Source: Schumannella luteola
Lineage (GTDB): Bacteria; Actinomycetota; Actinomycetes; Actinomycetales; Microbacteriaceae
Direction: 5' to 3'
NCBI RefSeq assembly: GCF_013408685.1
Contig: NZ_JACBZY010000001.1
Coordinates: 2,170,001-2,234,000, forward strand
Length of the DNA: 64,000 nt
Part shown: one piece after another, positions 1 to 64,000 of the stretch
How the letters are laid out: every line of letters begins with the position of its first letter
Position numbering within the stretch: the first letter of the stretch is position 1
Program-made: the position numbers and the translations under genes
Notes under the pieces: model-generated
What the model saw: the letters and a program-made list of their open reading frames with translations, nothing else
Told to the model about the DNA's origin: nothing
The model's database searches: none

Positions 1-75
1 ACGCCGCATTTACGCGACCCGACGGCGTGATCGACTCGCGCCCTGGGCGGCGCGGTAGGGCCGGGCCGCCACCTA

Positions 76-735
76 TTAGCGCCGCAGCGCCTTGCGCGCC
101 AGCGCGTTGCCGGCGAACTGGCCGACCTGCACGAGCACGATGATCACCGCGACGGTGATGTAGACGATCGGCCAGTTGTAGCGCTGCGAGCCGTACGTGA
201 TCGCGAAGTCGCCGAGGCCGCCGCCGCCGATCAGGCCGGCCTGCGCCGACATGTCGACGAGGCCGACGAAGATGAACGAGAAGCCGAGGATGAGCGGCCC
301 CAGGCCCTCGGGGATCAGCACGGTCACGATGATGCGCAGCGGGTGCGCGCCCATCGAGCGTGCCGCCTCGAGCACGCCGTGATCGACGGCGACGAGGTTC
401 TGCTCCACGATGCGGGCGACGGCGAAGGCGGCGGCCAGCGACAGCGCGAAGGCGGCCGCCTGAGGCCCGATCGTCGTGCCGACCACGCCGATCGTCAGCG
501 GGCCGATCGCCGCGATGAAGATCACGAACGGGATCGGGCGCACGATGTTGACGACGACGTTGATGATCGTGAAGACGACGCGGTTCGCCAGCAGGTGGCC
601 GGGTCGGGTGACCGTCAGCGCGACCCCGAGCACGATGCCGAGGATGCCGCTCGCGACGAGCGAGACGAAGACGATGAAGAGGGTCTCGCCGATCGCCTTC
701 CAGAAGACGTCGATGTTGGCGATGAAGGCATCCAT
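76..735 (-). CDS. metI: Methionine ABC importer, permease MetI
   Basis: Inner-membrane channel of the MetNIQ importer for D/L-methionine. The 219-residue length fits the MetI family, which has five to six membrane helices. Hydrophobic segments run from about residue 15 to 45, then around 60-105, 145-170 and 185-210. The cytoplasmic EAA loop that docks on the ATPase is visible near residues 120-145 (EAARSMGAHP). The ATG shares its A with the TGA of metN (TGATG), so the two are translationally coupled. It is the last gene of the operon. Between its TAA stop and the window edge I see only a weak GC-rich inverted repeat (46-51 with 65-70). MetI identity rests on sequence feel and on the MetN and MetQ partners. 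Confidence 0.93.
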   Translation of the reverse strand: MDAFIANIDVFWKAIGETLFIVFVSLVASGILGIVLGVALTVTRPGHLLANRVVFTIINVVVNIVRPIPFVIFIAAIGPLTIGVVGTTIGPQAAAFALSLAAAFAVARIVEQNLVAVDHGVLEAARSMGAHPLRIIVTVLIPEGLGPLILGFSFIFVGLVDMSAQAGLIGGGGLGDFAITYGSQRYNWPIVYITVAVIIVLVQVGQFAGNALARKALRR

Positions 736-1766
736 CAGGCGGCGTCCTCGGTGATCGTGACGACGCCGTCGGCGGCCAGGGCGGCGAGGGCGGCGTCGAT
801 GTCGGACTCGGCTCCGGTGAGCTCGTAGGTGAGGGCGCCGATGGCGCGGTTCTGCAGCTCGCTGATGCCGCCGAACACGATCGTGTCGCCGACGCGGTGC
901 TGCTCGAAGGTGCGGGCGACGAGCGTGGTGAAGGCGGGGCGGTCCTGCACGGGGATCGTGACCAGCCGGCCGGGATGCGCGGCGCGCAGCCGCTCGAGGG
1001 TCGAGGCCGAGGGGCGGTCGTGCAGCACGGTGCGCACGAAGCGCGACGCGGCGGCGGTCGACGGGTTCGCGAAGACGTCGTAGACGTCGCCGTGCTCGAC
1101 CACGCGGCCGGAGTCCATGACGGCGACGCGGTCGGCGATCGCGCGGATCGCCTCCATCTCGTGAGTGATGACGACGATGGTGAGGCCGAACTCCTGGTTG
1201 ACGCGCTTGAGCAGCGCCAGCACATCCGCCGTGGTCTCGGGATCGAGAGCGCTCGTGGCCTCGTCGGCGAGCAGCAGTCGCGGCTGCGTCGCGAGCGCGC
1301 GGGCGATGCCGACGCGCTGCTTCTGCCCGCCCGAGAGCTGCTCGGGGTGGGCGTGCGCCTTGTCGAGCAGGCCGACGAAGTCGAGCAGCTCGGCGACGCG
1401 GCGGTCGCGCTCGGCGGCGCCGACGCCCGCCACGCGCAGCGGATAGGCGACGTTGCCCGCCACGGTGCGCGAGTGGAACAGGTTGAACTGCTGGAAGATC
1501 ATGCCGATCTGGCCGCGCACCCGGCGCAGCTCCCGCTCCGGCAGAGCGGTCAGCTCGTCGTCGCCGACGATCACCCGGCCCGAGCTGGGCAGCTCGAGGG
1601 CGTTGATGAGCCGCACGAGCGTCGACTTGCCGGCGCCCGAGTAGCCGATCACGCCGAGGATCTCGCCCTCCTCGACCTCGAGGCTGACGTCGTCGACCGC
1701 AGTCACGCGGCCCGAGGGGGTGTCGTAGTGGCGGCTGACGTTCTCGAGTCGCACGAAGGCGCTCAT
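735..1766 (-). CDS. metN: Methionine ABC importer, ATPase MetN
   Basis: ATP-hydrolysing subunit of the methionine importer. Residues 1-245 form a standard ABC domain: Walker A GYSGAGKST near residue 43, Q-loop FQQFN, signature LSGGQ, Walker B LLLADE, and the switch His in VVITHE. The C-terminal 85 residues match the NIL regulatory domain typical of MetN, where cytoplasmic methionine binds and inhibits transport. This extension separates MetN from general amino-acid importer ATPases. The start is an ATG directly upstream of the conserved MSAFVRLENVS opening. It lies downstream of metQ across a 173-base gap containing a hairpin, and is coupled to metI. Confidence 0.95.
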   Translation of the reverse strand: MSAFVRLENVSRHYDTPSGRVTAVDDVSLEVEEGEILGVIGYSGAGKSTLVRLINALELPSSGRVIVGDDELTALPERELRRVRGQIGMIFQQFNLFHSRTVAGNVAYPLRVAGVGAAERDRRVAELLDFVGLLDKAHAHPEQLSGGQKQRVGIARALATQPRLLLADEATSALDPETTADVLALLKRVNQEFGLTIVVITHEMEAIRAIADRVAVMDSGRVVEHGDVYDVFANPSTAAASRFVRTVLHDRPSASTLERLRAAHPGRLVTIPVQDRPAFTTLVARTFEQHRVGDTIVFGGISELQNRAIGALTYELTGAESDIDAALAALAADGVVTITEDAA

Positions 1767-1866
1767 CGGCTGCTCCGGGGGTGTTCGGGGTGTGCAGGGA
1801 GGGGGGACGTCGCCCGGGGCGACGTCGCGGTGGGCGTCGTCGCGGCGGGCGTCGTCACGAACACGG

Positions 1867-1905
1867 CGGATGCCGCCGTCCCGTTCACGGGGACGACGGC
1901 ATCCG
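1867..1905 (-). terminator. Hairpin between metQ and metN (terminator or attenuator)
   Basis: Arms 1867-1882 and 1890-1905 pair over 16 bp with one mismatch, around a 7-base loop. It lies just past the metQ stop and before metN on the same strand. No long T run follows. It probably ends part of the metQ transcripts, or protects their 3' ends, so that the binding protein is made in excess over MetNI. The GGATGC/GCATCC words common in this genome sit in the outer parts of the stem. Confidence 0.6.
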
Positions 1906-1939
1906 TCACGCGGTCGATGATCAGTCTCGCGTACCGGTC

Positions 1940-2902
1940 TTACTTGCTCGACGCGTCGCGCGCGTCCTGCTCGACCTTGGCGAGGCTCTTCTGCAGGTCG
2001 GCGGCCGAGGTCTCACGGAAGACGGCGGTGCCGCCGTTGGCCTCCTGCACGCCCTTCTCGACGGTCTTGTCGTGGTAGAGCGCGGCGAGCTTGAGGTAGA
2101 GGTCGTTCTTCACGTCGCCCTTGCGCGCGGCGAAGATGTTGACGTACGGCGCGGCCGCCTCGCTCGAGGGGTCGTCCTGGTAGATCGCGTTCTCGGTCTT
2201 GAGACCCGCGTCGGTGGCGTAGTTCTTGTTGACGATCGCGGCGTCGACCGAGCCGCTCTGCAGGGCGCCGGCGGTCTGCGAGGCGTCGAGCGGGGTGACC
2301 TCGACGTCGGCCGACTCGATGTCCTTGGTCGACGAGAAGGCGCTGCCGCCGTTCTTGAGCTTCAGCAGCCCGGCGTCCTGCAGCACCAGCAGGCCGCGGG
2401 CCTGGTTGATGGCGTCGTTCGGGATCGCGACCTTCGCGCCCTTGGTGACGTCCTTCACGTCGCTGAACTTCGTCGAGTAGAGCGGCAGCGGGTACACGGC
2501 CGTGGCGCCGATCGGCTGCAGGTCGTCGTCGTTGGTGACGTTGTAGTTCGCCAGGTACTGGATGTGCTGGAACTGATTGAGGTCGACCTGCTTCTGGCTC
2601 AGCGCCGGGTTGGGCTGGCTGTAGTCGCTGAAGTTGGTGAGCTTGACGTCGACGCCGAGCTCCTTCTTCGCGAGGGCGATGTAAGTCTTCCAGTAGGCCT
2701 GCGAGGCGTCGGCGACGCCGATGTTCACGGTCTTGCCCGCGTACTCGCCCGAGCCGGCGGCGGCATCCTTCGAACCGGAGTTCGCGTTCGTGGCGACGAC
2801 GATGCCGGCGACGATCGCGATCACGGCGACGATCGCGACGATGACGCCGACGACGAGTCCGGTCTTCCGCTTCGGGCGGTCGGGCAGGGTGGGTGCAGAC
2901 AT
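1940..2902 (-). CDS. metQ: Methionine-binding protein MetQ (NLPA family), membrane-anchored
   Basis: Extracytoplasmic substrate-binding subunit of the methionine importer. From about residue 55 the 320-residue product is a typical NLPA/MetQ domain (VNIGVADASQ, NPALSQKQVDLNQFQH, IPNDAINQARGL). The reading frame stays open further upstream, but that part is arginine-rich noise. I chose the ATG at 2902, before MSAPTLPDRPKRKTG, because it opens a basic stretch followed by a strong membrane helix (about residues 15-40). There is no lipobox cysteine, unusual for this family, so the protein is likely held by an uncleaved N-terminal helix. Downstream on the same strand are metN and metI. I found no recognisable SAM riboswitch in the leader. 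Confidence 0.92.
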   Translation of the reverse strand: MSAPTLPDRPKRKTGLVVGVIVAIVAVIAIVAGIVVATNANSGSKDAAAGSGEYAGKTVNIGVADASQAYWKTYIALAKKELGVDVKLTNFSDYSQPNPALSQKQVDLNQFQHIQYLANYNVTNDDDLQPIGATAVYPLPLYSTKFSDVKDVTKGAKVAIPNDAINQARGLLVLQDAGLLKLKNGGSAFSSTKDIESADVEVTPLDASQTAGALQSGSVDAAIVNKNYATDAGLKTENAIYQDDPSSEAAAPYVNIFAARKGDVKNDLYLKLAALYHDKTVEKGVQEANGGTAVFRETSAADLQKSLAKVEQDARDASSK

Positions 2903-3134
2903 GTGGGGCCTCGAGTTGCTGTGCAGGACGGGGCGGCGCCGTCGGACGACGCCAGCGCGACGTCGCGGGTGGGTGCTGTGGTTCCGGGCCTCGGGGACGC
3001 CGGAGCGCCTACTGTGACAAGACTTCGGGCCCGGAGCCAACCGGCGAGACACCCGGCGTAACAGTGGTGCACCTGTCGCGCGACGCGGTGCGATCGCCGA
3101 CGTCGTCGGCGCCGGGACGCCGCGGGGACGAAGA
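2903..3134 (-). promoter_or_regulatory. metQ upstream region (leader and putative promoter)
   Basis: Gene-free stretch before metQ. The only promoter-like element I can point to is CACAGT on the minus strand (3016-3011), which would give a leader of about 100 bases. The 12-mer CACAGTAGGCGC here recurs at 62502-62513 upstream of the gene at 62546, so it may be a promoter core used twice. I do not see the conserved core of the SAM-I, SAM-II or SAM-IV riboswitches, though a covariance search was not possible. The rest holds nothing recognisable. Confidence 0.3.
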
Positions 3135-3171
3135 AGCGGGGAGCGCGACCTCCGCAGTCGCGCTCCCCGCT
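3135..3171 (-). terminator. Terminator of the flavoprotein gene
   Basis: Perfect inverted repeat, arms 3135-3149 and 3157-3171 (15 bp, GC-rich), loop of 7 bases. On the minus strand it is followed by a pyrimidine-rich TTCTTCG stretch. It lies 45 bases past the stop of the gene at 3216-4976 and separates it from the metQ leader. Confidence 0.85.
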
Positions 3172-3215
3172 CGTGCGCGCCGGCCGTCCGGTGCCGACGC
3201 GCGCATCCCGTCACG

Positions 3216-4976
3216 TCACTCGACGAGCTTTCCGACCGTGGAGACCTCGGTCATGAGCGCGCCGATCTCGGCGGGGATGGGTGCGGTGGCCTCACGCTCG
3301 ATCGTGCCGTCGAGAGACCAGACGAAGTTGACCTGCAGAGCGGGGTCGAGCTGGGGGAAGTCGCTGCGGTTGTGGCAGCCGCGGGTCTCGCGGCGCTCGC
3401 GGGCGGTCGCGAGGGTCGCGCGGGCGGCGAGCACGGAGGCCTTCAGGTCGAAGGCGTGCGCCAGATCCTGGAACCCGGCGATGTCGGGGTGCACGCCCAG
3501 GTCGGGGATGCGCGCCTCGATCTCGTCGATCTTCTCCAGGCCCGTCGTGAGCCCGGCCTCGTCGCGCACGACGCCGGCGTGCTCGGTCATCGTGTCGCGC
3601 ACGGACCGCTGCAGGGCGCGCACGTTCTGCTCGCCGTCGGCGGCGAGCAGCGCATCCACCTCGCCGCGGGCCTCGGCGACCGCATCGGCGCTGCGCTTCT
3701 GCGACGCGAGACCCGCCGAGTGCGCGGCGGCCGCCTGCCCGACGATGCGGCCGTAGACGAGCAGCTCGATGAGCGAGTTGCCGCCGAGCCGGTTCGCGCC
3801 GTGCAGTCCGCTCGACGCCTCGCCGATCGCGTAGAGCCCGGGAACGTCGGTCTGGTGGTCGGCATGATCGACCCAGACGCCGCCCATCGAGTAGTGCGCG
3901 GTCGGCGCGATCTCGATGGGGCTCTGCGTGATGTCGAGCATCTGCAGCTCGAGCATCGTCTGGTAGACCCGCGGCAGGCGGCGCATGATCGTCTCGCGCG
4001 GTAGATGTGAGACATCCAGCCAGACCCCGCCGTTCGCGGTGCCGCGGCCCTCGGCGATCTCGGTGTACGCGGCGAGCGCGACCCGGTCGCGGGTGCTCAG
4101 CTCGAGACGCTCGGGGTCGTAGCGCGGCATGAAGCGCTCGCCGAGGGCGTTCGTGAGGATGCCGCCCTCGCCCCGCGCCGCCTCGGAGATGAGCGTGCCG
4201 GCGGCGCTCTCGGGCTCGAGGATGCCGCTCGGGTGGAACTGCACCAGCTCCGGATCGCGCAGCCGGGCGCCCGCGAGCGCCGCGAGTCGGAACGAGTCGC
4301 CGGTGTTCTCGTCGCGGCGCGACGAGGTGCGACGCCAGATACGGTTGTGGCCGCCGGCCGCCAGGATCACGGCGTCGGCGTGGATGAGCAGCCGGGTGCC
4401 GTCGACCTGGTCGAAGCCGTAGGCCCCGAACACGGCTCCCTCGTCGTTCACGAGGAGGCGCGTGACGTAGACGCTGTCGAGGATCGGGATCTGCAGCTGC
4501 GCGGCGCGGTTCACGAGGGTGCGCTGGATCTCGAGCCCCGTGTAGTCGCCGGCGAAGGCGGTGCGGCGCCAGCGGTGCGCGCCGAAGAAGCGCTGCGAGA
4601 TGCGGCCGTCGTCCTCGCGGGCGAAGGGCATGCCGTAGCGCTCCAGGTCGTCGATGCCGTGCGCTGCCCCCTCGGTCACGGTCTGCACCACGCGCGGATC
4701 GGCGAGCAGGTAGCTCTCGGTGAGCGTGTCCGCGGCGTGCTGCTGCCAGCTGTCCTCGGCATCCATCGTGCCCAGTGCGGCGTTGATGCCGCCGGCGGCG
4801 AGCGAGGTGTGCGCGTCGTTCTTGGGGCGCTTGCCGAGCACGAGCACATCCGTGCCGGCCTCGGCCAGCTCGATCGCGGCGCGCAGTCCCGAGCCGCCGG
4901 AGCCGATCACGAGCACGGCGGTTGACAGGCGGCGCTCCGCGAGTCGCGGGTTCGAGGAGGTGGTGCGGGGGTTCAT
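3216..4976 (-). CDS. FAD-dependent fumarate reductase/succinate dehydrogenase-type flavoprotein
   Basis: A 586-residue FAD protein of the SdhA/FrdA/NadB superfamily. Visible elements: the dinucleotide fold GSGGSGLRAAIELAEAG near residue 25, the FAD-linked segment HTSLAAGGINAALG, HPSGI, the substrate and base region RGEGGIL plus GERFMPRY, HYSMGGV, and the C-terminal FAD motif GLYAIGEASSGLHGANRLGGNSL. RGEGGIL and GEASSGLHGANRLGGNSL favour the fumarate reductase/succinate dehydrogenase branch over L-aspartate oxidase. The start is the ATG before MNPRTTSSN; the frame continues upstream without a sensible start. No iron-sulfur or membrane-anchor subunit is nearby. It sits 85 bases downstream of the SIP gene on the same strand, so it may share the iron-regulated promoter. 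NadB-like activity cannot be excluded. Confidence 0.8.
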   Translation of the reverse strand: MNPRTTSSNPRLAERRLSTAVLVIGSGGSGLRAAIELAEAGTDVLVLGKRPKNDAHTSLAAGGINAALGTMDAEDSWQQHAADTLTESYLLADPRVVQTVTEGAAHGIDDLERYGMPFAREDDGRISQRFFGAHRWRRTAFAGDYTGLEIQRTLVNRAAQLQIPILDSVYVTRLLVNDEGAVFGAYGFDQVDGTRLLIHADAVILAAGGHNRIWRRTSSRRDENTGDSFRLAALAGARLRDPELVQFHPSGILEPESAAGTLISEAARGEGGILTNALGERFMPRYDPERLELSTRDRVALAAYTEIAEGRGTANGGVWLDVSHLPRETIMRRLPRVYQTMLELQMLDITQSPIEIAPTAHYSMGGVWVDHADHQTDVPGLYAIGEASSGLHGANRLGGNSLIELLVYGRIVGQAAAAHSAGLASQKRSADAVAEARGEVDALLAADGEQNVRALQRSVRDTMTEHAGVVRDEAGLTTGLEKIDEIEARIPDLGVHPDIAGFQDLAHAFDLKASVLAARATLATARERRETRGCHNRSDFPQLDPALQVNFVWSLDGTIEREATAPIPAEIGALMTEVSTVGKLVE

Positions 4977-5061
4977 GGTGCCTTTCCGGATGTCGGGTCG
5001 GGTGTCGTCCGGGGTGGCAGGAGGCCGGGCGGCGGGGCGGGGCGGGGCGGATCGGATCGGA

Positions 5062-6925
<1,864 letters not shown>

Positions 6926-6955
6926 TCCGGGCGTGACGTGATCCGAGAGTGATCT

Positions 6956-6994
6956 GACGGGCGGTGAGCGGCTTCGAGTCGCCTGCCGCCCGTC
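6956..6994 (+). terminator. Putative gdhA terminator
   Basis: Arms 6956-6964 and 6986-6994 are perfectly complementary over 9 bp around a 21-base loop that can fold further. A T-rich TCTCGTGTTCTCG stretch follows. It starts 31 bases after the gdhA stop. Confidence 0.55.
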
Positions 6995-7010
6995 TCGTGT
7001 TCTCGCTGGA

Positions 7011-7046
7011 TCGGCGCTGTCGGCGCTGTCGGCGCCGTCGGCGTGG
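7011..7046. repeat. Four-copy 9-bp tandem repeat
   Basis: Unit TCGGCGCTG, copies at 7011, 7020, 7029 and 7038, the last two each diverged at one or two bases. It lies in the 232-base gap between gdhA and the DUF222 gene. The rest of that gap holds the gdhA terminator and no gene I can support. Confidence 0.75.
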
Positions 7047-7157
7047 CGGCGGCTCGATCTCGGGCCTTCGCGAGTGTCGGTGGAATGTGCATCTGATCTG
7101 CCGTTCTGTATCGCGGGGGGTCCGTCGGATGTCGGTGGTGGATGTCACTGTGCAGTT

Positions 7158-8615
7158 ATGGAGAAGCCCACGACGACACCGGGAAGCGACGGCGATGCGC
7201 CGGCCGCTGATGGTGGCGTCGGCGGTGCAGTGACGCTGACCGGGTTGGTCGGCGAGGCGGAGGTCGCGCTCGCGGCCCTGACGGCGGGGCAGGTGGCGGA
7301 GGTGCGGATGCTCGCCCGCGCCGGGCAGCTCGCCGAAGCCGAAGCGGACGGAGCACCCGCGAATGTGCGCGCCCACGACATGGCGCTCCGGTCGATCGCG
7401 GCCGAGATCGGCGGAGTGTTCCGCTCCCCGGACCGCACCATCCAGCGCCGCATCGGCGAGGCGCGGGAGATCGTCGAGTTCTATCCCGCGGCGCTCTCGG
7501 CGTGGGAGCACGGGTTCATCACCCGCGGGCACGTGTCCGTGATCGTCGATGCGGGCCGGGTGGTTCCGGTGGAGCGTCGGGGTGAGTTCGAGCGGGAGGC
7601 GATCGAACGCAGCCTCCTGGATACGCCGAACCGGGTGCGGGCGGGGTTGGAGCTCTACGCGGAGAAGCTCACCGAGCGCACCTTCACCGAACGCCACGAG
7701 GACGCCGCCCGTGGGCGGGCGGTTCGTCTGATCCCGGGCAGGGATGGGATGTGCGACGTGATCGCGACCGTTCCGACGGTGATCGGCGACGGCATCCTCG
7801 ACCGCCTGACCCGCATGGCGCATACGGTCCAGGACACTTCCTCGGCCGTCGCCGGGGAAGCGGATCGGCGGACGGTCGATCAGATCCGCGCTGACGTCTT
7901 CGCGGACCTGCTCCTCGCCGGCTCCCCGGCACTCGACCCGACCACGAATGGGGATGCGCCTGGCGTGCTGGGGGCGATTCGCGCCCAGGTGCAGGTCACT
8001 GTGTCCGCGCTGACGCTCCTCGGCGACGACGAGAACCCCGCCGACCTGATCGGGCGTTCGCCCATCGATGCGGGCACGGCCCGCTACCTCGCGGGCGACG
8101 CCCCGTCGTGGACGCGCATCCGGACGGACCCGGTCGATGGCACGACGGTCGCGGTCGACCGGTACCGGCCCTCGCTCGAGCAGCGCCGTCACCTGCGCGC
8201 CCGTGACCTGCACTGCCGCTTCCCGGGATGCCGGATGGCGGCGATCCGCTGCGAACTCGACCACACCATCGACCACGCCCTCGGCGGCCCCACCGCGCTG
8301 ACCAACCTCGCCCATCTGTGCCAGCGGCATCACTCGATGAAGCAGTTCACCGCCTGGCGAGTGAGACAACACCCCGGTGGGATCCTCGAATGGACCTCCC
8401 CGACCGGTCGCACCTACCGCGAAGACGCTCCTGCACCGGCGGTCGCCTTCGTGCCGCTCGGGCACCCGATTCGCCACCTCTCCCGGATTCGACCGCCTGA
8501 TCTCGACGATCCACCCGATCCGCTCGACGTTTCAGTCGACATGTCAGGGGTGCCCGACGCCTCCGGAGTCTCTTCGCACCGACACGAACGGGAGTGCGAC
8601 GTCGCACCGTTCTGA
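7158..8615 (+). CDS. DUF222 protein with C-terminal HNH nuclease domain
   Basis: A 485-residue protein with the actinobacterial DUF222-HNH architecture. About residues 40-300 are the helical DUF222 region. From about residue 353 there is a complete HNH motif: CRFPGC, then CELDHTIDHALGGPT, then NLAHLCQRHHSMK, with two cysteines as possible metal ligands. These proteins are abundant, often multi-copy, in Microbacteriaceae; their role is unproven, with mobile-element or DNA-processing functions proposed. I chose ATG 7158 (MEKPTTTPG) over earlier in-frame starts because the upstream residues look non-coding; no clear ribosome site precedes it. The C-terminal tail after the HNH domain is low-complexity. 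Confidence 0.85.
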   Translation: MEKPTTTPGSDGDAPAADGGVGGAVTLTGLVGEAEVALAALTAGQVAEVRMLARAGQLAEAEADGAPANVRAHDMALRSIAAEIGGVFRSPDRTIQRRIGEAREIVEFYPAALSAWEHGFITRGHVSVIVDAGRVVPVERRGEFEREAIERSLLDTPNRVRAGLELYAEKLTERTFTERHEDAARGRAVRLIPGRDGMCDVIATVPTVIGDGILDRLTRMAHTVQDTSSAVAGEADRRTVDQIRADVFADLLLAGSPALDPTTNGDAPGVLGAIRAQVQVTVSALTLLGDDENPADLIGRSPIDAGTARYLAGDAPSWTRIRTDPVDGTTVAVDRYRPSLEQRRHLRARDLHCRFPGCRMAAIRCELDHTIDHALGGPTALTNLAHLCQRHHSMKQFTAWRVRQHPGGILEWTSPTGRTYREDAPAPAVAFVPLGHPIRHLSRIRPPDLDDPPDPLDVSVDMSGVPDASGVSSHRHERECDVAPF

Positions 8616-8758
8616 TCGAGCAGTCGCGCAGTGCACGGCTGACGGCTGACGGCTGCCTGCTCGACGCGACCGCGAAGCGGAGGCCGCCGCATCCGCCACC
8701 CCGCGCCCGGGCCGCGGCGGCGGCACGACTGCCGCCGCGGCCCTACCCTGGGGAGGAC

Positions 8759-10636
<1,878 letters not shown>

Positions 10637-10693
10637 CGGCAGCCGCGGCAGAGGCGACCAGCGGGTCATCGGCCGCCGACGCGCCGCTCCGCG

Positions 10694-10721
10694 CGAAGTC
10701 GGCGGGTTAACCCGAACTTCG
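10694..10721. promoter_or_regulatory. Palindrome between the ABC-F gene and the ESX-like operon
   Basis: CGGGTTAACCCG (10703-10714) is a perfect 12-bp palindrome, flanked by CGAAGT (10694-10699) and ACTTCG (10716-10721), which also pair. It could end ABC-F transcription (58 bases past its stop) or be an operator upstream of the promoter at 10734-10761. I cannot decide between these. Confidence 0.4.
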
Positions 10722-10733
10722 GCGAGCACCCCC

Positions 10734-10761
10734 TTTCCGAGTGACGGATTCTCGATAAGGT
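10734..10761 (+). promoter_or_regulatory. Putative promoter of the ESX-like operon
   Basis: TTTCCG (10734-10739) and TAAGGT (10756-10761) are separated by 16 bases and lie 45 bases before the first start codon. The -10 fits TANNNT; the -35 is poor. Confidence 0.4.
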
Positions 10762-10805
10762 GATCGGGTATGCGAGCGGGCCTCGAGCCCGCGCACTGAC
10801 CACGA

Positions 10806-11564
10806 ATGGGGATCCGGTTGTCAGACGACACTGAGCGCATCTACGAGCTGCGAGACGAGGTCTCGCGCACCGGCCAGGCCTACGAGGATGCGGCGTCACG
10901 GCCTCTTCCCGAGGCCGTCAGTGACGAGTCGGGCAGCATCGGCGTCAACATCGACACCGACGGTGCCTATGTCGTGACGATCGGCGACGGCTGGAACTCG
11001 GCCTACGAACCCGGTGAGCTGGCGGAGGGCGTCGTGCAGACCCTGCAGGCCTTCGGTCTCGCCCGCGTCGAGGGCTGGGCGAGCAATCTCGACAGCGCGC
11101 TCGACGAAGAGCGGCGCAACACCCCCATCCCGCCGCTCGACGACACTCTCGCGAGCCAGGTCAAGGCCTCGCTCGACGGCGACCTCGACAGCGCGCGCGA
11201 GACGGAGCGCATCCTCGAGAACCTGCTGGGCTTCCTCGAAGACGTCGAGGCCAACCTGGACTCGACGTTCGACATCGTCTCCCAGCGCGGCGCACGCACC
11301 GGTGCCGCGTCGACGGAGACCCGGAACGTCTCGGTCGAGGTCACCGCCGGTGGCGATGTCCGCTCCCTCCAGCTCGACGAGGACTGGCTGAGCCGCTCGT
11401 CGGGCGCGCAGATCTCGCGTGAGCTCACCGCCGCCCTCGCCCAGGCGCACGCCGATGCGGCGTCGAGCGGAGCCGGGTCGTTCACCGGCACCCCGCTCGA
11501 GAAGTACCAGAAGTTCGCCGACGACCCCGAGGCTTTCGCGCGCTACGTGCGAGGACAGGAGTAA
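10806..11564 (+). CDS. ESX-associated protein with two YbaB-like motifs
   Basis: A 252-residue soluble protein. The C-terminal segment (NVSVEVTAGGDVRSLQLDEDWL, then an amphipathic helix SRELTAALAQAHADA) looks like the beta-hairpin and helix of the YbaB/EbfC fold. A second similar segment occurs near residues 44-80 (IGVNIDTDGAYVVTIGDGW then EGVVQTLQAF), so it appears to be a tandem YbaB-like protein. YbaB-like proteins often sit beside WXG100 genes in actinobacteria, as do its next two neighbours here. The start may be TTG 10818 rather than ATG 10806: GGGGAT is well placed for the TTG. It is the first gene of a four-gene operon. Whether it binds DNA or is a secretion chaperone is unknown. Confidence 0.7.
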   Translation: MGIRLSDDTERIYELRDEVSRTGQAYEDAASRPLPEAVSDESGSIGVNIDTDGAYVVTIGDGWNSAYEPGELAEGVVQTLQAFGLARVEGWASNLDSALDEERRNTPIPPLDDTLASQVKASLDGDLDSARETERILENLLGFLEDVEANLDSTFDIVSQRGARTGAASTETRNVSVEVTAGGDVRSLQLDEDWLSRSSGAQISRELTAALAQAHADAASSGAGSFTGTPLEKYQKFADDPEAFARYVRGQE

Positions 11565-11567
11565 GAG

Positions 11568-11897
11568 ATGCCGTTCGCACATCCGGAACTCAAGGTGCAG
11601 TTCGACGCGCTGTCGAACGACGCCACCGTCTGGAACGCGGCAGGTGAGACCCTCACCGCCGCACACCGCTCGCTCCAGGGCATCGAGGTCAACCGCGGAG
11701 CGTTCTCGTTCGCCGCGATGGACGTCGCCGACACCTATCTCGAGGTGCACACCACGGTAATGCGCCTGCTCGACCAGGGCACGGAGGCGGTCGGGGGCAT
11801 CGCGACGCAGCTGCGCGCCGTCCGCGCCGATTTCGAGAACAACGAAGACGTCACCCGCGCGGCGCTGTACGCGCTGTGGCAGCCGAACGACCACTGA
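11568..11897 (+). CDS. Small EspC-like ESX-associated protein
   Basis: A 109-residue, mostly helical, soluble protein without signal peptide or membrane helix. Size, start (PFAHPELKVQFDALSNDATVWNAAG), helix-turn-helix pattern and C-terminal acidic turn (ADFENNEDVTRAALYALW) resemble the EspC/DUF2580 group of type VII secretion substrates. A strict WXG triplet is absent. It begins 3 bases after the upstream stop, with AGGAG overlapping the end of the previous gene, and is followed by a WXG-containing protein. Family placement is by shape and context and is moderate. Confidence 0.6.
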   Translation: MPFAHPELKVQFDALSNDATVWNAAGETLTAAHRSLQGIEVNRGAFSFAAMDVADTYLEVHTTVMRLLDQGTEAVGGIATQLRAVRADFENNEDVTRAALYALWQPNDH

Positions 11898-11922
11898 GCC
11901 GGCGAGCGAAAGGCTACGAGAA

Positions 11923-12627
11923 GTGAATCCGATCAACCAGGTGATCGAGCGGATCATCCAGATGCTGCGCCGGGTGCAGCAGATCATCGATCGCATCACC
12001 GCGATCGTCAACGCGATGCTCAAGATCGTTCCCGCAGTGATGAGCTACATCATCGACCGCGTGAAGGAGGGCTGGAACCAGATGCTCGCCAAGCTGGCCG
12101 AGTTCTGGGACTGGTTCACCGACAAGCTCAGCTACGTCGGCGATCCGTTCAAGCTCAACGGCGCCGCAGACGGCTGGAAGCAGATGGGCACCCGCGTCTC
12201 GCGCATCAACGACACGATCCAGGACTTCAACCTGGCCGTCGACGACGAGTGGACCGGCCGCGCGGCGGATCAGTACAAGCAGATCCTCGAGCCCCAGCGC
12301 CGCGCCAACACATCGATCCTCTCCGACTACGCCGAGAACGTGGCCGGGGCGATGACGGGCATGGCGAACGCGATCATCGCCTTCTGGGTGGCGATCGTGG
12401 CTGCGATCATCGCGCTGCTCTCGGCCCTCGCGGGCGCCGCGACCGCGGCCGGGACCATCATCGGCCTCCCGGCAGCCCCGGTGCTGATCGTGCTCGGCAT
12501 CGTCGCGTTCCTCGTCGCGGCCGGTGGCGGCGTCGCCATCCTGTACGTCGCCGCGGGCAGCGCGAAGTCGACCATCGCCTCGACCGGCGCCGGCATCAGC
12601 ACCTGGCCCAAGCTCGCGGCCACGTGA
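11923..12627 (+). CDS. WXG-motif protein with C-terminal membrane helices
   Basis: A 234-residue protein joining an N-terminal amphipathic helical region (about 1-70), a WXG100-like helical hairpin (about 85-150) with WTG in the turn (VDDEWTGRAADQYKQIL), and two hydrophobic segments (about 155-185 and 187-215). WXG100 proteins are substrates of ESX/type VII secretion; the membrane-spanning tail suggests a pore-like or membrane-anchored variant, as in LXG/WXG toxins. No toxin domain is visible. The start is a GTG behind AAAGG. The next gene overlaps its stop (GTGA). No EccC-type ATPase is in the window, so any secretion machine must be encoded elsewhere. Confidence 0.65.
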   Translation: MNPINQVIERIIQMLRRVQQIIDRITAIVNAMLKIVPAVMSYIIDRVKEGWNQMLAKLAEFWDWFTDKLSYVGDPFKLNGAADGWKQMGTRVSRINDTIQDFNLAVDDEWTGRAADQYKQILEPQRRANTSILSDYAENVAGAMTGMANAIIAFWVAIVAAIIALLSALAGAATAAGTIIGLPAAPVLIVLGIVAFLVAAGGGVAILYVAAGSAKSTIASTGAGISTWPKLAAT

Positions 12628-13058
12628 CCGATCTCGACAGAGCCGAGGGCCCGGTGAGCGCACGTCGCTCCCGGGTCTTCGGCGTGTTCGCCCTGGTGCT
12701 CGCCGCGGCCCTGCTCGTCCTCGCGGTGTACTCGCTGTCCCGGAGCGGTGACGACGGGTCGCTCGTCGGCCCCGCCGGATCGGCCATCGTGGCGGCGCTC
12801 GTCGCGGTGCTCATCGCCGTCATCGCCTTCCGGGTAGGCCGCGGCGGCGCCGGAGTCCGTGCGCAGACCGGACCACTCACCCTGTTCACGATCCTCGCCT
12901 TCGTGCTCGGTGTCGCGGGCGCCGGGCTCGGGATCCTGTTCGGCCTCGTCAGCGGCTCGGGCGGCGCGATCTCCGCCGGGCTCGGGGTCTTCGCGCTCGC
13001 CCTCCTCGTGGCGGTGCAAGGCGCGCTCGTCTACCGGCTCGCCGCTCGCGCGAACTGA
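12624..13058 (+). CDS. Four-helix membrane protein of the ESX-like operon
   Basis: A 144-residue protein, almost entirely four predicted membrane helices (about residues 16-40, 50-72, 83-112, 116-140). Its GTG overlaps the stop of the upstream gene by 4 bases (GTGA), so it is translationally coupled. A second GTG at 12654 (VSARRS) is possible. I do not recognise a family. Being last in an operon with WXG and EspC-like proteins, it could be an immunity or anchoring partner of the WXG-membrane protein, but that is inference from position only. Confidence 0.65.
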   Translation: MTDLDRAEGPVSARRSRVFGVFALVLAAALLVLAVYSLSRSGDDGSLVGPAGSAIVAALVAVLIAVIAFRVGRGGAGVRAQTGPLTLFTILAFVLGVAGAGLGILFGLVSGSGGAISAGLGVFALALLVAVQGALVYRLAARAN

Positions 13059-13177
13059 GCTGCTTCCCGACCGCATCCCGTCGGACGTCATCCCCTGCTC
13101 GAGCCTCCGATGCCGACCGGGGCGGGCGGTGACGTCGGCGTCGGACTTCACGGCGCGCGCGTGAGAGCATCGAGGGG

Positions 13178-14098
13178 ATGAGGATCGCGGTCACCGGAGC
13201 GAGCGGCTTCGTCGGCGGTGCGATCGCGACGGCGCTCGCCGATCGCGGCGACGAGGTCGTCGGCTTCGGGCGCACGCCGCGGCGCTGGACGCATCCCCGC
13301 GGGCGCTACCGCGTGTGGGATATCACGGCCGGCCAGATGGTCAGCGACCAGGACTTCGACGCGGTCGTGCACGCCGCCGCCCTCGTCGACCCGGGCGCCT
13401 CCCGCGAGGAGTCCATGCGGGTCAACCAGTTCGGCACCCGCAACGTCGTGCGCAGCTTCGTCGGCTCGCGCGTCGTGCACCTCTCGAGCACGGCGGTCTA
13501 CGACCTCATGGTGCCGAGCGTCGACCTGCCCGAGTCGACGCCGCCCGCGCGCCGCTTCCTCAGCGGCTACTCCGCATCCAAGCTGGCGGCCGAGCGTGAG
13601 CTCGCCGGCGCGGACGCCGTGCTGCTGCGACCCCACCTGATCTACGGGCCCGGCTCGCCGCTGATCGGCGTGCTCAGCCGCGGCGCGCGTGCAGCGCGCG
13701 GTGCCCGGCTGCCGCTGCCCGGCGGCGGGCGCGTGCGTCACCGTCTCACCTCGATCGGCAATGTCGTGCACGCCGTCGAACGCGCCCTGCGGCCCGAGAC
13801 GCCGCGCGGCACCTACAACATCGGCGACGCGACCCCGGTCGAGCTCGGCGGCGTCGCCACCGAGCTGCTGTCGCGCCGCGGACTCGACGTGCGCGTCGTC
13901 GACGTCGACGTGGATGCGGCCGCCCGCGCCGTCGGAACCCTCGAGTTCGCGGCCCGCGCCGCCCGACGGCGCCCGCTCATCACGCGGCACACGGTCAAGC
14001 TCATCGGGCTCGAGCGCACCTTCGACCTCAGCGCCGCCCGCGACCGTCTCGGCTTCCACCCGACACCCACGACGCTCGACGGAGCCGACGACTGGTAG
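13178..14098 (+). CDS. NAD(P)-dependent epimerase/dehydratase (extended SDR)
   Basis: A 306-residue extended short-chain dehydrogenase. The nucleotide motif TGASGFVGGAIA is at residues 6-17. HLSSTAVYD marks the active-site serine strand, and the catalytic pair is Y131 and K135 (YSASK). RPHLIYGPG is the usual extended-SDR segment. The family acts on nucleotide sugars or related substrates; the actual substrate is not evident. GAGGGG sits next to the ATG, too close to be an ideal ribosome site. No obvious operon partner; the channel gene follows at 50 bases. Confidence 0.88.
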   Translation: MRIAVTGASGFVGGAIATALADRGDEVVGFGRTPRRWTHPRGRYRVWDITAGQMVSDQDFDAVVHAAALVDPGASREESMRVNQFGTRNVVRSFVGSRVVHLSSTAVYDLMVPSVDLPESTPPARRFLSGYSASKLAAERELAGADAVLLRPHLIYGPGSPLIGVLSRGARAARGARLPLPGGGRVRHRLTSIGNVVHAVERALRPETPRGTYNIGDATPVELGGVATELLSRRGLDVRVVDVDVDAAARAVGTLEFAARAARRRPLITRHTVKLIGLERTFDLSAARDRLGFHPTPTTLDGADDW

Positions 14099-14147
14099 AT
14101 CCGAGCGAGCTCACCACCGGCGCATCCGGCTCACTAGGGTCGACGCC

Positions 14148-14924
14148 ATGAGCGATGTTCGCGACCGTTCGGCCCGCCTGTTCCAGATGGGCGACGGCAC
14201 CGACCGCATCCAGTTCTTCAGCGATGCGGTGTTCGCGATCGCGATGACGCTGCTCGTGCTCGACATCCGCCTGCCCGCCGACCTCGGCGAGCACCCCGAT
14301 GCCGCGCGCGTCACGAGCGCCCTCGTCGAGCTGTGGCCGCAGTTCTTCGGCTACCTGCTGAGCTTCGTCGTCATCGCGATCAACTGGGTCAACCACCACC
14401 GCAAGTTCCGCGTGATCGAGCGCTGGGACTCCGGTCTGCTCGTCGCGAACTTCACGCTTCTCGCCCTCGTCGCCTTCCTGCCGTTCCCGACCAGCGCGCT
14501 CTCCGACTACGGCGCGGTGACACCGGTCGTGGTGCTCTACGCGGCCACCGTCGCCGCCCTCAACCTCGCGCAGGCCTGGATCTGGGTGCACGCTCGCCGC
14601 CGCGGACTGATGTCGGACTCGGTTGATGCGGGCGTGTACCGCTACGTGATCGCCAACCTGCTCGCGATGCCGGTGATCTTCGGCCTCTCGATCGCGATCG
14701 CCTTCGTCTCGGCGAGCTGGGCGATGTACTTCTGGATCCTCACGGCCCCCGCATCGGCGATCGTCGTCGGGGCGGCGCGGCGGCGGTACAGCCCTCTGGG
14801 AGCGTCGACGTCAGCATCCGCACGGGCCGCGGCGCCGGAGCCCGACTCGTCGGGGACTCCCTCGCCGGAGCCCGACTCGCCCGAGCCCGACTCGCCGGAG
14901 CCCGACTCGCCCGATCGGAACTAG
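14148..14924 (+). CDS. TMEM175-family potassium channel-like protein
   Basis: A 258-residue membrane protein with the family hallmark RIQFFSDAVFAIAMTLLVLDI in the first helix (about residues 20-40). In TMEM175 channels the FSD motif region lines the K+-selective pore. Five further hydrophobic segments follow, to about residue 205. A disordered tail with repeated PEPDS units ends the protein. TAGGGT at 14135-14140 is only 7 bases from the ATG, so the mRNA is probably leaderless; no Shine-Dalgarno is seen. Its TAG shares the CTAG palindrome with the stop of the convergent MarR gene. Confidence 0.87.
   Translation: MSDVRDRSARLFQMGDGTDRIQFFSDAVFAIAMTLLVLDIRLPADLGEHPDAARVTSALVELWPQFFGYLLSFVVIAINWVNHHRKFRVIERWDSGLLVANFTLLALVAFLPFPTSALSDYGAVTPVVVLYAATVAALNLAQAWIWVHARRRGLMSDSVDAGVYRYVIANLLAMPVIFGLSIAIAFVSASWAMYFWILTAPASAIVVGAARRRYSPLGASTSASARAAAPEPDSSGTPSPEPDSPEPDSPEPDSPDRN
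14838..14911. repeat. 15-bp minisatellite at the 3' end of the channel gene
   Basis: Copies of GAGCCCGACTCG begin at 14838, 14868, 14883 and 14898, a 15-bp period with one diverged unit between the first and second. It encodes the (S)PEPDS repeats of the C-terminal tail and is one of several period-15 arrays in the window. Confidence 0.85.
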
Positions 14925-15421
14925 CCCTCGGCGTCGAAGTCGAGGCTCAGCTTGCGCAGCAGGCCCGACAGCCGCTCCTGATCGGCGGCGCTCAGTCCCG
15001 ACAGCAGCTCGCGCTCGGCATCCAGCAGCAGGCTGATCGCCCGGTCGACGCGCTCGCGCCCCAGTGCGGTCATGACCACGAGGATGCCGCGGCCGTCGTG
15101 CGGATCGGTGCGGCGCTCGACGACCGTGCGCGCGACGAGCCGGTCGATGCGGTTCGTCATGGTGCCGCTCGAGACGAGGGTCTGCTGCAGCAGCGCCTTC
15201 GGGCTCAGCTGGTACGGCTCGCCGGCCCGCCGCAGCGCCGACAGCACGTCGAACTCCCACGGCTCGAGGTCGCTCGCGGCGAAGGCCGCCTTGCGCTCGC
15301 GGTCGAGGTGCTTGGCGAGGCGCGAGACGCGCGAGAGCACCTGCAGGGGAGTGAAGTCGAGATCGCCGCGCTCGCGTGACCACGCATCGACGATGCGATC
15401 GACTTCGTCGGAGGCGAGCAT
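14921..15421 (-). CDS. MarR-family transcriptional regulator
   Basis: A 166-residue winged-helix regulator. EPWEFDVLSALRRAG, then LLQQTLVSSGTMTNRIDRLVARTVVERRTDPHDGRGILV, give the recognition helix and wing (about residues 55-115). The last 40 residues form the dimerisation helix. I chose ATG 15421 (MLASDEVDRIV) because close family members begin about here. An ATG at 15490 overlapping the MFS stop (TGATG) is an alternative, giving 189 residues and translational coupling. Either way it follows the MFS transporter on the same strand and probably responds to the same compounds. Confidence 0.85.
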   Translation of the reverse strand: MLASDEVDRIVDAWSRERGDLDFTPLQVLSRVSRLAKHLDRERKAAFAASDLEPWEFDVLSALRRAGEPYQLSPKALLQQTLVSSGTMTNRIDRLVARTVVERRTDPHDGRGILVVMTALGRERVDRAISLLLDAERELLSGLSAADQERLSGLLRKLSLDFDAEG

Positions 15422-15489
15422 CCGCCCATCATGGCACCCTGCGCCGGGAGCCGGTCGTCGCTCTCCGACGACCGACTCCCTTCGCATCA

Positions 15490-16929
15490 TCAGGCCGCCT
15501 CGGCCTCCGTCTCGAGCGTGAGCGGCGAGGTCAGCACGGCGAGCTCGCGCTCGCTCGCCCGGCGCACGCGGCGCGCTCGCACGGCGAAGGCGATTCCGGC
15601 CGCGACGCCCGCGAGGGCTGCCGCCGTCAGGAACGCCTCGGTGTAGCCGGCCTCGAGAGGCAGGCCTGTCGCATCCGTGTTCGCGAACACGATCACGGTC
15701 ACGACCGAGCTCGCGATCGCTCCGCCGATCGTGCGCAGGTTCGCGTTGACGCCGGTCGCGATGCCGGTCTGGGTCGACGGCACGCTCTGCACGATGAGGC
15801 TGGTCATGGCCGCGTAGGAGATGCCGAGACCGAGGCCGAAGAGACCCGCCTCCGTCGCGACGAGCCACGGCTGCGAGTGCAGCAGCGCCATCCCGATCGC
15901 CGACAGCGCGAGCAGGGCGGCGCCGCCGCCGAACTGCACCCGGAAGCTCACGACCTTGCCGATCGGCCCGCTGAGGAAGCCCGCGGCCGCCATGGTGACG
16001 AGCATCGGCAGCATGAGCAGGCCCGACTGGGCGATGGAGGCGCCGAGGCCGTATCCGGTCGAGGTCGGCGTCTGCACGAAGCGAGCGAAGAAGGCGAACA
16101 CGGCGAACATCGCGCCGCCGAGCAGCAGGCTGGCGAGGTTGGTGCTCCAGATCGCCGGGGCCCGCATGAGCCGCAGGTCGACCAGGGGCTCGACCGAGCG
16201 CAGCTCGACGGCGACCCAGGCCGCCATCAGCACGACGGCGAGGGCGAAGAGGCCGAGCACGAGCGGTGAGGTCCAGCCCCAGGCGGCGCCGTTGCTCAGC
16301 GGCAGGAGCAGGGCGACGAGCCAGCCCGAGAGCAGGATGCCGGCGGGCACGTTGATGCGGCCGTGCTCGCGCTCGGTCGAGCGCGGGATCACGAGCATGG
16401 CGAGGATGCCGCTGGCCACGACGAGCGCGAGGGGCAGCAGGAACAGCCCGCGCCAGGTGAGCGCTTCCGCGAGGGGACCCGCGATGACGGTGCCGAGTCC
16501 GGACCCGATCGCGATGACCGCCGACATGGCGCCGATGGCCGAGGCGATGCGCTCGCGCGGGAAGGTCTCGCGCAGCAGTCCGAAGGCGAGCGGGAACAGC
16601 GAGGCGCCGACGCCCTGCAGCACGCGGCCGATGAGCAGCACGCTGAGGTCGGGCGAGGCGAAGGCGATCAGGTCGCCGGCCGCGACGATCGCGACGACGG
16701 CGAGCAGGGTGCGACGGCGGCCGAACAGGTCGCCGACGCGCCCGATCAGGGGAGTGGCCACGGCGGCGGCGATGAGCCAGGCGGTGAGCGTCCAGTTGAC
16801 GCCGGCCGGGGTCGTGGCGAGGTCGCGCTGCATCTCGGGCAGCACGGGGATGACGAGGGACTGCAGTGAGCTGAGGCTCGCGACGCCGAGGGCGAGCGCG
16901 AGGAACACGGTGAACGGTGAACGAGGCAC
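15490..16929 (-). CDS. MFS drug exporter (DHA2-like)
   Basis: A 479-residue major-facilitator protein with about 14 hydrophobic segments, as in the EmrB/QacA proton-drug antiporter branch. LIGRVGDLFGRRRTL near residue 60 is the loop 2-3 signature; RVLQGVGASLFPL and the following GSGLGTVIAGPLAE correspond to motifs B and C. The start is a GTG with GGAAG 9 bases upstream. The divergent TetR gene and the two palindromes at 17072-17118 suggest TetR repression; the MarR gene follows downstream. The substrate is unknown. Confidence 0.9.
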   Translation of the reverse strand: MPRSPFTVFLALALGVASLSSLQSLVIPVLPEMQRDLATTPAGVNWTLTAWLIAAAVATPLIGRVGDLFGRRRTLLAVVAIVAAGDLIAFASPDLSVLLIGRVLQGVGASLFPLAFGLLRETFPRERIASAIGAMSAVIAIGSGLGTVIAGPLAEALTWRGLFLLPLALVVASGILAMLVIPRSTEREHGRINVPAGILLSGWLVALLLPLSNGAAWGWTSPLVLGLFALAVVLMAAWVAVELRSVEPLVDLRLMRAPAIWSTNLASLLLGGAMFAVFAFFARFVQTPTSTGYGLGASIAQSGLLMLPMLVTMAAAGFLSGPIGKVVSFRVQFGGGAALLALSAIGMALLHSQPWLVATEAGLFGLGLGISYAAMTSLIVQSVPSTQTGIATGVNANLRTIGGAIASSVVTVIVFANTDATGLPLEAGYTEAFLTAAALAGVAAGIAFAVRARRVRRASERELAVLTSPLTLETEAEAA

Positions 16930-17071
16930 GAGGCCTTCTTCCTTCTGATGGTTCCGGTGGTTCTGACGGTTCTGTCGTGAGGTGCCGGGGTCGGAGAGGC
17001 GCGTCGGGCGGTGCGGGCCGGGCGGCGTGCTTTCGGCGACGAGGCGGCGTAGACTGGAGGCTGGCTCCGAT

Positions 17072-17118
17072 CGGAGGGAGCCTCCGCTTAGATGACATTA
17101 GCGGAGGGTGCCTCCGCT
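17072..17118. promoter_or_regulatory. Paired TetR-type operators
   Basis: Two copies of an interrupted palindrome, CGGAGG-N3-CCTCCG, at 17072-17086 and 17102-17116. The second extends to 8-bp arms (17100-17118). Their centres are 30 bp apart, close to three helical turns, so the two sites face the same side of DNA. They lie between the divergent MFS and TetR genes, the classic layout for autoregulated TetR-MFS pairs. TAGACT at 17050-17055 may be a -10 element. Confidence 0.8.
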
Positions 17119-17144
17119 TCGCAAGCCTCGATTGGAGTTCTTCC

Positions 17145-17825
17145 GTGAGCACGTCTGCGAGCACGGCCTCGGCTGCCGTCGCGACCGCCGCATCCGGCAC
17201 CGCACCCGCCGCTGGTTCGACCGCCCCGGCCGCTGCCGCCTCGACGGCCGCCGCCGAGCTGCTCGCCCAGCTCTCCAGCGTCGTGCAGCGCCCGAAGCGC
17301 GCGGATGCCGCCCGCAACTACGACGCGCTCGTCGCCGCGGCGCGCGACATCTTCGCCCGCGACGGATCCGGCGCCTCGCTCGAGGAGATCGCCCGCAGCG
17401 CGGGAGTCGGCATCGGCACGCTGTACCGCAACTTCCCGACCCGCGACGAGCTGATCGAGGCCGTCTACGTCGAAGAGGTGCAGTCGCTGGTGCTCGCTGC
17501 TCAGGCGACCGAGACCCTGCCCTCCGACAAGGCGCTCGGCGCCTGGCTCGAGCGCTTCCTCGAGTACGTCGGCACGAAGCGCGCTCTCCTCGAGGGCCTC
17601 AACAATCGCGAGTCGACCGTCTTCGCTCAGTGCCGCAGCGTCATGTACGGCTCGGGTGAGCCCGTGCTCCAGCGCGCGCAGACCGCCGGCGCGGTGCGCG
17701 GCGACGTCAGCATCTCGGATGTCGTGCGTCTCATCTCCGGCGTCGCCGGCGTGGTCGTCGACGACGACGCCCAGCGCGACCGCCTCATCGGTCTCGCGAT
17801 GGACGGCCTGCGCCCCGTCGGCTGA
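17145..17825 (+). CDS. TetR-family regulator of the efflux unit
   Basis: A 226-residue regulator. The first 45 residues are Ala/Ser/Thr-rich and probably disordered, unusual for TetR proteins. The DNA-binding domain then runs from about residue 50 to 95 (ALVAAARDIFARDG, SLEEIARSAGVGIGTLYRNFPTRDELIEAVY). The ligand domain fills the rest. The GTG at 17145 has TTGGAG 8 bases upstream. An internal GTG just before QRPKRADAARNYD would remove the low-complexity head but lacks a ribosome site. It likely represses the divergent MFS gene and itself through the operators upstream. Confidence 0.88.
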   Translation: MSTSASTASAAVATAASGTAPAAGSTAPAAAASTAAAELLAQLSSVVQRPKRADAARNYDALVAAARDIFARDGSGASLEEIARSAGVGIGTLYRNFPTRDELIEAVYVEEVQSLVLAAQATETLPSDKALGAWLERFLEYVGTKRALLEGLNNRESTVFAQCRSVMYGSGEPVLQRAQTAGAVRGDVSISDVVRLISGVAGVVVDDDAQRDRLIGLAMDGLRPVG

Positions 17826-17873
17826 CGGCGCCGCATCCTCTGGCAGACTCGTCCTGCGCCGCACGCGGCGCGT

Positions 17874-17945
17874 TCCGCCGTGGTGTAACGGCAGCACGAC
17901 GGCCTTTGGAGCCGTGAGGTTCAGGTTCGAATCCTGGCGGCGGAG
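17874..17945 (+). tRNA. tRNA-Gln (anticodon TTG)
   Basis: 72 bases folding into a cloverleaf. The acceptor arms TCCGCCG (17874-17880) and CGGCGGA (17938-17944) pair perfectly; 17945 is the discriminator G. The anticodon stem ACGGC/GCCGT carries loop CTTTGGA with anticodon TTG. The T arm is CAGGTTCGAATCCTG. CCA is not encoded. A weak promoter CTGACG (17822-17827), 16 bases, CAGACT (17844-17849) precedes it, and a short palindrome at 17856-17871 lies between promoter and tRNA. Confidence 0.95.
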
Positions 17946-18027
17946 CGAGTCGAGCAGGATCCGAGAAGCGCTCGTCGACGGTGCCTGCCTACCCTGAGTG
18001 CGTTGTCCACCACGCGAAGGGAAGACC

Positions 18028-18438
18028 ATGCCGGATCAGACCGAGACCTTCTCCGCCGACGAGCGCAAGGCGATGAAGACCCGTGCCGCCGAGCTGAAGA
18101 AGCGCGAGAACGGCGACGCCGAGGTACGCAAGATCATCGACGTGATGACCGACGAGGAGCAGGCCATCGCCCTGCGCATCCACGAGGCGATCCTGGAACA
18201 GGTGCCGCAGCTGCAGCCGAAGCTCCGCTACGGCCAGCCGGCGTACTACCTCGACGGCACGGTGCTCTGCTTCTTCATGGCCGCGTCGAAGTACAAGACG
18301 GCATCGTCCATCTTCGGATTCGACGACGCGACCCGCGTGCGCGACGGGGACATGTGGCCGAGCTCCTACGCGATCCAGAATCTGTCGACCGCCGACGAGA
18401 AGCGCCTGCTCGACCTCGTGAAGCGCGCCGCCGGCTGA
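18028..18438 (+). CDS. DUF1801 (YdhG-like) protein
   Basis: A 136-residue small soluble protein with the DUF1801 core: LQPKLRYGQPAYYLDGTVLCFF, KYKTASSIFGF, then the C-terminal helix EKRLLDLVKRA. The family is often labelled iron-chaperone-like by analogy to frataxin folds, but the biochemical role is unproven. The N-terminal third is helical and lysine/glutamate-rich. The ATG has GAAGGGAAG upstream. TACCCT at 17990-17995 is a plausible -10 giving a leader of about 25-30 bases after the tRNA gene. Confidence 0.8.
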   Translation: MPDQTETFSADERKAMKTRAAELKKRENGDAEVRKIIDVMTDEEQAIALRIHEAILEQVPQLQPKLRYGQPAYYLDGTVLCFFMAASKYKTASSIFGFDDATRVRDGDMWPSSYAIQNLSTADEKRLLDLVKRAAG

Positions 18439-18471
18439 TGTTCTGTCGAGTGAGCGCGCCGGCGGATTCGG

Positions 18472-18987
18472 TCAGCCGAGGTCGAGCGTGCAGTCGGGTA
18501 GCTTGATTCCCCGCCCTCGACGCCACGCCCACGCGGTCGACCGCACCTCGTCGTGAAAGAGGTACTCGCCGGAGACGTACTCACTGCCGGCCGGCGTCGA
18601 CACATCGGCGCTGACGCCGTCGTCCGGGATGAGGGAGGCGGTGGGGCTGTGCTCGTAGAACGAGAAGTCGATGCGATCCCAGTGCTGCGGCACGGGATCG
18701 CCGTCGGGTGCGAGCGACCAGCCCTGCATCGACGTCGAGATCGGCACGCCCCTGCCGAACATCGCGCTGGGGCCCGAGTAGACCCGGGTCGCGGTGGTCG
18801 TCAGGATGCGGCGGTAATCCCCGAACTCGATCGTGACCGAGTCGGCGGAGAACTCCTCGCAGAACGCGATGTCGATCGTGTCGCCGTCGACGTGGTAGGC
18901 GAGCGATTCCTCCAGGCTGCAGCCGCTGAGCGCGGCGGCCGCGACCCCGAGCAGGCCGAGCGCGGCAGGGACACGAGCGGCTCTCAT
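18472..18987 (-). CDS. Putative lipoprotein of unknown function
   Basis: A 171-residue protein with a signal peptide ending in a lipobox (AALSGC, cysteine 22), so probably membrane-anchored on the outer face. The mature part is a small beta-rich domain with Cys near residue 43 and residue 167 and several acidic patches. I do not recognise a family. It is convergent with the DUF1801 gene and divergent from the methyltransferase, with no operon partner. Confidence 0.65.
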   Translation of the reverse strand: MRAARVPAALGLLGVAAAALSGCSLEESLAYHVDGDTIDIAFCEEFSADSVTIEFGDYRRILTTTATRVYSGPSAMFGRGVPISTSMQGWSLAPDGDPVPQHWDRIDFSFYEHSPTASLIPDDGVSADVSTPAGSEYVSGEYLFHDEVRSTAWAWRRGRGIKLPDCTLDLG

Positions 18988-19130
18988 GGCGTCACGTTAG
19001 CGATCGGTTGACGGACGCGGATCACGGCAGGATCTCGGCTGGATCCCGTCCTCATAACGGCGAGATCCTTCATGACGCAGCGCTGTGGGATCGTGGACGC
19101 GCACGCCTGCCGTCTCCAGAAAGCAGCACG

Positions 19131-19976
19131 ATGACGACACCGCATCCGGCGCTCGAGCCGCGGTACTTCGCCCGCATGGCGGCGGCGCTCGGCGACAAGG
19201 CGCGCGTGCTCGAGCATGTGCGACCGGGGCACGTGATCGACGCCGGAGCCGGCGGGGGAGAGCTGGCGGGGATGCTCGCCACGCTGCCCGGCGTCGACGT
19301 CACCGCGCTCGACCTCGCCGAGGAGTCGCTCGCGCGCCTGCGCGAAGACGGGCGCTTCGCGGTCGAGCAGCGCGAGCTCGGCGACGATCGCGAGCCGCTG
19401 ACGGCGCGGCCCGCATCCACCATCGTGTTCAGTGCTGTGCTGCACGAGGTCTACTCCTACGCGGCGGAGCCGTGGGCGGCGCACGAGCGCGCGCTCGCGC
19501 AGGCGCGGGCGACGCTCGCGCCCGGCGGCGTCGTCATCATCCGTGACGGGGTCATGCCCGAACGGCCCGGCGAGCCGGCCGAGCTGCGCGGACGCGACGA
19601 CACCCTCGTCGAGCAGTACCTGGCGCTCTCGTCGTTCGCCGAGACGCGACTCGGGCGGATGCGTCCGGGCGTCTGGGCGGGAACGCGGCACGCCGTCTCC
19701 GAAGCGCTCTGCACCCTCACCTGGGGTGCGGCCTCGCTTCCCCGCGAGGCGCTCGAGCGCTTCCAGCTCGCGACCCTCGACGGCTACGCAGACCTGCTCG
19801 AGCGGGCGGGGCTGCGCGTCATCCACCGCGAGGCGACGACGCAGCCCGGCTATCGAGAGCATCTGGATGCGGCGGGCTGGTCGGCCGACGAGCCGGACGG
19901 CGCGTGGTTCCCGCCGACGACGGGACTCTGGGTGGCGGTCCGCGACGACGCGGACGCGGGCGGTGGATCCGCCTAG
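19131..19976 (+). CDS. Class I SAM-dependent methyltransferase
   Basis: A 281-residue protein with the Rossmann methyltransferase core. Motif I is VIDAGAGGGELAGML (about residues 34-48), the acidic end of strand 2 is VTALDLAEESL, and later strands are STIVFSAVLHEVYSY and LAPGGVVIIRDGV (post-motif III). The substrate is not evident; the C-terminal 100 residues form a variable lid domain. I chose ATG 19131, as the 41 residues upstream in the same frame have no family resemblance. The ribosome site is weak. It converges on the proline-rich gene. Confidence 0.82.
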   Translation: MTTPHPALEPRYFARMAAALGDKARVLEHVRPGHVIDAGAGGGELAGMLATLPGVDVTALDLAEESLARLREDGRFAVEQRELGDDREPLTARPASTIVFSAVLHEVYSYAAEPWAAHERALAQARATLAPGGVVIIRDGVMPERPGEPAELRGRDDTLVEQYLALSSFAETRLGRMRPGVWAGTRHAVSEALCTLTWGAASLPREALERFQLATLDGYADLLERAGLRVIHREATTQPGYREHLDAAGWSADEPDGAWFPPTTGLWVAVRDDADAGGGSA

Positions 19977-20074
19977 GCTGCGACGCCGCCGGTTCCGGCT
20001 GTTACCGGTCCGTCCCCCTGTCGGGCCGGCATCCGGGCGCCGAGCGCAGCGCCGGGGACCCGGAGCGCGGATGA

Positions 20075-21151
20075 TCAGATGACCGGCTTCTGCCAGCCCG
20101 CCTCCGTGGCGGCCCAGCGTCCCGCATCCGTCGTGTCCTGCGGCGGATACGGCGTCGGCGAGCCCGGAGCTGTGCGCCACAGCGCGAGATCGTTGTCCCA
20201 CTGTGCGCTCAGCTCGCCCGCCCACACCAGCACGCGCGCGTCGTAGAACGCCTGGTACAGCGCGAGCGCGAAGTCGGGCAGGAACCCCATCGCGTATCTG
20301 TTCCCTGAGCCGAAGTCGCCCGTGAGCAGGCTCGCGCGCACCGCCGTGTAGCCGTTCGGCGTCAGATTCCAGCCGACGGTGACCGCCCCGTTGCCCGCCA
20401 GGAATCCGCCGGTCGGATCGAGCACGTTGCCGAACACCGAACCCAGCTTGATGCTGACCTTCTGGATGCTGCGGGGCTTGTACCGGTCAGAGCCGAAGTT
20501 GAAATGGGCGCCCAGGTTCCGCGCGATCGCGCAGACCGTGGCGTGGATCCAGCGGCTGTCGGCGACGACGACGAAGCGGGCGCCCGGGCTGAACAGCCAC
20601 CGCTCGGTCGCATCGAACGGCTCCCACTGCAGCGGGTTGAGGGGCGGCGGTCCGTTCTGACCGGCGAACGGCGCCGGCCAGGAGCCCGCTCCCGGCTGGG
20701 CGGCAGCGGATGCCGGCGGTGTCGGCTGGGGAGGGACATAGGCGGGCAGCGGGGCGGCCGGAGGCGGCGCGACCGGGGGTGACTGCGGCGGGGCATAGTT
20801 CTGCGGCGGTGCGTACCCCTGGGGCGGTGCGAACTCCTGGGGTGGCGCGTATCCCTGCGGTGGTGCGTACCCCTGGGGTGCCGGCGCCGGATAGCCGTAC
20901 CCCGGGGAAGGCGGCGCGTATCCCTGCGGTGGCGGTATGGAGGTCGACGCGCCAGGGGGATACCCCACCGGCAGCGGCGGCGTGATCTGCTGAGGCGGGG
21001 CGCCCTGCGGCCCAGCGGGTTCGGATTCGGGCTTCGGCCTTGCGGGCTCCGGCTCGGCGATGCCCGGGATGCGCACCTGCGTCGGCACCTCGGACTGATC
21101 CGGTTCGGTCGACGTCTCCACGCCGTCGCCGGCGTCCGGATCTCTGCTCAC
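20075..21151 (-). CDS. Proline-rich repeat protein, unknown function
   Basis: A 358-residue protein in two parts. Residues about 25-190 are proline-rich and disordered with tandem QGYAPP-type hexads (plus strand about 20786-20960), like the tails of actinobacterial membrane-linked or secreted proteins. Residues about 195-350 form an apparently globular domain (WLFSPGARFVVVADSRWI, NFGSDRYKPRSI, GWNLTPNGYTAVRASLLTGDF) that I do not recognise. No signal peptide or membrane helix is seen. I chose GTG 21151; the frame is open to 21268 but without coding character. CATGAT lies 6 bases before the GTG, a possible leaderless promoter. The small membrane-protein gene at 21186 lies just upstream. Confidence 0.7.
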   Translation of the reverse strand: MSRDPDAGDGVETSTEPDQSEVPTQVRIPGIAEPEPARPKPESEPAGPQGAPPQQITPPLPVGYPPGASTSIPPPQGYAPPSPGYGYPAPAPQGYAPPQGYAPPQEFAPPQGYAPPQNYAPPQSPPVAPPPAAPLPAYVPPQPTPPASAAAQPGAGSWPAPFAGQNGPPPLNPLQWEPFDATERWLFSPGARFVVVADSRWIHATVCAIARNLGAHFNFGSDRYKPRSIQKVSIKLGSVFGNVLDPTGGFLAGNGAVTVGWNLTPNGYTAVRASLLTGDFGSGNRYAMGFLPDFALALYQAFYDARVLVWAGELSAQWDNDLALWRTAPGSPTPYPPQDTTDAGRWAATEAGWQKPVI

Positions 21152-21185
21152 TTTCCCATCATGCAAGACGGCGGACCGGGTCTGC

Positions 21186-21356
21186 TCAGCGCCACCCCAG
21201 TTCGTCGTCTTCACTGAACTCCATCCGCTCGTCCAGCTCGGCGAGCGCGACGAGGGCGAGTCGCACACACCAGGCGACCGCGCCCAGCGCGAGCACGATC
21301 GCGAGGATGATCAGGGCGGCGGCCGGGTCGAGGATGGCGGGGTCGAGGGCGTCCAT
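21186..21356 (-). CDS. Small single-helix membrane protein (56 residues)
   Basis: A short reading frame with good codon character: MDALDPAILDPAAAL, one membrane helix (about residues 13-36), then an acidic cytoplasmic tail ending DDELGWR. Codons follow the strong GC3 preference of neighbouring genes. It ends 34 bases before the proline-rich protein on the same strand, so the two may form a pair. No clear Shine-Dalgarno is seen; GACACT lies 6 bases before the ATG. No family is recognised. Confidence 0.55.
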   Translation of the reverse strand: MDALDPAILDPAAALIILAIVLALGAVAWCVRLALVALAELDERMEFSEDDELGWR

Positions 21357-21544
21357 GTCGGCAGTGTCGAGCGCGCATCCGGGGGAGTGCCCGGAACGGC
21401 GAGCTCCCGGTCTGAGAGCTTCGACAGACTGCGCGCTTCACGCTGCGGCCGAGGCGTGAAGCGAACTGCTCACGGGCTCTCTGCGCGATTTCGGCGCGAG
21501 TCGAGATGATGGTGTCAAGTCACCGACGCTGACGGGGAGGTCTC

Positions 21545-23026
21545 GTGAAGAAGGAGCAGCTCGCTGGCTATCTGCTCGAGGAGGTGCTCGGGTACCTTCT
21601 CGAATCGAGTGGCTATCGCCTCGTCTCGGAAGCGGACGACCCTGCGTCCCTGGTGTCTCGGAGCAACGGATTGTGTGTCCGCGGCCGAGGTGCGGAGCAC
21701 CAGGCGGAGGCTTTGGGAGACCTCGACATAGCGGTGCCGTTCTCGTTGCCCATCCGCCTCTTCGTCGAAGCGAAATGCGTGGCCAGACCGACCCCGATCG
21801 GTGTTGTGCGCAATGCGCACGGAGTGGTCCACGACGTCAACGAGTTCACGCATTCGAGCATCGCCACTTCGCGGACTCTCCGTCAGGTGCAGTACCGGTA
21901 CTCGGTGTTCTCGACAGGCGGGTTCACGAAAGACGCCCAGAGCTTCGCGGTTGCGCACCAGATCTCACTGATCGATCTCTCCAGCTCTGTGTGGTCCGGG
22001 CTCGCCAAGTCGCTTCTCGATGCCGCGTCCGCTGCGCTTCGCCTGAACCTCGGCGAAGAAGGCAACGTCGCGACCGTGCGCCGCGCTCTCCGCGAGTCGC
22101 TTCGATCGACCGATTCGGTCGAGTACGAAGATGATCAAGACCTTGCGCCCGGGGCCGAAGCGATGCAGTCCATCTCGAGGTACTCGGTTGGTCGGTGGGC
22201 TCGTGATTGCGCCGAGAACGTTCTGCGCGGGAAGACTGGCAAGAACGATCTCCTGCTCGGGTTCGTCGACGCGCCGTTCGTGCTGGCCCTGAAGCCGGAA
22301 GACATCGATCGCTTCGATGAGCATGCGAAGCTCTTCGGCGACGACTTCGCAGTGTCGATCCGGTTCGGGCGCAGGAGCCCAACGGGAGGCGATTGGGTGA
22401 TCCGTCCGATCGATGATCCTGACGCGTTTGCCCTATCGTTCCCGATTCCCGAAGCAATCGAGCAGATCGTGCTCGCGGAAGATCCGGAACGACAACGCCG
22501 GGCGGCACAGCGAGCCAAGCGCTCTCTTCTCTCGACGATCACGGTTTATCGAAACGGACGGGCGGTGCGTCTCAGATATGACCGCACACCAGCCGAGCCG
22601 TCGCCTGTTGGCGACTCCATGCTCCGTGAGCACCTCGAGGGTCGTCCCCTCGACGACTTCGCCGCCGCGGGGCACCCACTCATGCCCCACGTCTGGCCCC
22701 GAGAGGCGATCGACTCGCTCCTGGACAGACTTCATCGGGACCATCACGTGCTCGAACGCGTCATCCGTCGCGCGGCTGAGCTCGGGGGGACGGTGTCGCG
22801 CGACGATGTGTACTCGATCGCGGAGTTCTCTCCCGATCGCACCCTGCGTGGATTCACGCGACCGACGGACCGAATCCGCGACGAGATGGTGGGTGAGTTC
22901 TCGTTGCCGGCGACGGCGCTCTACCCGCTCGACGTCCACTACCGAAACGGGTCGCGGGTGTTGAGTTACCGCGTCCCTCCTGAGTTCGTCGAGAGACTTC
23001 ACGGGCGAGGGGCGGATACTGCCTGA
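21545..23026 (+). CDS. PD-(D/E)XK-like nuclease of unknown type, probable defence gene
   Basis: A 493-residue orphan. The N-terminal 100 residues carry a restriction-nuclease-like pattern: E12/E13 in an opening helix (YLLEEVLGYLLESSGY), RGRGAEHQ at about 46-53, D59 and D61 in LGDLDIA, then E75-x-K77 in RLFVEAK. This spacing matches the PD-(D/E)XK fold of type IV/Mrr-like and related endonucleases. The remaining 390 residues match nothing I know. GTG start with GGGGAGG 8 bases upstream. Codon use departs from all neighbours (ATA, TTG, TGT, GGA, CTT, TTT), pointing to recent transfer. No methylase partner is adjacent. Nuclease activity is an inference from the motif. Confidence 0.65.
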   Translation: MKKEQLAGYLLEEVLGYLLESSGYRLVSEADDPASLVSRSNGLCVRGRGAEHQAEALGDLDIAVPFSLPIRLFVEAKCVARPTPIGVVRNAHGVVHDVNEFTHSSIATSRTLRQVQYRYSVFSTGGFTKDAQSFAVAHQISLIDLSSSVWSGLAKSLLDAASAALRLNLGEEGNVATVRRALRESLRSTDSVEYEDDQDLAPGAEAMQSISRYSVGRWARDCAENVLRGKTGKNDLLLGFVDAPFVLALKPEDIDRFDEHAKLFGDDFAVSIRFGRRSPTGGDWVIRPIDDPDAFALSFPIPEAIEQIVLAEDPERQRRAAQRAKRSLLSTITVYRNGRAVRLRYDRTPAEPSPVGDSMLREHLEGRPLDDFAAAGHPLMPHVWPREAIDSLLDRLHRDHHVLERVIRRAAELGGTVSRDDVYSIAEFSPDRTLRGFTRPTDRIRDEMVGEFSLPATALYPLDVHYRNGSRVLSYRVPPEFVERLHGRGADTA

Positions 23027-23128
23027 CTCCCGGCGGACGATCAAGGTCGTCACACGGGCGGGCGGCGTAGCGTCGGGCAACCGCCCTATGACGCCGCCGG
23101 TCGGCTCGTCTCGCGGCAGGAGGCAGTT

Positions 23129-24505
23129 ATGGCACCGAGAATCGGAGCATCGCGCAGCGGCGCTCCCGACGATCCGGCTGCCGCGCGCGGCATCGGGCGC
23201 CGGGCGCAGTCCGCGATCTTCCGGGCCGGCATCAGCGGATCGCGCCCGGCCGTGCCGGTGGACGCGGATGCCCTGGAACGGGCGGCGCGCCGACGCCTCA
23301 CCGCCGAGGCCTTCGCCTACCTCGCGGGCGGCGCCGGCGCCGAGCGCACGATGGCGGCGAATCGCGCCGCGTTCGGCCGCTGGCAGCTCTGGCCGCGTCC
23401 GCTGCGCGACGTGAGCACGCGCGACCTGTCGATCGACTTCCTCGGGGCGCGGCGGCCGACGCCGCTACTGCTCGCGCCGCTGGGGGTGATGGAGCTCGCG
23501 CATCGCGATGCCGACCGGGCCGTCGCTCGGGCGGCCGCATCCACCGGCATCCCGTACGTGCTCTCGAACCAGGCCTCGGTCGCCATGGAGGAGGTCGTCG
23601 CGGCGGCGCCGGCCGGGGCCCGGCTGTTCCAGCTGTACTGGTCGGCCTCGGATGAGCTCAACGCCTCGCTGCTGCGCCGCGCCGAGGCGGCCGGCGCTGA
23701 GGCGATCGTCATCACGCTCGACACGCACCTGCTCGGCTGGCGCACGCGCGATCTCGACCTCGGCTTCCTGCCGTTCACCCGCGGACTCGGCATCGCCCAG
23801 TACACGAGCGACCCGGTCTTCCAGCAGCTCGTGCGGGAGCGAGTCGGCGCGGCAGGCGCGGGATCGGCGACCCCGGCCGGTGCGGACGCCGGCGATGCCG
23901 CGTCGCGCGTTCGCGTCACCCCGAAGACCGTCGCCGCCGGCGTCTCGATCGCGCGCAAGGGAGCCCCGCTGACGGGCGCCGGACTGCGCGACAGCCTGCG
24001 CTCGCCGCTGCCGCGCGCCGCCGTCGAGACCTTCCTCGACGTGTTCTCGACCCCGGCACTCACCTGGGCCGCGCTCGCGAAGGCCCGCGACTGGACGAGC
24101 CTGCCGATCCTGCTCAAGGGGGTCGTGCATCCCGACGACGCGGAGCGGGCGGTGGATGCCGGGCTCGACGGCATCTGGGTCTCGAACCACGGCGGCCGCC
24201 AGGTCGATCAGTCGGTTCCGACGCTCGCCGTGCTGCCCGATGTCGCGGCGCGCGTCGCGGGGCGCATTCCGATCGTCGTCGACTCGGGCGTGCGGCAGGG
24301 CTCGGATGTCGCGATCGCCCTCGCGCTCGGCGCGACCGCCGTCGCGATCGGGCGGCCCTACGCCTACGGTCTCGCTGTCGCGGGGGAGCGCGGCGTCGCC
24401 GAGGTCGTGCGCAACCTGCTCGCCGAGCTCGACATCACGCTCGGCCTCGCCGGGCACGCGACGATCGCCGAGCTCGGGCCGGACTCGCTGCGCGCGGCCG
24501 ACTGA
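23129..24505 (+). CDS. FMN-dependent alpha-hydroxy-acid oxidase (lactate 2-monooxygenase-like)
   Basis: A 458-residue TIM-barrel flavoprotein that would oxidise an L-2-hydroxy acid such as lactate. Visible: LLAPLGVMELAH, GIPYVLSNQAS, FQLYWS, ITLDTHLLGWR, LPILLKGVVHPDDA (flavin-binding lysine), SNHGGRQVDQS with the catalytic base H354 and arginine three residues on, and PIVVDSGVRQGSD plus AIGRPYAYGLA for the phosphate site. The total length and the long loop 4 insertion (about residues 235-290) favour lactate 2-monooxygenase over shorter oxidases. ATG start with AGGAGG upstream. It sits alone; the alcohol dehydrogenase starts 142 bases later. Confidence 0.88.
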   Translation: MAPRIGASRSGAPDDPAAARGIGRRAQSAIFRAGISGSRPAVPVDADALERAARRRLTAEAFAYLAGGAGAERTMAANRAAFGRWQLWPRPLRDVSTRDLSIDFLGARRPTPLLLAPLGVMELAHRDADRAVARAAASTGIPYVLSNQASVAMEEVVAAAPAGARLFQLYWSASDELNASLLRRAEAAGAEAIVITLDTHLLGWRTRDLDLGFLPFTRGLGIAQYTSDPVFQQLVRERVGAAGAGSATPAGADAGDAASRVRVTPKTVAAGVSIARKGAPLTGAGLRDSLRSPLPRAAVETFLDVFSTPALTWAALAKARDWTSLPILLKGVVHPDDAERAVDAGLDGIWVSNHGGRQVDQSVPTLAVLPDVAARVAGRIPIVVDSGVRQGSDVAIALALGATAVAIGRPYAYGLAVAGERGVAEVVRNLLAELDITLGLAGHATIAELGPDSLRAAD

Positions 24506-24647
24506 GCGGGCGCCGGGCGCCGGGTGTCGAACGTCGGGCCGGCACGACCGTACTCGACGCCTGTCGAATAGGCGTACAGTCGGTTCGGACGCCCACGGGC
24601 GCCCGAACCCGACACCCGGGCGGAGCGCCCGGAGGAAGAAGTCCGCC

Positions 24648-25679
24648 GTGAAGGCCCTGCAGTACCGCACCATCGGATCCCGCCCCGAGCTCGTCGAGAT
24701 CGAGAAGCCCACGCCGGGGCCGAGCGAGATCCTGCTGCGGGTGACCGCCGCCGGCGCCTGCCACTCCGACGAGTTCATCATGGGCGCCTCGGCCGAGGAC
24801 TACTACTTCAAGCCCCTGCCGCTCACCCTCGGCCACGAGGTCGCCGGCGTCGTCGAGCAGATCGGCGAGGGTGTGCACGACGTCGAGGTCGGCGAGTCGG
24901 TGCTCGTCTACGGACCGTGGGGCTGCGGCCGCTGCTACCAGTGCGCGCAGGGTCAGGAGAACAACTGCGAGAAGGGGATGCGCGCGCCCGGCATCTTCAG
25001 CGACGGCGGCATGGCCGAGTACATGATCGTCGACGACGCGCGCCACCTCGTGCCGCTGGGCGACCTCGACCCGGTGAAGAACGTGTCGCTGACGGACGCG
25101 GGTCTCACCCCGTACCGGGCCGTCAAGTCGGCGCTGCCGACGCTCGTGCCCGGCACCACCGCCGTCGTGATCGGCTCGGGCGGACTCGGCCATGTCGCCA
25201 TCCAGCTGCTCAAGGCCCTGACCCAGTCGGCCGTCGTCGTGCTCGACGTCGCCGACGACCGCCTCGACTTCGCGCGCGAGGTCGGCGCCGACCATGCCTT
25301 CCTCTCGAACCCCGACGCGATCCCCGCCGTCAAGGAGCTGACCGGCGGCCACGGCGCGGATGTCGTGTTCGACTTCGTCGGCATCCAGCCCACCGCCGAC
25401 CTCGCCGCGGGCATGATCCGCACGGCCGGGCACGTCGTCGTGGTCGGCGTCGCGACCGGTGCGGTGCCGATCGGCCAGACGACCGTTCCGCTCGACGTCA
25501 CGGGCCGGGCGATCAACTGGGGCTCGCGCACTGAGCTCATGGAGGTCGTCGAGCTGGCCAAGCGCGGTGCGATCTCGATCCACGTCGAGGAGTTCTCGCT
25601 CGAGAACGCGACCGAGGCCTACGACCGCCTGCACGCCGGCCAGGTGCGCGGCCGCGCGGTCATCGTCCCTGGCGCCTGA
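24648..25679 (+). CDS. Zinc-dependent NAD(P) alcohol dehydrogenase (MDR family)
   Basis: A 343-residue medium-chain dehydrogenase. Catalytic zinc ligands C38 (ACHSDE) and H63-E64 (GHEV) are present. The structural zinc lobe is intact: CGRCYQC plus NNC with the usual C-x2-C-x2-C-x7-C spacing. The nucleotide fold is VVIGSGGLGHVAIQLL, with an acidic residue after strand 2 (VVLDVADDR) suggesting NAD preference. The substrate is probably a primary or secondary alcohol. I chose GTG 24648, behind GGAGGAAG. TACAGT at 24575-24580 is a candidate -10, next to a short inverted repeat. Confidence 0.9.
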   Translation: MKALQYRTIGSRPELVEIEKPTPGPSEILLRVTAAGACHSDEFIMGASAEDYYFKPLPLTLGHEVAGVVEQIGEGVHDVEVGESVLVYGPWGCGRCYQCAQGQENNCEKGMRAPGIFSDGGMAEYMIVDDARHLVPLGDLDPVKNVSLTDAGLTPYRAVKSALPTLVPGTTAVVIGSGGLGHVAIQLLKALTQSAVVVLDVADDRLDFAREVGADHAFLSNPDAIPAVKELTGGHGADVVFDFVGIQPTADLAAGMIRTAGHVVVVGVATGAVPIGQTTVPLDVTGRAINWGSRTELMEVVELAKRGAISIHVEEFSLENATEAYDRLHAGQVRGRAVIVPGA

Positions 25680-25738
25680 TCGCCGACGATCACCCGCGCG
25701 TTCACCGGCATGTCGGGGGCGCACGTCAGGATGCCCGC

Positions 25739-26137
25739 ATGAGCGAAACCGCCGACCGCCGCGTCAGTGTCCGCATCGACCGTCCCGCCGACGAGGTGTC
25801 GGCGTTCGCCGGGGACCCGGCGAAGCTGCCGCGCTGGGCGGCCGGGCTGGCGACGGGGATCCGGCGCGAGGGCGAGCGCTGGGTCGCCGACTCCCCGATG
25901 GGGACGATCGAGGTGCGCTTCGTCTCCGAGGAACCCGGCGTGCTCGATCACGTCGTCGTCTTCCCCGACGGCACCGAGAACCTCAACCCGCTGCGGGTGA
26001 TCGCGGACGACGAGGGCTCGGGCAGCGAGATCGTCTTCACGGTGCTGCGTCGCGAGGGGCAGAGCGACGAGCAGTTCGAGGCGGATGTCGCGGCCGTGCG
26101 GGCCGACCTCGAGAAGCTGCGCGAGCTGCTGAGCTGA
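25739..26137 (+). CDS. SRPBCC-fold polyketide cyclase-like protein
   Basis: A 132-residue protein of the START/SRPBCC helix-grip type: N-terminal RRVSVRIDRPADEVSAFAGDPAKLPRWA, a central beta-sheet (WVADSPMGTIEVRFV, VLDHVVVFPDG), and a long C-terminal helix (FEADVAAVRADLEKLRELL). The ligand is unknown. CAGGAT lies 6 bases before the ATG, so translation may be leaderless. No partner gene is evident. Confidence 0.75.
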   Translation: MSETADRRVSVRIDRPADEVSAFAGDPAKLPRWAAGLATGIRREGERWVADSPMGTIEVRFVSEEPGVLDHVVVFPDGTENLNPLRVIADDEGSGSEIVFTVLRREGQSDEQFEADVAAVRADLEKLRELLS

Positions 26138-26241
26138 TCGTCGGCGTCGCGGGTCGCCAGGCGGCCTGGTCGCCGCGTCATGCGAGGCAACACGACGTCG
26201 CGACCCGGCGGGCCACCGCGCGCCCCACCTACCCTGGCGGC

Positions 26242-27189
26242 GTGACGACCGAACCCCGCGTGCATGTGATCCACGAGAACCCGGAGTGGTTCCCGCCCTT
26301 CCTGGCGGCCTTCGACGCGGAGGGCGTCCCCGTCGAGGAGGTGCTGCTCACCGCCGGCACCATCGACCTGGATGCCGAGCCGGCGCCGGGCGTCTGGTGG
26401 TCGCGCATGAGCGCCTCGGCACACACCCGCGGCAACACGCACTCGAAGGACTACACGCGCGCCGTGCTCGGCTGGCTCGAGGGCTGGGGCCGCACGGTCA
26501 TCGGCGGCTCGAACGTGATCGAGCTCGAGGTGAGCAAGGTGCGCCAGCACGCGCTGCTGCGCCGTGCCGGCTTCGATGTGCCGCGCACGATCGCCGTCTT
26601 CGGCCGCGAGGGGCTCCCCGCCGCGGCGCGTGACTTCCCGGCGCCGTTCATCGTCAAGCACAACCAGGGCGGCAAGGGGCTCGGCGTGCGCCGCTTCGAC
26701 AGCCATGACGACTTCGCGGCCTACGTCGCGGGCTCCGAGTTCGAGGAGCCGGTCGACGGCATCACCCTCGTGCAGGAGCTGCTCGTCGCCCGCGAGCCCT
26801 TCATCACCCGTGCCGAGTTCGTCGGCGGCGAGTTCGTCTACGCGGTGCGCGTCGACACCAGCGCCGGCAGCTTCGAGCTGTGCCCGGCGGATGCGTGCGA
26901 GGTCGTGCCCGGCGCGGCGGAGCCGTTCCAGGTGCGCGGGGAGGTCACCGCCGAGCACCCGCTGATCGTCGCCTACGGCCAGCTGCTGCGCTCGGCCGGC
27001 GTCGACATCGCGGGGATCGAGTTCATCGAGACCGTCGACGGCCGAAGCGTCACCTACGACATCAACACCAACACGAACTACAACCCGATCGTCGAGGCGA
27101 GCGCGCCGGTCTCGGGGCCGCGCAGCATCGCGCGCTTCCTCGGGCGGCTGCTCGAGCGGGAGCGCAGCCCGCACCTCACCCTCGTCTGA
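26242..27189 (+). CDS. ATP-grasp ligase, RimK-like
   Basis: A 315-residue ATP-grasp enzyme. KVRQHALLRRAGFDVPRT opens the central domain, FIVKHNQGGKGLGVRRF is the nucleotide-binding loop with its lysines, and IEFIETVDG plus YDINTNTNYNP carry the metal-binding acidic and Asn residues. Such enzymes join a carboxylate to an amine through an acyl-phosphate; RimK-type members add glutamate or similar amino acids to proteins or small molecules. The substrate here is unknown. The GTG has TACCCT 6 bases upstream and no ribosome site, strongly suggesting a leaderless mRNA. Confidence 0.82.
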   Translation: MTTEPRVHVIHENPEWFPPFLAAFDAEGVPVEEVLLTAGTIDLDAEPAPGVWWSRMSASAHTRGNTHSKDYTRAVLGWLEGWGRTVIGGSNVIELEVSKVRQHALLRRAGFDVPRTIAVFGREGLPAAARDFPAPFIVKHNQGGKGLGVRRFDSHDDFAAYVAGSEFEEPVDGITLVQELLVAREPFITRAEFVGGEFVYAVRVDTSAGSFELCPADACEVVPGAAEPFQVRGEVTAEHPLIVAYGQLLRSAGVDIAGIEFIETVDGRSVTYDINTNTNYNPIVEASAPVSGPRSIARFLGRLLERERSPHLTLV

Positions 27190-27286
27190 GGCTCGCCCGA
27201 GTCGGGGGCGCAGTGCGGCGCGCGGATCGCCGTGCGGCGCACGGATCGCAGCGCGGGCGTCGCAGCGCATCCACCACAATGGAGCC

Positions 27287-28735
27287 ATGAGCGATTCGCG
27301 TCTGGCCGTCGTCGTCCTCGCAGCCGGGGCTGGCACCCGGATGCGGTCGAAGAAGGCGAAGGTGCTGCATCCCATCGCCGGCGTGCCGATGATCGGCCAC
27401 GTGCTCGCCACGGCGCGCGAGCTCGACCCGGCGCACGTCCTCACCGTCGTGCGGCACCAGCGCGATGCGGTCGCCGCCGCGATCGCGGAGCTCAGCCCCG
27501 ACGCGATCGTCGTCGACCAGGACGAGGTGCCCGGAACCGGCCGTGCGGTCGAGCAGGCCGTCGCGGCGCTGCCCGCAGACTTCGAGGGCGACGTCGTCGT
27601 CGTCTCCGGCGACGTGCCCCTGCTCGACGCGGCGACCCTCGCCGGCCTCGTCGCCGCGCACCGCGGCGCCGGCGCCGAGGCCACCCTGCTCAGCGCCGTG
27701 CTCGACGACGCCACCGGCTACGGCCGCATCGTGCGCGACGCCGACGGCGGCGTCGACCGCATCGTCGAGCACAAGGATGCGAGCGACGCCGAGCGCGCGA
27801 TCGCCGAGATCAACTCCGGCAGCTACGTCTTCAGCGCCGCCGCGCTGCGCACCCACCTGCCGACGCTCACGACCGAGAACGCGGCGGGGGAGAAGTACCT
27901 CACCGAGGTCGTCGGCCTGCTGCGCGCCGCCGGTCAGCCGATCGCGGCCGTGCCGGTCGCCGAGCCCTGGATCGTCGGCGGCGTCAACGATCGCGCCCAG
28001 CTCGCCGAGCAGGCCCGCCGCCTCAACGCGATGATCGTGCGCGGCTGGCAGCTCGCCGGCGTCACGATCACCGACCCGGCGACCACCTGGATCGACCTGG
28101 CCGTCACGATCGGCGAAGACACCGAGATCCTGCCCGGCAGCCGCCTGCTCGGCGCCACCACGATCGACCGGGATGCCGTGATCGGCCCCGACACGACGCT
28201 CATCGACACCGAGGTCGGCGAGGGCGCCTCCGTCGTGCGCAGCCAGGCCGAGCTCGCCGTGTTCAAGGCGTTCTCCACCGTCGGGCCGTTCTCCTACATC
28301 CGACCCAACACCGAGCTCGGCGGCGGCGGCAAGATCGGCGCCTTCGTCGAGACGAAGAACGCGCAGATCGGCCGGGGCACGAAGGTGCCGCACCTCAGCT
28401 ACGTCGGCGACACGGAGGTCGGCGAGGAGTCGAACCTCGGCGCCGGCACGATCACCTCGAACTACGACGGCGTGAACAAGCACCGCACGACGATCGGCCG
28501 GAACGTGAGGATCGCCTCGCACACGGTGCTCGTCGCCCCCGTTAGGATCGGGGACGGCGCGTACACGGGAGCCGGCGCCGTGGTCCGCAAGGACGTCCCC
28601 GCGGGATCGCTGGCCCTCACCGTCGCTCCGCAACGCAACATCGAGGGCTGGGTCGAGCAGAAGCGACCGGGGTCCGCGTCGGCGCAGGCCGCAGCGGAAT
28701 CCGACGGTCAGACGCCCGACGAGCCGACCGCCTGA
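27287..28735 (+). CDS. glmU: Bifunctional UDP-GlcNAc pyrophosphorylase / GlcN-1-P acetyltransferase
   Basis: Makes UDP-N-acetylglucosamine for peptidoglycan: it acetylates glucosamine-1-phosphate (C-terminal domain), then transfers UMP (N-terminal domain). The 482-residue product has the uridylyltransferase loop LAAGAGTRMRSKKAKVLHPI near residue 10 (Ala where Pro is common in the SxxPKVLH motif) and GDVPLLDA. The left-handed beta-helix hexapeptides begin near residue 255 (TWIDLAVTIGEDTEI) and continue through FVETKNA, SNLGAGTITSNYDG. The 30-residue tail is disordered. prs follows 17 bases later, a common actinobacterial order. CACAAT lies 6 bases before the ATG; leaderless initiation is possible. 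Confidence 0.97.
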   Translation: MSDSRLAVVVLAAGAGTRMRSKKAKVLHPIAGVPMIGHVLATARELDPAHVLTVVRHQRDAVAAAIAELSPDAIVVDQDEVPGTGRAVEQAVAALPADFEGDVVVVSGDVPLLDAATLAGLVAAHRGAGAEATLLSAVLDDATGYGRIVRDADGGVDRIVEHKDASDAERAIAEINSGSYVFSAAALRTHLPTLTTENAAGEKYLTEVVGLLRAAGQPIAAVPVAEPWIVGGVNDRAQLAEQARRLNAMIVRGWQLAGVTITDPATTWIDLAVTIGEDTEILPGSRLLGATTIDRDAVIGPDTTLIDTEVGEGASVVRSQAELAVFKAFSTVGPFSYIRPNTELGGGGKIGAFVETKNAQIGRGTKVPHLSYVGDTEVGEESNLGAGTITSNYDGVNKHRTTIGRNVRIASHTVLVAPVRIGDGAYTGAGAVVRKDVPAGSLALTVAPQRNIEGWVEQKRPGSASAQAAAESDGQTPDEPTA

Positions 28736-28752
28736 GGGCAGGAAGCGAGATC

Positions 28753-29730
28753 GTGGCCGCGATCAAGATCACCGGTGAGAAGAAGCTCGTCCTCGTCACG
28801 GGGCGTGCTCATCCGCAGCTGGCGAAGGACATCGCCGACGAGCTCGGATCGGAGCTGGTCGAGACCGACTCGCGCACCTTCGCCAACGGCGAGATCTACT
28901 CGCGCTTCGACGAGAGCGTGCGCGGTGCGGACATGTTCGTCATCCAGTCGCACACGAGCCCGATCAACGAGTGGCTCATGGAGCAGCTGATCATGGTGGA
29001 TGCGGCGAAGCGCGCGAGCGCCAAGCGCATCACGGTCGTCGCCCCCTTCTATCCCTACTCGCGCCAGGACAAGAAGGGCCGCGGCCGCGAGCCGATCTCG
29101 GCCCGCCTGGTCGCCGACCTGTTCAAGGCCGCCGGCGCCGACCGCATCATGAGCGTCGACCTGCACGCCGCGCAGATCCAGGGCTTCTTCGACGGCCCCG
29201 TCGACCACCTCTTCGCGATGCCGGTGCTGCTCGAGCACTTCCAGGCGAAGCTCGACCCCTCGACCCTCACGGTCGTCAGCCCCGACATGGGCCGCGTGCG
29301 CGTCGCCGACATCTGGAGCGACAAGCTCGGCGTGCCGCTCGCGATCATCCACAAGCGCCGCGACCCGAAGGTCGCCAACCAGGTGACGGTGCACGAGATC
29401 GTCGGTCAGGTCGAGGGCCGCGTCTGCCTGCTCGTCGACGATCTGATCGACACCGGCCGCACGATCGTCAAGGCCGCCGAGGCGCTCAAGGCGCAGGGCG
29501 CGCTCGGCGTCGTCGTCGCGGCGACGCACGCCGTGTTCAGCGACCCGGCCGTCGAGATCCTGCAGAGCGACTTCATCGATTCCGTCGTCGTGACCGGCAC
29601 CCTGCCGGTGCCCGAGGAGAAGCGCTGGGACCGCCTCGAGGTGCTGCCGATCGCCCCGCTGATCGCCCGCGCGATCCACGAGGTCTTCGACGACGGCTCG
29701 GTCACGAGCATGTTCGACGGCGCCGCCTGA
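28753..29730 (+). CDS. prs: Ribose-phosphate pyrophosphokinase (PRPP synthase)
   Basis: Makes PRPP from ribose-5-phosphate and ATP, feeding purine, pyrimidine, NAD, histidine and tryptophan synthesis. At 325 residues it is a class I enzyme. Visible: ANGEIYSRFDESVRG, PFYPYSRQDKKGRGREPISARL (ATP-binding flexible loop region), SVDLHAAQIQGFF with the catalytic His, and VCLLVDDLIDTGRTI, the PRPP signature. The GTG start has AGGAAG 7 bases upstream. It forms an operon with glmU. A weak hairpin at 29734-29757 follows. Confidence 0.97.
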   Translation: MAAIKITGEKKLVLVTGRAHPQLAKDIADELGSELVETDSRTFANGEIYSRFDESVRGADMFVIQSHTSPINEWLMEQLIMVDAAKRASAKRITVVAPFYPYSRQDKKGRGREPISARLVADLFKAAGADRIMSVDLHAAQIQGFFDGPVDHLFAMPVLLEHFQAKLDPSTLTVVSPDMGRVRVADIWSDKLGVPLAIIHKRRDPKVANQVTVHEIVGQVEGRVCLLVDDLIDTGRTIVKAAEALKAQGALGVVVAATHAVFSDPAVEILQSDFIDSVVVTGTLPVPEEKRWDRLEVLPIAPLIARAIHEVFDDGSVTSMFDGAA

Positions 29731-29733
29731 ACC

Positions 29734-29757
29734 GCACCGGCCGTCTCACCCCGGTGC
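29734..29757 (+). terminator. Weak hairpin after prs
   Basis: Arms GCACCGG (29734-29740) and CCGGTGC (29751-29757), loop of 10 bases, 4 bases after the prs stop. No T run follows, so termination may be partial. Confidence 0.45.
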
Positions 29758-29785
29758 CTGACGAGCGCGTGTCGGGATCCGTCGC

Positions 29786-31231
29786 GTGAGCTCGTCGACG
29801 CCGACCCCGGCGGCTGATGTCGTGGACGACGGATCGCTTCGCTTCGCGGAGAACGAGCCCCGCGGAGCCCGCCTGCTCGCGCTGGTGCTCTGGGACGCGG
29901 GCCTCGCGCTCATCTACGGCGCCGTGCTCGGCTTCCTCGCCTCGGTCGCGTTCGGCCTCATCGTGTCCGAGGCCGCGCCCTCCGTTCCGGTCGCCCGCTT
30001 CGCGCTGCAGGTGCTGGGCGGCGGCGTCGTCGTCAGCGTCCCGATCTTCCTGGCCGGGATGCTGCTGCGGCTGGTGGCCGGTCCCGTCGAGGCGATGCTG
30101 CTCGCGCGCGCTGAGATCCGTCGCCGTGACGCCCGGCCCGGCCTGCTGTCTCCCCGGCGCGAGCGCACGCGGCTGGGGAAGTCGAAGGCCTTCGACGGGC
30201 TGATCGGCTTCATCTGGCTCATGTTCGGCCTGTTCGCGCTCATGATCCTCGTGACGGTGATCGTCTTCCTCATCGATCCGGACGACGATCCCGAGGTCGT
30301 CGGGGTCGTCCTGCTCGTCATGATCGGCGGCGCGGTCGTCACGTTCCTCGGCGCCCGGCCGTTCCGCGGCGAGGGACTGCGTGCCTGGCGTGCGCTGCGA
30401 GCTCGACTCGAGCCGGGCTGGACTCGCGAGCACCTCGACGCGGTCGAGGCGGCCGAGCGGATGGCGCGCGAGCGCACGGTCGCGCGGGCGGCGACGCTCG
30501 CGGGCGGGCCGCAGCGGGCGACGCGACTGGATTCCGCGAGGCATCGTCGGCTGGGTGCCGTGCTCGCCCGGGTGAACCGCGTCGGTGCGATCACCTTCGC
30601 GGTGGCGGGGATGCTGTTCCTCGCCGGGGTCTACCTGCGACAGCCGTGCCGCACGTGCAGCCAGCGCGCCTGGAACGCGCCGATCGAGTCGTTCATCGAT
30701 GTGGTCGTGACGGCGGCCGGCGCGATCGCGGTCGTGGCGGCGGCCGTCGAGGCGGTCGCTCTCGTCGCCTGGCTGGTGCGTCGCATCCTCCGTCGTGTCG
30801 ACCTCACCCGTGTCGCCCGCGATGCGACGGCGCGAGTCCGGCCGGGCGAGCTCGCCGCTGATCTCGGCGCCTTCTCGACGAGCCTGCTGCTCGGGATGGG
30901 TCTCGTCGCGGCCGCCGCGATCGTCGCCATCCCCTCGGTCAGCGCTCTGATCGAGCTCGACCGTGTCGGCGCGGGGGCGGAGCATGTCGGTGTCGCGCGC
31001 CTGCTGCTGGGGATCGCGCTGGGAGGCGCGGCCGCAGGTGTCGTCGGCATCACGGCGGGGCACATCGCCGGAGTCCGTCACCGCAACGCACTGCGTCGTC
31101 GCTGGTCGCCCGGAGACCCGCTGCCGCCGAGGCCGCCCCGCCGCCGCGGCGGATCCGGGGGCGGACGATCCGGGGGCGGTGGCGCAGGCGGCGGCCGCGG
31201 GCGTCGACCCCGCAACCCCTACGCGGTCTGA
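29786..31231 (+). CDS. Polytopic membrane protein of unknown function (eight helices)
   Basis: A 481-residue integral membrane protein. Hydrophobic segments lie at about 30-60, 68-95, 135-162, 167-190, 270-290, 305-335, 370-395 and 410-435. A long charged cytoplasmic loop (about 195-265) separates the halves, and a CxxC pair (PCRTCS) lies just after helix five. The last 40 residues are Gly/Arg/Pro-rich (RRRGGSGGGRSGGGG). No family is recognised. Its 3' end overlaps the convergent gene at 31219 by 13 bases. Confidence 0.75.
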   Translation: MSSSTPTPAADVVDDGSLRFAENEPRGARLLALVLWDAGLALIYGAVLGFLASVAFGLIVSEAAPSVPVARFALQVLGGGVVVSVPIFLAGMLLRLVAGPVEAMLLARAEIRRRDARPGLLSPRRERTRLGKSKAFDGLIGFIWLMFGLFALMILVTVIVFLIDPDDDPEVVGVVLLVMIGGAVVTFLGARPFRGEGLRAWRALRARLEPGWTREHLDAVEAAERMARERTVARAATLAGGPQRATRLDSARHRRLGAVLARVNRVGAITFAVAGMLFLAGVYLRQPCRTCSQRAWNAPIESFIDVVVTAAGAIAVVAAAVEAVALVAWLVRRILRRVDLTRVARDATARVRPGELAADLGAFSTSLLLGMGLVAAAAIVAIPSVSALIELDRVGAGAEHVGVARLLLGIALGGAAAGVVGITAGHIAGVRHRNALRRRWSPGDPLPPRPPRRRGGSGGGRSGGGGAGGGRGRRPRNPYAV

Positions 31232-32139
31232 ATCGACTCGCGCACGTCGATCCCGGCTTCGCGCACCAGCTCGAGATCGAGCAGCCTCTGCGCCGAGACG
31301 CCGCCGGCCGGCGCCCGATCCAGCCGGTCGAGGGTCAAGGCGGTGAGCAGTGCCGTCGCAGCCGACTGCGACCGGCCACTCGCCGTCGACGTCATCCCGG
31401 TGCGCCGATTGCGGGCGATCAGCTGCCAGCGATCGCTGCCCGAAGGCGGCACGTGACGCACGAGGCCGCCGAATCGAGGATGGGCGCTGAGCCAGCCGAG
31501 AGCGCGGGTCTCGAGCCGCGAGCTGACGGCCAGGTGGGTGCGGGTGCGCGCGCCGTCGTCGTCGAGCAGCAGATCGTCGGGGAAGTCGGCGCGCAGCATC
31601 CGCCGCCGGCGTCCGTCGGCGTCGACGAGGATGCGGGGCTCGGCGAGGCCGCGGTGCCGGTCGCCGGCGGCGTCGGTCCAGTCCTGGCCGAGCAGTCCGA
31701 TCGTCCATTCGACCGCTGCGGCGCCGTGCGTCTCGCCGGAGCCGAGCACGACGCCGACGTCGATCTCGTCGCCGGGCGAGCGCCCGACCGAGGCGGCGAG
31801 CAGAGTGCTGAGTCCGGGTGCGAGCCCGACGCCGATCACGCGCGGATGCGCACCGCCGACCGCGAGCACCTCGTTCAGGTGCGTCGCCGACGCAGAGATG
31901 TCCAGGTACGCCGAGTCGATGTCGGCGAGGCGGACATCCTCGAGTCCCGCGGCATTCACGACGGCTTCGCAGCCGGCGGCGAGCTCGCGATAGGCGTCGA
32001 TCTCGCGGACCGCGTCGAGCGCCGTGCCCGCCTCGGGCGCGGCGCGGCCGACGGCGATGACGGTGTGACCGCGCTCGGCGAGCAGCGAGCGGATGCGGTG
32101 GCCGACAGCGCCCCGGGCGCCGAGCAGCAGGATCTTCAC
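31219..32139 (-). CDS. NAD(P)-binding protein, saccharopine-dehydrogenase-like
   Basis: A 306-residue Rossmann-fold protein: MKILLLGARGAVGHRI is the nucleotide loop, IDAYRELAAGCEAVVNAAGL and ADIDSAYLDISAS match the saccharopine-dehydrogenase NADP-binding family, and GVGLAPGLSTLLA is a typical later segment. The substrate is unknown. It is divergent from the TetR gene at 32230, with two shared operator copies between them. The likely -10 is TAGCGT on the minus strand (32173-32168), and operator box 1 covers the expected transcription start. Confidence 0.78.
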   Translation of the reverse strand: MKILLLGARGAVGHRIRSLLAERGHTVIAVGRAAPEAGTALDAVREIDAYRELAAGCEAVVNAAGLEDVRLADIDSAYLDISASATHLNEVLAVGGAHPRVIGVGLAPGLSTLLAASVGRSPGDEIDVGVVLGSGETHGAAAVEWTIGLLGQDWTDAAGDRHRGLAEPRILVDADGRRRRMLRADFPDDLLLDDDGARTRTHLAVSSRLETRALGWLSAHPRFGGLVRHVPPSGSDRWQLIARNRRTGMTSTASGRSQSAATALLTALTLDRLDRAPAGGVSAQRLLDLELVREAGIDVRESIQTA

Positions 32140-32144
32140 GAGAA

Positions 32145-32210
32145 CTCCAAACGTTCAGTTGGAGACGACGCTAGAGCCGAGCAGGGTCAATTGCAAACGT
32201 TCGGTTGGAG
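32145..32210. promoter_or_regulatory. Two copies of a TetR operator between divergent genes
   Basis: The 17-mer CAAACGTTCRGTTGGAG occurs at 32148-32164 and 32194-32210. Copy 1 sits within a 20-bp inverted repeat (CTCCAA at 32145-32150, TTGGAG at 32159-32164) over the likely start of the leftward transcript. Copy 2 overlaps the -35 region of the rightward promoter, whose -10 is TAGAGT at 32218-32223. The layout predicts that the TetR protein represses both itself and the oxidoreductase gene. Confidence 0.8.
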
Positions 32211-32229
32211 TTCGAGCTAGAGTCGGCAC

Positions 32230-32796
32230 GTGGCCTGGGACACCGAGAAGACGCGACGCGCGCTGCTCGCCGCCGCCGTCGTCGAGTTCAGCGCCCATGG
32301 CTTCGCCGGCGCCCGGATCGACCGGATCTCGACCGAGGCGGGCGTCAACAAGGAACGCATCTATCCGTACTTCGGCGGCAAGGCGGGCCTGTTCCGCGCG
32401 GCGCTGCTCGACAGCCTCGGCGACTGGGTTCACGAGGCGCGCATCGAGGGGCGCGGCGCGGAGGCTATCGGCCGCTTCGCCGGCGAACTCGTCGACTGCT
32501 ACGTCGCGGCTCCGCACCTCCCGCGTCTGCTCGCCTGGGAAGGGCTCGAGGCGCCTCTGGTGCCCGACGACGAGCGGGTCGCGATCTGCGCCGATCGCAT
32601 CGACGGCATCCTCTCGGCCCTGCCCGACCTCGACCGCGAGCGGGCCGCACGGCTGCTGCTGAGCATCCTCGTGCTCGTGAACGGATCGTGGACGCTGCCG
32701 CAGCTCGCCGCGGCGACTGGCGTCGCCCGCGCCGATCACGCGGCGCTCCGCGCGTCGCTGGTGCGGCAGGCGACGGCCCTGGCCGAGGCGACCTGA
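32230..32796 (+). CDS. TetR-family regulator
   Basis: A 188-residue regulator with the usual N-terminal helix-turn-helix (ALLAAAVVEFSAHGFAGARIDRISTEAGVNKERIYPYFGGKAGL, residues about 9-55) and a helical ligand domain. GTG start directly behind TAGAGT (6-base spacing) and without a ribosome site, so probably leaderless. It is divergent from the saccharopine-dehydrogenase-like gene; the paired operators suggest it controls that gene in response to an unknown ligand. Confidence 0.87.
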   Translation: MAWDTEKTRRALLAAAVVEFSAHGFAGARIDRISTEAGVNKERIYPYFGGKAGLFRAALLDSLGDWVHEARIEGRGAEAIGRFAGELVDCYVAAPHLPRLLAWEGLEAPLVPDDERVAICADRIDGILSALPDLDRERAARLLLSILVLVNGSWTLPQLAAATGVARADHAALRASLVRQATALAEAT

Positions 32797-32854
32797 ACGC
32801 CGCCGACCTCGCGAACCGGCGTGCGTCGGCGTGCGCGGCAGCCGGCTTCGGCGT

Positions 32855-33193
32855 CTAGCGCGTGCGGGCGTAGGGGATGAGGCCGAGCGCCGCGTAGAGC
32901 CCCTGGCGGCCGTCGAAGCCCTCGGCATAGCAGTACCAGCCGGGGCCCTCGGATCCGAGTTCGAACTTCACGACGCCGGTGTACTCGCCGGCGGCGCGCT
33001 CGACGATGCTCGCGCAGGTGAACTCGGCCGTGCGAGCCTGCGTCAGGATCGTGCCGGCGGCCCCGGGCACGATGAGCGCGAGCACGGCGACGATCACCAC
33101 GATGCGCAGCGTGCGCCCGTAGCGCGGCCCGCGCAGGGGGCGGTCGTTCGGCACGTACTCGGCCAGCTCCGGGTGGAACTCGTCACTCGACAC
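32855..33193 (-). CDS. Small membrane-anchored protein of unknown function
   Basis: A 112-residue protein: a charged N-terminus (about 1-29), one membrane helix (about 30-50), and an extracytoplasmic domain of 60 residues with two cysteines (TCASIVERAAGEYTG and WYCYAEGFDG) that could form a disulfide. The start is a GTG before SSDEFHPELAEYVP; the much longer open frame upstream is antisense noise to the CoA-transferase. No family is recognised. Confidence 0.65.
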   Translation of the reverse strand: MSSDEFHPELAEYVPNDRPLRGPRYGRTLRIVVIVAVLALIVPGAAGTILTQARTAEFTCASIVERAAGEYTGVVKFELGSEGPGWYCYAEGFDGRQGLYAALGLIPYARTR

Positions 33194-33307
33194 GGCTCTA
33201 TCGTCGCATCCGGGGGCCTGAAGATGTGCCCGGATCTCGGCATCGGCCGGGGCGCGGTGCGTGCGCTGAGCTTCCCTGCGACGGGCGCAGAGGGCTAGCT
33301 TCGCGAC

Positions 33308-34810
33308 ATGGATGCGGTGAACGCGCTGGGGCTGTCGGTCGCGACGCCCGAGGTCACCGGCTCGGTCGGGCTCGCCTCCGCCTACCCGGTGACGGAGCTC
33401 GCCGCGCGCTCCGTCGGGGCCTCGGGAGCTGCCGTCGCCGAGCTGCTCGTGGCGCTGGGGCACGTCGAGCCGCGCGTCACCGTGCGCCGCGAGCTCGCCG
33501 AGGCCTGGTTCCGCAGTGCGATCGTGCCCGAAGGCTGGACGCCGCCTCCCGCCTGGGATGCGCTCGCCGGCGACTACCGTGCCCGCGACGGCTGGCTGCG
33601 GCTGCACACGAATGCGCCGCATCACCGGGCCGCGGCGCTGCGGGCGCTCGGGCTCGGCGAGCCCGCGGCTGATCGCGACGGCGAGGGCGCCGTCGAGTCC
33701 GCGCTGCGCGCCGAGGTCGAGCGCCGGGTCGCGGCGAGGGATGCCGGCGCGACCGAGTCGGCCGTCGTCGCCGAGGGCGGCGCCGCCGCCGAGCTGCGCA
33801 CCGCGGCGGAGTGGGCCGCCCATCCGCAGGGGATCGCGGTCGCGGGGGAGCCGCTCGTCGCGCGCCTCGACGCACCGCCGCCCGGATCGAGCCCGCCGTC
33901 GTCGACCGCATCGCGCTGGGTGCCGACCCCCGCACGCCCGCTCGCCGGACTGCGCGTGCTCGACCTCACGCGCGTGCTGGCAGGTCCCACGGCGACGCAG
34001 CTGCTCGCGGGCCTCGGCGCCGAGGTTCTGCGTCTCGATCCGCCCGACTGGGATGAGCCGGGTGTGCTGCCGATCGTCATGTCGGGCAAGCGCACGGCCC
34101 GGCTCGACGCGCGCACGCCGACCGGCGCCGCCCGGCTGCGCGAGCTGCTCGCCGGCGCCGACGTGCTCGTGCACGGGCTTCGGCCCGGCGCCCTCGACGG
34201 TCTCGGACTCGATCTCGTGACCCGGCACCGTCTCCGGCCCGGGCTCGTCGAGGTGCAGCTCGACGCCTACGGCTTCACCGGTCCGTGGGCCGGGCGGCGC
34301 GGCTTCGACAGCCTCGTGCAGCTGTCGACCGGCATCGCCGACACCGGGATGCGCGACGCCGACGCCGAGCGTCCGGTGCCGCTGCCGGTGCAGGCGCTCG
34401 ACTTCGCGACCGGCTACCTCGCCGCCGCGGCCGCGCTCGCCGGTCTCGCCGATCGGGCGCGCGCATCCGAGGGCCGGCACGCGAGCGAGCCGTCGAACGC
34501 GGGCTCCCTGCGTCGTCTCTCGCTCGCGCGCACCGCTCACGAACTCGAGAGGATGCGGACTGCTGCTCCCGCGTCGGAATCAGCGTCCGTGTCGGCATCC
34601 GCGTCCGCGTCGGCATCCGCATCGAGCGCCGCATCCGCATCGAGCGCCGCATCCGGTGTCGCCTCCGCCGATCTGCCGAACACCTCCGTCGCGACCGGCT
34701 GGGGTCCCGCCCGCCGCGTGGCGCCGCCGCTCGAGATCGACGGCGTGACCTTCGACTGGCCGGTCGAGGCGGGGCCGCTGGGCCGGCATTCCGCGCGCTG
34801 GAGTTCGTGA
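33308..34810 (+). CDS. Family III (CaiB/BaiF) CoA-transferase
   Basis: A 500-residue protein. Residues about 215-430 carry the recognisable family III core: LAGLRVLDLTRVLAGPTATQLLAGLGAEVLRLD, VMSGKRTARLD, ADVLVHGLRPGALDGLGL, and RRGFDSLVQ with D334 as the expected catalytic aspartate. The first 200 residues look like a degraded or divergent partner domain. A Ser/Ala repeat (plus 34571-34656) interrupts the C-terminal part before a conserved end (GVTFDWPVEAGPLGRH). It probably moves CoA between carboxylic acids; substrates are unknown. TAGCTT lies 6 bases before the ATG and no ribosome site is seen, suggesting a leaderless transcript. Confidence 0.82.
   Translation: MDAVNALGLSVATPEVTGSVGLASAYPVTELAARSVGASGAAVAELLVALGHVEPRVTVRRELAEAWFRSAIVPEGWTPPPAWDALAGDYRARDGWLRLHTNAPHHRAAALRALGLGEPAADRDGEGAVESALRAEVERRVAARDAGATESAVVAEGGAAAELRTAAEWAAHPQGIAVAGEPLVARLDAPPPGSSPPSSTASRWVPTPARPLAGLRVLDLTRVLAGPTATQLLAGLGAEVLRLDPPDWDEPGVLPIVMSGKRTARLDARTPTGAARLRELLAGADVLVHGLRPGALDGLGLDLVTRHRLRPGLVEVQLDAYGFTGPWAGRRGFDSLVQLSTGIADTGMRDADAERPVPLPVQALDFATGYLAAAAALAGLADRARASEGRHASEPSNAGSLRRLSLARTAHELERMRTAAPASESASVSASASASASASSAASASSAASGVASADLPNTSVATGWGPARRVAPPLEIDGVTFDWPVEAGPLGRHSARWSS
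34571..34656. repeat. Ser/Ala-coding simple repeat inside the CoA-transferase gene
   Basis: Hexamer-based repeats of GCATCC/GCGTCC units, including two exact 18-bp copies (34613-34630 and 34631-34648). They encode an (S/A) linker of about 28 residues and are likely length-variable between strains. Confidence 0.8.
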
Positions 34811-34910
34811 CCCCATCCGTCTCCGCGTGACGCCGCATGACATCCCGCGACCGGATGTGACGCCCTGAGACGGTCGTGTGACGCCTCACGACGGCCCGCG
34901 ACGGGCCCGC

Positions 34911-34939
34911 TGGACGGTGCTCGACGCGGCTCCTAGTTT
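34911..34939 (+). promoter_or_regulatory. Putative promoter of the GNAT / amino-acid importer operon
   Basis: TGGACG (34911-34916) and TAGTTT (34934-34939) are spaced by 17 bases, giving a leader of about 50 bases to the GNAT gene. Upstream, TGACGCC occurs three times (34828, 34858, 34879), the last inside CGTGTGACG, which also occurs at 50789-50797 before the monooxygenase operons. Confidence 0.5.
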
Positions 34940-34996
34940 CGGCTCACGGCGCCCGCCCCGGGCGTCGCACCGACACCCGAGCCGCTGGGAGAAACG

Positions 34997-35527
34997 ATGT
35001 CGATCACCGCATCCGAGACGTCGGCCTTGCTCGTGCACACGACGCCCGACGACCCGCGCTCGCAGCCGGTGCTCGCCGACCTCGAGCGCGAGTACGACAC
35101 CCGCTACCGCGGCTACTTCCCCGACAACCAGCCGGCGTCGACCGAGATCAACCGCTACCCGGCGAGCGAGTTCAGCGCTCCGCACGGCACCTTCCTGCTG
35201 CTGCTCGACGGGGACTCCGACGCCGGCGGCACCGCCATCTCGGCCGGCGCCTTCAAGCGCCTCGACGCCGAGACGGTCGAGCTCAAGCGCATCTGGACCC
35301 ACGCCGACCACCGCGGTCGCGGCCTCGCCCGCGTCGTCATGCGCGAACTCGAGGCCGAGGCCGAGCGCCGCGGCCACCGCCGCGTCGTGCTCAGCACCGG
35401 CCCGCGCCAGCCCGAGGCCGTGCGCCTCTACCTGGGCCTCGGCTACACCCCGCTGTTCGACGTGGATGCCGACCCCGAGACCGTCGGCATCCACTCCTTC
35501 GAGAAGAATCTGGAGACCCGCGCATGA
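34997..35527 (+). CDS. GNAT N-acetyltransferase
   Basis: A 176-residue acetyltransferase. The acetyl-CoA loop is HRGRGLARVVMRELE (about residues 105-119), followed by VVLSTGPRQPEAVRLYLGLGYTPLFD, the usual last strand and helix. The ATG follows GGGAG. Its stop overlaps the start of an amino-acid ABC permease (ATGA), so it is the first gene of that operon. In Bacillus the equivalent position in the ytm and yxe operons holds an acetyltransferase that N-acetylates S-substituted cysteine before oxidation; that role is inferred here from context. Confidence 0.85.
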   Translation: MSITASETSALLVHTTPDDPRSQPVLADLEREYDTRYRGYFPDNQPASTEINRYPASEFSAPHGTFLLLLDGDSDAGGTAISAGAFKRLDAETVELKRIWTHADHRGRGLARVVMRELEAEAERRGHRRVVLSTGPRQPEAVRLYLGLGYTPLFDVDADPETVGIHSFEKNLETRA

Positions 35528-36597
35528 GCGTCGCCGACGACACCGCCACCCGGCCCGCCGACGGCGGCGCGGGCGCCGACCCGGGCGCGACCGCATCCAC
35601 GGCATCCACCGCGCCCGCCGCGAACCGCAACCGGGTCGACCTCAGCGCCGTCAAGGTCGTGCCGACCCGGCACTGGTTCCGCTGGGTCTTCGGCGCCGTC
35701 GTCCTGTTCGTCGTCGCGCAGCTGATCTGGACGCTGTTCACGAACGACAAGTACGACTGGGGCACCTTCGGCCAGTACTTCTTCTCGGAGACGGTCGTGA
35801 ACGGTCTCGTGCTGACCCTTCAGCTCACCGTCGGGGCGACCGTGATCGGCTTCGGCCTCGGCATCCTGCTCGCCGCCGGGCGGCTGTCGAAGTCGTGGAT
35901 CCTCAGCTCGGCCTCGTGGGCCTACATCTGGTTCTTCCGCTCGGTTCCGCTCGTGGTGCAGCTGGTCGTCTGGTACAACCTCGGCTACCTCTTCCCGCAG
36001 ATCGGACTCGGCACCCCGTTCACCTACGACTTCTGGATCGTCCGGGTCGACACCGTCACCCTGATCAGCCAGATGGCAGCCGCCTTCCTCGGCCTCGGTC
36101 TGCACCAGGCCGCCTACTCGGCCGAGATCATCCGCGGCGGACTGCTCTCGGTCGACTCCGGCCAGCTCGAGGCCGCCGGCGCGCTCGGGCTCCCGCGGCG
36201 GGTGCGCTTCTTCCGCATCGTGCTGCCGCAGGCCGCTCGCTCGATCGTCCCCAACGCGGCGAACGAGGTCATCAGCCTCGTCAAGGGCGCCTCGGTCGTC
36301 TTCGTGATCGCGCTGCCCGAGCTGTTCTACGCCGTGCAGGTCATCTACAACCGCAACAGCCGCGTCATCCCGCTGCTCATCGTCGCCGTCGTCTGGTACA
36401 CGATCGTCGTCACCCTGCTGAGCATCGGCCAGTACTACCTCGAGCGGCACTACGCCAAGGGCAGCGTGCGCGTGCTGCCGCCGACGCCGCTGCAGCGGGC
36501 ACGCCACTGGGCGCGGATCCAGTGGGCGCGCCTCGGCGACGGCGACCCGACCGCGATCCCCGAACTCACTCGATCGACCGACAGGAGAGCACGATGA
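35524..36597 (+). CDS. Polar amino-acid ABC importer, permease
   Basis: A 357-residue permease of the His/Glu/Gln/Arg importer class. A disordered Ala/Thr-rich head (1-40) precedes five to six membrane helices; FRSVPLVVQLVVWYNLGYL is typical of this class. The EAA loop reads QLEAAGALGLPRRVRFFRIVLPQA (about 215-240). The permease domain ends about residue 320, before a basic tail. ATGA coupling to the GNAT gene upstream and to the ATPase downstream. Probably works as a homodimer, as no second permease is present. Confidence 0.9.
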   Translation: MSVADDTATRPADGGAGADPGATASTASTAPAANRNRVDLSAVKVVPTRHWFRWVFGAVVLFVVAQLIWTLFTNDKYDWGTFGQYFFSETVVNGLVLTLQLTVGATVIGFGLGILLAAGRLSKSWILSSASWAYIWFFRSVPLVVQLVVWYNLGYLFPQIGLGTPFTYDFWIVRVDTVTLISQMAAAFLGLGLHQAAYSAEIIRGGLLSVDSGQLEAAGALGLPRRVRFFRIVLPQAARSIVPNAANEVISLVKGASVVFVIALPELFYAVQVIYNRNSRVIPLLIVAVVWYTIVVTLLSIGQYYLERHYAKGSVRVLPPTPLQRARHWARIQWARLGDGDPTAIPELTRSTDRRAR

Positions 36598-37421
36598 GCA
36601 TCACCCTGGAGCGCCCGGATGCCACCGAGCAGGCGGATGTGGCATCGCCCGCCGACCGGCCGGGTCGCGTCGAGATCCACGACGTCTGGAAGAGCTACGC
36701 CGGCGTGCCGGTGCTGCGCGGCGTGAGCCTCGACATCGAGCCCGGCGAGATCGTCGCGATCCTCGGGCCCTCCGGCTCGGGCAAGTCGACCCTGTTGCGC
36801 ACGATCAACCACCTCGAGACGATCGATCGCGGCTCGGTCACGGTCGACGGCGAGTTCATCGGCTACGCCCGCCGCGGCGGCCGCCTGCACGAGCTGCGCG
36901 AGAGCGAGGTGCTGAAGCGCCGCACCGGCGTCGGCGTGGTCTTCCAGAACTTCAACCTGTTCCCGCACCTGACCGCGCTCGAGAACATCACCGAGGCCCC
37001 CGTCGCGCTGCGCCGCGCGACGAAGGCCGAAGCTCGCGAGCAGGCCAAGGCGCTGCTCGAGCGCGTCGGCCTCGGCGACAAGGGCGGCCGCTACCCGCGC
37101 CAGCTCTCCGGCGGCCAGCAGCAGCGCGTCGCGATCGCCCGCGCGCTCGCCCTCGACCCGCAGGTGCTGCTCTTCGATGAGCCGACCAGCGCGCTCGACC
37201 CCGAGCTCGTCGGCGAGGTGCTCGGCGTCATCCGCGACCTGGCCGACTCGGGCCGCACCCTCGTGATCGTCACCCACGAGATCGGCTTCGCCCGCGAGGT
37301 CGCCGACCGCGTCGTCTTCCTCGACGAGGGCGAGCTGCTCGAGCAGGGGCCGCCGAGCGAGGTGCTCGTGAATCCGCATCACCCGCGCACCCAGGAGTTC
37401 CTGGCGAAGGTTCTCGCCTGA
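36594..37421 (+). CDS. Polar amino-acid ABC importer, ATPase
   Basis: A 275-residue ABC ATPase: GPSGSGKSTLLRTINHLE, QNFNLFPHLTALENI (typical of the GlnQ/HisP class), [28 protein letters not shown] and VIVTHEIGFA. The first 30 residues are a disordered head. The frame is open far upstream, but the ATG at 36594 overlaps the permease stop (ATGA) and follows ACAGGAGAG. Powers the importer with the permease and the binding protein at 37537. Confidence 0.93.
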   Translation: MSITLERPDATEQADVASPADRPGRVEIHDVWKSYAGVPVLRGVSLDIEPGEIVAILGPSGSGKSTLLRTINHLETIDRGSVTVDGEFIGYARRGGRLHELRESEVLKRRTGVGVVFQNFNLFPHLTALENITEAPVALRRATKAEAREQAKALLERVGLGDKGGRYPRQLSGGQQQRVAIARALALDPQVLLFDEPTSALDPELVGEVLGVIRDLADSGRTLVIVTHEIGFAREVADRVVFLDEGELLEQGPPSEVLVNPHHPRTQEFLAKVLA

Positions 37422-37447
37422 GTGAGACCCGTCAGGGCCGTCACCGC

Positions 37448-37492
37448 GACGGCCCGACACCGCACGACCCGACACAGCACGACCCGACACAG
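37448..37492. repeat. Intergenic 15-bp tandem repeat
   Basis: Unit CACGACCCGACACAG: exact copies at 37463-37477 and 37478-37492, a diverged copy at 37448-37462. It lies in the 115-base gap between the importer ATPase and the binding-protein gene and has the same period as the coding minisatellites elsewhere in the window. It could tune expression of the binding protein. Confidence 0.85.
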
Positions 37493-37536
37493 CACTCGCC
37501 CTCCGGGGCGCAGACCGAGACCGAAAGAGGCAGAAC

Positions 37537-38523
37537 ATGGCAGTGAGCAAGAAGCAGGTGGGGGTGATCGTCGCGGGCGTGGCGGTCGTCGCCATCGTCG
37601 GCGGCGTGATCGCCGGCGTCGTGCTGAACCAGCCCAAGGGCGCGGATGCCGCATCCACCGACAAGACCAAGAACGCCTCGGCCGAGAAGATCCTGCCGGT
37701 CGTGACGCACGGCGAGGTGCCCGAGGCGATCGCCGCGCTCAAGGCCAGCGGCTTCACGCCCGTCGAGCCCGGCAAGTTGACGGTCGCCACGAGCGTCTAC
37801 CTGCCGCCGCTCGGGTACCAGCCTGAGGGCGCGAAGGAGCCCGCGGGCACCGAGCCGAACTTCGGCAAGCTCATCGCCGACGGACTCGGCCTCGAGTACA
37901 ACCCGAAGGTCGTCGCCTGGGCCGACTGGCCTCTCGGCATCCAGTCGGGCAAGTACGACCTCATCACCTCGAACGTGACGGTGACCGAGGAGCGCAAGGA
38001 GCTCTACGACTTCGCGAGCTACCGCAACGACCTGCTCGGCTTCTACGTGAAGAAGGACAGCAAGATCACCTCGATCAAATCGTCCGCCGACATCTCGGGA
38101 CTGAAGATCATCGTCGGCTCCGGAACCAACCAGGAGTCGGTGCTGCTCGCCTGGAACAAGGAGCTCGAGGAGGCCGGCGAGAAGCCGGCCGAGCTCGTCT
38201 ACTACGACGACAACGCCGCGGGCGTGCTCGCCATCCAGTCGGGCCGTGCGGATGCGACGCTCGGGCCGAACGCGACCGCCGCCTGGTCGGCGAAGGAGAC
38301 CGGCGACACCAAGCTCGTCGGCACCCTCTCGGGCGGATGGCCGCTGACGGCGCAGATCGCGGCCGGCACCAAGAAGGGCAACGGCCTGATCGAGCCCGTC
38401 AACATCGTGCTCAACAAGCTCATCGACGACGGCACCTACGACAAGCTCCTGAAGGAGTGGGGCCTCGAGAGCGAGGGCATCCAGAAGTCGGAGATCAACC
38501 CTCCCGGACTGCCCAAGTCCTGA
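37537..38523 (+). CDS. Polar amino-acid ABC importer, membrane-anchored binding protein
   Basis: A 328-residue type II periplasmic-binding fold (SBP_bac_3): LTVATSVYLPPLGY, FGKLIADGLGLEYN, VAWADWPLGIQSGKYDLITSNVTVTEER, LKIIVGSGTNQESVLL, VLNKLIDDGTYDKLLKEWGL. The N-terminus has a membrane helix (about residues 8-30) without a lipobox cysteine, so the protein seems anchored by an uncleaved helix, as for MetQ in this window. AGAGGCAG precedes the ATG. The ligand is unknown; S-modified cysteine or cystine is suggested by context. A strong terminator follows at 38532-38567. Confidence 0.9.
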   Translation: MAVSKKQVGVIVAGVAVVAIVGGVIAGVVLNQPKGADAASTDKTKNASAEKILPVVTHGEVPEAIAALKASGFTPVEPGKLTVATSVYLPPLGYQPEGAKEPAGTEPNFGKLIADGLGLEYNPKVVAWADWPLGIQSGKYDLITSNVTVTEERKELYDFASYRNDLLGFYVKKDSKITSIKSSADISGLKIIVGSGTNQESVLLAWNKELEEAGEKPAELVYYDDNAAGVLAIQSGRADATLGPNATAAWSAKETGDTKLVGTLSGGWPLTAQIAAGTKKGNGLIEPVNIVLNKLIDDGTYDKLLKEWGLESEGIQKSEINPPGLPKS

Positions 38524-38531
38524 CCCCGCGG

Positions 38532-38567
38532 CGACCCCGGCGAGACCCATTCCTCTCGCCGGGGTCG
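38532..38567 (+). terminator. Terminator after the amino-acid importer
   Basis: Perfect 14-bp arms, 38532-38545 and 38554-38567, with an 8-base loop, starting 9 bases after the binding-protein stop. It separates the importer from the MsnO8-like gene. Confidence 0.85.
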
Positions 38568-38645
38568 TCTCGGCGTTCCCGGCGCCGCAGCGCCGGAGCG
38601 CCGCAGCATCCCCGCTCGACCAGCACGTCCCGTGATCGGAGAACC

Positions 38646-39860
38646 ATGAGCCCGCGCGTCCCCCTCTCAGTCCTCGACCTCGCCCCCTTCGGATCGGGTC
38701 GCACCGCCCGCGACGGGCTGCTCGAGACGATCGACCTCGCGCGGCACGCCGAGAGCTGGGGCTTCGCGCGGCACTGGTTGGCCGAGCATCACGGCAACCC
38801 GGGCATCGCGGGCTCGGCGCCGCACGTGCTGCTCGCCGCGATCGCCGCGCAGACGTCGACGATCCGGCTCGGCACGGCCGCGACGATCATCGGCAACTCG
38901 ACCCCACTTCAGGTCGCCGAGTCGATCGGCACCGTCGCCGCGCTGCACCCCGGTCGCGTCGACCTCGGCATCGGCCGCTCCGGCGCCCCGCGCCGGAAGC
39001 CCGGTGACACCGGCCCCGAGATCGTCGGCCCCGACCCGGGCGCCGTCGCGGGGCCGCGCGACAACCGTGTCGTCGACGGTCTCGTCATCCCGCCGCCGCA
39101 TCGCTTCGTCGCGGGCGAGCGCTTCCGCCTGCAGTCGGGGCTGCTCGGCCGCACGCCGGGGGATGCCGACTCCTTCGAGCAGGACGTCGCCGACATCCGC
39201 GCCTTCCTCGCCGGCGACTACGTCTCGCCCGAGGGGCTGCCGTTCGAGGCCGCACCCGCGGCCGGGACGGACGTCGAGGTCTGGATCCACGGTTCGAGCG
39301 CCGGTCCGAGCGCCCGCCTCGCCGGACAGCTCGGCCTGCCCTTCGGCAGCAACTACCACGTGCTCCCGTCCTTCGTGCTCGACGCCGTCGCCGAGTACCG
39401 CGCCGCCTTCGTGCCGAACGCCGAGCGCGACCGCCCGCACGTGATCGTCTCGGCCGACGTCGTCGTCGCCGACACCGACGCGCAAGCGCGCGAGCTCGCG
39501 GCGGGATACGGTGCCTGGGTGCTGAGCATCCGGGAATCGCGTGGAGCGATTCCGTTCCCCACCCCCGCCGACGCCGCCGCGAACCCGCTGACCCCCGAGC
39601 AGCTGACCGTCGTGCAAGACCGCCTCGACACCCAGTTCGTCGGCTCGCCGGAGACCGTCGTCGAGCGCCTCGAGACCCTGCGCCGCGCGACCGGCGCCGA
39701 CGAGCTGCTGATCACGACCGCGGTGCACGATCACGCCGACCGGCTGCGCTCCTATGAGCTGCTCGCCGACGCCTGGGCGGCGTCGGGCACGGCGTCCACC
39801 GGCACGGCATCGACGGGTGACGGCGCCGCCGCCGTCCGAGGCGCCGAGGTCGCCGCGTGA
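38646..39860 (+). CDS. Luciferase-like flavin monooxygenase, MsnO8 type
   Basis: A 404-residue member of the luciferase-like (LLM) family, which uses FMNH2 or F420H2 in a TIM barrel. The MsnO8-type opening is clear: PLSVLDLAPFGSGRTARDGL, HAESWGFARHWLAEHH, IAAQTSTIRLGTAATIIGN, LHPGRVDLGIGRSG. It ends with an Ala/Thr/Gly-rich tail. ATG start; the frame upstream overlaps the binding-protein gene and is noise. Its stop overlaps the next GNAT gene (GTGA). It probably oxidises an organic sulfur or nitrogen compound; the substrate is unknown and FMN versus F420 cannot be settled by eye. Confidence 0.87.
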   Translation: MSPRVPLSVLDLAPFGSGRTARDGLLETIDLARHAESWGFARHWLAEHHGNPGIAGSAPHVLLAAIAAQTSTIRLGTAATIIGNSTPLQVAESIGTVAALHPGRVDLGIGRSGAPRRKPGDTGPEIVGPDPGAVAGPRDNRVVDGLVIPPPHRFVAGERFRLQSGLLGRTPGDADSFEQDVADIRAFLAGDYVSPEGLPFEAAPAAGTDVEVWIHGSSAGPSARLAGQLGLPFGSNYHVLPSFVLDAVAEYRAAFVPNAERDRPHVIVSADVVVADTDAQARELAAGYGAWVLSIRESRGAIPFPTPADAAANPLTPEQLTVVQDRLDTQFVGSPETVVERLETLRRATGADELLITTAVHDHADRLRSYELLADAWAASGTASTGTASTGDGAAAVRGAEVAA

Positions 39861-40900
39861 GCGTCGAGATCCGCGAAGCACGCCCCGAGGAGTTCGACGA
39901 GGTCGGCGAGCTGACGGTCCGCGGCTTCCTGGCCGGCCCCTACGGCCATCTGCCACGCAGCGAGTCCCGGCTCGCGCTCGAGCGGGATGCCGCGGGTCGC
40001 GCCCGCGACGGCGCCCTGCTCGTCGCGGTCGACGGCGACGATCGACTGGTCGGCACCGCGAGCGTCCTGCGCGCCGGCACGCCCTACGCCCGCCTCGCCG
40101 CGGAGGGATCCGATGAGGCCGAGCTGCGCCTCATCGTGGTCGACCCCGAGACGCGGGCGATCGGAGTCTCGGATGCGCTCGTCGCGGCCTCGCTCGAGAC
40201 GGCTCGCGGGTGGGGCGTCGGCTCCCTCGTGCTCGACACCGGCGCCCGCAACGAGCGCGCCCAGCGGCTGTACCGCCGTGCCGGGTTCCAGCGCGCGACC
40301 GAGCGGGAGCACGACGAGCCGGGCATCGGCGGCATCCACGTCTACCGTTTCGGATTCGGCGCCGACGCGGACGCGCTGCTGATCCGCCTCGTGCACCACG
40401 ACGAGCTCGAGACCGTTGGCCGGCTCACCGCCGCCGCCTACACGAGCGACTACCCCGACCTTCCCGCCGACTACCTCGCCTCGCTCATCGATGTCGCCGG
40501 TCGAGCATCCCGCGACGAGGTCTGGGTCGCCGAGCGCCGCGCGGACGGCGCGCTGGTCGGCACCGTCTGGACTCCGCGCGAGGGCCAGACCATCTCCGCC
40601 GTCGCCCGGCCCGGCGAGCTCGACTTCCGCCTGCTCGCCGTCGACCCGGACGCCCGCGGTCTCGGCGTCGGCGCGGCGCTCACGCGTCACGTGCTGCGCC
40701 TCGGCCGCGAGCGCGGCGTCAGCCAGGTCGTCATGAACAGCGGGCCCGAGATGCTCGGCGCTCACGCCCTCTACGCCAAACTCGGCTTCACGCGGCTGAG
40801 CGAGCGCGAGGGTCCGATCGAGGTCGCACCCGGTCGGTTCATCGAGATCTACGCCTTCGGATATCCGCTCGCGGGAGCCTCGTCGGTCTCGGCCGCCTGA
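39857..40900 (+). CDS. Double-domain GNAT acetyltransferase
   Basis: A 347-residue fusion of two GNAT domains, 1-165 and about 175-340. The C-terminal domain has an intact acetyl-CoA loop (DPDARGLGVGAALTRHVL) and LGAHALYAKLGFTRL. In the N-terminal domain the equivalent loop reads DPETRAIGVSDALV, a weaker match. The GTG overlaps the upstream monooxygenase stop. Its last 52 bases overlap the end of the convergent MFS gene. In the proposed sulfur pathway it would be a second acetyltransferase, possibly with different acceptor range. Confidence 0.85.
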   Translation: MSVEIREARPEEFDEVGELTVRGFLAGPYGHLPRSESRLALERDAAGRARDGALLVAVDGDDRLVGTASVLRAGTPYARLAAEGSDEAELRLIVVDPETRAIGVSDALVAASLETARGWGVGSLVLDTGARNERAQRLYRRAGFQRATEREHDEPGIGGIHVYRFGFGADADALLIRLVHHDELETVGRLTAAAYTSDYPDLPADYLASLIDVAGRASRDEVWVAERRADGALVGTVWTPREGQTISAVARPGELDFRLLAVDPDARGLGVGAALTRHVLRLGRERGVSQVVMNSGPEMLGAHALYAKLGFTRLSEREGPIEVAPGRFIEIYAFGYPLAGASSVSAA

Positions 40901-42435
40901 CCCGTCGCCCGATCCGCCGCCAGGCCCGCAGCTGAGTCCACGTCGGCTGCCGAGGAGGCCGGTGCGGCGACCGTGCCGCGCCGCAGCACCGGCAGCAGCG
41001 CGATCGCGAGCGCACCGCCGAGCAGCCCCGTGCAGACCGCGAGCGCTGCCGCCAGCCCCGCGCGCGAGACCGTCGTGACGCCCGCTCCGTCCGACCCGGC
41101 GAGCAGCAGCCCGCTGACCAGGGCGACGCAGAAGGTCGCCGAGAGGCGCTGCGTCAGCTGCAGGAACGAGGCCGCCGAGCCGTGCAGCGCGGCGGGCGCG
41201 AAGCCGAGCGTGATCGCGCGCAGCGGCGGTTCGAGCAGACCGGTCGCGACACCGCTCACGGCCTCGGCGACGACGATCACGACGAGCAGGCTCAGCAGGG
41301 GAGCGTCGACCCCGAGCACGATCAGGATGCCGATGCTCGCGACGATCTGCAGCCCGAGGCCCAGCGCGACGATCGAGCCGCCGACGCGGGCGTGCGTGCG
41401 GGCGCTGAGCAGCGAGGCGGCGATGCGCACGAGCGACGCCGGCACGAGCAGCAACGCGGTCAGCGGCGCGCCGAGCGCCGCCCCCTGCAGCAGGAACAGG
41501 GTGATGGCCGAGGAGTGCGCGAGCACCGATCCGAACCAGAGCGCGGCGACGGCGTTGCCGCTCACGAAGCCGGCCGAGCGGATGAGCGCCGGGGCGAACA
41601 GCGGCACCCGACGCCGCCGCGCCTCCCGCGTCTCCCACAGCACGAGCGCGGCGATGATCAGCACGCCGCCGGCGACCACGGCGGGCACGCCCGAGCTGGC
41701 GACGCCCGGGTCGATCACCGGCAGGGTCGCGAGCAGCACGAGCGTGCCGAGCAGGGCGACGCCCGGGAGGTCGAGCGAGAGACGGCCGCGGTGCCCGGAT
41801 CGGGCCCGGTCGTGCGGCCGCGGCGAGCGTGACGGGACCGGTAGCCTCCGCAGCGCCACGATGAGCGTCGCGAGCGAGAACGGCGCGCTGATGCCGAGCA
41901 CCGCGCGCCATCCCAGCCACTCCGGCAGCAGCGTCAGCAGTCCGGCGGCGACCGCCGGGCCGAGCACGGCCGCCGTCGCCCCGGCCGCCGTGTAAGCCGC
42001 GAAGGCGCGCACCCGGGCGGGGCCGTGGAAGCCGTCCTGGATGAGCCCCAGCACCTGCGCGCTGATCAGGCCGGCGCCCAGACCCTGCACGACCCGTCCG
42101 CCGACCGCCGCCGCGACGATGGGGGCGAGAGCGGAGGCGAGCGCGCCGAGCAGGAACAGCGCCAGGCCGACGACGAGCGGACCACGGCGCCCCAGCGCAT
42201 CCCCGAGCCGCCCCGCGGGCACGAGCCCGAGCCCGAAGGTCAGCGAGTAGGAGGCCAGGAACCACTGGATCGCGGCCGTGTCGGCGCCGAGCTCGCGCGT
42301 CACCGCGGGCGCCGTGTAGTTGACGACGGCTGAGTCGATGAGTGTCGCGAGTCCGGCGCCGAGCGCGATGACGAGCACGACCTGCGCCGAGGGGTGCGTC
42401 GTCACGTCGTCGGCGGCCGCAGCCGCCCCGCTCAT
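40849..42435 (-). CDS. MFS exporter (DHA2-like)
   Basis: A 528-residue transporter with about 14 hydrophobic segments. Motif A is PAGRLGDALGRRGPL (about residue 75), and VVQGLGAGLISAQ and AAVLGPAVAAGLL mark motifs B and C. The last 40 residues are a disordered Ala-rich tail, and the part overlapping the convergent GNAT gene is in this tail. The ATG overlaps the M20 peptidase stop (ATGA), so it is the last gene of the seven-gene operon. It could export an N-acetylated intermediate or a toxic product; this is inference. Confidence 0.87.
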   Translation of the reverse strand: MSGAAAAADDVTTHPSAQVVLVIALGAGLATLIDSAVVNYTAPAVTRELGADTAAIQWFLASYSLTFGLGLVPAGRLGDALGRRGPLVVGLALFLLGALASALAPIVAAAVGGRVVQGLGAGLISAQVLGLIQDGFHGPARVRAFAAYTAAGATAAVLGPAVAAGLLTLLPEWLGWRAVLGISAPFSLATLIVALRRLPVPSRSPRPHDRARSGHRGRLSLDLPGVALLGTLVLLATLPVIDPGVASSGVPAVVAGGVLIIAALVLWETREARRRRVPLFAPALIRSAGFVSGNAVAALWFGSVLAHSSAITLFLLQGAALGAPLTALLLVPASLVRIAASLLSARTHARVGGSIVALGLGLQIVASIGILIVLGVDAPLLSLLVVIVVAEAVSGVATGLLEPPLRAITLGFAPAALHGSAASFLQLTQRLSATFCVALVSGLLLAGSDGAGVTTVSRAGLAAALAVCTGLLGGALAIALLPVLRRGTVAAPASSAADVDSAAGLAADRATGQAAETDEAPASGYPKA

Positions 42436-43910
42436 GCGCGGCTCAGCACATCGGCGACGACCCGCGCCCCGAACGCGATCGCGTCGACCGGCACCCGCTC
42501 GTCGGCCGCGTGGAAGAGGCCTAGCACATCCACGTCGGCGGGCACCCGCAGCGGCGTGAAGCCGTAGCCGCGGATGCCGAGCGCGGCCACGTGCTTGTTG
42601 TCGGTGGAGGCGGGCATCAGGTACGGCACGACCGTGCCGTCCGGGTCCTCGGCGCGGATCGACCGCTGCAGCACGGCCAGCAGCGGGCTGTCGGCGGGGG
42701 AGTCGATCGGCGGGATCCAACTGGCCTTGTCGATCTCGACGCCGGGCCCGGCGAGGCGGTCGAGCTCGGCGAAGAAGGCCTCCTCGTGCCCGGGCAGGAT
42801 CCGACAGTCGATGCGCGCGGTCGCCTCGCCCGGGATGACGTTGCTCTTGTAGCCGGCCTGCAGGATCGTCGGCGACGCGGTGTGCCGCAGCGAGGGTGCG
42901 ACGACCGTGCCGAGCAGCCCGAGCTCGGCGAGCCGGGTCTCGAGTGCGTCGTCGTCCAGGGCGGTCAGGTCGTCGTCGAGCGCCGCGCCGATGGTCGTCA
43001 GCAGCGCCTCGACCGACGGCGTGCGCACCACGGGGAAACGGTGGTCGGCGATGCGGGCGACGGCTCGGGCCAGGCGCGTGACGGCGTTGTCGGCGCTGGG
43101 GCGCGAGCCGTGTCCGGCCGGCCCGCGCGCGGCCAGCGAGATCGAGCTGACGCCTTTCTCCGCGGTCGATACGAGGTAGGCGCGGTGGGCGCCGGGCGTG
43201 CCGTCCGCGTCGGCCGTCGGCGGGGCGAGCGGCAGCGAGAAGCCGCCGACCTCGCCGAGCGCCTCGGTCGCCCCCGCGAGCCACTCGGGATGCTCGGCCA
43301 CGACCCAGCGCGCGCCCCAGACGCCGCCCGCCTCCTCGTCGGCGAAGAACGCCAGCACGAGGTCGCGTCGCGGGCGCACGCCCTCGCGGGCGAAGGAGCG
43401 GGCCACGGCGACGGCGATGCCGAGGTAGCTCTTCATGTCGACGACGCCGCGACCATAGAGCAGCCCGTCGGCGATCTCGGCGGCGAAGGGCGGATGCGTC
43501 CAGTCGTCCGCGTCGGCCGGCACGACATCCAGGTGTCCGTGCACGAGCAGAGCCGGTGCGGCGGGATCGGTGCCGGGGATGCGGGCGACCAGGTTGCCGC
43601 GCCCGGGGCGCGACTCGGCGAACTCGCCCGCGATGCCGACCTCGGCCAGCAGCTCGCGGATGAGCAGCGCCGCCCGGGTCTCGCCGTCGCCGATGTCGGG
43701 CTCGCCCGTGTTGCTCGAGTCGATGCGCACGAGCTGCCGGGTGATGTCGAGCGCCTCGCGCTCGAGCAGCGCGATCGCGGCCTCGGAGAGCACCGCGGGA
43801 GCGGTGACGGGCGTCGGCGCCGAGGCTGCCGACTCCTCAGGCGCCGACTCCTCAGGCGCCGACTCCGACGCTGCTGTCGGGGACGCTGCCGAGGCCGAGG
43901 TCGCCGTCAT
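42432..43910 (-). CDS. M20-family metallopeptidase / N-acyl-amino-acid deacylase
   Basis: A 492-residue zinc enzyme of the ArgE/DapE/aminoacylase type. Metal-site motifs: LLVHGHLDVVPA, DDWTHPPFAAEI, GRGVVDMKSYLG (bridging Asp), FFADEEAGGVWGARW (catalytic Glu plus metal ligand), and the late His near STDNKHVAALG. The lid dimerisation domain lies between about 225 and 390. The first 40 residues are disordered with APEES repeats. The ATG is directly next to the binding-protein stop (TAGATG). In this locus it is a good candidate for removing an N-acetyl group from cysteine, like YxeP/HipO in Bacillus. Confidence 0.9.
   Translation of the reverse strand: MTATSASAASPTAASESAPEESAPEESAASAPTPVTAPAVLSEAAIALLEREALDITRQLVRIDSSNTGEPDIGDGETRAALLIRELLAEVGIAGEFAESRPGRGNLVARIPGTDPAAPALLVHGHLDVVPADADDWTHPPFAAEIADGLLYGRGVVDMKSYLGIAVAVARSFAREGVRPRRDLVLAFFADEEAGGVWGARWVVAEHPEWLAGATEALGEVGGFSLPLAPPTADADGTPGAHRAYLVSTAEKGVSSISLAARGPAGHGSRPSADNAVTRLARAVARIADHRFPVVRTPSVEALLTTIGAALDDDLTALDDDALETRLAELGLLGTVVAPSLRHTASPTILQAGYKSNVIPGEATARIDCRILPGHEEAFFAELDRLAGPGVEIDKASWIPPIDSPADSPLLAVLQRSIRAEDPDGTVVPYLMPASTDNKHVAALGIRGYGFTPLRVPADVDVLGLFHAADERVPVDAIAFGARVVADVLSRA
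43828..43869. repeat. 15-bp repeat at the 5' end of the M20 gene
   Basis: Unit GCCGACTCCTCAGGC on the plus strand, copies at 43828 and 43843, partial at 43858. It encodes repeated APEES in the disordered head of the M20 enzyme. Confidence 0.8.
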
Positions 43911-45575
43911 CTACTCGCCGTCCTTCCAGGCTGCCGTGAGCAGATCCAGTCGCGAATCCGCGCCGAAGCTCACCCCGTGCACGCTCTGCTGGGTGCCGAG
44001 GATGCTCGTCAGTTCGTGGATCGGCACGTGGTAGTACTGCGTCGCCAGCTGGTCCTGCACCTGCCCCAGGATCTTGTCACGCGCATCCGCGTCGCCGGTC
44101 GCCAGCTGCTGCTGCAGCAGCGTCTCGAGCTCGGCGTCGTCGATGCGGTAGTAGTTCGTGCCGGCGCTCGAGAACGCGGTGCGCAGGATGTCGCCGTCGG
44201 CGCGCGACTGGTTGCCCCAGGTGATGTCGAAGTCGCCTGACTGCTGCTTTGCGAGGAAGTCGGGCACCACGGCGCCGCCGTCGAGGGTCAGCTTCACGCC
44301 GACCTTCTTGAGCTGCTGCTGGATGAGCTCGAGCGAGGTCTGGTTGGGTCCGAAGTTCGAGATCCAGATGAGCTTCAGCTCGAGCGGCTCGCCGTCCTTC
44401 TCACGCACGCCGTCGGAGCCGAGCTTCCAGCCGGCCTCGTCGAGCAGCTTCGCCGCCTTCTTGGCATCGTGCGTGAAGCGGCCGCTCTCGTCCTTGTAGC
44501 CGGGCGTCGTCTTCGCGAGCGCGCTCGTGCCGACCGCGAAGAGGTCGTTGAGGGCGGTGTCGCGCACCTCGACGCTGTCGACGGCGCGCGCGACGGCCTC
44601 GCGCACCCGCACATCGCCGAGCTTCGGGCTCTGCTCGTTGAAGCCGAGTCCGAAGGCGACGCCGGGGTTGGCGCGCGAGACGACCGGCAGGTCGGAGGTC
44701 TTCAGCACCTGCACGTCGTTCGGCTGCACGCCGCCGATGACATCCACCTGATCCGAGCTGAGGCTGCCCGTGCGCACGCTCGCCTCGGGCACGACCTGGA
44801 AGGTGACGCTGTCGAGGTGCGCGGCCTCGCCCTTGTTGAGCGATGCGGGGCCCCACGCATAGTCGTCGCGCTTCTCGAGCACGGTCTCGACATCCTTCGT
44901 GTACTTCTTCAGCACGAAGGGGCCACTGCCGTAGAGACCGTCGCCGGTGGCGCGGTCGGAGTAGGGGATCTTCAGCCCGGCGGCGGAGACGATGCCGAGG
45001 CCGACCTGCGAGGTCGAGTTGGGGAAGGCGGCGTTCGGCGTCGAGAAGGTGACGACGGCCGTGTGCTCGTCCGGCGTCTCGGTGCCGCTGTAGCCGAGGA
45101 ACGCGCTGACCACGGTGCTCTTGGCCCCGGCGGCGACGATGTCGTCGAAGGTGCCCTTGACCTCGGCCGACGTCAGGGCCGTGCCGTCGCTGAAGGTCAC
45201 ATCGTCGCGCAGGTGGAAGGTGTAGCGGGTCGCGTCGTCATTCGCCTCCCAGCTCGAGGCGAGCCAGGGCTTCAGCGAGCCGTCCTTCGGGCTCTGGTAC
45301 AGCAGCGAGTCGAAGAGCTGACGGGTGACGTACAGGGTGTCGTTGCCCGATCCGGTGCCGGAGGGGTTGAGCGAGATCGGGTCGTTGGCGATCGCGAAGC
45401 TGAGGTCGCCGCCGTCGACCGGCTTCGTCGCGTCGCCGGTGCCGCCGCCGGCGGCAGCGCCGCCGGCGCAGGCGCTGAGCGCGAGGCTGACGGCGGCCGT
45501 GACGGCGAGGGCCCCGGCCAGGCGGGGGAGTCGGAGGCGGCCGCGCGCGGGGCGCGGGGGTCGGGCTGCGGTCAT
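43911..45575 (-). CDS. Peptide/opine-type ABC importer, binding lipoprotein (SBP_bac_5)
   Basis: A 554-residue solute-binding protein of the DppA/OppA class. The signal peptide ends in a lipobox (LALSACAGG), unlike the two other binding proteins in this window. The mature protein has the family landmarks: GGDLSFAIANDPISLNPSG, FDSLLYQSPKDGSLKPWLASSWEAND, YTFHLRDDVTFSDGTALTSAEVKGTFD, GSGPFVLKKYT, PKLGDVRVREAVARAVD. The ATG overlaps the ATPase stop (ATGA). The ligand is unknown; it may be a peptide, a glutathione-like thioether or another organosulfur compound. Confidence 0.92.
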   Translation of the reverse strand: MTAARPPRPARGRLRLPRLAGALAVTAAVSLALSACAGGAAAGGGTGDATKPVDGGDLSFAIANDPISLNPSGTGSGNDTLYVTRQLFDSLLYQSPKDGSLKPWLASSWEANDDATRYTFHLRDDVTFSDGTALTSAEVKGTFDDIVAAGAKSTVVSAFLGYSGTETPDEHTAVVTFSTPNAAFPNSTSQVGLGIVSAAGLKIPYSDRATGDGLYGSGPFVLKKYTKDVETVLEKRDDYAWGPASLNKGEAAHLDSVTFQVVPEASVRTGSLSSDQVDVIGGVQPNDVQVLKTSDLPVVSRANPGVAFGLGFNEQSPKLGDVRVREAVARAVDSVEVRDTALNDLFAVGTSALAKTTPGYKDESGRFTHDAKKAAKLLDEAGWKLGSDGVREKDGEPLELKLIWISNFGPNQTSLELIQQQLKKVGVKLTLDGGAVVPDFLAKQQSGDFDITWGNQSRADGDILRTAFSSAGTNYYRIDDAELETLLQQQLATGDADARDKILGQVQDQLATQYYHVPIHELTSILGTQQSVHGVSFGADSRLDLLTAAWKDGE

Positions 45576-47551
45576 CGGGATGCTCCTGGGGTGACGGACG
45601 CCGGGGTGGCGTCGGCGGGGGTTGTGCCGGAGTGGCTCGTGCCGGAAGGACTGGTGCCGGAAGGGCTGGAGTCGTCGGCGACGCTGCCGGGAGGTCGGGT
45701 GCGGTGCAGACGAGTGCCCGGGATCGCGGCGAGCAGCTCGCGCGTGTACTCGGCCGCGGGCGAGCTGAAGACGGTGTCGACATCGCCCTGCTCGACGAGG
45801 CGCCCGCGCTGCAGCACGGCGACCGTGTCGGCGATCTGCCGCACGACGGCGAGATCGTGCGAGATGAACAGGTAGCTGATGCCGAGCTCGGCCTGCAGGT
45901 CGGCGAGCAGGGCGAGCACCTGCGCCTGGATCGACACGTCGAGCGCCGAGACGGGTTCGTCGAGCACGAGCAGCTCGGGGCCGAGCGCGAGGGCGCGGGC
46001 GATCGCGACGCGCTGGCGCTGCCCGCCCGACAGCTCGGAGGCTCGCCGGGTGAGCGCGCGGCTCGGCAGGGCGACGGCGTCGAGCAGCGCCGCCGCCCGG
46101 TCGCGGCGCTGACGGCGGGTGCCGAGACCGTGGGCGGCGAGCGGATCGGTCACGATCGTCTCGACGCTCCAGCGCGGGTTGAGTGCGGCGTAGGGGTTCT
46201 GGTGCACGAGCTGCACGCGCCGGCGCAGCCGGCGCAGCTCGGCGCCCTGCACGGCGCTCACGTCGACGCCGTCGAGCAGCAGCCGCCCGGCATCCGTCTG
46301 CTCGAGCCGGAGGGCGATGCGCGCGGTCGTGGATTTGCCCGACCCGCTCTCGCCGACGATCGCGAGGGTGCCGCCGCGCGGCACCGCGAGGGTGACGTCG
46401 TCGACCGCGAGCTGCTCGCCGCCGCCGAGCGAACGCGGCAGCGGGAACGCCTTGGTGACGCCCTCGAGGCGCAGGATGTCGTCGCTGCCGGCTGCGGCAT
46501 CCGCACCGGGGGCGGCCTCGTGGCGCGGCTCGCCGGGGCGCGCGCTCGCTTGCGCGACCGTGCGCTCGACGAAGGGATCGCCGACCCTGCCCGCGGTCAG
46601 CGCGGCGAGCGTCGGCGCCGGCAGCCGGTGCCGTTCGAGGCCGCTGCCGCGCTGCGCGGCGATGCTCGGTGCGGCGGCGATGAGGCGGCGGGTGTACTCG
46701 TGGCGCGGGGAGCCGAGGATCTGCGCGGGCGAGCCCTCTTCGACGACGCGCCCCTCCGAGAGCACGAGGATGCGGTCGGCCCGATCCGCCGCGACGCCCA
46801 GGTCGTGGGTGATCAGCAGCAGCGCGGTGCCCTCGGCCCGCAGCCGGTCGAGCTGGTCGAGGATCTGACGCTGCACCGTGACGTCGAGGGCGCTCGTGGG
46901 CTCGTCGGCGACCATGAGCGGCGGCTCGGCGGCGATCGCGATCGCGATGAGCACGCGCTGGCGCATGCCGCCCGAGAGCTCGTGCGGGTAGCGGGTCGCC
47001 TGCAGCTCGGGGTCGGGCAGACCGGCGCGGCCGAGCGCCTCGACCGCGCGGGCGGGGGCGCTGCGGCGGTCGGCGAGACCGTGGATGAGCAGGGTCTCGG
47101 CGACCTGCGCGCCGATCCGCTTGACCGGGTCGAGCGACACGGTCGGGTCCTGCGGCACGAAGCCGATGCCGGCGCCGCGCAGCTGCCGCAGCCGGCGGCG
47201 CGAGGCCGTCGCGAGGTCCTCGCCGCGGAAGCGCAGGGATCCGGCGGCGATGCGGGCGCCGGGAGCGAGCAGCTGCACGATCGCCTGCGCGGTCGTCGAC
47301 TTGCCAGATCCGCTCTCGCCGACGACCGCGAGGGTCTCGCCCGTAGCGATGCGCAGAGAGACCTCGCGCACCGCCTCGATCACGCCGCCGTCACGTCCGC
47401 GGTAGTGCACGGCGAGGCGGTCGACCTCGAGCAGCGGCGCAGCGGCGCTCGCCGCGGCGTCCGACTCGGCACCGGTCTCGGCATCCGCCTGATCGACGGC
47501 CGCATCCGAGACGCTCGAGCCTCCGGTGGTGTTCTGCGTCGTGACGCTCAT
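45572..47551 (-). CDS. Fused double ATPase of the peptide-type importer (DppD-DppF-like)
   Basis: A 659-residue protein with two complete ABC cassettes in one chain, replacing separate DppD and DppF subunits. Cassette 1 (about 40-290): [49 protein letters not shown]. Cassette 2 (about 375-620): [50 protein letters not shown] 15-bp repeat encodes the SPSGT-rich tail. The start ATG overlaps the permease stop, and its own stop overlaps the binding-protein start (ATGA both times). Confidence 0.93.
45624..45668. repeat. 15-bp repeat at the 3' end of the double ATPase gene
   Basis: Three consecutive 15-bp units beginning GTGCCGGA at 45624, 45639 and 45654 (plus strand), differing at a few bases. 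They encode the PSGTS-type repeats in the disordered C-terminal tail. Confidence 0.85.
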
Positions 47552-48495
47552 CGCGTCCTCCGTCCTTCGGCGTCGACCGCGCGGGCGAGCCGGTTGGCTG
47601 CCAGCACGGTCAGTGCGATCACGAGCCCGGGCAGCGTCGTCAGCCACCAGGCGCCCTGCAGGTAGTCGCGCCCGGTCGACACGAGCGAGCCCCACTCCGG
47701 CGTGGGCGGAACCGCGCCGTAGCCGAGGAAGCTCAGCGACGAGATCGCCAGCACGGCCGTGCCGAGCTCGAGCGTCGCGAGCGCGATGACCGGCCCGGTC
47801 GAGTTCGGCAGCACGTGCCGCAGCAGCACGCGCAGCGGATGGTTGCCGGCGACGACCGCCGCCTCGACGTAGGTCGAAGTGCGCACCTTCACCACCTCGG
47901 CCCGCAGCACCCGGGCGATGCCGGCGGCGCTCGCCAGGCCGACCGCGATCGCGACGTTCGTGGTGCCGAAGCCGAGGGCCGTGATGAGCGCGAGCGACAG
48001 CAGCAGGCTCGGGATCGCGAGCAGCACATCCGTCACCCGCATGACGACGTCGTCGACCCAGCGGCCGACGTAGCCGGCTACGAGTCCGAGCACGGCGCCC
48101 GACGCCAGCCCGATGCCGATCGCGAGCACCGCCGAGCGCAGGGTGAGCCCGGTGCCGTGCACGACCCGGGTGAACAGGTCGCGGCCGAGCTGATCGGTGC
48201 CGAAGAGGTGCGCCGCGCTGGGGCCCTGCAGCTTCTCGCGCGGAACCCCGGCGAGCGGATCTCCGGCGGCGATCAGCTGCGGCAGCACGGCCCCGACGAC
48301 CACGAGCAGCAGCCAGACGGCGGCGAGGATCGCATCGAGCGGCAGGGCGCGCAGCAGGCGCCGGGCACGATCGCCGAGGCCGGCGGAACCGCGGCGGGAC
48401 GCCTCGGCATCGGCGAAGCGGTCGGCGGCGGTGGTGGCGAAGGTGTCGCCGGGCGTCGCCGTCCGGGCGGAGCGGTCGAGGGTGGGCGTGCTCAC
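47548..48495 (-). CDS. Peptide-type ABC importer, permease 2 (DppC-like)
   Basis: A 315-residue permease. After a polar head of 50 residues come six membrane helices; HLFGTDQLGRDLFTRVVHGTGLTLRSAVLAIGIG is the strongly conserved DppC/OppC opening, and EAAVVAGNHPLRVLLRHVLPNS is the ATPase-docking EAA loop. GTG start overlapping the stop of permease 1 (GTGA). The longer open frame upstream is noise. Confidence 0.92.
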   Translation of the reverse strand: MSTPTLDRSARTATPGDTFATTAADRFADAEASRRGSAGLGDRARRLLRALPLDAILAAVWLLLVVVGAVLPQLIAAGDPLAGVPREKLQGPSAAHLFGTDQLGRDLFTRVVHGTGLTLRSAVLAIGIGLASGAVLGLVAGYVGRWVDDVVMRVTDVLLAIPSLLLSLALITALGFGTTNVAIAVGLASAAGIARVLRAEVVKVRTSTYVEAAVVAGNHPLRVLLRHVLPNSTGPVIALATLELGTAVLAISSLSFLGYGAVPPTPEWGSLVSTGRDYLQGAWWLTTLPGLVIALTVLAANRLARAVDAEGRRTR

Positions 48496-49595
48496 GAGCG
48501 GGCTCCCGTCGTCTCGAGTTCGGTGCGGGGATGCGCGGCGTGCGCGGGCGTCGTCTCGGCCGCGGTGGCGGATGTCGGAGTCGGCGAGAGCCCAGCGGCG
48601 GAGGCGGGAGCATCTGCGTCGACCGCACCGGCGAAGGCTTCGCGGGCCCGCGCGCGCGCACGGGGCCCAGCGAGACGGATGCGCGGGTCGAGCAGCGGGT
48701 ACAGCAGATCGACGACGAGGCTGACGACCACGAAGACGAGCGCCGCGAACAGCACCACGCCTTGCACGATCGGGATGTCCTGCGCCGTCACCGCGGTCGC
48801 GGTGAGCCGGCCGATCCCGGGCCGCGAGAAGACCGTCTCGGTCACGACCGTGCCCGAGAGCAGTCCGCCCACGATCACGCCCGTGTAGGTCAGCGCCGGC
48901 AGGGCGGCGTTGCGGAGCGCGTGCGCGAAGTGCACCCGGCCGCGCCCGGCGCCCTTCGCCCACACCGCATCCACGTAGGGCTCGCGCAGTGTCGTCGCGA
49001 GGCTCTTCGACAGCAGCTGCGCGATCGCGGCCCCGGTCGGCAGGGCGAGCGCGATCGACGGCAGGATCGCGGCCGTCCAGGTCTTGTCGCCGAGCGCCGG
49101 CAGCCAGCGCAGCTGAAACGAGAACCACTGGATGAGCAGCAGCCCGAACCAGAAGCCGGGCACCGCGACGCCGACCGGCGGCAGCGCCAGCAGCACCCGT
49201 GCGAGCACCCTGCTGCGGGTCAGGGTCGCGGCGATCGCGACGCCGGTGCCGCCGAGGATCGCGAGCACGATGCCGAGCGCGGTGATCTGCAGCGTCGACG
49301 GCAGCGCCGCGGCGATGAGGTCGGCGACGGGCCGCCCCGAGCCGATCGAGCGGCCGAGATCGCCGCGCAGCACCTGGCCGATGCCGTCGACGTACTGCAG
49401 CCAGAGCGGCCGGTCGAGGCCGAGCTCGTGCCGCAGCGCATCCAGCTGGGCGTCGCTGAGATCGGTCGCGTCGGGCCCGGCGAGGATGCGCACCGGGTCG
49501 CCCGGCAGCGCCCACAGGATCAGGAAGGTCGCCGTGTAGGCGGCCCAGAGCACCCCGACCGCCTGCAGCAGCCGGCGCAGCAGATAGCGCGTCAC
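48492..49595 (-). CDS. Peptide-type ABC importer, permease 1 (DppB-like)
   Basis: A 367-residue permease with the DppB/OppB opening (RYLLRRLLQAVGVLWAAYTATFLILWALPGDPV), an extracytoplasmic domain around residues 40-95, five more helices, and the EAA loop EPYVDAVWAKGAGRGRVHFAHALRNA. A 45-residue Ala/Thr/Pro-rich tail is extra compared with the family. GTG start with AGGGGGA 6 bases upstream, 21 bases after the stop of the monooxygenase gene at 49617. Confidence 0.92.
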   Translation of the reverse strand: MTRYLLRRLLQAVGVLWAAYTATFLILWALPGDPVRILAGPDATDLSDAQLDALRHELGLDRPLWLQYVDGIGQVLRGDLGRSIGSGRPVADLIAAALPSTLQITALGIVLAILGGTGVAIAATLTRSRVLARVLLALPPVGVAVPGFWFGLLLIQWFSFQLRWLPALGDKTWTAAILPSIALALPTGAAIAQLLSKSLATTLREPYVDAVWAKGAGRGRVHFAHALRNAALPALTYTGVIVGGLLSGTVVTETVFSRPGIGRLTATAVTAQDIPIVQGVVLFAALVFVVVSLVVDLLYPLLDPRIRLAGPRARARAREAFAGAVDADAPASAAGLSPTPTSATAAETTPAHAAHPRTELETTGARS

Positions 49596-49616
49596 GATCG
49601 TCCCCCTCGCCGTCGC

Positions 49617-50720
49617 TCAGTTCGCCGCGACGACGCGGGCGTCGAACGAGGGGTCGGCGGCGGCGACGCGCGAGTTCCAGCCGAGCCGCGGCGCGACCAG
49701 GCCGACGACGTCGGCGAGGATCTGCTCGTAGTCGCCCGGCGAGAACTCGTAGGGCAGCTCGAGCCGCAGCTCGTCGACCTGCGCGAGCAGCGGATCGGCG
49801 AGCAGCCGGGCCACGATCTCCTCGGCCGAGCCGACGAGGTCGGGCGCGAAGAGCGTGTTCTTCGGTCCGTGCCCGCGGCCCAGTCGCGGCAGTCGGGCGT
49901 GCGCGTAGGCGCGGTAGCGCTCGCGCGCCGCACGGTCGGCGCCGTCGATCGGCACGATCACCCGCCCCAGCGCGACGCGACGCGACGCGGCCGTCGCCGC
50001 ATCCACCACGCCCTCGTCCACGGCGACGGCGAGCGCCGAGCGATACCGGCCGAGCAGCGTCGTCTGGGCCGAGGTGAAGTCGTCGGTGCCCTCGCCGCTG
50101 ATGACGTTGCCGATGAGGATGCTGCGCCCGGCGCGCGCCGCCCACTCGATCGACGCGAGCGACCCGCCGCCGTACCAGACGCGGTCGGCGAGGCCCGGGC
50201 TGAAGGGCTGCACGCGCGGCCGCTGCACGTTGCCGGGGGAGTGGATCACGGTGTCGGCGTCGCCGAAGAACGCGCCGGAGAGGTGGTGGATGAGTCGCTC
50301 GGCCCGCCCGTGGGAGAAGTCCCAGTTGCGCCAGTCGCCCTCGAAGACCTCGTCGCCGATCAGCTCGGCGTGCGGCGGCAGACCCGCGCTCACCCCGATC
50401 TGCAGGCGGCCGCCCGAGAGCACGTCGGCGACCGCGAGATCCTCGGCCAGCCGGAACGGGGTCTCGTAGCCGAGCGGGATGACGGCGGTGCCGAGCTGGA
50501 TGCGGCGCGTGCGCTGCCCCGCGGCGGCCACGAAGACGGCCGCGCTCGAGACCCCGTGCTCGAGGTGACGCTGCCGGATCCACGCGCCGTCGAGCCCGAG
50601 GCTCTCCCCGAACTCGAACAGGCGCAGCGTCGCCTCCAATCCCTCACGCGGCCGGTCGTCGTCGAAGTTGCCGGGGGTGAGGAAGTGCAGGGCCTGGAGG
50701 GAGGGCCGGTCGGTGGTCAT
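49617..50720 (-). CDS. Luciferase-like flavin monooxygenase (first gene of the importer operon)
   Basis: A 367-residue LLM-family protein: LQALHFLTPGNFDDD, LFEFGESLGLDGAWIRQRHLEHGVSS, RRIQLGTAVIPLGYETPFRLAEDLAVADVLSGGRLQIGVSAG, then DRVWYGGGSLASIEWAARAGRSILIGN and the C-terminal LELPYEFSPGDYEQILADVVGLVAP. The family cleaves C-S or C-N bonds, or hydroxylates, using reduced FMN (or F420). ATG start; TACCGT on the minus strand (50732-50727) leaves 6 bases to the ATG, so the operon mRNA appears leaderless. It is divergent from the monooxygenase operon at 50917. Confidence 0.86.
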   Translation of the reverse strand: MTTDRPSLQALHFLTPGNFDDDRPREGLEATLRLFEFGESLGLDGAWIRQRHLEHGVSSAAVFVAAAGQRTRRIQLGTAVIPLGYETPFRLAEDLAVADVLSGGRLQIGVSAGLPPHAELIGDEVFEGDWRNWDFSHGRAERLIHHLSGAFFGDADTVIHSPGNVQRPRVQPFSPGLADRVWYGGGSLASIEWAARAGRSILIGNVISGEGTDDFTSAQTTLLGRYRSALAVAVDEGVVDAATAASRRVALGRVIVPIDGADRAARERYRAYAHARLPRLGRGHGPKNTLFAPDLVGSAEEIVARLLADPLLAQVDELRLELPYEFSPGDYEQILADVVGLVAPRLGWNSRVAAADPSFDARVVAAN

Positions 50721-50726
50721 GGCGGC

Positions 50727-50839
50727 ACGGTAGTTCCGCACCGCGCCGCGCCCCAGAACGGGTGACCGCGTTCGACGCCGTTCGACGCCGTGTGACGTTC
50801 GGCGTCGTCGTTTGACGCTCTCTGACCGACTGTTACGGC
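50727..50839. promoter_or_regulatory. Divergent promoter region of the two monooxygenase operons
   Basis: Leftward: TACCGT (50732-50727), no good -35. Rightward: TTGACG (50812-50817) and TACGGC (50834-50839) spaced by 16 bases. Between them lie two direct copies of TTCGACGCCG (50771-50780 and 50781-50790), then CGTGTGACG (50789-50797), also found at 34875-34883 before the GNAT operon, and the complementary GGCGTCG at 50801-50807. These repeats are candidate sites for one regulator of the whole 34997-55568 locus. Confidence 0.5.
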
Positions 50840-50916
50840 GGCCGCTTGGTGCGCCGCGGCGACGGGGACAGGGTGAGAGGCCCGACCGCCGAATCACGAG
50901 AGCACGAGGACGACAC

Positions 50917-52197
50917 ATGCCCCGACCACTGCACCTGGGCGTCGCCCTCGACGGCGCCGGCTGGCATCCGCAGGCCTGGCGCACGGCCGGCCTGGCCGCC
51001 GGCGAGCTGTTCACCGCCGCCTACTGGACCCGCCTCGCCCGCCGCGCCGACGACGCCGGGCTCGACCTGCTGACGATCGAGGATGCCTTCGCGCAGCAGA
51101 CCGCGGCGCCGTTCACGCCCGACGACCGACGCGATCAGGTGCGCGGCCGACTCGACGCGGGCATCATCGCCTCCTTCCTCGCGCCGTTGACCCGGTCGAT
51201 CGGCCTCGTGCCGACGCTGAGCACGACCCACAGCGAGCCCTTCCACCTCGCCACCGCCGTGCAGACCCTCGACTACGCCAGCCGAGGGCGTGCCGGCTGG
51301 CGGCCCAAGGTGTCGGCCGACCCGCGCGAGGCGCGCCAGTTCGGCCGGCGCGAGATCCCCGCGCCCGACGTCGCCCGCTTCCAGGACCCGACGAACCCGT
51401 TGCTGCTCGAGCTCTTCGGCGAGGCGGCCGAGGTGATCGAGGCCGGCCGGCAGCTCTGGGACAGCTGGCAGGACGACGCGATCATCCGCGACGTCGCCAC
51501 CGGCCGCTTCATCGACCGCGACCGGGTGCACCGCATCGGCTTCGAGGGTGAGCATTTCAGCGTCGAGAGCGCGTCGATCGTGCCGCGCTCTCCGCAGGGG
51601 CAGCCGCTCGTCACCGTGCTCGCGCACGCCCGCATCCCCTACGAGCTCGCCGCGGGCGGCGCCGACGTGGTCTACGTCACGCCGCACGACGAGGCGGATG
51701 CCGTGCGCATCCTCGGCGAGGTGCGTGAGGCCGAGCGGGCGGTCGGCCGCGTCGACCGCATCCACCTCGCCCGTCCGCTCGAGGTGTGGGCGGATGCGGT
51801 GGTGCTGCTCGACGACAGCGTCGACGCCGCCCGCGCCGCCCTGACCGAGCTGGAGCAGCTCGACGGCACCGCCTTCGCCTCCGATGCGCTCATCCACGCC
51901 GGAACCGCCGAGAGCCTCGCCGAGCAGCTGCTCGCCTGGCAGCGGCTCGGCTACGACGGCGTGCGCCTGCGGCCGGCCCGGCTGCCCGCCGACCTCGACC
52001 GCATCTCCGACGACCTCGTGCCGTTGCTGCGCGACGCCGGCGTGCTCGACCGGCCCGACAGCACGACCCTGCGCGGGCGGCTCGGCCTGCCGCGCCCCGA
52101 CAGCCGTTATGCGGTCGGCCAGACGGCTGACGCCCCCGCGCCCAGCGCACTCGCCACCAGCACGCCCGCAACCAGCACCCAGGAGCTCTCCGCATGA
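50917..52197 (+). CDS. Luciferase-like flavin monooxygenase (SnaA-related)
   Basis: A 426-residue LLM protein: LHLGVALDGAGWHPQAWR, YWTRLARRADDAGLDLLTIEDAF, GIIASFLAPLTRSIGLVPTLSTTHSEPFHLATAVQTLDYASRGRAGWRPKVS, RQLWDSWQDDAIIRD, and HFSVESASIVPRSPQGQPLV, the long insertion typical of the NtaA/SnaA side of the family. The tail is Ala/Thr-rich. ATG start after GAGGA; the frame upstream is noise. It is the first of four overlapping genes, and its stop overlaps the NtaA/DszA-type gene (ATGA). Confidence 0.87.
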   Translation: MPRPLHLGVALDGAGWHPQAWRTAGLAAGELFTAAYWTRLARRADDAGLDLLTIEDAFAQQTAAPFTPDDRRDQVRGRLDAGIIASFLAPLTRSIGLVPTLSTTHSEPFHLATAVQTLDYASRGRAGWRPKVSADPREARQFGRREIPAPDVARFQDPTNPLLLELFGEAAEVIEAGRQLWDSWQDDAIIRDVATGRFIDRDRVHRIGFEGEHFSVESASIVPRSPQGQPLVTVLAHARIPYELAAGGADVVYVTPHDEADAVRILGEVREAERAVGRVDRIHLARPLEVWADAVVLLDDSVDAARAALTELEQLDGTAFASDALIHAGTAESLAEQLLAWQRLGYDGVRLRPARLPADLDRISDDLVPLLRDAGVLDRPDSTTLRGRLGLPRPDSRYAVGQTADAPAPSALATSTPATSTQELSA

Positions 52198-53564
52198 CCG
52201 CCGAACGCCGCCAGGTGCACCTCGCCGCCCACTTCCCGGGCGTCAACTCGACGACCGTGTGGAGCGACCCGACCGCGCAGAGCCAGGTCGAGTTCTCGTC
52301 GTTCGAGCACTTCGCCCGCACCGCCGAGCGCGGGTTCTTCGACTACCTGTTCCTCGCCGAGGGCCTGCGGCTGCGCGAGCACCGCGGCGAGATCCACGAC
52401 CTCGACGTCGTGGGCCGGCCGAACACGCTCGGCATCCTCGCCGCCGTCGCGGCCGTGACCCGGCACATCGGAGTCGTCGGCACGCTCAGCTCGACCTTCA
52501 ACGAGCCGGCCGAGCTCGCCCGTCAGCTCGCGACGCTCGACCACCTCTCCGGAGGTCGCGCGGGCTGGAACGTCGTCACGAGCTCCGACGCCTTCCACGG
52601 CGGCAACTTCCGCCGCGGCGGCTTCCTGCCGCACCCCGAGCGCTACGAGCGGGCGAGCGAGTTCGTCGCGCTCGCCAAGAAGCTCTGGGACAGCTGGGAT
52701 GACGACGCCGTGCTCGGCGACGCCGCGGCCGGCGAGTTCCTGCGCGCGGGAGCCGTGCACGACGTGCGGCACCGCGGCAAGCACTTCGACGTCGACGCGC
52801 GGCCGACGGTGCCGCGCAGCCCGCAAGGGCGTCCGGTCATCGTGCAGGCCGGCGACTCGCCCGACGGCCGCGACTTCGCCGCCGAGCACGCCGAGGTGAT
52901 CTTCTCCCGGCACGCCGAGTTCGACGACGGGCGGCGGTTCTACTCCGACGTGAAGGGCCGCCTCGCCGGGCGCGGACGCAGCGAGGGGTCGCTGCTCATC
53001 CTGCCCGCCGTGTCGTTCGTGCTCGGCGACAGCGCGGCGGATGCCGAGGAGAAGGCCTGCGAGATCTCGCTGCAGCAGATCAGCAAGCCGACCGCGATCA
53101 CCTTCCTCGAGCAGGTCTGGAACCGCGACCTCAGCGCCTACGACGCCGACGGACCGCTGCCCGAGGTCGACCCCGATCCCGGCGAGCAGATCACCCGCGG
53201 ATGGGCGCGCGCCTTCGAAGAGAACCAGGCCAAGATCAGCGCCTGGCGTGCCAAGGCCGAGGCCGAGAACCTCAGCATCCGCCAGCTCGTCATCGCCGTC
53301 GCCAACCGCCACGGCTTCGTCGGCACCGCCGCGCACATCGCGAGCGAGATCGACCGCTACGTGCAGAACCGCGCCAGCGACGGCTTCGTCGTGGTCGGGC
53401 ACCTCACCCCGCACGGACTCGACGAGTTCACCGACGCCGTCATCCCCGAGCTGCAGGAGCGCGGCGTCTACCGCACCGAGTACCCCGAGGGCGCGACCCT
53501 GCGCGAGAACCTCGGGCTGCCGGCACCCCACCGCCTGACCGACGAGATCGGAGCCACCGCATGA
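52194..53564 (+). CDS. NtaA/SnaA/DszA-family FMN monooxygenase
   Basis: A 456-residue monooxygenase of the NtaA/SnaA/DszA/DmoA family, two-component enzymes that use FMNH2 from a separate reductase. Landmarks: HFPGVNSTTVWSDP, FEHFARTAERGFFDYLFLAEGLRLRE, VGTLSSTFNEPAELARQLATLDHLSGGRAGWNVVTS, FHGGNFRRGGFLPHPERYERASEFV, KKLWDSWDDDA, HFDVDARPTVPRSPQGRPVIVQAG. Characterised relatives split C-S or C-N bonds (dibenzothiophene sulfone, dimethyl sulfide, nitrilotriacetate, N-acetyl-S-succinocysteine in Bacillus YxeK). No flavin reductase is in the window. Coupled to both neighbours by ATGA. Confidence 0.92.
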   Translation: MTAERRQVHLAAHFPGVNSTTVWSDPTAQSQVEFSSFEHFARTAERGFFDYLFLAEGLRLREHRGEIHDLDVVGRPNTLGILAAVAAVTRHIGVVGTLSSTFNEPAELARQLATLDHLSGGRAGWNVVTSSDAFHGGNFRRGGFLPHPERYERASEFVALAKKLWDSWDDDAVLGDAAAGEFLRAGAVHDVRHRGKHFDVDARPTVPRSPQGRPVIVQAGDSPDGRDFAAEHAEVIFSRHAEFDDGRRFYSDVKGRLAGRGRSEGSLLILPAVSFVLGDSAADAEEKACEISLQQISKPTAITFLEQVWNRDLSAYDADGPLPEVDPDPGEQITRGWARAFEENQAKISAWRAKAEAENLSIRQLVIAVANRHGFVGTAAHIASEIDRYVQNRASDGFVVVGHLTPHGLDEFTDAVIPELQERGVYRTEYPEGATLRENLGLPAPHRLTDEIGATA

Positions 53565-54487
53565 CCATCACCGAGCCCGCCAGCGCCGCACCCGCCAGCG
53601 CCGCACCTGCCAGCGCCGCGCCCGCCAGCGCCGCGCCCGCCAGCGCCGCACCTGCCACGCCGACCTCCGCCGCCTTCGACCGGCGCGCGATCGACCGCGC
53701 CGGCTTCGCCCGCGAATGGGCCGACTGGCACGCCGCTCACGAGGCCCAGCGCGCGAGCGAGCACGGCTTCCTCGCCGTGACGGGCCTGCATTGGCTCAGC
53801 GCCGAACCGCAGGGCATCGACGGCGTCCCCGGACTCTGGAGCACCTCCGATGCCGGCCCCGTGATCGAGCTCGCCGACGGCGAGACGCTGCAGCGCAACG
53901 GCGCCACCGTCAGCGGTCGCGTCGAGCTCGGCCCGCTCGCCGAGCGCACCGGCATCGACCTCGTGCACGGCGACATCGTCATCGAGGTCGCTCGCCGCGG
54001 CGGCAGTGACATCGTGCGCCCGCGCGACCCCGCGTATCCGCTGCGCGTGAACCACACCGGCACGCCCGTCTACCCGCCGAACCCGCGCTGGCTCGCCGCC
54101 GGACGCTTCGTCGCCTATGACGCCCCGCGCGAGGTCACGGTCGGCGCCGCCGTCGAGGGCCTCGAGCACGTCTACGCCGCGCCCGGCGAGATCGAGTTCG
54201 AGCTGCAGGGCGAGACCTTCCGGCTCATCGCCTTCGACGGCAAGGCGCCCGGCGCCCTGCTCGTGCTCTTCACGGATGCGACGAGCGGCATCACCACCTA
54301 CGACGCCAACCGCGCGCTGACGGTCGCCGCGCCCGACGCCGAAGGCCGCGTGCTGCTCGACTTCAACCGCGCCGTCAACCTGCCCTGCGCCTACACCGAC
54401 TTCGCGACCTGTCCGCTGCCGCCCGCCGGCAATCGCATCCCCGTCGGCGTCGAAGCCGGCGAGAAGACCCCGACCGAGCGGGGCTGA
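53561..54487 (+). CDS. DUF1684 protein
   Basis: A 308-residue protein. After a disordered head of six ASAAP-type repeats (to about residue 38), the DUF1684 domain follows: REWADWHAAHEAQRASEHGFLAVTGLHWL, GDIVIEVARRGGSDIVRPRDP, NPRWLAAGRFVAYDAPREV, FDGKAPGALLVLFTDATSGITTYDANRAL, LDFNRAVNLPCAYTDFATCPLPPAGNRIPVGVEAGEK. The family has no established activity. The conserved end (NPPCAYTPFATCPLPP-like, with two cysteines) is its signature. ATGA coupling upstream, and the next monooxygenase starts 1 base after its stop, so it works in the same pathway. Confidence 0.85.
   Translation: MTITEPASAAPASAAPASAAPASAAPASAAPATPTSAAFDRRAIDRAGFAREWADWHAAHEAQRASEHGFLAVTGLHWLSAEPQGIDGVPGLWSTSDAGPVIELADGETLQRNGATVSGRVELGPLAERTGIDLVHGDIVIEVARRGGSDIVRPRDPAYPLRVNHTGTPVYPPNPRWLAAGRFVAYDAPREVTVGAAVEGLEHVYAAPGEIEFELQGETFRLIAFDGKAPGALLVLFTDATSGITTYDANRALTVAAPDAEGRVLLDFNRAVNLPCAYTDFATCPLPPAGNRIPVGVEAGEKTPTERG
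53581..53655. repeat. 15-bp minisatellite at the 5' end of the DUF1684 gene
   Basis: Five head-to-tail copies of CAGCGCCGCACCCGC at 53581, 53596, 53611, 53626 and 53641, differing at one or two bases. They encode the ASAAP repeats and are likely to vary in number between strains. Confidence 0.9.
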
Positions 54488-54488
54488 C

Positions 54489-55568
54489 ATGCGCTTCCAG
54501 GTTCTCGACATCGTCCCCTACCGCCCCGACCCGATCACGGGCCGTCAGTCGACGCCCGCCGACCGGCTCGACGAGACGCTGCAGGTCGCCGTCGCGGCCG
54601 AGCGGCTCGGCTTCGACTCCTTCGCCGTGGGGGAACGGCACGCCGGGCCCTTCCTCTCCTCCTCGCCGACCGTGCTGCTCGGCGCGCTCGCCGCCTCCAC
54701 CTCGACCATCCGGCTGCAGACCGGCGTGACCGTGCTGCCGGTGCTCGATCCGGTGCGCGTCGCCGAGGACTACGCCACCATCGACCAGCTCAGCCGCGGC
54801 CGCCTCGAGCTGACGATCGGCAAGGGCAACGAGCTGAAGCAGTTCCCGCTGTTCGGGCTCGAGATCGACGACCAGTGGGAGCTGCTCGCCGAGAAGTACG
54901 CCGTGCTGAAGCGGCTCTGGAGCGAGGAGGACGTGACGATCCCCGCCGGCGAGTTCGTGCGCGAGCTGCGTGACGTCACCACGCTGCCGCGCCCCTACGC
55001 CGGCGCCCCGCGCATCTGGCACGGCTCGGCGACGACCCTGTTCTCGGCCGCCCTCGCCGCGAAGCACGGCGACCCGCTGTTCAGCGCCAACGCGATCCAG
55101 CCGCTGCGCAACTACGCCGTGCTGATCGAGCACTACCGCAGCGAGCTCGCGCGCCACGGGCACGATCCGGCCGGCGCCTACGTCGGGGCCGGGGCCGGTG
55201 CGCTGTTCATCGCCGACACGACCCAGCAGGCGCGCGACCTCTACGGACCGGTCTACGAGGCGATCGTCGCCGCGACCAACGTGCCCGGCAACACGACGCC
55301 GTTCCGCGACATCGACCACGCGATCGCCGAGGGTCCCGCGCTCGTCGGCAGCCCGCAGCAGGTCGTCGACAAGATCGCGCGCTTCCACGAGCTGTACCGG
55401 CACGACCTGCAGTCGGTCAGCATCCCGACCACGGTCGTGTTCCCGCAGCAGCTCGAGATCCTCGAGCGCTTTGCGACCGAGGTGATCCCGGCGCTGCGCG
55501 ACCGCTTCCCGACCACCCTGTGGTCGTCGGCCGATGCGGGCGCCCGGCCGCACCTCGCCGCCGCCTGA
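54489..55568 (+). CDS. Luciferase-like flavin monooxygenase (last gene of the operon)
   Basis: A 359-residue LLM protein: FQVLDIVPYRPDPITGRQ, ETLQVAVAAERLGFDSFAVGERHAGPFLSSSP, STIRLQTGVTVLPVLDPVRVAEDYATIDQLSRGRLELTIGKGN, LPRPYAGAPRIWHGSAT, and GPALVGSPQQVVDKIARFHELYRHDLQSV. The ATG lies 1 base past the DUF1684 stop. With the genes at 38646, 49617, 50917 and 52194 it makes five luciferase-fold enzymes in one locus, each divergent from the others, which suggests different substrates or successive steps. Confidence 0.87.
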   Translation: MRFQVLDIVPYRPDPITGRQSTPADRLDETLQVAVAAERLGFDSFAVGERHAGPFLSSSPTVLLGALAASTSTIRLQTGVTVLPVLDPVRVAEDYATIDQLSRGRLELTIGKGNELKQFPLFGLEIDDQWELLAEKYAVLKRLWSEEDVTIPAGEFVRELRDVTTLPRPYAGAPRIWHGSATTLFSAALAAKHGDPLFSANAIQPLRNYAVLIEHYRSELARHGHDPAGAYVGAGAGALFIADTTQQARDLYGPVYEAIVAATNVPGNTTPFRDIDHAIAEGPALVGSPQQVVDKIARFHELYRHDLQSVSIPTTVVFPQQLEILERFATEVIPALRDRFPTTLWSSADAGARPHLAAA

Positions 55569-55703
55569 CCCGCGCCGCCTCGGGCGAGCATCCGCGGCCA
55601 CCCGCGCCCCGGCACGACGGCGGCGCGAAGAATCACCAGCGCATCCACCTCTACGGTTGAACGGGATGCGCGACCCGAGCGCATGCGGAAGGAGCGCGCC
55701 AGC

Positions 55704-56822
55704 GTGAGCCAGGTGGATGTCGTCGTGATCGGTGCCGGGGCGATGGGGTCCGCGACCGCGTGGAACCTCGCCAGGTCCGGCCGCTCGCTGATCGTGCTCG
55801 AGCAGCACCCCGTCGGCCACACCCTCGGCGCCTCCCACGGCGCGACCCGCAACATCAGCGCCGCCTACCCGCAGGCCGACTACCAGGCCCTGCTCACCGA
55901 GACCCGCGCCCTCTGGACCGAGCTCGAGCAGCAGTCGGGCACGCAGCTGATCGACTGGGTCGGCGTCGTGCAGCACGGCGTCGCCGAGGCCGAGCTGATC
56001 GAGCTGCGCGACGTGCAGCACGCCAACGGCGTGCGCAGCGAGATCCTCGCGCCCGACGAGGCTGCGGCGCGCTGGCGCGGACTGCGCTTCACGAGCCCCG
56101 TGCTGCACACCCTCGACGCCGGGCGCGTGCGTGCGGCCGAAGCCCTGCGCGTGCTGCGCGAGCAGGCCGAGGCGCTCGGCGCCGAGTTCCGCTACGACAC
56201 CCCGGTGCGGGCGCTCGAGCTCGACACGACCGGAGCCCCGGTCATCCACACCGACGCCGAGACCCTCCGCCCCGAGCAGGTCGTCGTCACCGCCGGCGCC
56301 TGGACGACGAAGATCGTGCCCGCCGCACTGGCCGACGCCCTGCCGCGACTGCGCGTCACGCAGGAGCAGCCCGCCCACTTCGCCGTGCGCGCCGACTTCG
56401 CCGATGCCGTCTGGCCGAGCTTCATGCAGCAGCCGCAGCCGGGCGAGCGCGACGCCTTCTGGTGCTCGCCGATCTACGGCATGCAGACGCCGGGCGAGGG
56501 CATCAAGGTCGGCTGGCACGGCGTCGGCGCCGTGGTCGATCCCGACCGCCGCGACTTCCTCGCCGAGCCGGTGCAGCTGGATGCGCTGCGTCGCTACGTC
56601 AGCGAGTGGATCCCGGGCGCCGACCCCGACGACCTCGTCGCGATCAGCTGCACCTACACGACCACGCCCAGCGAGGACTTCGTGCTCGACCGCCGCGGCG
56701 CCGTCACGCTCGGCGCCGGGTTCTCGGGGCACGGCTTCAAGTTCACGCCCGCGATCGGCCGGGTGCTCGCCGACCTGACGCGCGGCATCCCCGCCCCCGA
56801 GCGCTTCCGCCTCCGCGCCTGA
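55704..56822 (+). CDS. FAD-dependent amine oxidase (sarcosine / N-methyl-L-tryptophan oxidase-like)
   Basis: A 372-residue flavoprotein of the MSOX/MTOX family that would oxidise a secondary amine such as sarcosine, N-methyltryptophan or pipecolate. Dinucleotide motif VVVIGAGAMGSATAWNLARSG at the start, HGATRNIS, and a C-terminal SCTYTTTPSEDFVLD whose Cys316 aligns with the cysteine that binds FAD covalently in MSOX. GFSGHGFKFTPAIG near the end completes the FAD site. I chose GTG 55704 because GGAAGGAG lies 12 bases upstream; ATGs at 55666 and 55683 are alternatives. TACGGT at 55652-55657 is a plausible -10. Membership in the sulfur locus is possible but unproven. Confidence 0.87.
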   Translation: MSQVDVVVIGAGAMGSATAWNLARSGRSLIVLEQHPVGHTLGASHGATRNISAAYPQADYQALLTETRALWTELEQQSGTQLIDWVGVVQHGVAEAELIELRDVQHANGVRSEILAPDEAAARWRGLRFTSPVLHTLDAGRVRAAEALRVLREQAEALGAEFRYDTPVRALELDTTGAPVIHTDAETLRPEQVVVTAGAWTTKIVPAALADALPRLRVTQEQPAHFAVRADFADAVWPSFMQQPQPGERDAFWCSPIYGMQTPGEGIKVGWHGVGAVVDPDRRDFLAEPVQLDALRRYVSEWIPGADPDDLVAISCTYTTTPSEDFVLDRRGAVTLGAGFSGHGFKFTPAIGRVLADLTRGIPAPERFRLRA

Positions 56823-56880
56823 TCCGTACCGTTCTGATTCTCGCCACGCGTGTGCGGGTGTGCGGGGGTCCGGGGGTGTT

Positions 56881-56938
56881 CGAGTTGCCCACTTCCGCGG
56901 TGTGTCACAGGCGGCACACCGCGGAAGTGGGCAACTCG
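56881..56938. repeat. Long perfect palindrome (24-bp arms)
   Basis: Arms 56881-56904 and 56915-56938 are perfectly complementary over 24 bp, around a 10-base loop. It lies between the amine oxidase (plus) and gnd (minus), just beyond the gnd terminator. The arms are much longer than a normal terminator and there is no T tract on either side. The 211-base gap 56823-57033 holds this element, a smaller imperfect inverted repeat near 56946-56969, and the gnd terminator. Confidence 0.9.
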
Positions 56939-56977
56939 GGGAATCCGCCACGCGGAATACGCGGTGGCGAGACGCGA

Positions 56978-57011
56978 AAGGCCGCGGCATCCCCGAGGAT
57001 GCCGCGGCCTT
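56978..57011 (-). terminator. gnd terminator
   Basis: Perfect 15-bp arms, 56978-56992 and 56997-57011, tetraloop CCGA, beginning 22 bases after the gnd stop. On the minus strand it is followed by TTCGCGTCTCG, a weak T-containing tail. Confidence 0.85.
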
Positions 57012-57033
57012 CAGTGCGCGGGTGCGCGAGCGA

Positions 57034-58485
57034 TCAGTGCGTGTCGACCGCCGAGATCTCGCTGCGGTCGCCCGACCACAGCGTGTGGAAGGTGCCGTCC
57101 TTGTCGATGCGCTTGTAGGTGTGCGCACCGAAGAAGTCGCGCTGGCCCTGGATCAGCGCGGCCGGCAGTCGGTCGGCGCGGATGCCGTCGTAGTAGGCGA
57201 GCGACGACGAGAACGCCGGCGTCGGGATGCCCGCCTGCACGGCGTGCACGACGACGCGACGCCAGGCCTCCTGGGCGCCCTCGACCGCGTCGCGGAAGTA
57301 CGGCGCGAGCACGAGCGCGACGAGCGAGGAGTCCTCCTCGTAGGCGTCCGAGATGCGGTTGAGGAACTGCGCGCGGATGATGCAGCCCGCACGCCAGATC
57401 TTCGCGATGTCGCCCTTCTTGATGTCCCAGCCGTACTGCTCGGCGCCGGCGACGATCGCGTCGAAGCCCTGGCTGTAGGCGATGATCTTCGAGGCGTAGA
57501 GCGCGCGGCGCACATCCTCGATGAAGGCGGCCTCGTCATCCACCGACACGGTCGTCGACGGACCCGGCAGCGACGACGCACCGGCGCGCTGCGCGGGCTT
57601 CGACGACAGCGAGCGGGCGAACACGGCCTCGGCGATGCCCGAGACGGGGATGCCCAGATCGAGTGCGGTCTGCACGGTCCAGGCGCCGGTGCCCTTGGCT
57701 CCGGCGGCGTCGAGGATGACGTCGACGAGGGGCTTGCCGGTCTCGGCGTCGTTCTGGCGCAGCACCTCGGCGGTGATCTCGATGAGGTACGACTCGAGCT
57801 CGCCCGTGTTCCACTCGGCGAAGATGTCGGCGATCTCGGCCGGGCTCTTGCCGGTGCCGCGGCGGATGAGGTCGTAGGCCTCGCCGATGAGCTGCATGTC
57901 GACGTACTCGATGCCGTTGTGGATCATCTTGACGAAGTGGCCGGCGCCGTCGTGGCCGACGTGGGTGACGCAGGGCTCGCCCTCGGCGACCGCGGCGATC
58001 GACTCGAGGATCGGGCCGAGGGTGACCCACGACTCGTCCGAACCGCCGGGCATGATCGAGGGGCCGTTGAGGGCGCCCTCCTCGCCGCCGGAGATGCCGG
58101 CGCCGACGAAGTTGATGCCGGTCTCGCGCACGGCCTTCTCACGACGGATGGTGTCGGTGAAGAGCGCATTGCCGCCGTCGACGATGATGTCGCCCGGCTC
58201 GAAGACCTTGACGAGCTCGTCGATCACGGCGTCGGTGCCGCGACCGGCCTGCACCATGATGATCGCGGCGCGCGGCTTCTGCAGCGACGCGGCGAACTCC
58301 TCGTAGTTGGAGGCGGGAACGAAGCCGGCCTCGGGGTGCTCGTCGAGCACGGTCTGCGTCTTCTCGTACGAGCGGTTGAAGATCGCGACGGTGTTGCCCT
58401 CGCGGCTGGCCAGGTTGCGGGCGAGGTTCGATCCCATCACCGCCATCCCGACGACTCCGATGTTGGCCTGGGGGCTGTCCGACAC
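57034..58485 (-). CDS. gnd: 6-phosphogluconate dehydrogenase, decarboxylating
   Basis: Converts 6-phosphogluconate to ribulose-5-phosphate and CO2, making NADPH in the oxidative pentose-phosphate pathway. The 483-residue length is that of the long, dimeric form. Visible: IGVVGMAVMGSNLARNLASRE, NRSYEKT (Arg after strand 2, NADP preference), GGNALF, FVGAGISGGEEGALNGPSIMPGG, catalytic lysine in HFVKMIHNGIEY, and the C-terminal RDFFGAHTYKRIDKDGTFHT. GTG start with GGAGAAG 4 bases upstream. Ends in a strong terminator. Confidence 0.97.
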   Translation of the reverse strand: MSDSPQANIGVVGMAVMGSNLARNLASREGNTVAIFNRSYEKTQTVLDEHPEAGFVPASNYEEFAASLQKPRAAIIMVQAGRGTDAVIDELVKVFEPGDIIVDGGNALFTDTIRREKAVRETGINFVGAGISGGEEGALNGPSIMPGGSDESWVTLGPILESIAAVAEGEPCVTHVGHDGAGHFVKMIHNGIEYVDMQLIGEAYDLIRRGTGKSPAEIADIFAEWNTGELESYLIEITAEVLRQNDAETGKPLVDVILDAAGAKGTGAWTVQTALDLGIPVSGIAEAVFARSLSSKPAQRAGASSLPGPSTTVSVDDEAAFIEDVRRALYASKIIAYSQGFDAIVAGAEQYGWDIKKGDIAKIWRAGCIIRAQFLNRISDAYEEDSSLVALVLAPYFRDAVEGAQEAWRRVVVHAVQAGIPTPAFSSSLAYYDGIRADRLPAALIQGQRDFFGAHTYKRIDKDGTFHTLWSGDRSEISAVDTH

Positions 58486-58588
58486 GTGCTTCTCCTGTGT
58501 TCGACGAGGGGGTTGCTCTCAGGTTATCGCTGACGGCCTCCCTTCCGCCGCCGGTGGATGCCCGGAGCGACCTGACAGGATCGAGGGC

Positions 58589-59629
58589 GTGACCCAGAGC
58601 CTCCGCGTCGTCATCGCCACCCCGCTCAGCGACGAGAACGTCGCCCTGCTGCGTCGTCTCGAGCCGCGTCTCGAGATCGTGCACCGTCCCGAGCTGATGG
58701 CGCCGGCGACGGCCGACTGGATGGTGCGCCTCGACCGCGACGCCGCGCAGGAGAAGGAGTACGACGACTACCTCGACTCGGGGGAGGCGTTCTTCGGCGT
58801 GCCCGACCAGTCGGGCACGGCCCTGAACGCGGCGATCGAGCGCAACCCGGGCCTGCGCTGGGTGCACACGATCCCGGCGGGCGGCGGCGCGCAGATCAAG
58901 GCGGCGAAGCTCGATGAGGCGACGCTCGAGCGGCTGACCTTCACGACCTCGGCCGGCGTGCACGCGCAGCCGCTCGCCGAGTTCGCGCTGTTCGGCGTGC
59001 TGGCCGGCACGAAGCAGCTCGGTCGGCTGCGCGCCGCGCAGAGCCGCCACGAGTGGACCGGCCGCGAGGCGATGCGCCTGAACTCCGAGACGACGGTCGC
59101 GGTCGTCGGCCTCGGCTCGATCGGACGCCGCACGGCCGAGCTGCTCGCGGGCCTCGGCATGACCGTGATCGGCGTGCACCGCCGAGAGGTCGACGCGCCC
59201 GGTGTGAGCCGCATCGAGCCGGTCGAGAACCTGGCCGCGGTGCTCGCCGAGGTGGATGCCGTCGTGCTCGCCCTGCCCGGCACCGAGCAGACGTCGGGGA
59301 TGCTGAGCCGCGCCGCGCTCGACGCCGCGAGGCCGGGTCTGATCGTCGTCAACGTCGGCCGCGGCACGACGGTCGACGAGCCGGCGCTCATCGATCACCT
59401 GGGCGAGGGCGGCAACGTCGGCGCCGCGGTGCTGGATGTGACCGCGATCGAGCCGCTGCCCGCATCCAGCCCCCTCTGGGATCTCGAGAACGTCGTGATC
59501 GCCCCGCACACCGCCGCGATCAACGAGAACGAGCCTCGCCTGATCACCGAGCTCTTCGCCGAGAACGCCCGCCGCCTGCTCGACGGCGAGCCCCTGCTCA
59601 ACGTCGTCAACACGCACGAGTTCTACTGA
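58589..59629 (+). CDS. D-2-hydroxyacid dehydrogenase family protein
   Basis: A 346-residue NAD(P)-dependent 2-hydroxyacid dehydrogenase: substrate-domain segments WVHTIPAGGGAQIKAAKL and TSAGVHAQPLAEFALFGVLAG, nucleotide loop VAVVGLGSIGRRTAELLAGLGMTVIGVHRR (basic residues after strand 2 suggest NADP), VNVGRGTTVDEPALI with the catalytic Arg of the family absent or displaced (NVGRG), VLDVTAIEPLP with Glu, and IAPHTAA with the catalytic His. The substrate is unknown (glyoxylate, hydroxypyruvate or similar). GTG start; CAGGAT lies 7 bases upstream. It converges on the GH2 gene through two strong hairpins. Confidence 0.85.
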   Translation: MTQSLRVVIATPLSDENVALLRRLEPRLEIVHRPELMAPATADWMVRLDRDAAQEKEYDDYLDSGEAFFGVPDQSGTALNAAIERNPGLRWVHTIPAGGGAQIKAAKLDEATLERLTFTTSAGVHAQPLAEFALFGVLAGTKQLGRLRAAQSRHEWTGREAMRLNSETTVAVVGLGSIGRRTAELLAGLGMTVIGVHRREVDAPGVSRIEPVENLAAVLAEVDAVVLALPGTEQTSGMLSRAALDAARPGLIVVNVGRGTTVDEPALIDHLGEGGNVGAAVLDVTAIEPLPASSPLWDLENVVIAPHTAAINENEPRLITELFAENARRLLDGEPLLNVVNTHEFY

Positions 59630-59661
59630 TCCACCGGCGCCGCACGCCGGCGCGCACAGAA

Positions 59662-59703
59662 CGGCGGGGCCGCGACCGGAGGAACTCGGTCGCGGCCCCG
59701 CCG
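59662..59703. terminator. Strong hairpin, bidirectional terminator 1
   Basis: Perfect 17-bp arms, 59662-59678 and 59687-59703, loop of 8 bases. It starts 32 bases after the dehydrogenase stop and belongs most naturally to that rightward transcript. Confidence 0.85.
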
Positions 59704-59711
59704 CGGTGCTC

Positions 59712-59749
59712 GGGATGCGCGGGGCCACCCGAAGAGCCCCGCGCATCCC
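59712..59749. terminator. Strong hairpin, bidirectional terminator 2
   Basis: Perfect 14-bp arms, 59712-59725 and 59736-59749, loop of 10 bases, 8 bases before the end of the convergent GH2 gene. It probably ends the leftward GH2 transcript. GGATGC/GCATCC words lie in both arms. Confidence 0.85.
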
Positions 59750-59756
59750 AGCTGAG

Positions 59757-62303
59757 TCAGCCCTTCGCGAGCTGCGCCACCTCGTCCGCCGACAGCGTGC
59801 GGTCGAAGACCCGCACGCCGTCCACGGCGCCGTCGAGGAAGTCGACGGGCTTGCCGTCGTACTTGCCGCGACCGATCTGGAGGCCGCCGGTCGCGGTCTC
59901 GCCGTTGCCGAGCACCGACACCGAACCGGCCTTCGCGCCGTCGACGTAGATCGTCAGGCTCGAGGTGGTGATGTCGCGCACGCCGACCAGGTGGTACCAG
60001 CGGTTCGGCTCGACGGTGACGTCGTTCGCCAGCGCGCGGGCGCCCACGAACGAGAACGCGAGCTTCTTGTCAGCACCGGAGTACTGCAGGAAGAACGAGC
60101 TGACGTTGTCGCCGTCTTCGCTCACGACCGTCTGGAAGGCATCGCCGACCTGGTCGAACTTGACCCACGCCGAGACGGAGTAGTTGCGATCGGTCGTCTT
60201 CAGCACGGTCTTGGCGGTGTCGGCCCACTGGGTCGATCCGTCGAGCTGCAGGGCGCTGCCCTCGGCGCCGTCACGAGCCGGAACCCGCGCCGCGTCGCCG
60301 TGGATCGTCAGCGGGTTCTTGCCGACGGCGTCCTCCGCGGTCGTGCCGGAGGCCTCGTCGAAGCCCCAGGCGCCGACGCCGGCGAGTCCGGGCGTGCCGG
60401 CCGGGGGAGCGGGCGGGGTCTTGTCGCCCGCTGCGATCACGGCCTGGTTGATCTCGCGAACGCGCTGCTCGTTGACCTTCTCGACCTTGCGGTCGTAGGT
60501 GAAGAAGCCGTTCTGCTCGCCCTCGACATCCGTGATCTGGGTGTAGACGGCGCCTGACAGACCGTAGGGGGCTCCCTGGTCGCGCAGCACCTTCGTGTTG
60601 GCGACGTACTTGTCGTTGAGCTCCTTCTTGTCCTTCACCGAGCCGTAGGGGTTGATCGGCGCGCCCGGCCAGGTGTGGCCCTCGATGGTCAGCGTCAGAC
60701 CGCCGTGCTCGCCGTCGATGGACGCACGTGTCGCATCCGGCGCCGGCAGGGCAGGTCCCTGGTACTGGTGCCAGTCGATGACGTCACCCGTGCCCGGGTC
60801 ACCGGGGGTGTCGCAGCAGTTCGAGCCGGAGCGGTCGTTGACCAGTCGCGACGGATCCTGCGCCTTCACCTGCGCGCCGACCTCCGAGGCCGCCTGCACG
60901 CTCCACTGGCCCCATCCCTCGTTGAAGGGAATCCAGCCGATGATCGAGGTGACGTTCGAGAGCTGGCTCACCATGCGCGAGGTCTCGGCACGGAAGTTCG
61001 CCTTGTCGCCGTCGCTGAGGTTCGCGTTGCGTCCCGTCGGCAGCGCCGGCGAGTCCTGCCAGACCATGAGCCCGAGCTTGTCGGCCCAGTAGTACCAGCG
61101 GGCCGGCTCGACCTTGATGTGCTTGCGGATCGTGTTGAAGCCGAGGTCCTTGGTCTTCTGGATGTCGAACTTCAGCGCGTCATCGGTCGGCGCCGTGTAG
61201 ATGCCGTCGGGCCAGTAGCCCTGGTCGAGCGTCGACAGCAGGAACGTCGCCTTGTGGTTGAGGGTGATGCGCTGCTTGCCGTTGACGTTCTCGACCGCGA
61301 TCTCGCGCAGGCCCGCGTAGCTCTCGACCTTGTCGGTCTTGCCGTTCACGGTGAGCTTCGCCTGGAAGGTGTAGAGGAACGGGTCCTCCGGCGACCAGAG
61401 GCGCGGCTTGGGCACCGAGATCGTCATGGCTCCGCCCGCGGCGCCGGTCGCGCTGGCGACCTTCTTGCCGTCGGCGAGCACATCCACCTTCAGCGTGCCG
61501 CCGGCGGCGTCGCCGTTGAAGCCCGCCGAGATGGCGAACGACGCGGTGTCGACGTCGGGGGTGGCGGTGAAGCTGGCGATGCTGGCCGGCTGGACCGATT
61601 CGAGCCAGACGGTCTGCCAGATGCCGGATGCGGCGGTGTAGAAGATGCCGCCGGGCTCGTTGCGCTGCTTGCCGACGGGGATGTTGGCCGCGTCGACAGG
61701 GGAGTGGACGGCGACCACGATCTCCTGCGGTCCCGACTTCTTCAGCGCGCTGGTGATGTCGATGCTGAAGGCGTCGTAGCCGCCGAGGTGGCGACCGACC
61801 TGGCGGCCGTTGACGTAGACGGTGGCGTCGTAGTTGACGGCGCCGAAGTTGATGTTGACGTGCTTGCCGCCGCTGGTGAGGTTATTCGGAACCTCGACGG
61901 TGCGGCGGTAGAACATGAACTCGGAGTGCTTCTGCACGCCCGAGAGCGCCGACTCGGTCGGGTACGGCACGAGGATCTGCCCGGTCAGGTCCTTGCCGAT
62001 GGGCGGGGCGCTGTAGCCGTCGGTTCCGGCGTACTGCCACAGGCCGTTGAGGTTGACCCACTCCGGGTTCGCGGCCGTGGGGCGCGCGAGCTGCGGTCGC
62101 GGGTAGTCGGGCAGCGCGTTCGTGGGCGACACCTTGTCGGTCCACGGCGTGCTGAGCGGCGGGGTGATGCCGCTCCAGGTCTTGGGCGGGGCGGCGTCGG
62201 CGGCGATGGCCGGAAGCCCGGCCAGTCCGATGGCGATGCCGGCGGTCACGAGTGCGCCGAGCGCTCGAGCGCCCGGTCCTCTCCGGTTGTTGGTGCGTCT
62301 CAC
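59757..62303 (-). CDS. Secreted glycoside hydrolase family 2 enzyme with C-terminal LamG domain
   Basis: An 848-residue exported glycosidase. The signal peptide (RRTNNRRGPGARALG then a hydrophobic stretch) ends near residue 37 (ADAAP). The jelly-roll sugar-binding domain covers about 65-230 (WQYAGTDG, MFYRRTVEVP, VYVNGRQVGRHLGGYDAF), an immunoglobulin-like domain about 240-345, and the barrel about 350-620. The acid/base is E462 (PFNEGWGQW); E532 (DGEHGG) is the probable nucleophile. A LamG/concanavalin-like domain fills about 660-845. Beta-galactosidase, -glucuronidase or -mannosidase activity cannot be told apart by eye. I chose GTG 62303, with GGGAG 7 bases upstream, over an earlier start. 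Divergent operator-like sequences lie upstream. Confidence 0.88.
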   Translation of the reverse strand: MRRTNNRRGPGARALGALVTAGIAIGLAGLPAIAADAAPPKTWSGITPPLSTPWTDKVSPTNALPDYPRPQLARPTAANPEWVNLNGLWQYAGTDGYSAPPIGKDLTGQILVPYPTESALSGVQKHSEFMFYRRTVEVPNNLTSGGKHVNINFGAVNYDATVYVNGRQVGRHLGGYDAFSIDITSALKKSGPQEIVVAVHSPVDAANIPVGKQRNEPGGIFYTAASGIWQTVWLESVQPASIASFTATPDVDTASFAISAGFNGDAAGGTLKVDVLADGKKVASATGAAGGAMTISVPKPRLWSPEDPFLYTFQAKLTVNGKTDKVESYAGLREIAVENVNGKQRITLNHKATFLLSTLDQGYWPDGIYTAPTDDALKFDIQKTKDLGFNTIRKHIKVEPARWYYWADKLGLMVWQDSPALPTGRNANLSDGDKANFRAETSRMVSQLSNVTSIIGWIPFNEGWGQWSVQAASEVGAQVKAQDPSRLVNDRSGSNCCDTPGDPGTGDVIDWHQYQGPALPAPDATRASIDGEHGGLTLTIEGHTWPGAPINPYGSVKDKKELNDKYVANTKVLRDQGAPYGLSGAVYTQITDVEGEQNGFFTYDRKVEKVNEQRVREINQAVIAAGDKTPPAPPAGTPGLAGVGAWGFDEASGTTAEDAVGKNPLTIHGDAARVPARDGAEGSALQLDGSTQWADTAKTVLKTTDRNYSVSAWVKFDQVGDAFQTVVSEDGDNVSSFFLQYSGADKKLAFSFVGARALANDVTVEPNRWYHLVGVRDITTSSLTIYVDGAKAGSVSVLGNGETATGGLQIGRGKYDGKPVDFLDGAVDGVRVFDRTLSADEVAQLAKG

Positions 62304-62441
62304 TGCGATCTCCCTCGTCGTCGAGTGCGATGCGGCGACGGGGCGGCGAGCGGGATCGGGGGGTCGACTCTCGCGCGGTCTCGCCCTCGACACCGCGCGA
62401 TCATAGTTTCAAAAACCTGTCCGAAAAGCCAGGATCAGTTT

Positions 62442-62459
62442 CAGAACTGCGCGGTTCTG
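62442..62459. promoter_or_regulatory. Operator-like palindrome upstream of the GH2 gene
   Basis: CAGAAC and GTTCTG (62442-62447 and 62454-62459) flank TGCGCG in an 18-bp near-palindrome within an unusually AT-rich patch (62401-62470). AGTTTCA occurs just before it (62438-62444) and again at 62405-62411. It lies between the divergent GH2 gene (start 62303) and the membrane protein at 62546; a sugar-responsive LacI- or ROK-type repressor would fit. The rest of the gap shows only the promoter-like CACAGT at 62502-62507. Confidence 0.45.
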
Positions 62460-62545
62460 ATTCATCGTGACAGATTCCACCCCCGAATGGGGCACATGCG
62501 GCACAGTAGGCGCATGCTCGTCCACCGCTGGAGAGGTTGCTGATC

Positions 62546-63601
62546 ATGGCCCGATCGCTGTCGCTGCTCATCGCCGTCGTCGCCTCGCTCGGCGGCGGCG
62601 CCCTCGCGCTGAGTCAGGGCGGGGTCGTGTACCGCACGCTCGTCTCGTCGTTCGGCGGGCTCGGCAACGCGCAGTCGGTCGGCGTGCTCGCGATCGCGCT
62701 CACGCTCGTCGCGGTCGGGGCGCTGCTGCACCTCGTCGCCTCCGCGACCGCCGGATGGTCGTCGCTCGGGGTGATCGTCGTCGGCGCGGTGCAGACGGTC
62801 GTCGGCCTCGCGGCGGTCGTGCTGCCCGCGCGGTTCGGCGGCATCGACGGTCCCGCGAGTCCGGTGCAGGTCGCGGTCGGCTGGATCTACGACGTGCTGC
62901 CCGACCTCGGAACCGGCCTCTATCTCGCCCTGCCGACCGGGCTCGTGCTCGTGATCGGCCTCGCCAACATCCTGCTCGGTGTCGTCGCTGTGCGTCGCCG
63001 GCGCGGCACCGTCGCCTCGCCCGCGGTCGCCCGGATCGTCGGGCTGCTCGTCGCCCTGTTCGTCGCGCTGCCGGCCGCCGGCCTGATCGCGGCGGGAGGC
63101 TTCGCGAACTACGTGCAGACCACCGAGGCGCTGCGCGGCCCGAGCCCGTGGGGGATCGCCCTGCTGCTGCTCGGCGCCGTGCTCTTCCTGATCTTCGTGC
63201 TGGCGGTGCGGTGGAGCTCGCTCGCCGCTCTGCTCGGCGGATTCGTGCTGATCGTGGCGAGCATCTTCTACCTCTTCGTGCCGGCGAGCGCCGTCGCTCC
63301 GATCGCCGCGCAGCGGGGACTGCGCGATGCGCTCAGCGGCGTGCAGACCTTCGCCTGGTCGGGCTCGTTCCTCATCCTCGGCTGCGTGCTGATCGGCGCC
63401 GGCATCGCCGGGCGGCTGGCCGGTCGGGTCGGTGCGCGCCGCAGCAGCTTCGTGGCCGCTCGGCCGTCCGTCGACGGGGATGCGCCGACCGCGATCATCC
63501 TGCCGGGCGAGGGCGCGTCGCGCGACGGAGCGGTTCTGTACTCGCCGCCGAACGCGCCCGGATCCTGGGACGGCGGCAACGGAGCCCCGCGCGGGCGCTG
63601 A
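62546..63601 (+). CDS. Polytopic membrane protein of unknown function (eight helices)
   Basis: A 351-residue integral membrane protein with hydrophobic segments at about 5-25, 45-68, 72-95, 128-152, 160-185, 203-225, 228-255 and 275-298, then a disordered cytoplasmic tail of 50 residues (ending SPPNAPGSWDGGNGAPRGR). No family recognised. ATG 62546 with GGAGAGG 9 bases upstream; a TTG at 62537 is a possible alternative. CACAGT (62502-62507) may be its -10. Confidence 0.75.
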   Translation: MARSLSLLIAVVASLGGGALALSQGGVVYRTLVSSFGGLGNAQSVGVLAIALTLVAVGALLHLVASATAGWSSLGVIVVGAVQTVVGLAAVVLPARFGGIDGPASPVQVAVGWIYDVLPDLGTGLYLALPTGLVLVIGLANILLGVVAVRRRRGTVASPAVARIVGLLVALFVALPAAGLIAAGGFANYVQTTEALRGPSPWGIALLLLGAVLFLIFVLAVRWSSLAALLGGFVLIVASIFYLFVPASAVAPIAAQRGLRDALSGVQTFAWSGSFLILGCVLIGAGIAGRLAGRVGARRSSFVAARPSVDGDAPTAIILPGEGASRDGAVLYSPPNAPGSWDGGNGAPRGR

Positions 63602-63653
63602 CGCTCGCGGTGGCATCTGCGCTGCCGGTTCGCGCTCGGCGCCTACCCCCGGC

Positions 63654-63823
63654 TAGACTCCTGCGAGACCTCGGCGAGGGATGCGCGCATCTGCCCGCAT
63701 CCGTGATCGACGCGGTGAGCAAGGCCCCGGGCGCGACCCGCTGTGTTCTTCCTCACGCTGTCCTGCGTTCGAGTTGAAACCGCACACGATTCGGGCGAGA
63801 GCCCGGCAAGGAGAACAACAGCC
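63654..63823 (+). promoter_or_regulatory. rplY promoter and leader
   Basis: TAGACT at 63654-63659 is a good -10 and would give a leader of about 160 bases. Just before the ribosome site there is a small hairpin, CGGGC (63792-63796) and GCCCG (63801-63805), with a GAGA tetraloop. No known ribosomal-protein leader motif is recognised. The 222-base gap holds nothing else I can support. Confidence 0.5.
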
Positions 63824-64000
63824 ATGGCTGACGACAACAAGCTGGTCGCCGAAGAGCGCACCGAGTTCGGCAAGGGCGCTGCCCGCCGCATCCGCGCCGC
63901 CCACAAGATCCCCGCCGTGATCTACGGCCACGGCACCGAGCCGCGCCACATCAACCTGCCCGGTCACGAGACGGCGCTGATCCTGCGCAAGGCGAACGCC
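63824..64000 (+). CDS. rplY: 50S ribosomal protein L25 (N-terminal part; cut by window edge)
   Basis: The first 59 residues match L25/Ctc: [37 protein letters not shown], the 5S-rRNA-binding core. L25 binds 5S rRNA in the large subunit; the long form in actinobacteria has an extra C-terminal TL5/CTC domain, not visible here. ATG start with AAGGAG 10 bases upstream. The gene continues past position 64000. Confidence 0.95.

Follow-up and report, generated by a model that had tools for sequence, protein, structure and literature searches.

In Bacillus subtilis, the ytm/ytn genes of the CmoO/CmoJ system include an amino-acid ABC importer, a GNAT, one MsnO8-type and one NtaA-type luciferase-fold (LLM) enzyme and an M20 hydrolase. 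The same classes are assembled in a gene cluster of the soil actinobacterium Schumannella luteola, conserved in its relatives and located in the 64-kb stretch of DNA analysed here as a whole (the window). Unlike the Bacillus system, this locus has a second, peptide-type importer, three further LLMs, a DUF1684 protein, a FAD oxidase and several operons; its M20 hydrolase belongs to another subfamily, and no thioredoxin or glutaredoxin was found among its 18 proteins by best matches.

Three other described systems are comparable. The scm (yxe) pathway of Bacillus for S-(2-succino)cysteine likewise proceeds by import, N-acetylation, an FMN monooxygenase and deacetylation, but it uses one monooxygenase and an M20 enzyme of the ScmP group, and the consulted portions of the two reports describe no S-oxidation step; a text search for DUF1684 matched neither report (PMC12757645, PMC9706529). 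The LLM and binding-protein pair defined by TIGR04027 and TIGR04028 (KPN_01858/KPN_01854) provides the models nearest to g13 and g09, which lie in the same operon, yet both proteins fall below the cut-offs (Table 1). Finally, the DUF1684 protein HVO_1043 of Haloferax shares a Cx7C pair with g16; unlike g16, it is a stress-induced archaeal protein, with no LLM context in the consulted part of the report, according to which hypochlorite induces it about 40-fold and its role lies in a thiol relay (PMC9426492).

Gene content and layout of the locus

Profile matches bore out the inventory claimed by the original prediction for positions 34997-55568: five LLM genes, two GNATs, two ABC importers, an M20 hydrolase, an MFS transporter and a DUF1684 gene. 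To these must be joined the FAD amino-oxidase gene that follows directly, which was missing from that prediction and recurs in relatives. In the peptide-type importer, a single double ATPase goes with two permeases. Each of the 18 genes is an open frame; a third-position-GC filter, run on entire stop-to-stop frames, passed 10 of them and not the other 8. PF00296 occurs at 24 places genome-wide, six of them inside the five locus LLM genes; under scattered placement, the Poisson chance of finding five such genes in 17 kb is about 6e-6 per genome.

Table 1. Features of the locus, with coordinates in the window
Feature	Coordinates	Strand	Basis
Candidate operator upstream of g01	34827..34903	+	10/11-bp phased (T)GAC(G) repeats, score 17.5
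g01 GNAT N-acetyltransferase	34997..35527	+	PF00583
g02 amino-acid ABC permease	35524..36597	+	TIGR01726 over cut-off; best equivalog cystine permease, 131 vs cut-off 300
g03 amino-acid ABC ATPase	36594..37421	+	best TcyN, 319 vs cut-off 406
g04 amino-acid solute-binding protein	37537..38523	+	PF00497
g05 MsnO8-family LLM, candidate CmoO-like S-oxygenase	38646..39860	+	PF00296; TIGR03558 304 bits, cut-off 167
g06 double-domain GNAT	39857..40900	+	PF00583 in two stretches
g07 MFS transporter, DHA2-like	40849..42435	-	TIGR00711 69 vs cut-off 230
g08 M20 hydrolase, PRK07906 type, candidate N-acetylcysteine deacetylase	42432..43910	-	NF005913 561 bits, cut-off 382
g09 peptide/nickel-type solute-binding protein	43911..45575	-	best TIGR04028, 348 vs cut-off 468.5
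g10 double ABC ATPase	45572..47551	-	Dpp/Gsi/Nik-type families
g11 ABC permease (NikC/DppC type)	47548..48495	-	profile match
g12 ABC permease (NikB/DppB type)	48492..49595	-	profile match
g13 LLM, distantly TIGR04027-like	49617..50720	-	88.6 bits vs cut-off 413; PF00296 over cut-off
Candidate operator between divergent g13 and g14	50762..50827	+	10-bp phased repeats, score 12.5
g14 divergent NtaA-like LLM, usually paired with g15	50917..52197	+	PF00296; TIGR03860 211 vs cut-off 280
g15 NtaA/DmoA-family LLM, CmoJ-like candidate C-S cleaving enzyme	52194..53564	+	PF00296; TIGR03860 423 bits, cut-off 280
g16 DUF1684, candidate sulfenic-acid reductase	53561..54487	+	PF07920, 153 bits vs gathering cut-off 25
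g16 Cx7C codons (Cys276 to Cys284)	54386..54412	+	invariant in alignments A2, A3
g17 LLM, CE1758-like	54489..55568	+	PF00296; 244 vs cut-off 479
g18 FAD amino-acid oxidase (SoxA/MTOX-like)	55683..56822	+	PF01266; 216 bits, below NCBIfam cut-offs

The proposed layout held in part. Nearly all genes were said to be joined by overlaps; nine of the 14 within-operon junctions do overlap, by 4 bases each, and the remaining five measure 0, 1, 21, 115 and 122 bp, so that breaks within operon 1 are possible ahead of the binding-protein gene and ahead of g05.

Probable salvage of S-substituted cysteine, and alternatives

The cluster probably imports damaged (S-alkylated) cysteine, which its flavin enzymes would trim back to cysteine. 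As judged from sequence comparison, there is a fairly good chance that its core pathway is an actinobacterial salvage of S-substituted cysteine working like Bacillus CmoO/CmoJ and ScmLKP. The two ABC importers would take up S-alkylcysteines as such, N-acylated or within peptides, and a GNAT would N-acetylate the imported S-alkylcysteines. The MsnO8-type enzyme g05 would then form the sulfoxide, and the CmoJ-like g15, perhaps with its divergent partner g14, would cut the C-S bond to give N-acetylcysteine sulfenic acid. The Cx7C pair of the DUF1684 protein may reduce this acid before the M20 hydrolase frees cysteine. Different S-substituents might be dealt with by the remaining LLMs and the FAD oxidase, FMNH2 would be supplied by a reductase encoded elsewhere, and a regulator binding phased TGAC repeats would switch the operons jointly.

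The assignment of g15 is central to this scheme. Its best solved-structure match among the sequences compared, ScmK lying outside them, is YtnJ (299 bits, E 5e-88), taken here to be CmoJ; with its TIGR03860 score above the cut-off, g15 thus belongs to the CmoJ type. The g05 protein exceeds the cut-off of the MsnO8-family model, a family to which CmoO/YtmO presumably belongs. The GNAT and amino-acid importer of the CmoO/CmoJ cluster are present as well, with one permease gene only. The originally proposed correspondence with Bacillus has a limit in the M20 hydrolase, which is of a different subfamily. TIGR01891, which is assumed to define the ScmP/YtnL deacetylase group, has no match over cut-off anywhere in the genome; g08 is of the PRK07906 type instead and falls outside that group, unlike the TIGR01891-type M20 of the relative G142.

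The next solved matches of g15 are 3sdo (259 bits), 7e36 (244), DszA (243), DmoA (198) and EDTA monooxygenase (179). The presence among them of EDTA monooxygenase and of 3sdo, named a nitrilotriacetate monooxygenase, together with the place of g15 within the NtaA/DmoA family and the FAD amino-oxidase gene that follows, would suit nitrogen or aminopolycarboxylate catabolism, in which NtaA/EmoA-like N-dealkylation is coupled to the amino-oxidase and the importers. This reading is nevertheless very improbable, since both enzymes score below YtnJ and sulfur-type genes adjoin the set in some relatives. Moreover, a Rhodococcus sarcosine oxidase, perhaps an orthologue of g18 and numbered beside cystine-importer proteins, is induced with dibenzothiophene as sulfur source in the consulted part of that report (PMC8557817).

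Of the 37 named loci holding g15, 35 pair it with g14. The motif was unreadable in 24 of 46 g14 rows and 21 of 46 g15 rows; among the 22 g14 rows that could be read, 21 have an altered GWN signature. That the further LLMs may stand for several substrates or steps, as originally suggested, is still inferred, because g13, g14 and g17 each match even the nearest NCBIfam model below its cut-off. The flavin reductase was rightly expected outside the locus: one PF01613 match lies at C1:3036639.

The sulfur metabolism of the host bears directly on the end product. No match to PF01507 (PAPS reductase) or PF01077 (sulfite/nitrite reductase) was found in the complete genome, these searches being positive in 14 and 11 of 14 controls, respectively. 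The host thus appears incapable of sulfate reduction. This agrees with a pathway that ends in a thiol, disagrees with one that ends in sulfite, and makes salvage of organic thiols plausible. PF01507 is also missing from 125 of the 150 Microbacteriaceae genomes sampled; its lack is therefore not specific to locus carriers, among which (17 genomes whose g15 orthologue reaches at least 55%) only G142 has it. PF01077 is missing in 8 of 12 genomes searched, including this one and its congeners G118 and G048.

These absences weigh on two alternatives. Desulfurisation of the Ssu, Sfn or Dmo type, with LLMs releasing sulfite from sulfonates or sulfones or acting on dimethyl sulfide, can invoke the SsuD-like and SfnB-like genes next to the set in some relatives, and the LLM and NtaA-type genes that, in the consulted parts of the reports, are induced on sulfate replacement in Gordonia (PMC7661421) and Rhodococcus (PMC8557817). 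It seems unlikely here, because sulfite could not be used by a host lacking PF01077, g15 scores far below the SsuD (52, cut-off 518) and SfnG (72, cut-off 383) models, and the GNAT and M20 genes would be left without a role. In the second alternative the locus has no part in nutrition and serves to detoxify or export secondary metabolites or S-conjugates of xenobiotics. The MFS exporter gene, the GNATs and the part that some LLMs play in natural-product pathways speak for it; the presence of two importers, each with its binding protein, indicates uptake, and together with the missing sulfate and sulfite reduction domains makes this account improbable. Mca has no match at E 0.001 in the genome, which leaves mercapturate export by a mycothiol route unsupported and led to the rejection of mercapturate salvage from the host's own mycothiol.

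Conservation and phased TGAC repeats

In the relatives G118 and G142, every one of the 18 proteins is matched within 40 kb, and subsets occur in other genomes. Overlapping subsets are also carried by plasmids of Streptomyces, Tsukamurella, Rhizobium and Pantoea; neither DUF1684 nor M20 is listed on the five plasmid stretches, whose gene tables are incomplete (Pantoea has an amidohydrolase). A Peribacillus match was dropped as a Bacillus-type plasmid locus for comparison since its gene context differs. The original prediction could be challenged by relatives whose neighbouring genes serve solely nitrogen or aromatic catabolism. Some relatives have instead MetY, a PatB-like C-S lyase, SfnB-, SsuD- and SufS-like proteins, a rhodanese and a thioredoxin-domain protein as neighbours, the PatB-, SfnB-, SsuD- and SufS-like ones scoring under NCBIfam cut-offs. 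With the YtnJ match and the missing PF01507 and PF01077, they support the organosulfur salvage originally proposed. Unrelated neighbours also occur, such as methylisocitrate lyase in G052. A close g05 homologue (E 1e-60) exists in 10 of 150 family genomes, and among the 17 carriers of a g15 orthologue only six have one, which counts against the salvage reading.

Two arrays of phased repeats precede operon starts (Table 1). The next-best score in the 64 kb outside them is 5.0, 20 codon shuffles gave at most 7.0, and both arrays are conserved in G118. The score was designed after these arrays had been seen; the independent test is that of the relatives, many of them sister species, in 45 regions with a g15 match (leaving out G118, L049, G001 and the four duplicates L051, L058, L063 and L086). 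There, 10 of 15 arrays at score 6 or more, and 6/6 at 7 or more, sit upstream of pathway genes, stretches that represent 5.8% of the sequence. Other spacings at score 5 gave 7/67 for 8/9 (3.9 expected), 4/53 for 13/14 (3.1) and 4/65 for 7/12 (3.8); at 5.5, the 8/9 spacing gave 5/34 (2.0 expected). Their position at two operon starts here, and again ahead of pathway genes in relatives, suggests one regulon. When 17 stretches of this genome were scanned, the best array lay beside a further LLM gene; it reaches score 10 but partially overlaps a hairpin-like stretch and was not counted. Cysteine-rich leader peptides, an idea prompted by a Streptomyces relative that has a "putative leader peptide", were rejected: six upstream stretches (two being one stretch on both strands) hold no small frame with at least two cysteines.

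The DUF1684 protein and its cysteine pair

The CmoJ product is a sulfenic acid that needs reduction (PMC10863075). The odds are about even that the candidate DUF1684 protein performs this step via its Cx7C pair. This pair is present in 80/80 named loci (alignment A3 has 33 rows, the window and 32 of these 80) and is kept in two haloarchaeal DUF1684 structure sequences. Among 150 family genomes, a DUF1684 orthologue (180 bits or more, 42% identity or more, lower-scoring partial matches of similar identity being uncounted) occurs in 14 of 17 with a g15 orthologue versus 6 of 133 without; it lies within 20 kb of g15 in nine of these 17 genomes and not in the other eight.

To our knowledge, no activity is known for DUF1684. 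The chance is as high that it is no sulfenic-acid reductase and instead binds flavin as a partner, has a structural role or is a bystander. For this alternative speak the 28 of 80 loci with no LLM within about 10 kb by the queries used; against it, the invariant Cx7C, one fusion to rhodanese and the co-occurrence with g15. The predicted g16 model (mean pLDDT 84.9) matches solely haloarchaeal DUF1684 structures at E 0.001 or better and shows no flavin-reductase fold, which also argues against the alternative. On this model, a role as the missing flavin reductase was ruled out, a flavoredoxin match at E 0.29 being noise.

A broader proposal, possible but doubtful, makes DUF1684 a new enzyme family, a Cx7C reductase unrelated to thioredoxin that accepts what CmoJ-like monooxygenases release, be it N-acetylcysteine sulfenic acid or some similar oxidised sulfur compound. 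Joined by the g14/g15 pair and a TGAC-repeat regulon, it would form an alternative C-S cleavage module across Actinomycetota, feeding cysteine to bacteria without sulfate assimilation. The locus gives this unstudied two-cysteine family a possible function, at a point where metabolism demands sulfenic acid reduction, and its phased repeats offer a handle on a putative sulfur regulator. Since most sampled Microbacteriaceae genomes show no PAPS-reductase domain, the locus also makes it testable how these bacteria obtain sulfur.

Gene content of the locus and its conservation in relatives

Eighteen genes of the window (g01-g18) were checked and fall into three sets (see table). They include the five luciferase-fold (PF00296, hereafter LLM) genes of the original prediction, whose clustering is confirmed: PF00296 occurs at 24 places in the genome, six of them inside these five genes, and the Poisson chance of five within 17 kb is near 6e-6 for the genome, with the 18 other places as background. 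The four-base overlaps, said to join nearly all of the genes, do exist, but at only 9 of the 14 within-set junctions. The source genome is a single contig of 3.75 Mb, estimated to be 100% complete.

Gene sets of the window locus and positions of additional features
Feature	Position	Strand	Content
Set 1		plus	GNAT, permease, ATPase, binding protein, MsnO8-type LLM, double GNAT
Set 2		minus	LLM, two permeases, double ATPase, binding protein, M20, MFS
Set 3		plus	divergent NtaA-like LLM, NtaA-type LLM, DUF1684, CE1758-like LLM, FAD amino-oxidase
CaiB/formyl-CoA-transferase-like gene	window 33308-34810		long serine/alanine-rich stretch
L130, own genome	8289-9122 and 10678-11793 (C1:2717289-2720793)		second DUF1684 gene and g13-like LLM gene
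L140, own genome	5380-5445		TGAC array
L146, own genome	4434-9837		MsnO8-like LLM, amino-acid importer
L147, own genome	about 4617-6062 (C1:3113000-3124000)		NtaA-like LLM, MetY-like gene
L125, Tersicoccus	10834-12378		DUF1684 orthologue and neighbours
G029, Microbacteriaceae	C1 near 223797		DUF1684-rhodanese frame

The linkage of the locus is conserved in relatives. Orthologues of g16, the DUF1684 protein (at least 180 bits and at least 42% identity), are carried by 20 of 150 Microbacteriaceae genomes, own included, and the stretches around the 19 others and one 37% paralogue (G001) were inspected. All 18 window proteins have matches in G118, a genome of the same genus, and in G142. Partial gene sets in shuffled order are found in G007, G019, G052, G060, G073, G077, G105, G123 and G140, and the loci with little besides DUF1684 include those of G014, G031, G096 and G100.

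The 80 best matches among at least 573 DUF1684 relatives come from Microbacteriaceae, Streptomyces, Micromonospora, Nocardia, Geodermatophilaceae, Frankia and further groups; some of their loci end at contig edges. Judged by query similarity, an LLM gene lies within 2.5 kb of DUF1684 in 43 of these loci, and 52 have one somewhere in the locus. The divergent NtaA-like g14 and the NtaA-type, CmoJ-like g15 are paired on one strand in 35 of the 80 loci, g15 being present in 37 altogether. The similarity queries detected no LLM neighbour in 28 loci, so that DUF1684 also works, or survives, away from such a locus; with a coarse gene caller, no gene cluster besides DUF1684 was common to four or more of these. 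In Tersicoccus, a DUF1684 orthologue devoid of LLM neighbours adjoins a glutathione-peroxidase gene (Pfam) and a gene that we read as ATP-grasp-like.

A proposed CmoO/CmoJ-type route and the DUF1684 protein

In the Bacillus route, N-acetylation is followed by sulfoxidation by CmoO, C-S cleavage by CmoJ to N-acetylcysteine sulfenic acid, reduction and deacetylation (PMC10863075, in excerpt). The M20 deacetylases ScmP, YhaA and YtnL are clustered with GNAT and monooxygenase genes (PMC12757645), and the yxe locus has also been described (PMC9706529; both in excerpt). Judging by sequence, the window holds candidates for every step of a route of this type. The best solved-structure match of g15 is YtnJ (299 bits), which is taken here to be CmoJ, followed by 3sdo (259), 7e36 (244), DszA (243), DmoA (198) and EDTA monooxygenase (179). 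The M20 protein of the window, however, belongs to a different subfamily. A close homologue (E 1e-60) of g05, the CmoO-like candidate, was detected in 10 of the 150 family genomes, and 6 of the 17 genomes carrying a g15 orthologue have one. In many g15 carriers, sulfoxidation may therefore be absent or fall to different LLMs. Another MsnO8-like LLM of the genome (36% to g05) is encoded near a second amino-acid importer. All 25 readable g15 rows keep the GWN signature, whereas 21 of the 22 rows readable for g14 have it altered, even though g14 follows the NtaA family; g14 may be a partner subunit or an enzyme for another substrate.

Both cysteines of the g16 motif C276-x7-C284 are invariant in alignments of 14 and 33 rows. 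Cx7C is present in all of the 80 best DUF1684 loci and in two haloarchaeal structure sequences, one of which (4fj4) was solved with mercury. A Haloferax homologue, induced about 40-fold by hypochlorite, has been placed in a thiol relay on account of this motif (PMC9426492, in excerpt). In one family genome, DUF1684 and a rhodanese domain share a single frame. Of the 17 genomes that carry a g15 orthologue (at least 55%), 14 also have one of DUF1684, versus 6 of the 133 others (Fisher 1e-12, a statistic inflated by shared ancestry); after dropping three genus-sharing genomes, the count is 11 of 14. The DUF1684 orthologue lies within 20 kb of g15 in 9 of the 17. The structure matches of the predicted g16 model include no flavin-reductase fold. 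We propose that DUF1684 would act as the reductase of the sulfenic acid released by C-S cleavage. The genome contains a second DUF1684 gene (34% to g16, Cx7C retained), separated by about 1.6 kb and a minus-strand gene from an LLM gene resembling g13 (28%).

Sulfur metabolism of the host and sulfur-type neighbours

No match to PF01507 (PAPS reductase) or PF01077 (sulfite/nitrite reductase) was found in the genome, the controls being positive in 14 of 14 and 11 of 14 genomes respectively. PF01077 is absent from 8 of 12 genomes searched, and the single matches of G007, G077 and G140 lie within presumably NirB-like frames of about 890-930 residues. PF01507 is matched in only 25 of 150 Microbacteriaceae genomes (1 of the 17 g15 carriers versus 24 of the 133 others); its absence is thus common in the family, most of which may lack sulfate assimilation. 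Without these two domains, sulfite would be useless here as an end product of the pathway, whereas cysteine would be usable.

Contrary to what would have refuted the original prediction, relatives do not pair the gene set solely with nitrogen or aromatic catabolism, because sulfur-type neighbours occur in some of them. With one representative each, O-acetylhomoserine sulfhydrylase, a TIGR01891 amidohydrolase and another NtaA-type LLM passed the family cut-off, as did a methylisocitrate lyase with no evident sulfur link; PatB C-S lyase-, SfnB-, SsuD- and SufS-like proteins fell below theirs. By similarity, the 80 loci, which include several sister species and the query-source genomes (L051, L058, L086), hold, as raw counts, MetY-like (11), PatB-like (7), SsuD-like (6), SufS-like (5), M20D (3) and SfnB-like (1) neighbours. 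Pfam adds a rhodanese neighbour in G052 and a thioredoxin-domain neighbour in G007. Together with the g15-YtnJ match and the absence of PF01507 and PF01077, these neighbours support the organosulfur salvage originally predicted. Elsewhere in the genome, an NtaA-like LLM gene (27% to g15) adjoins a MetY-like gene (42%).

Phased repeats and related loci

(T)GAC(G) repeats phased at 10/11 bp, a candidate operator on sequence grounds, precede g01 and also lie in the gap that separates g13 from g14. These arrays score 17.5 and 12.5; the next best elsewhere in the window scores 5.0, and 20 shuffles gave at most 7.0. In 45 regions of relatives, the stretches upstream of pathway genes, which cover 5.8%, hold 20 of 56 arrays scoring at least 5, 13 of 34 at 5.5, 10 of 15 at 6 and 6 of 6 at 7; other spacings at score 5 gave 7 of 67 (8/9), 4 of 53 (13/14) and 4 of 65 (7/12). 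Weaker arrays precede the SsuD-like genes of G052, G077 and G140. The CaiB-like gene ends 16 bases before the first window array, and a score-10 array upstream of another LLM gene of the genome partially overlaps a hairpin-like stretch.

In Gordonia NB4-1Y, NtaA-type and LLM genes with neighbouring locus tags are up or expressed on sulfate replacement (PMC7661421). In Rhodococcus IGTS8, dibenzothiophene raises NtaA-type proteins and a cystine-importer pair numbered adjacent to a sarcosine oxidase (PMC8557817; both in excerpt). Their likeness to the window genes is one of class. Overlapping subsets of the gene classes are carried by plasmids of Rhizobium, Pantoea, Streptomyces and Tsukamurella: the Pantoea order (GNAT, permease, ATPase, binding protein) is that of g01-g04, and the Streptomyces order is permease, ATPase, binding protein, GNAT, LLM, NtaA, LLM, MsnO8. 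The basic set therefore looks like an already known locus type. DUF1684 and M20 do not appear in the incomplete gene tables of the five plasmid stretches, that of Pantoea listing an amidohydrolase. Titles and abstract openings of open-licence papers gave no account of an actinobacterial version and no reductase role for DUF1684, both weak negatives. We would call new the DUF1684 gene, the g14/g15 pairing and the candidate repeat operator. The idea of DUF1684 as a reductase is a bold, testable addition to a known locus type.
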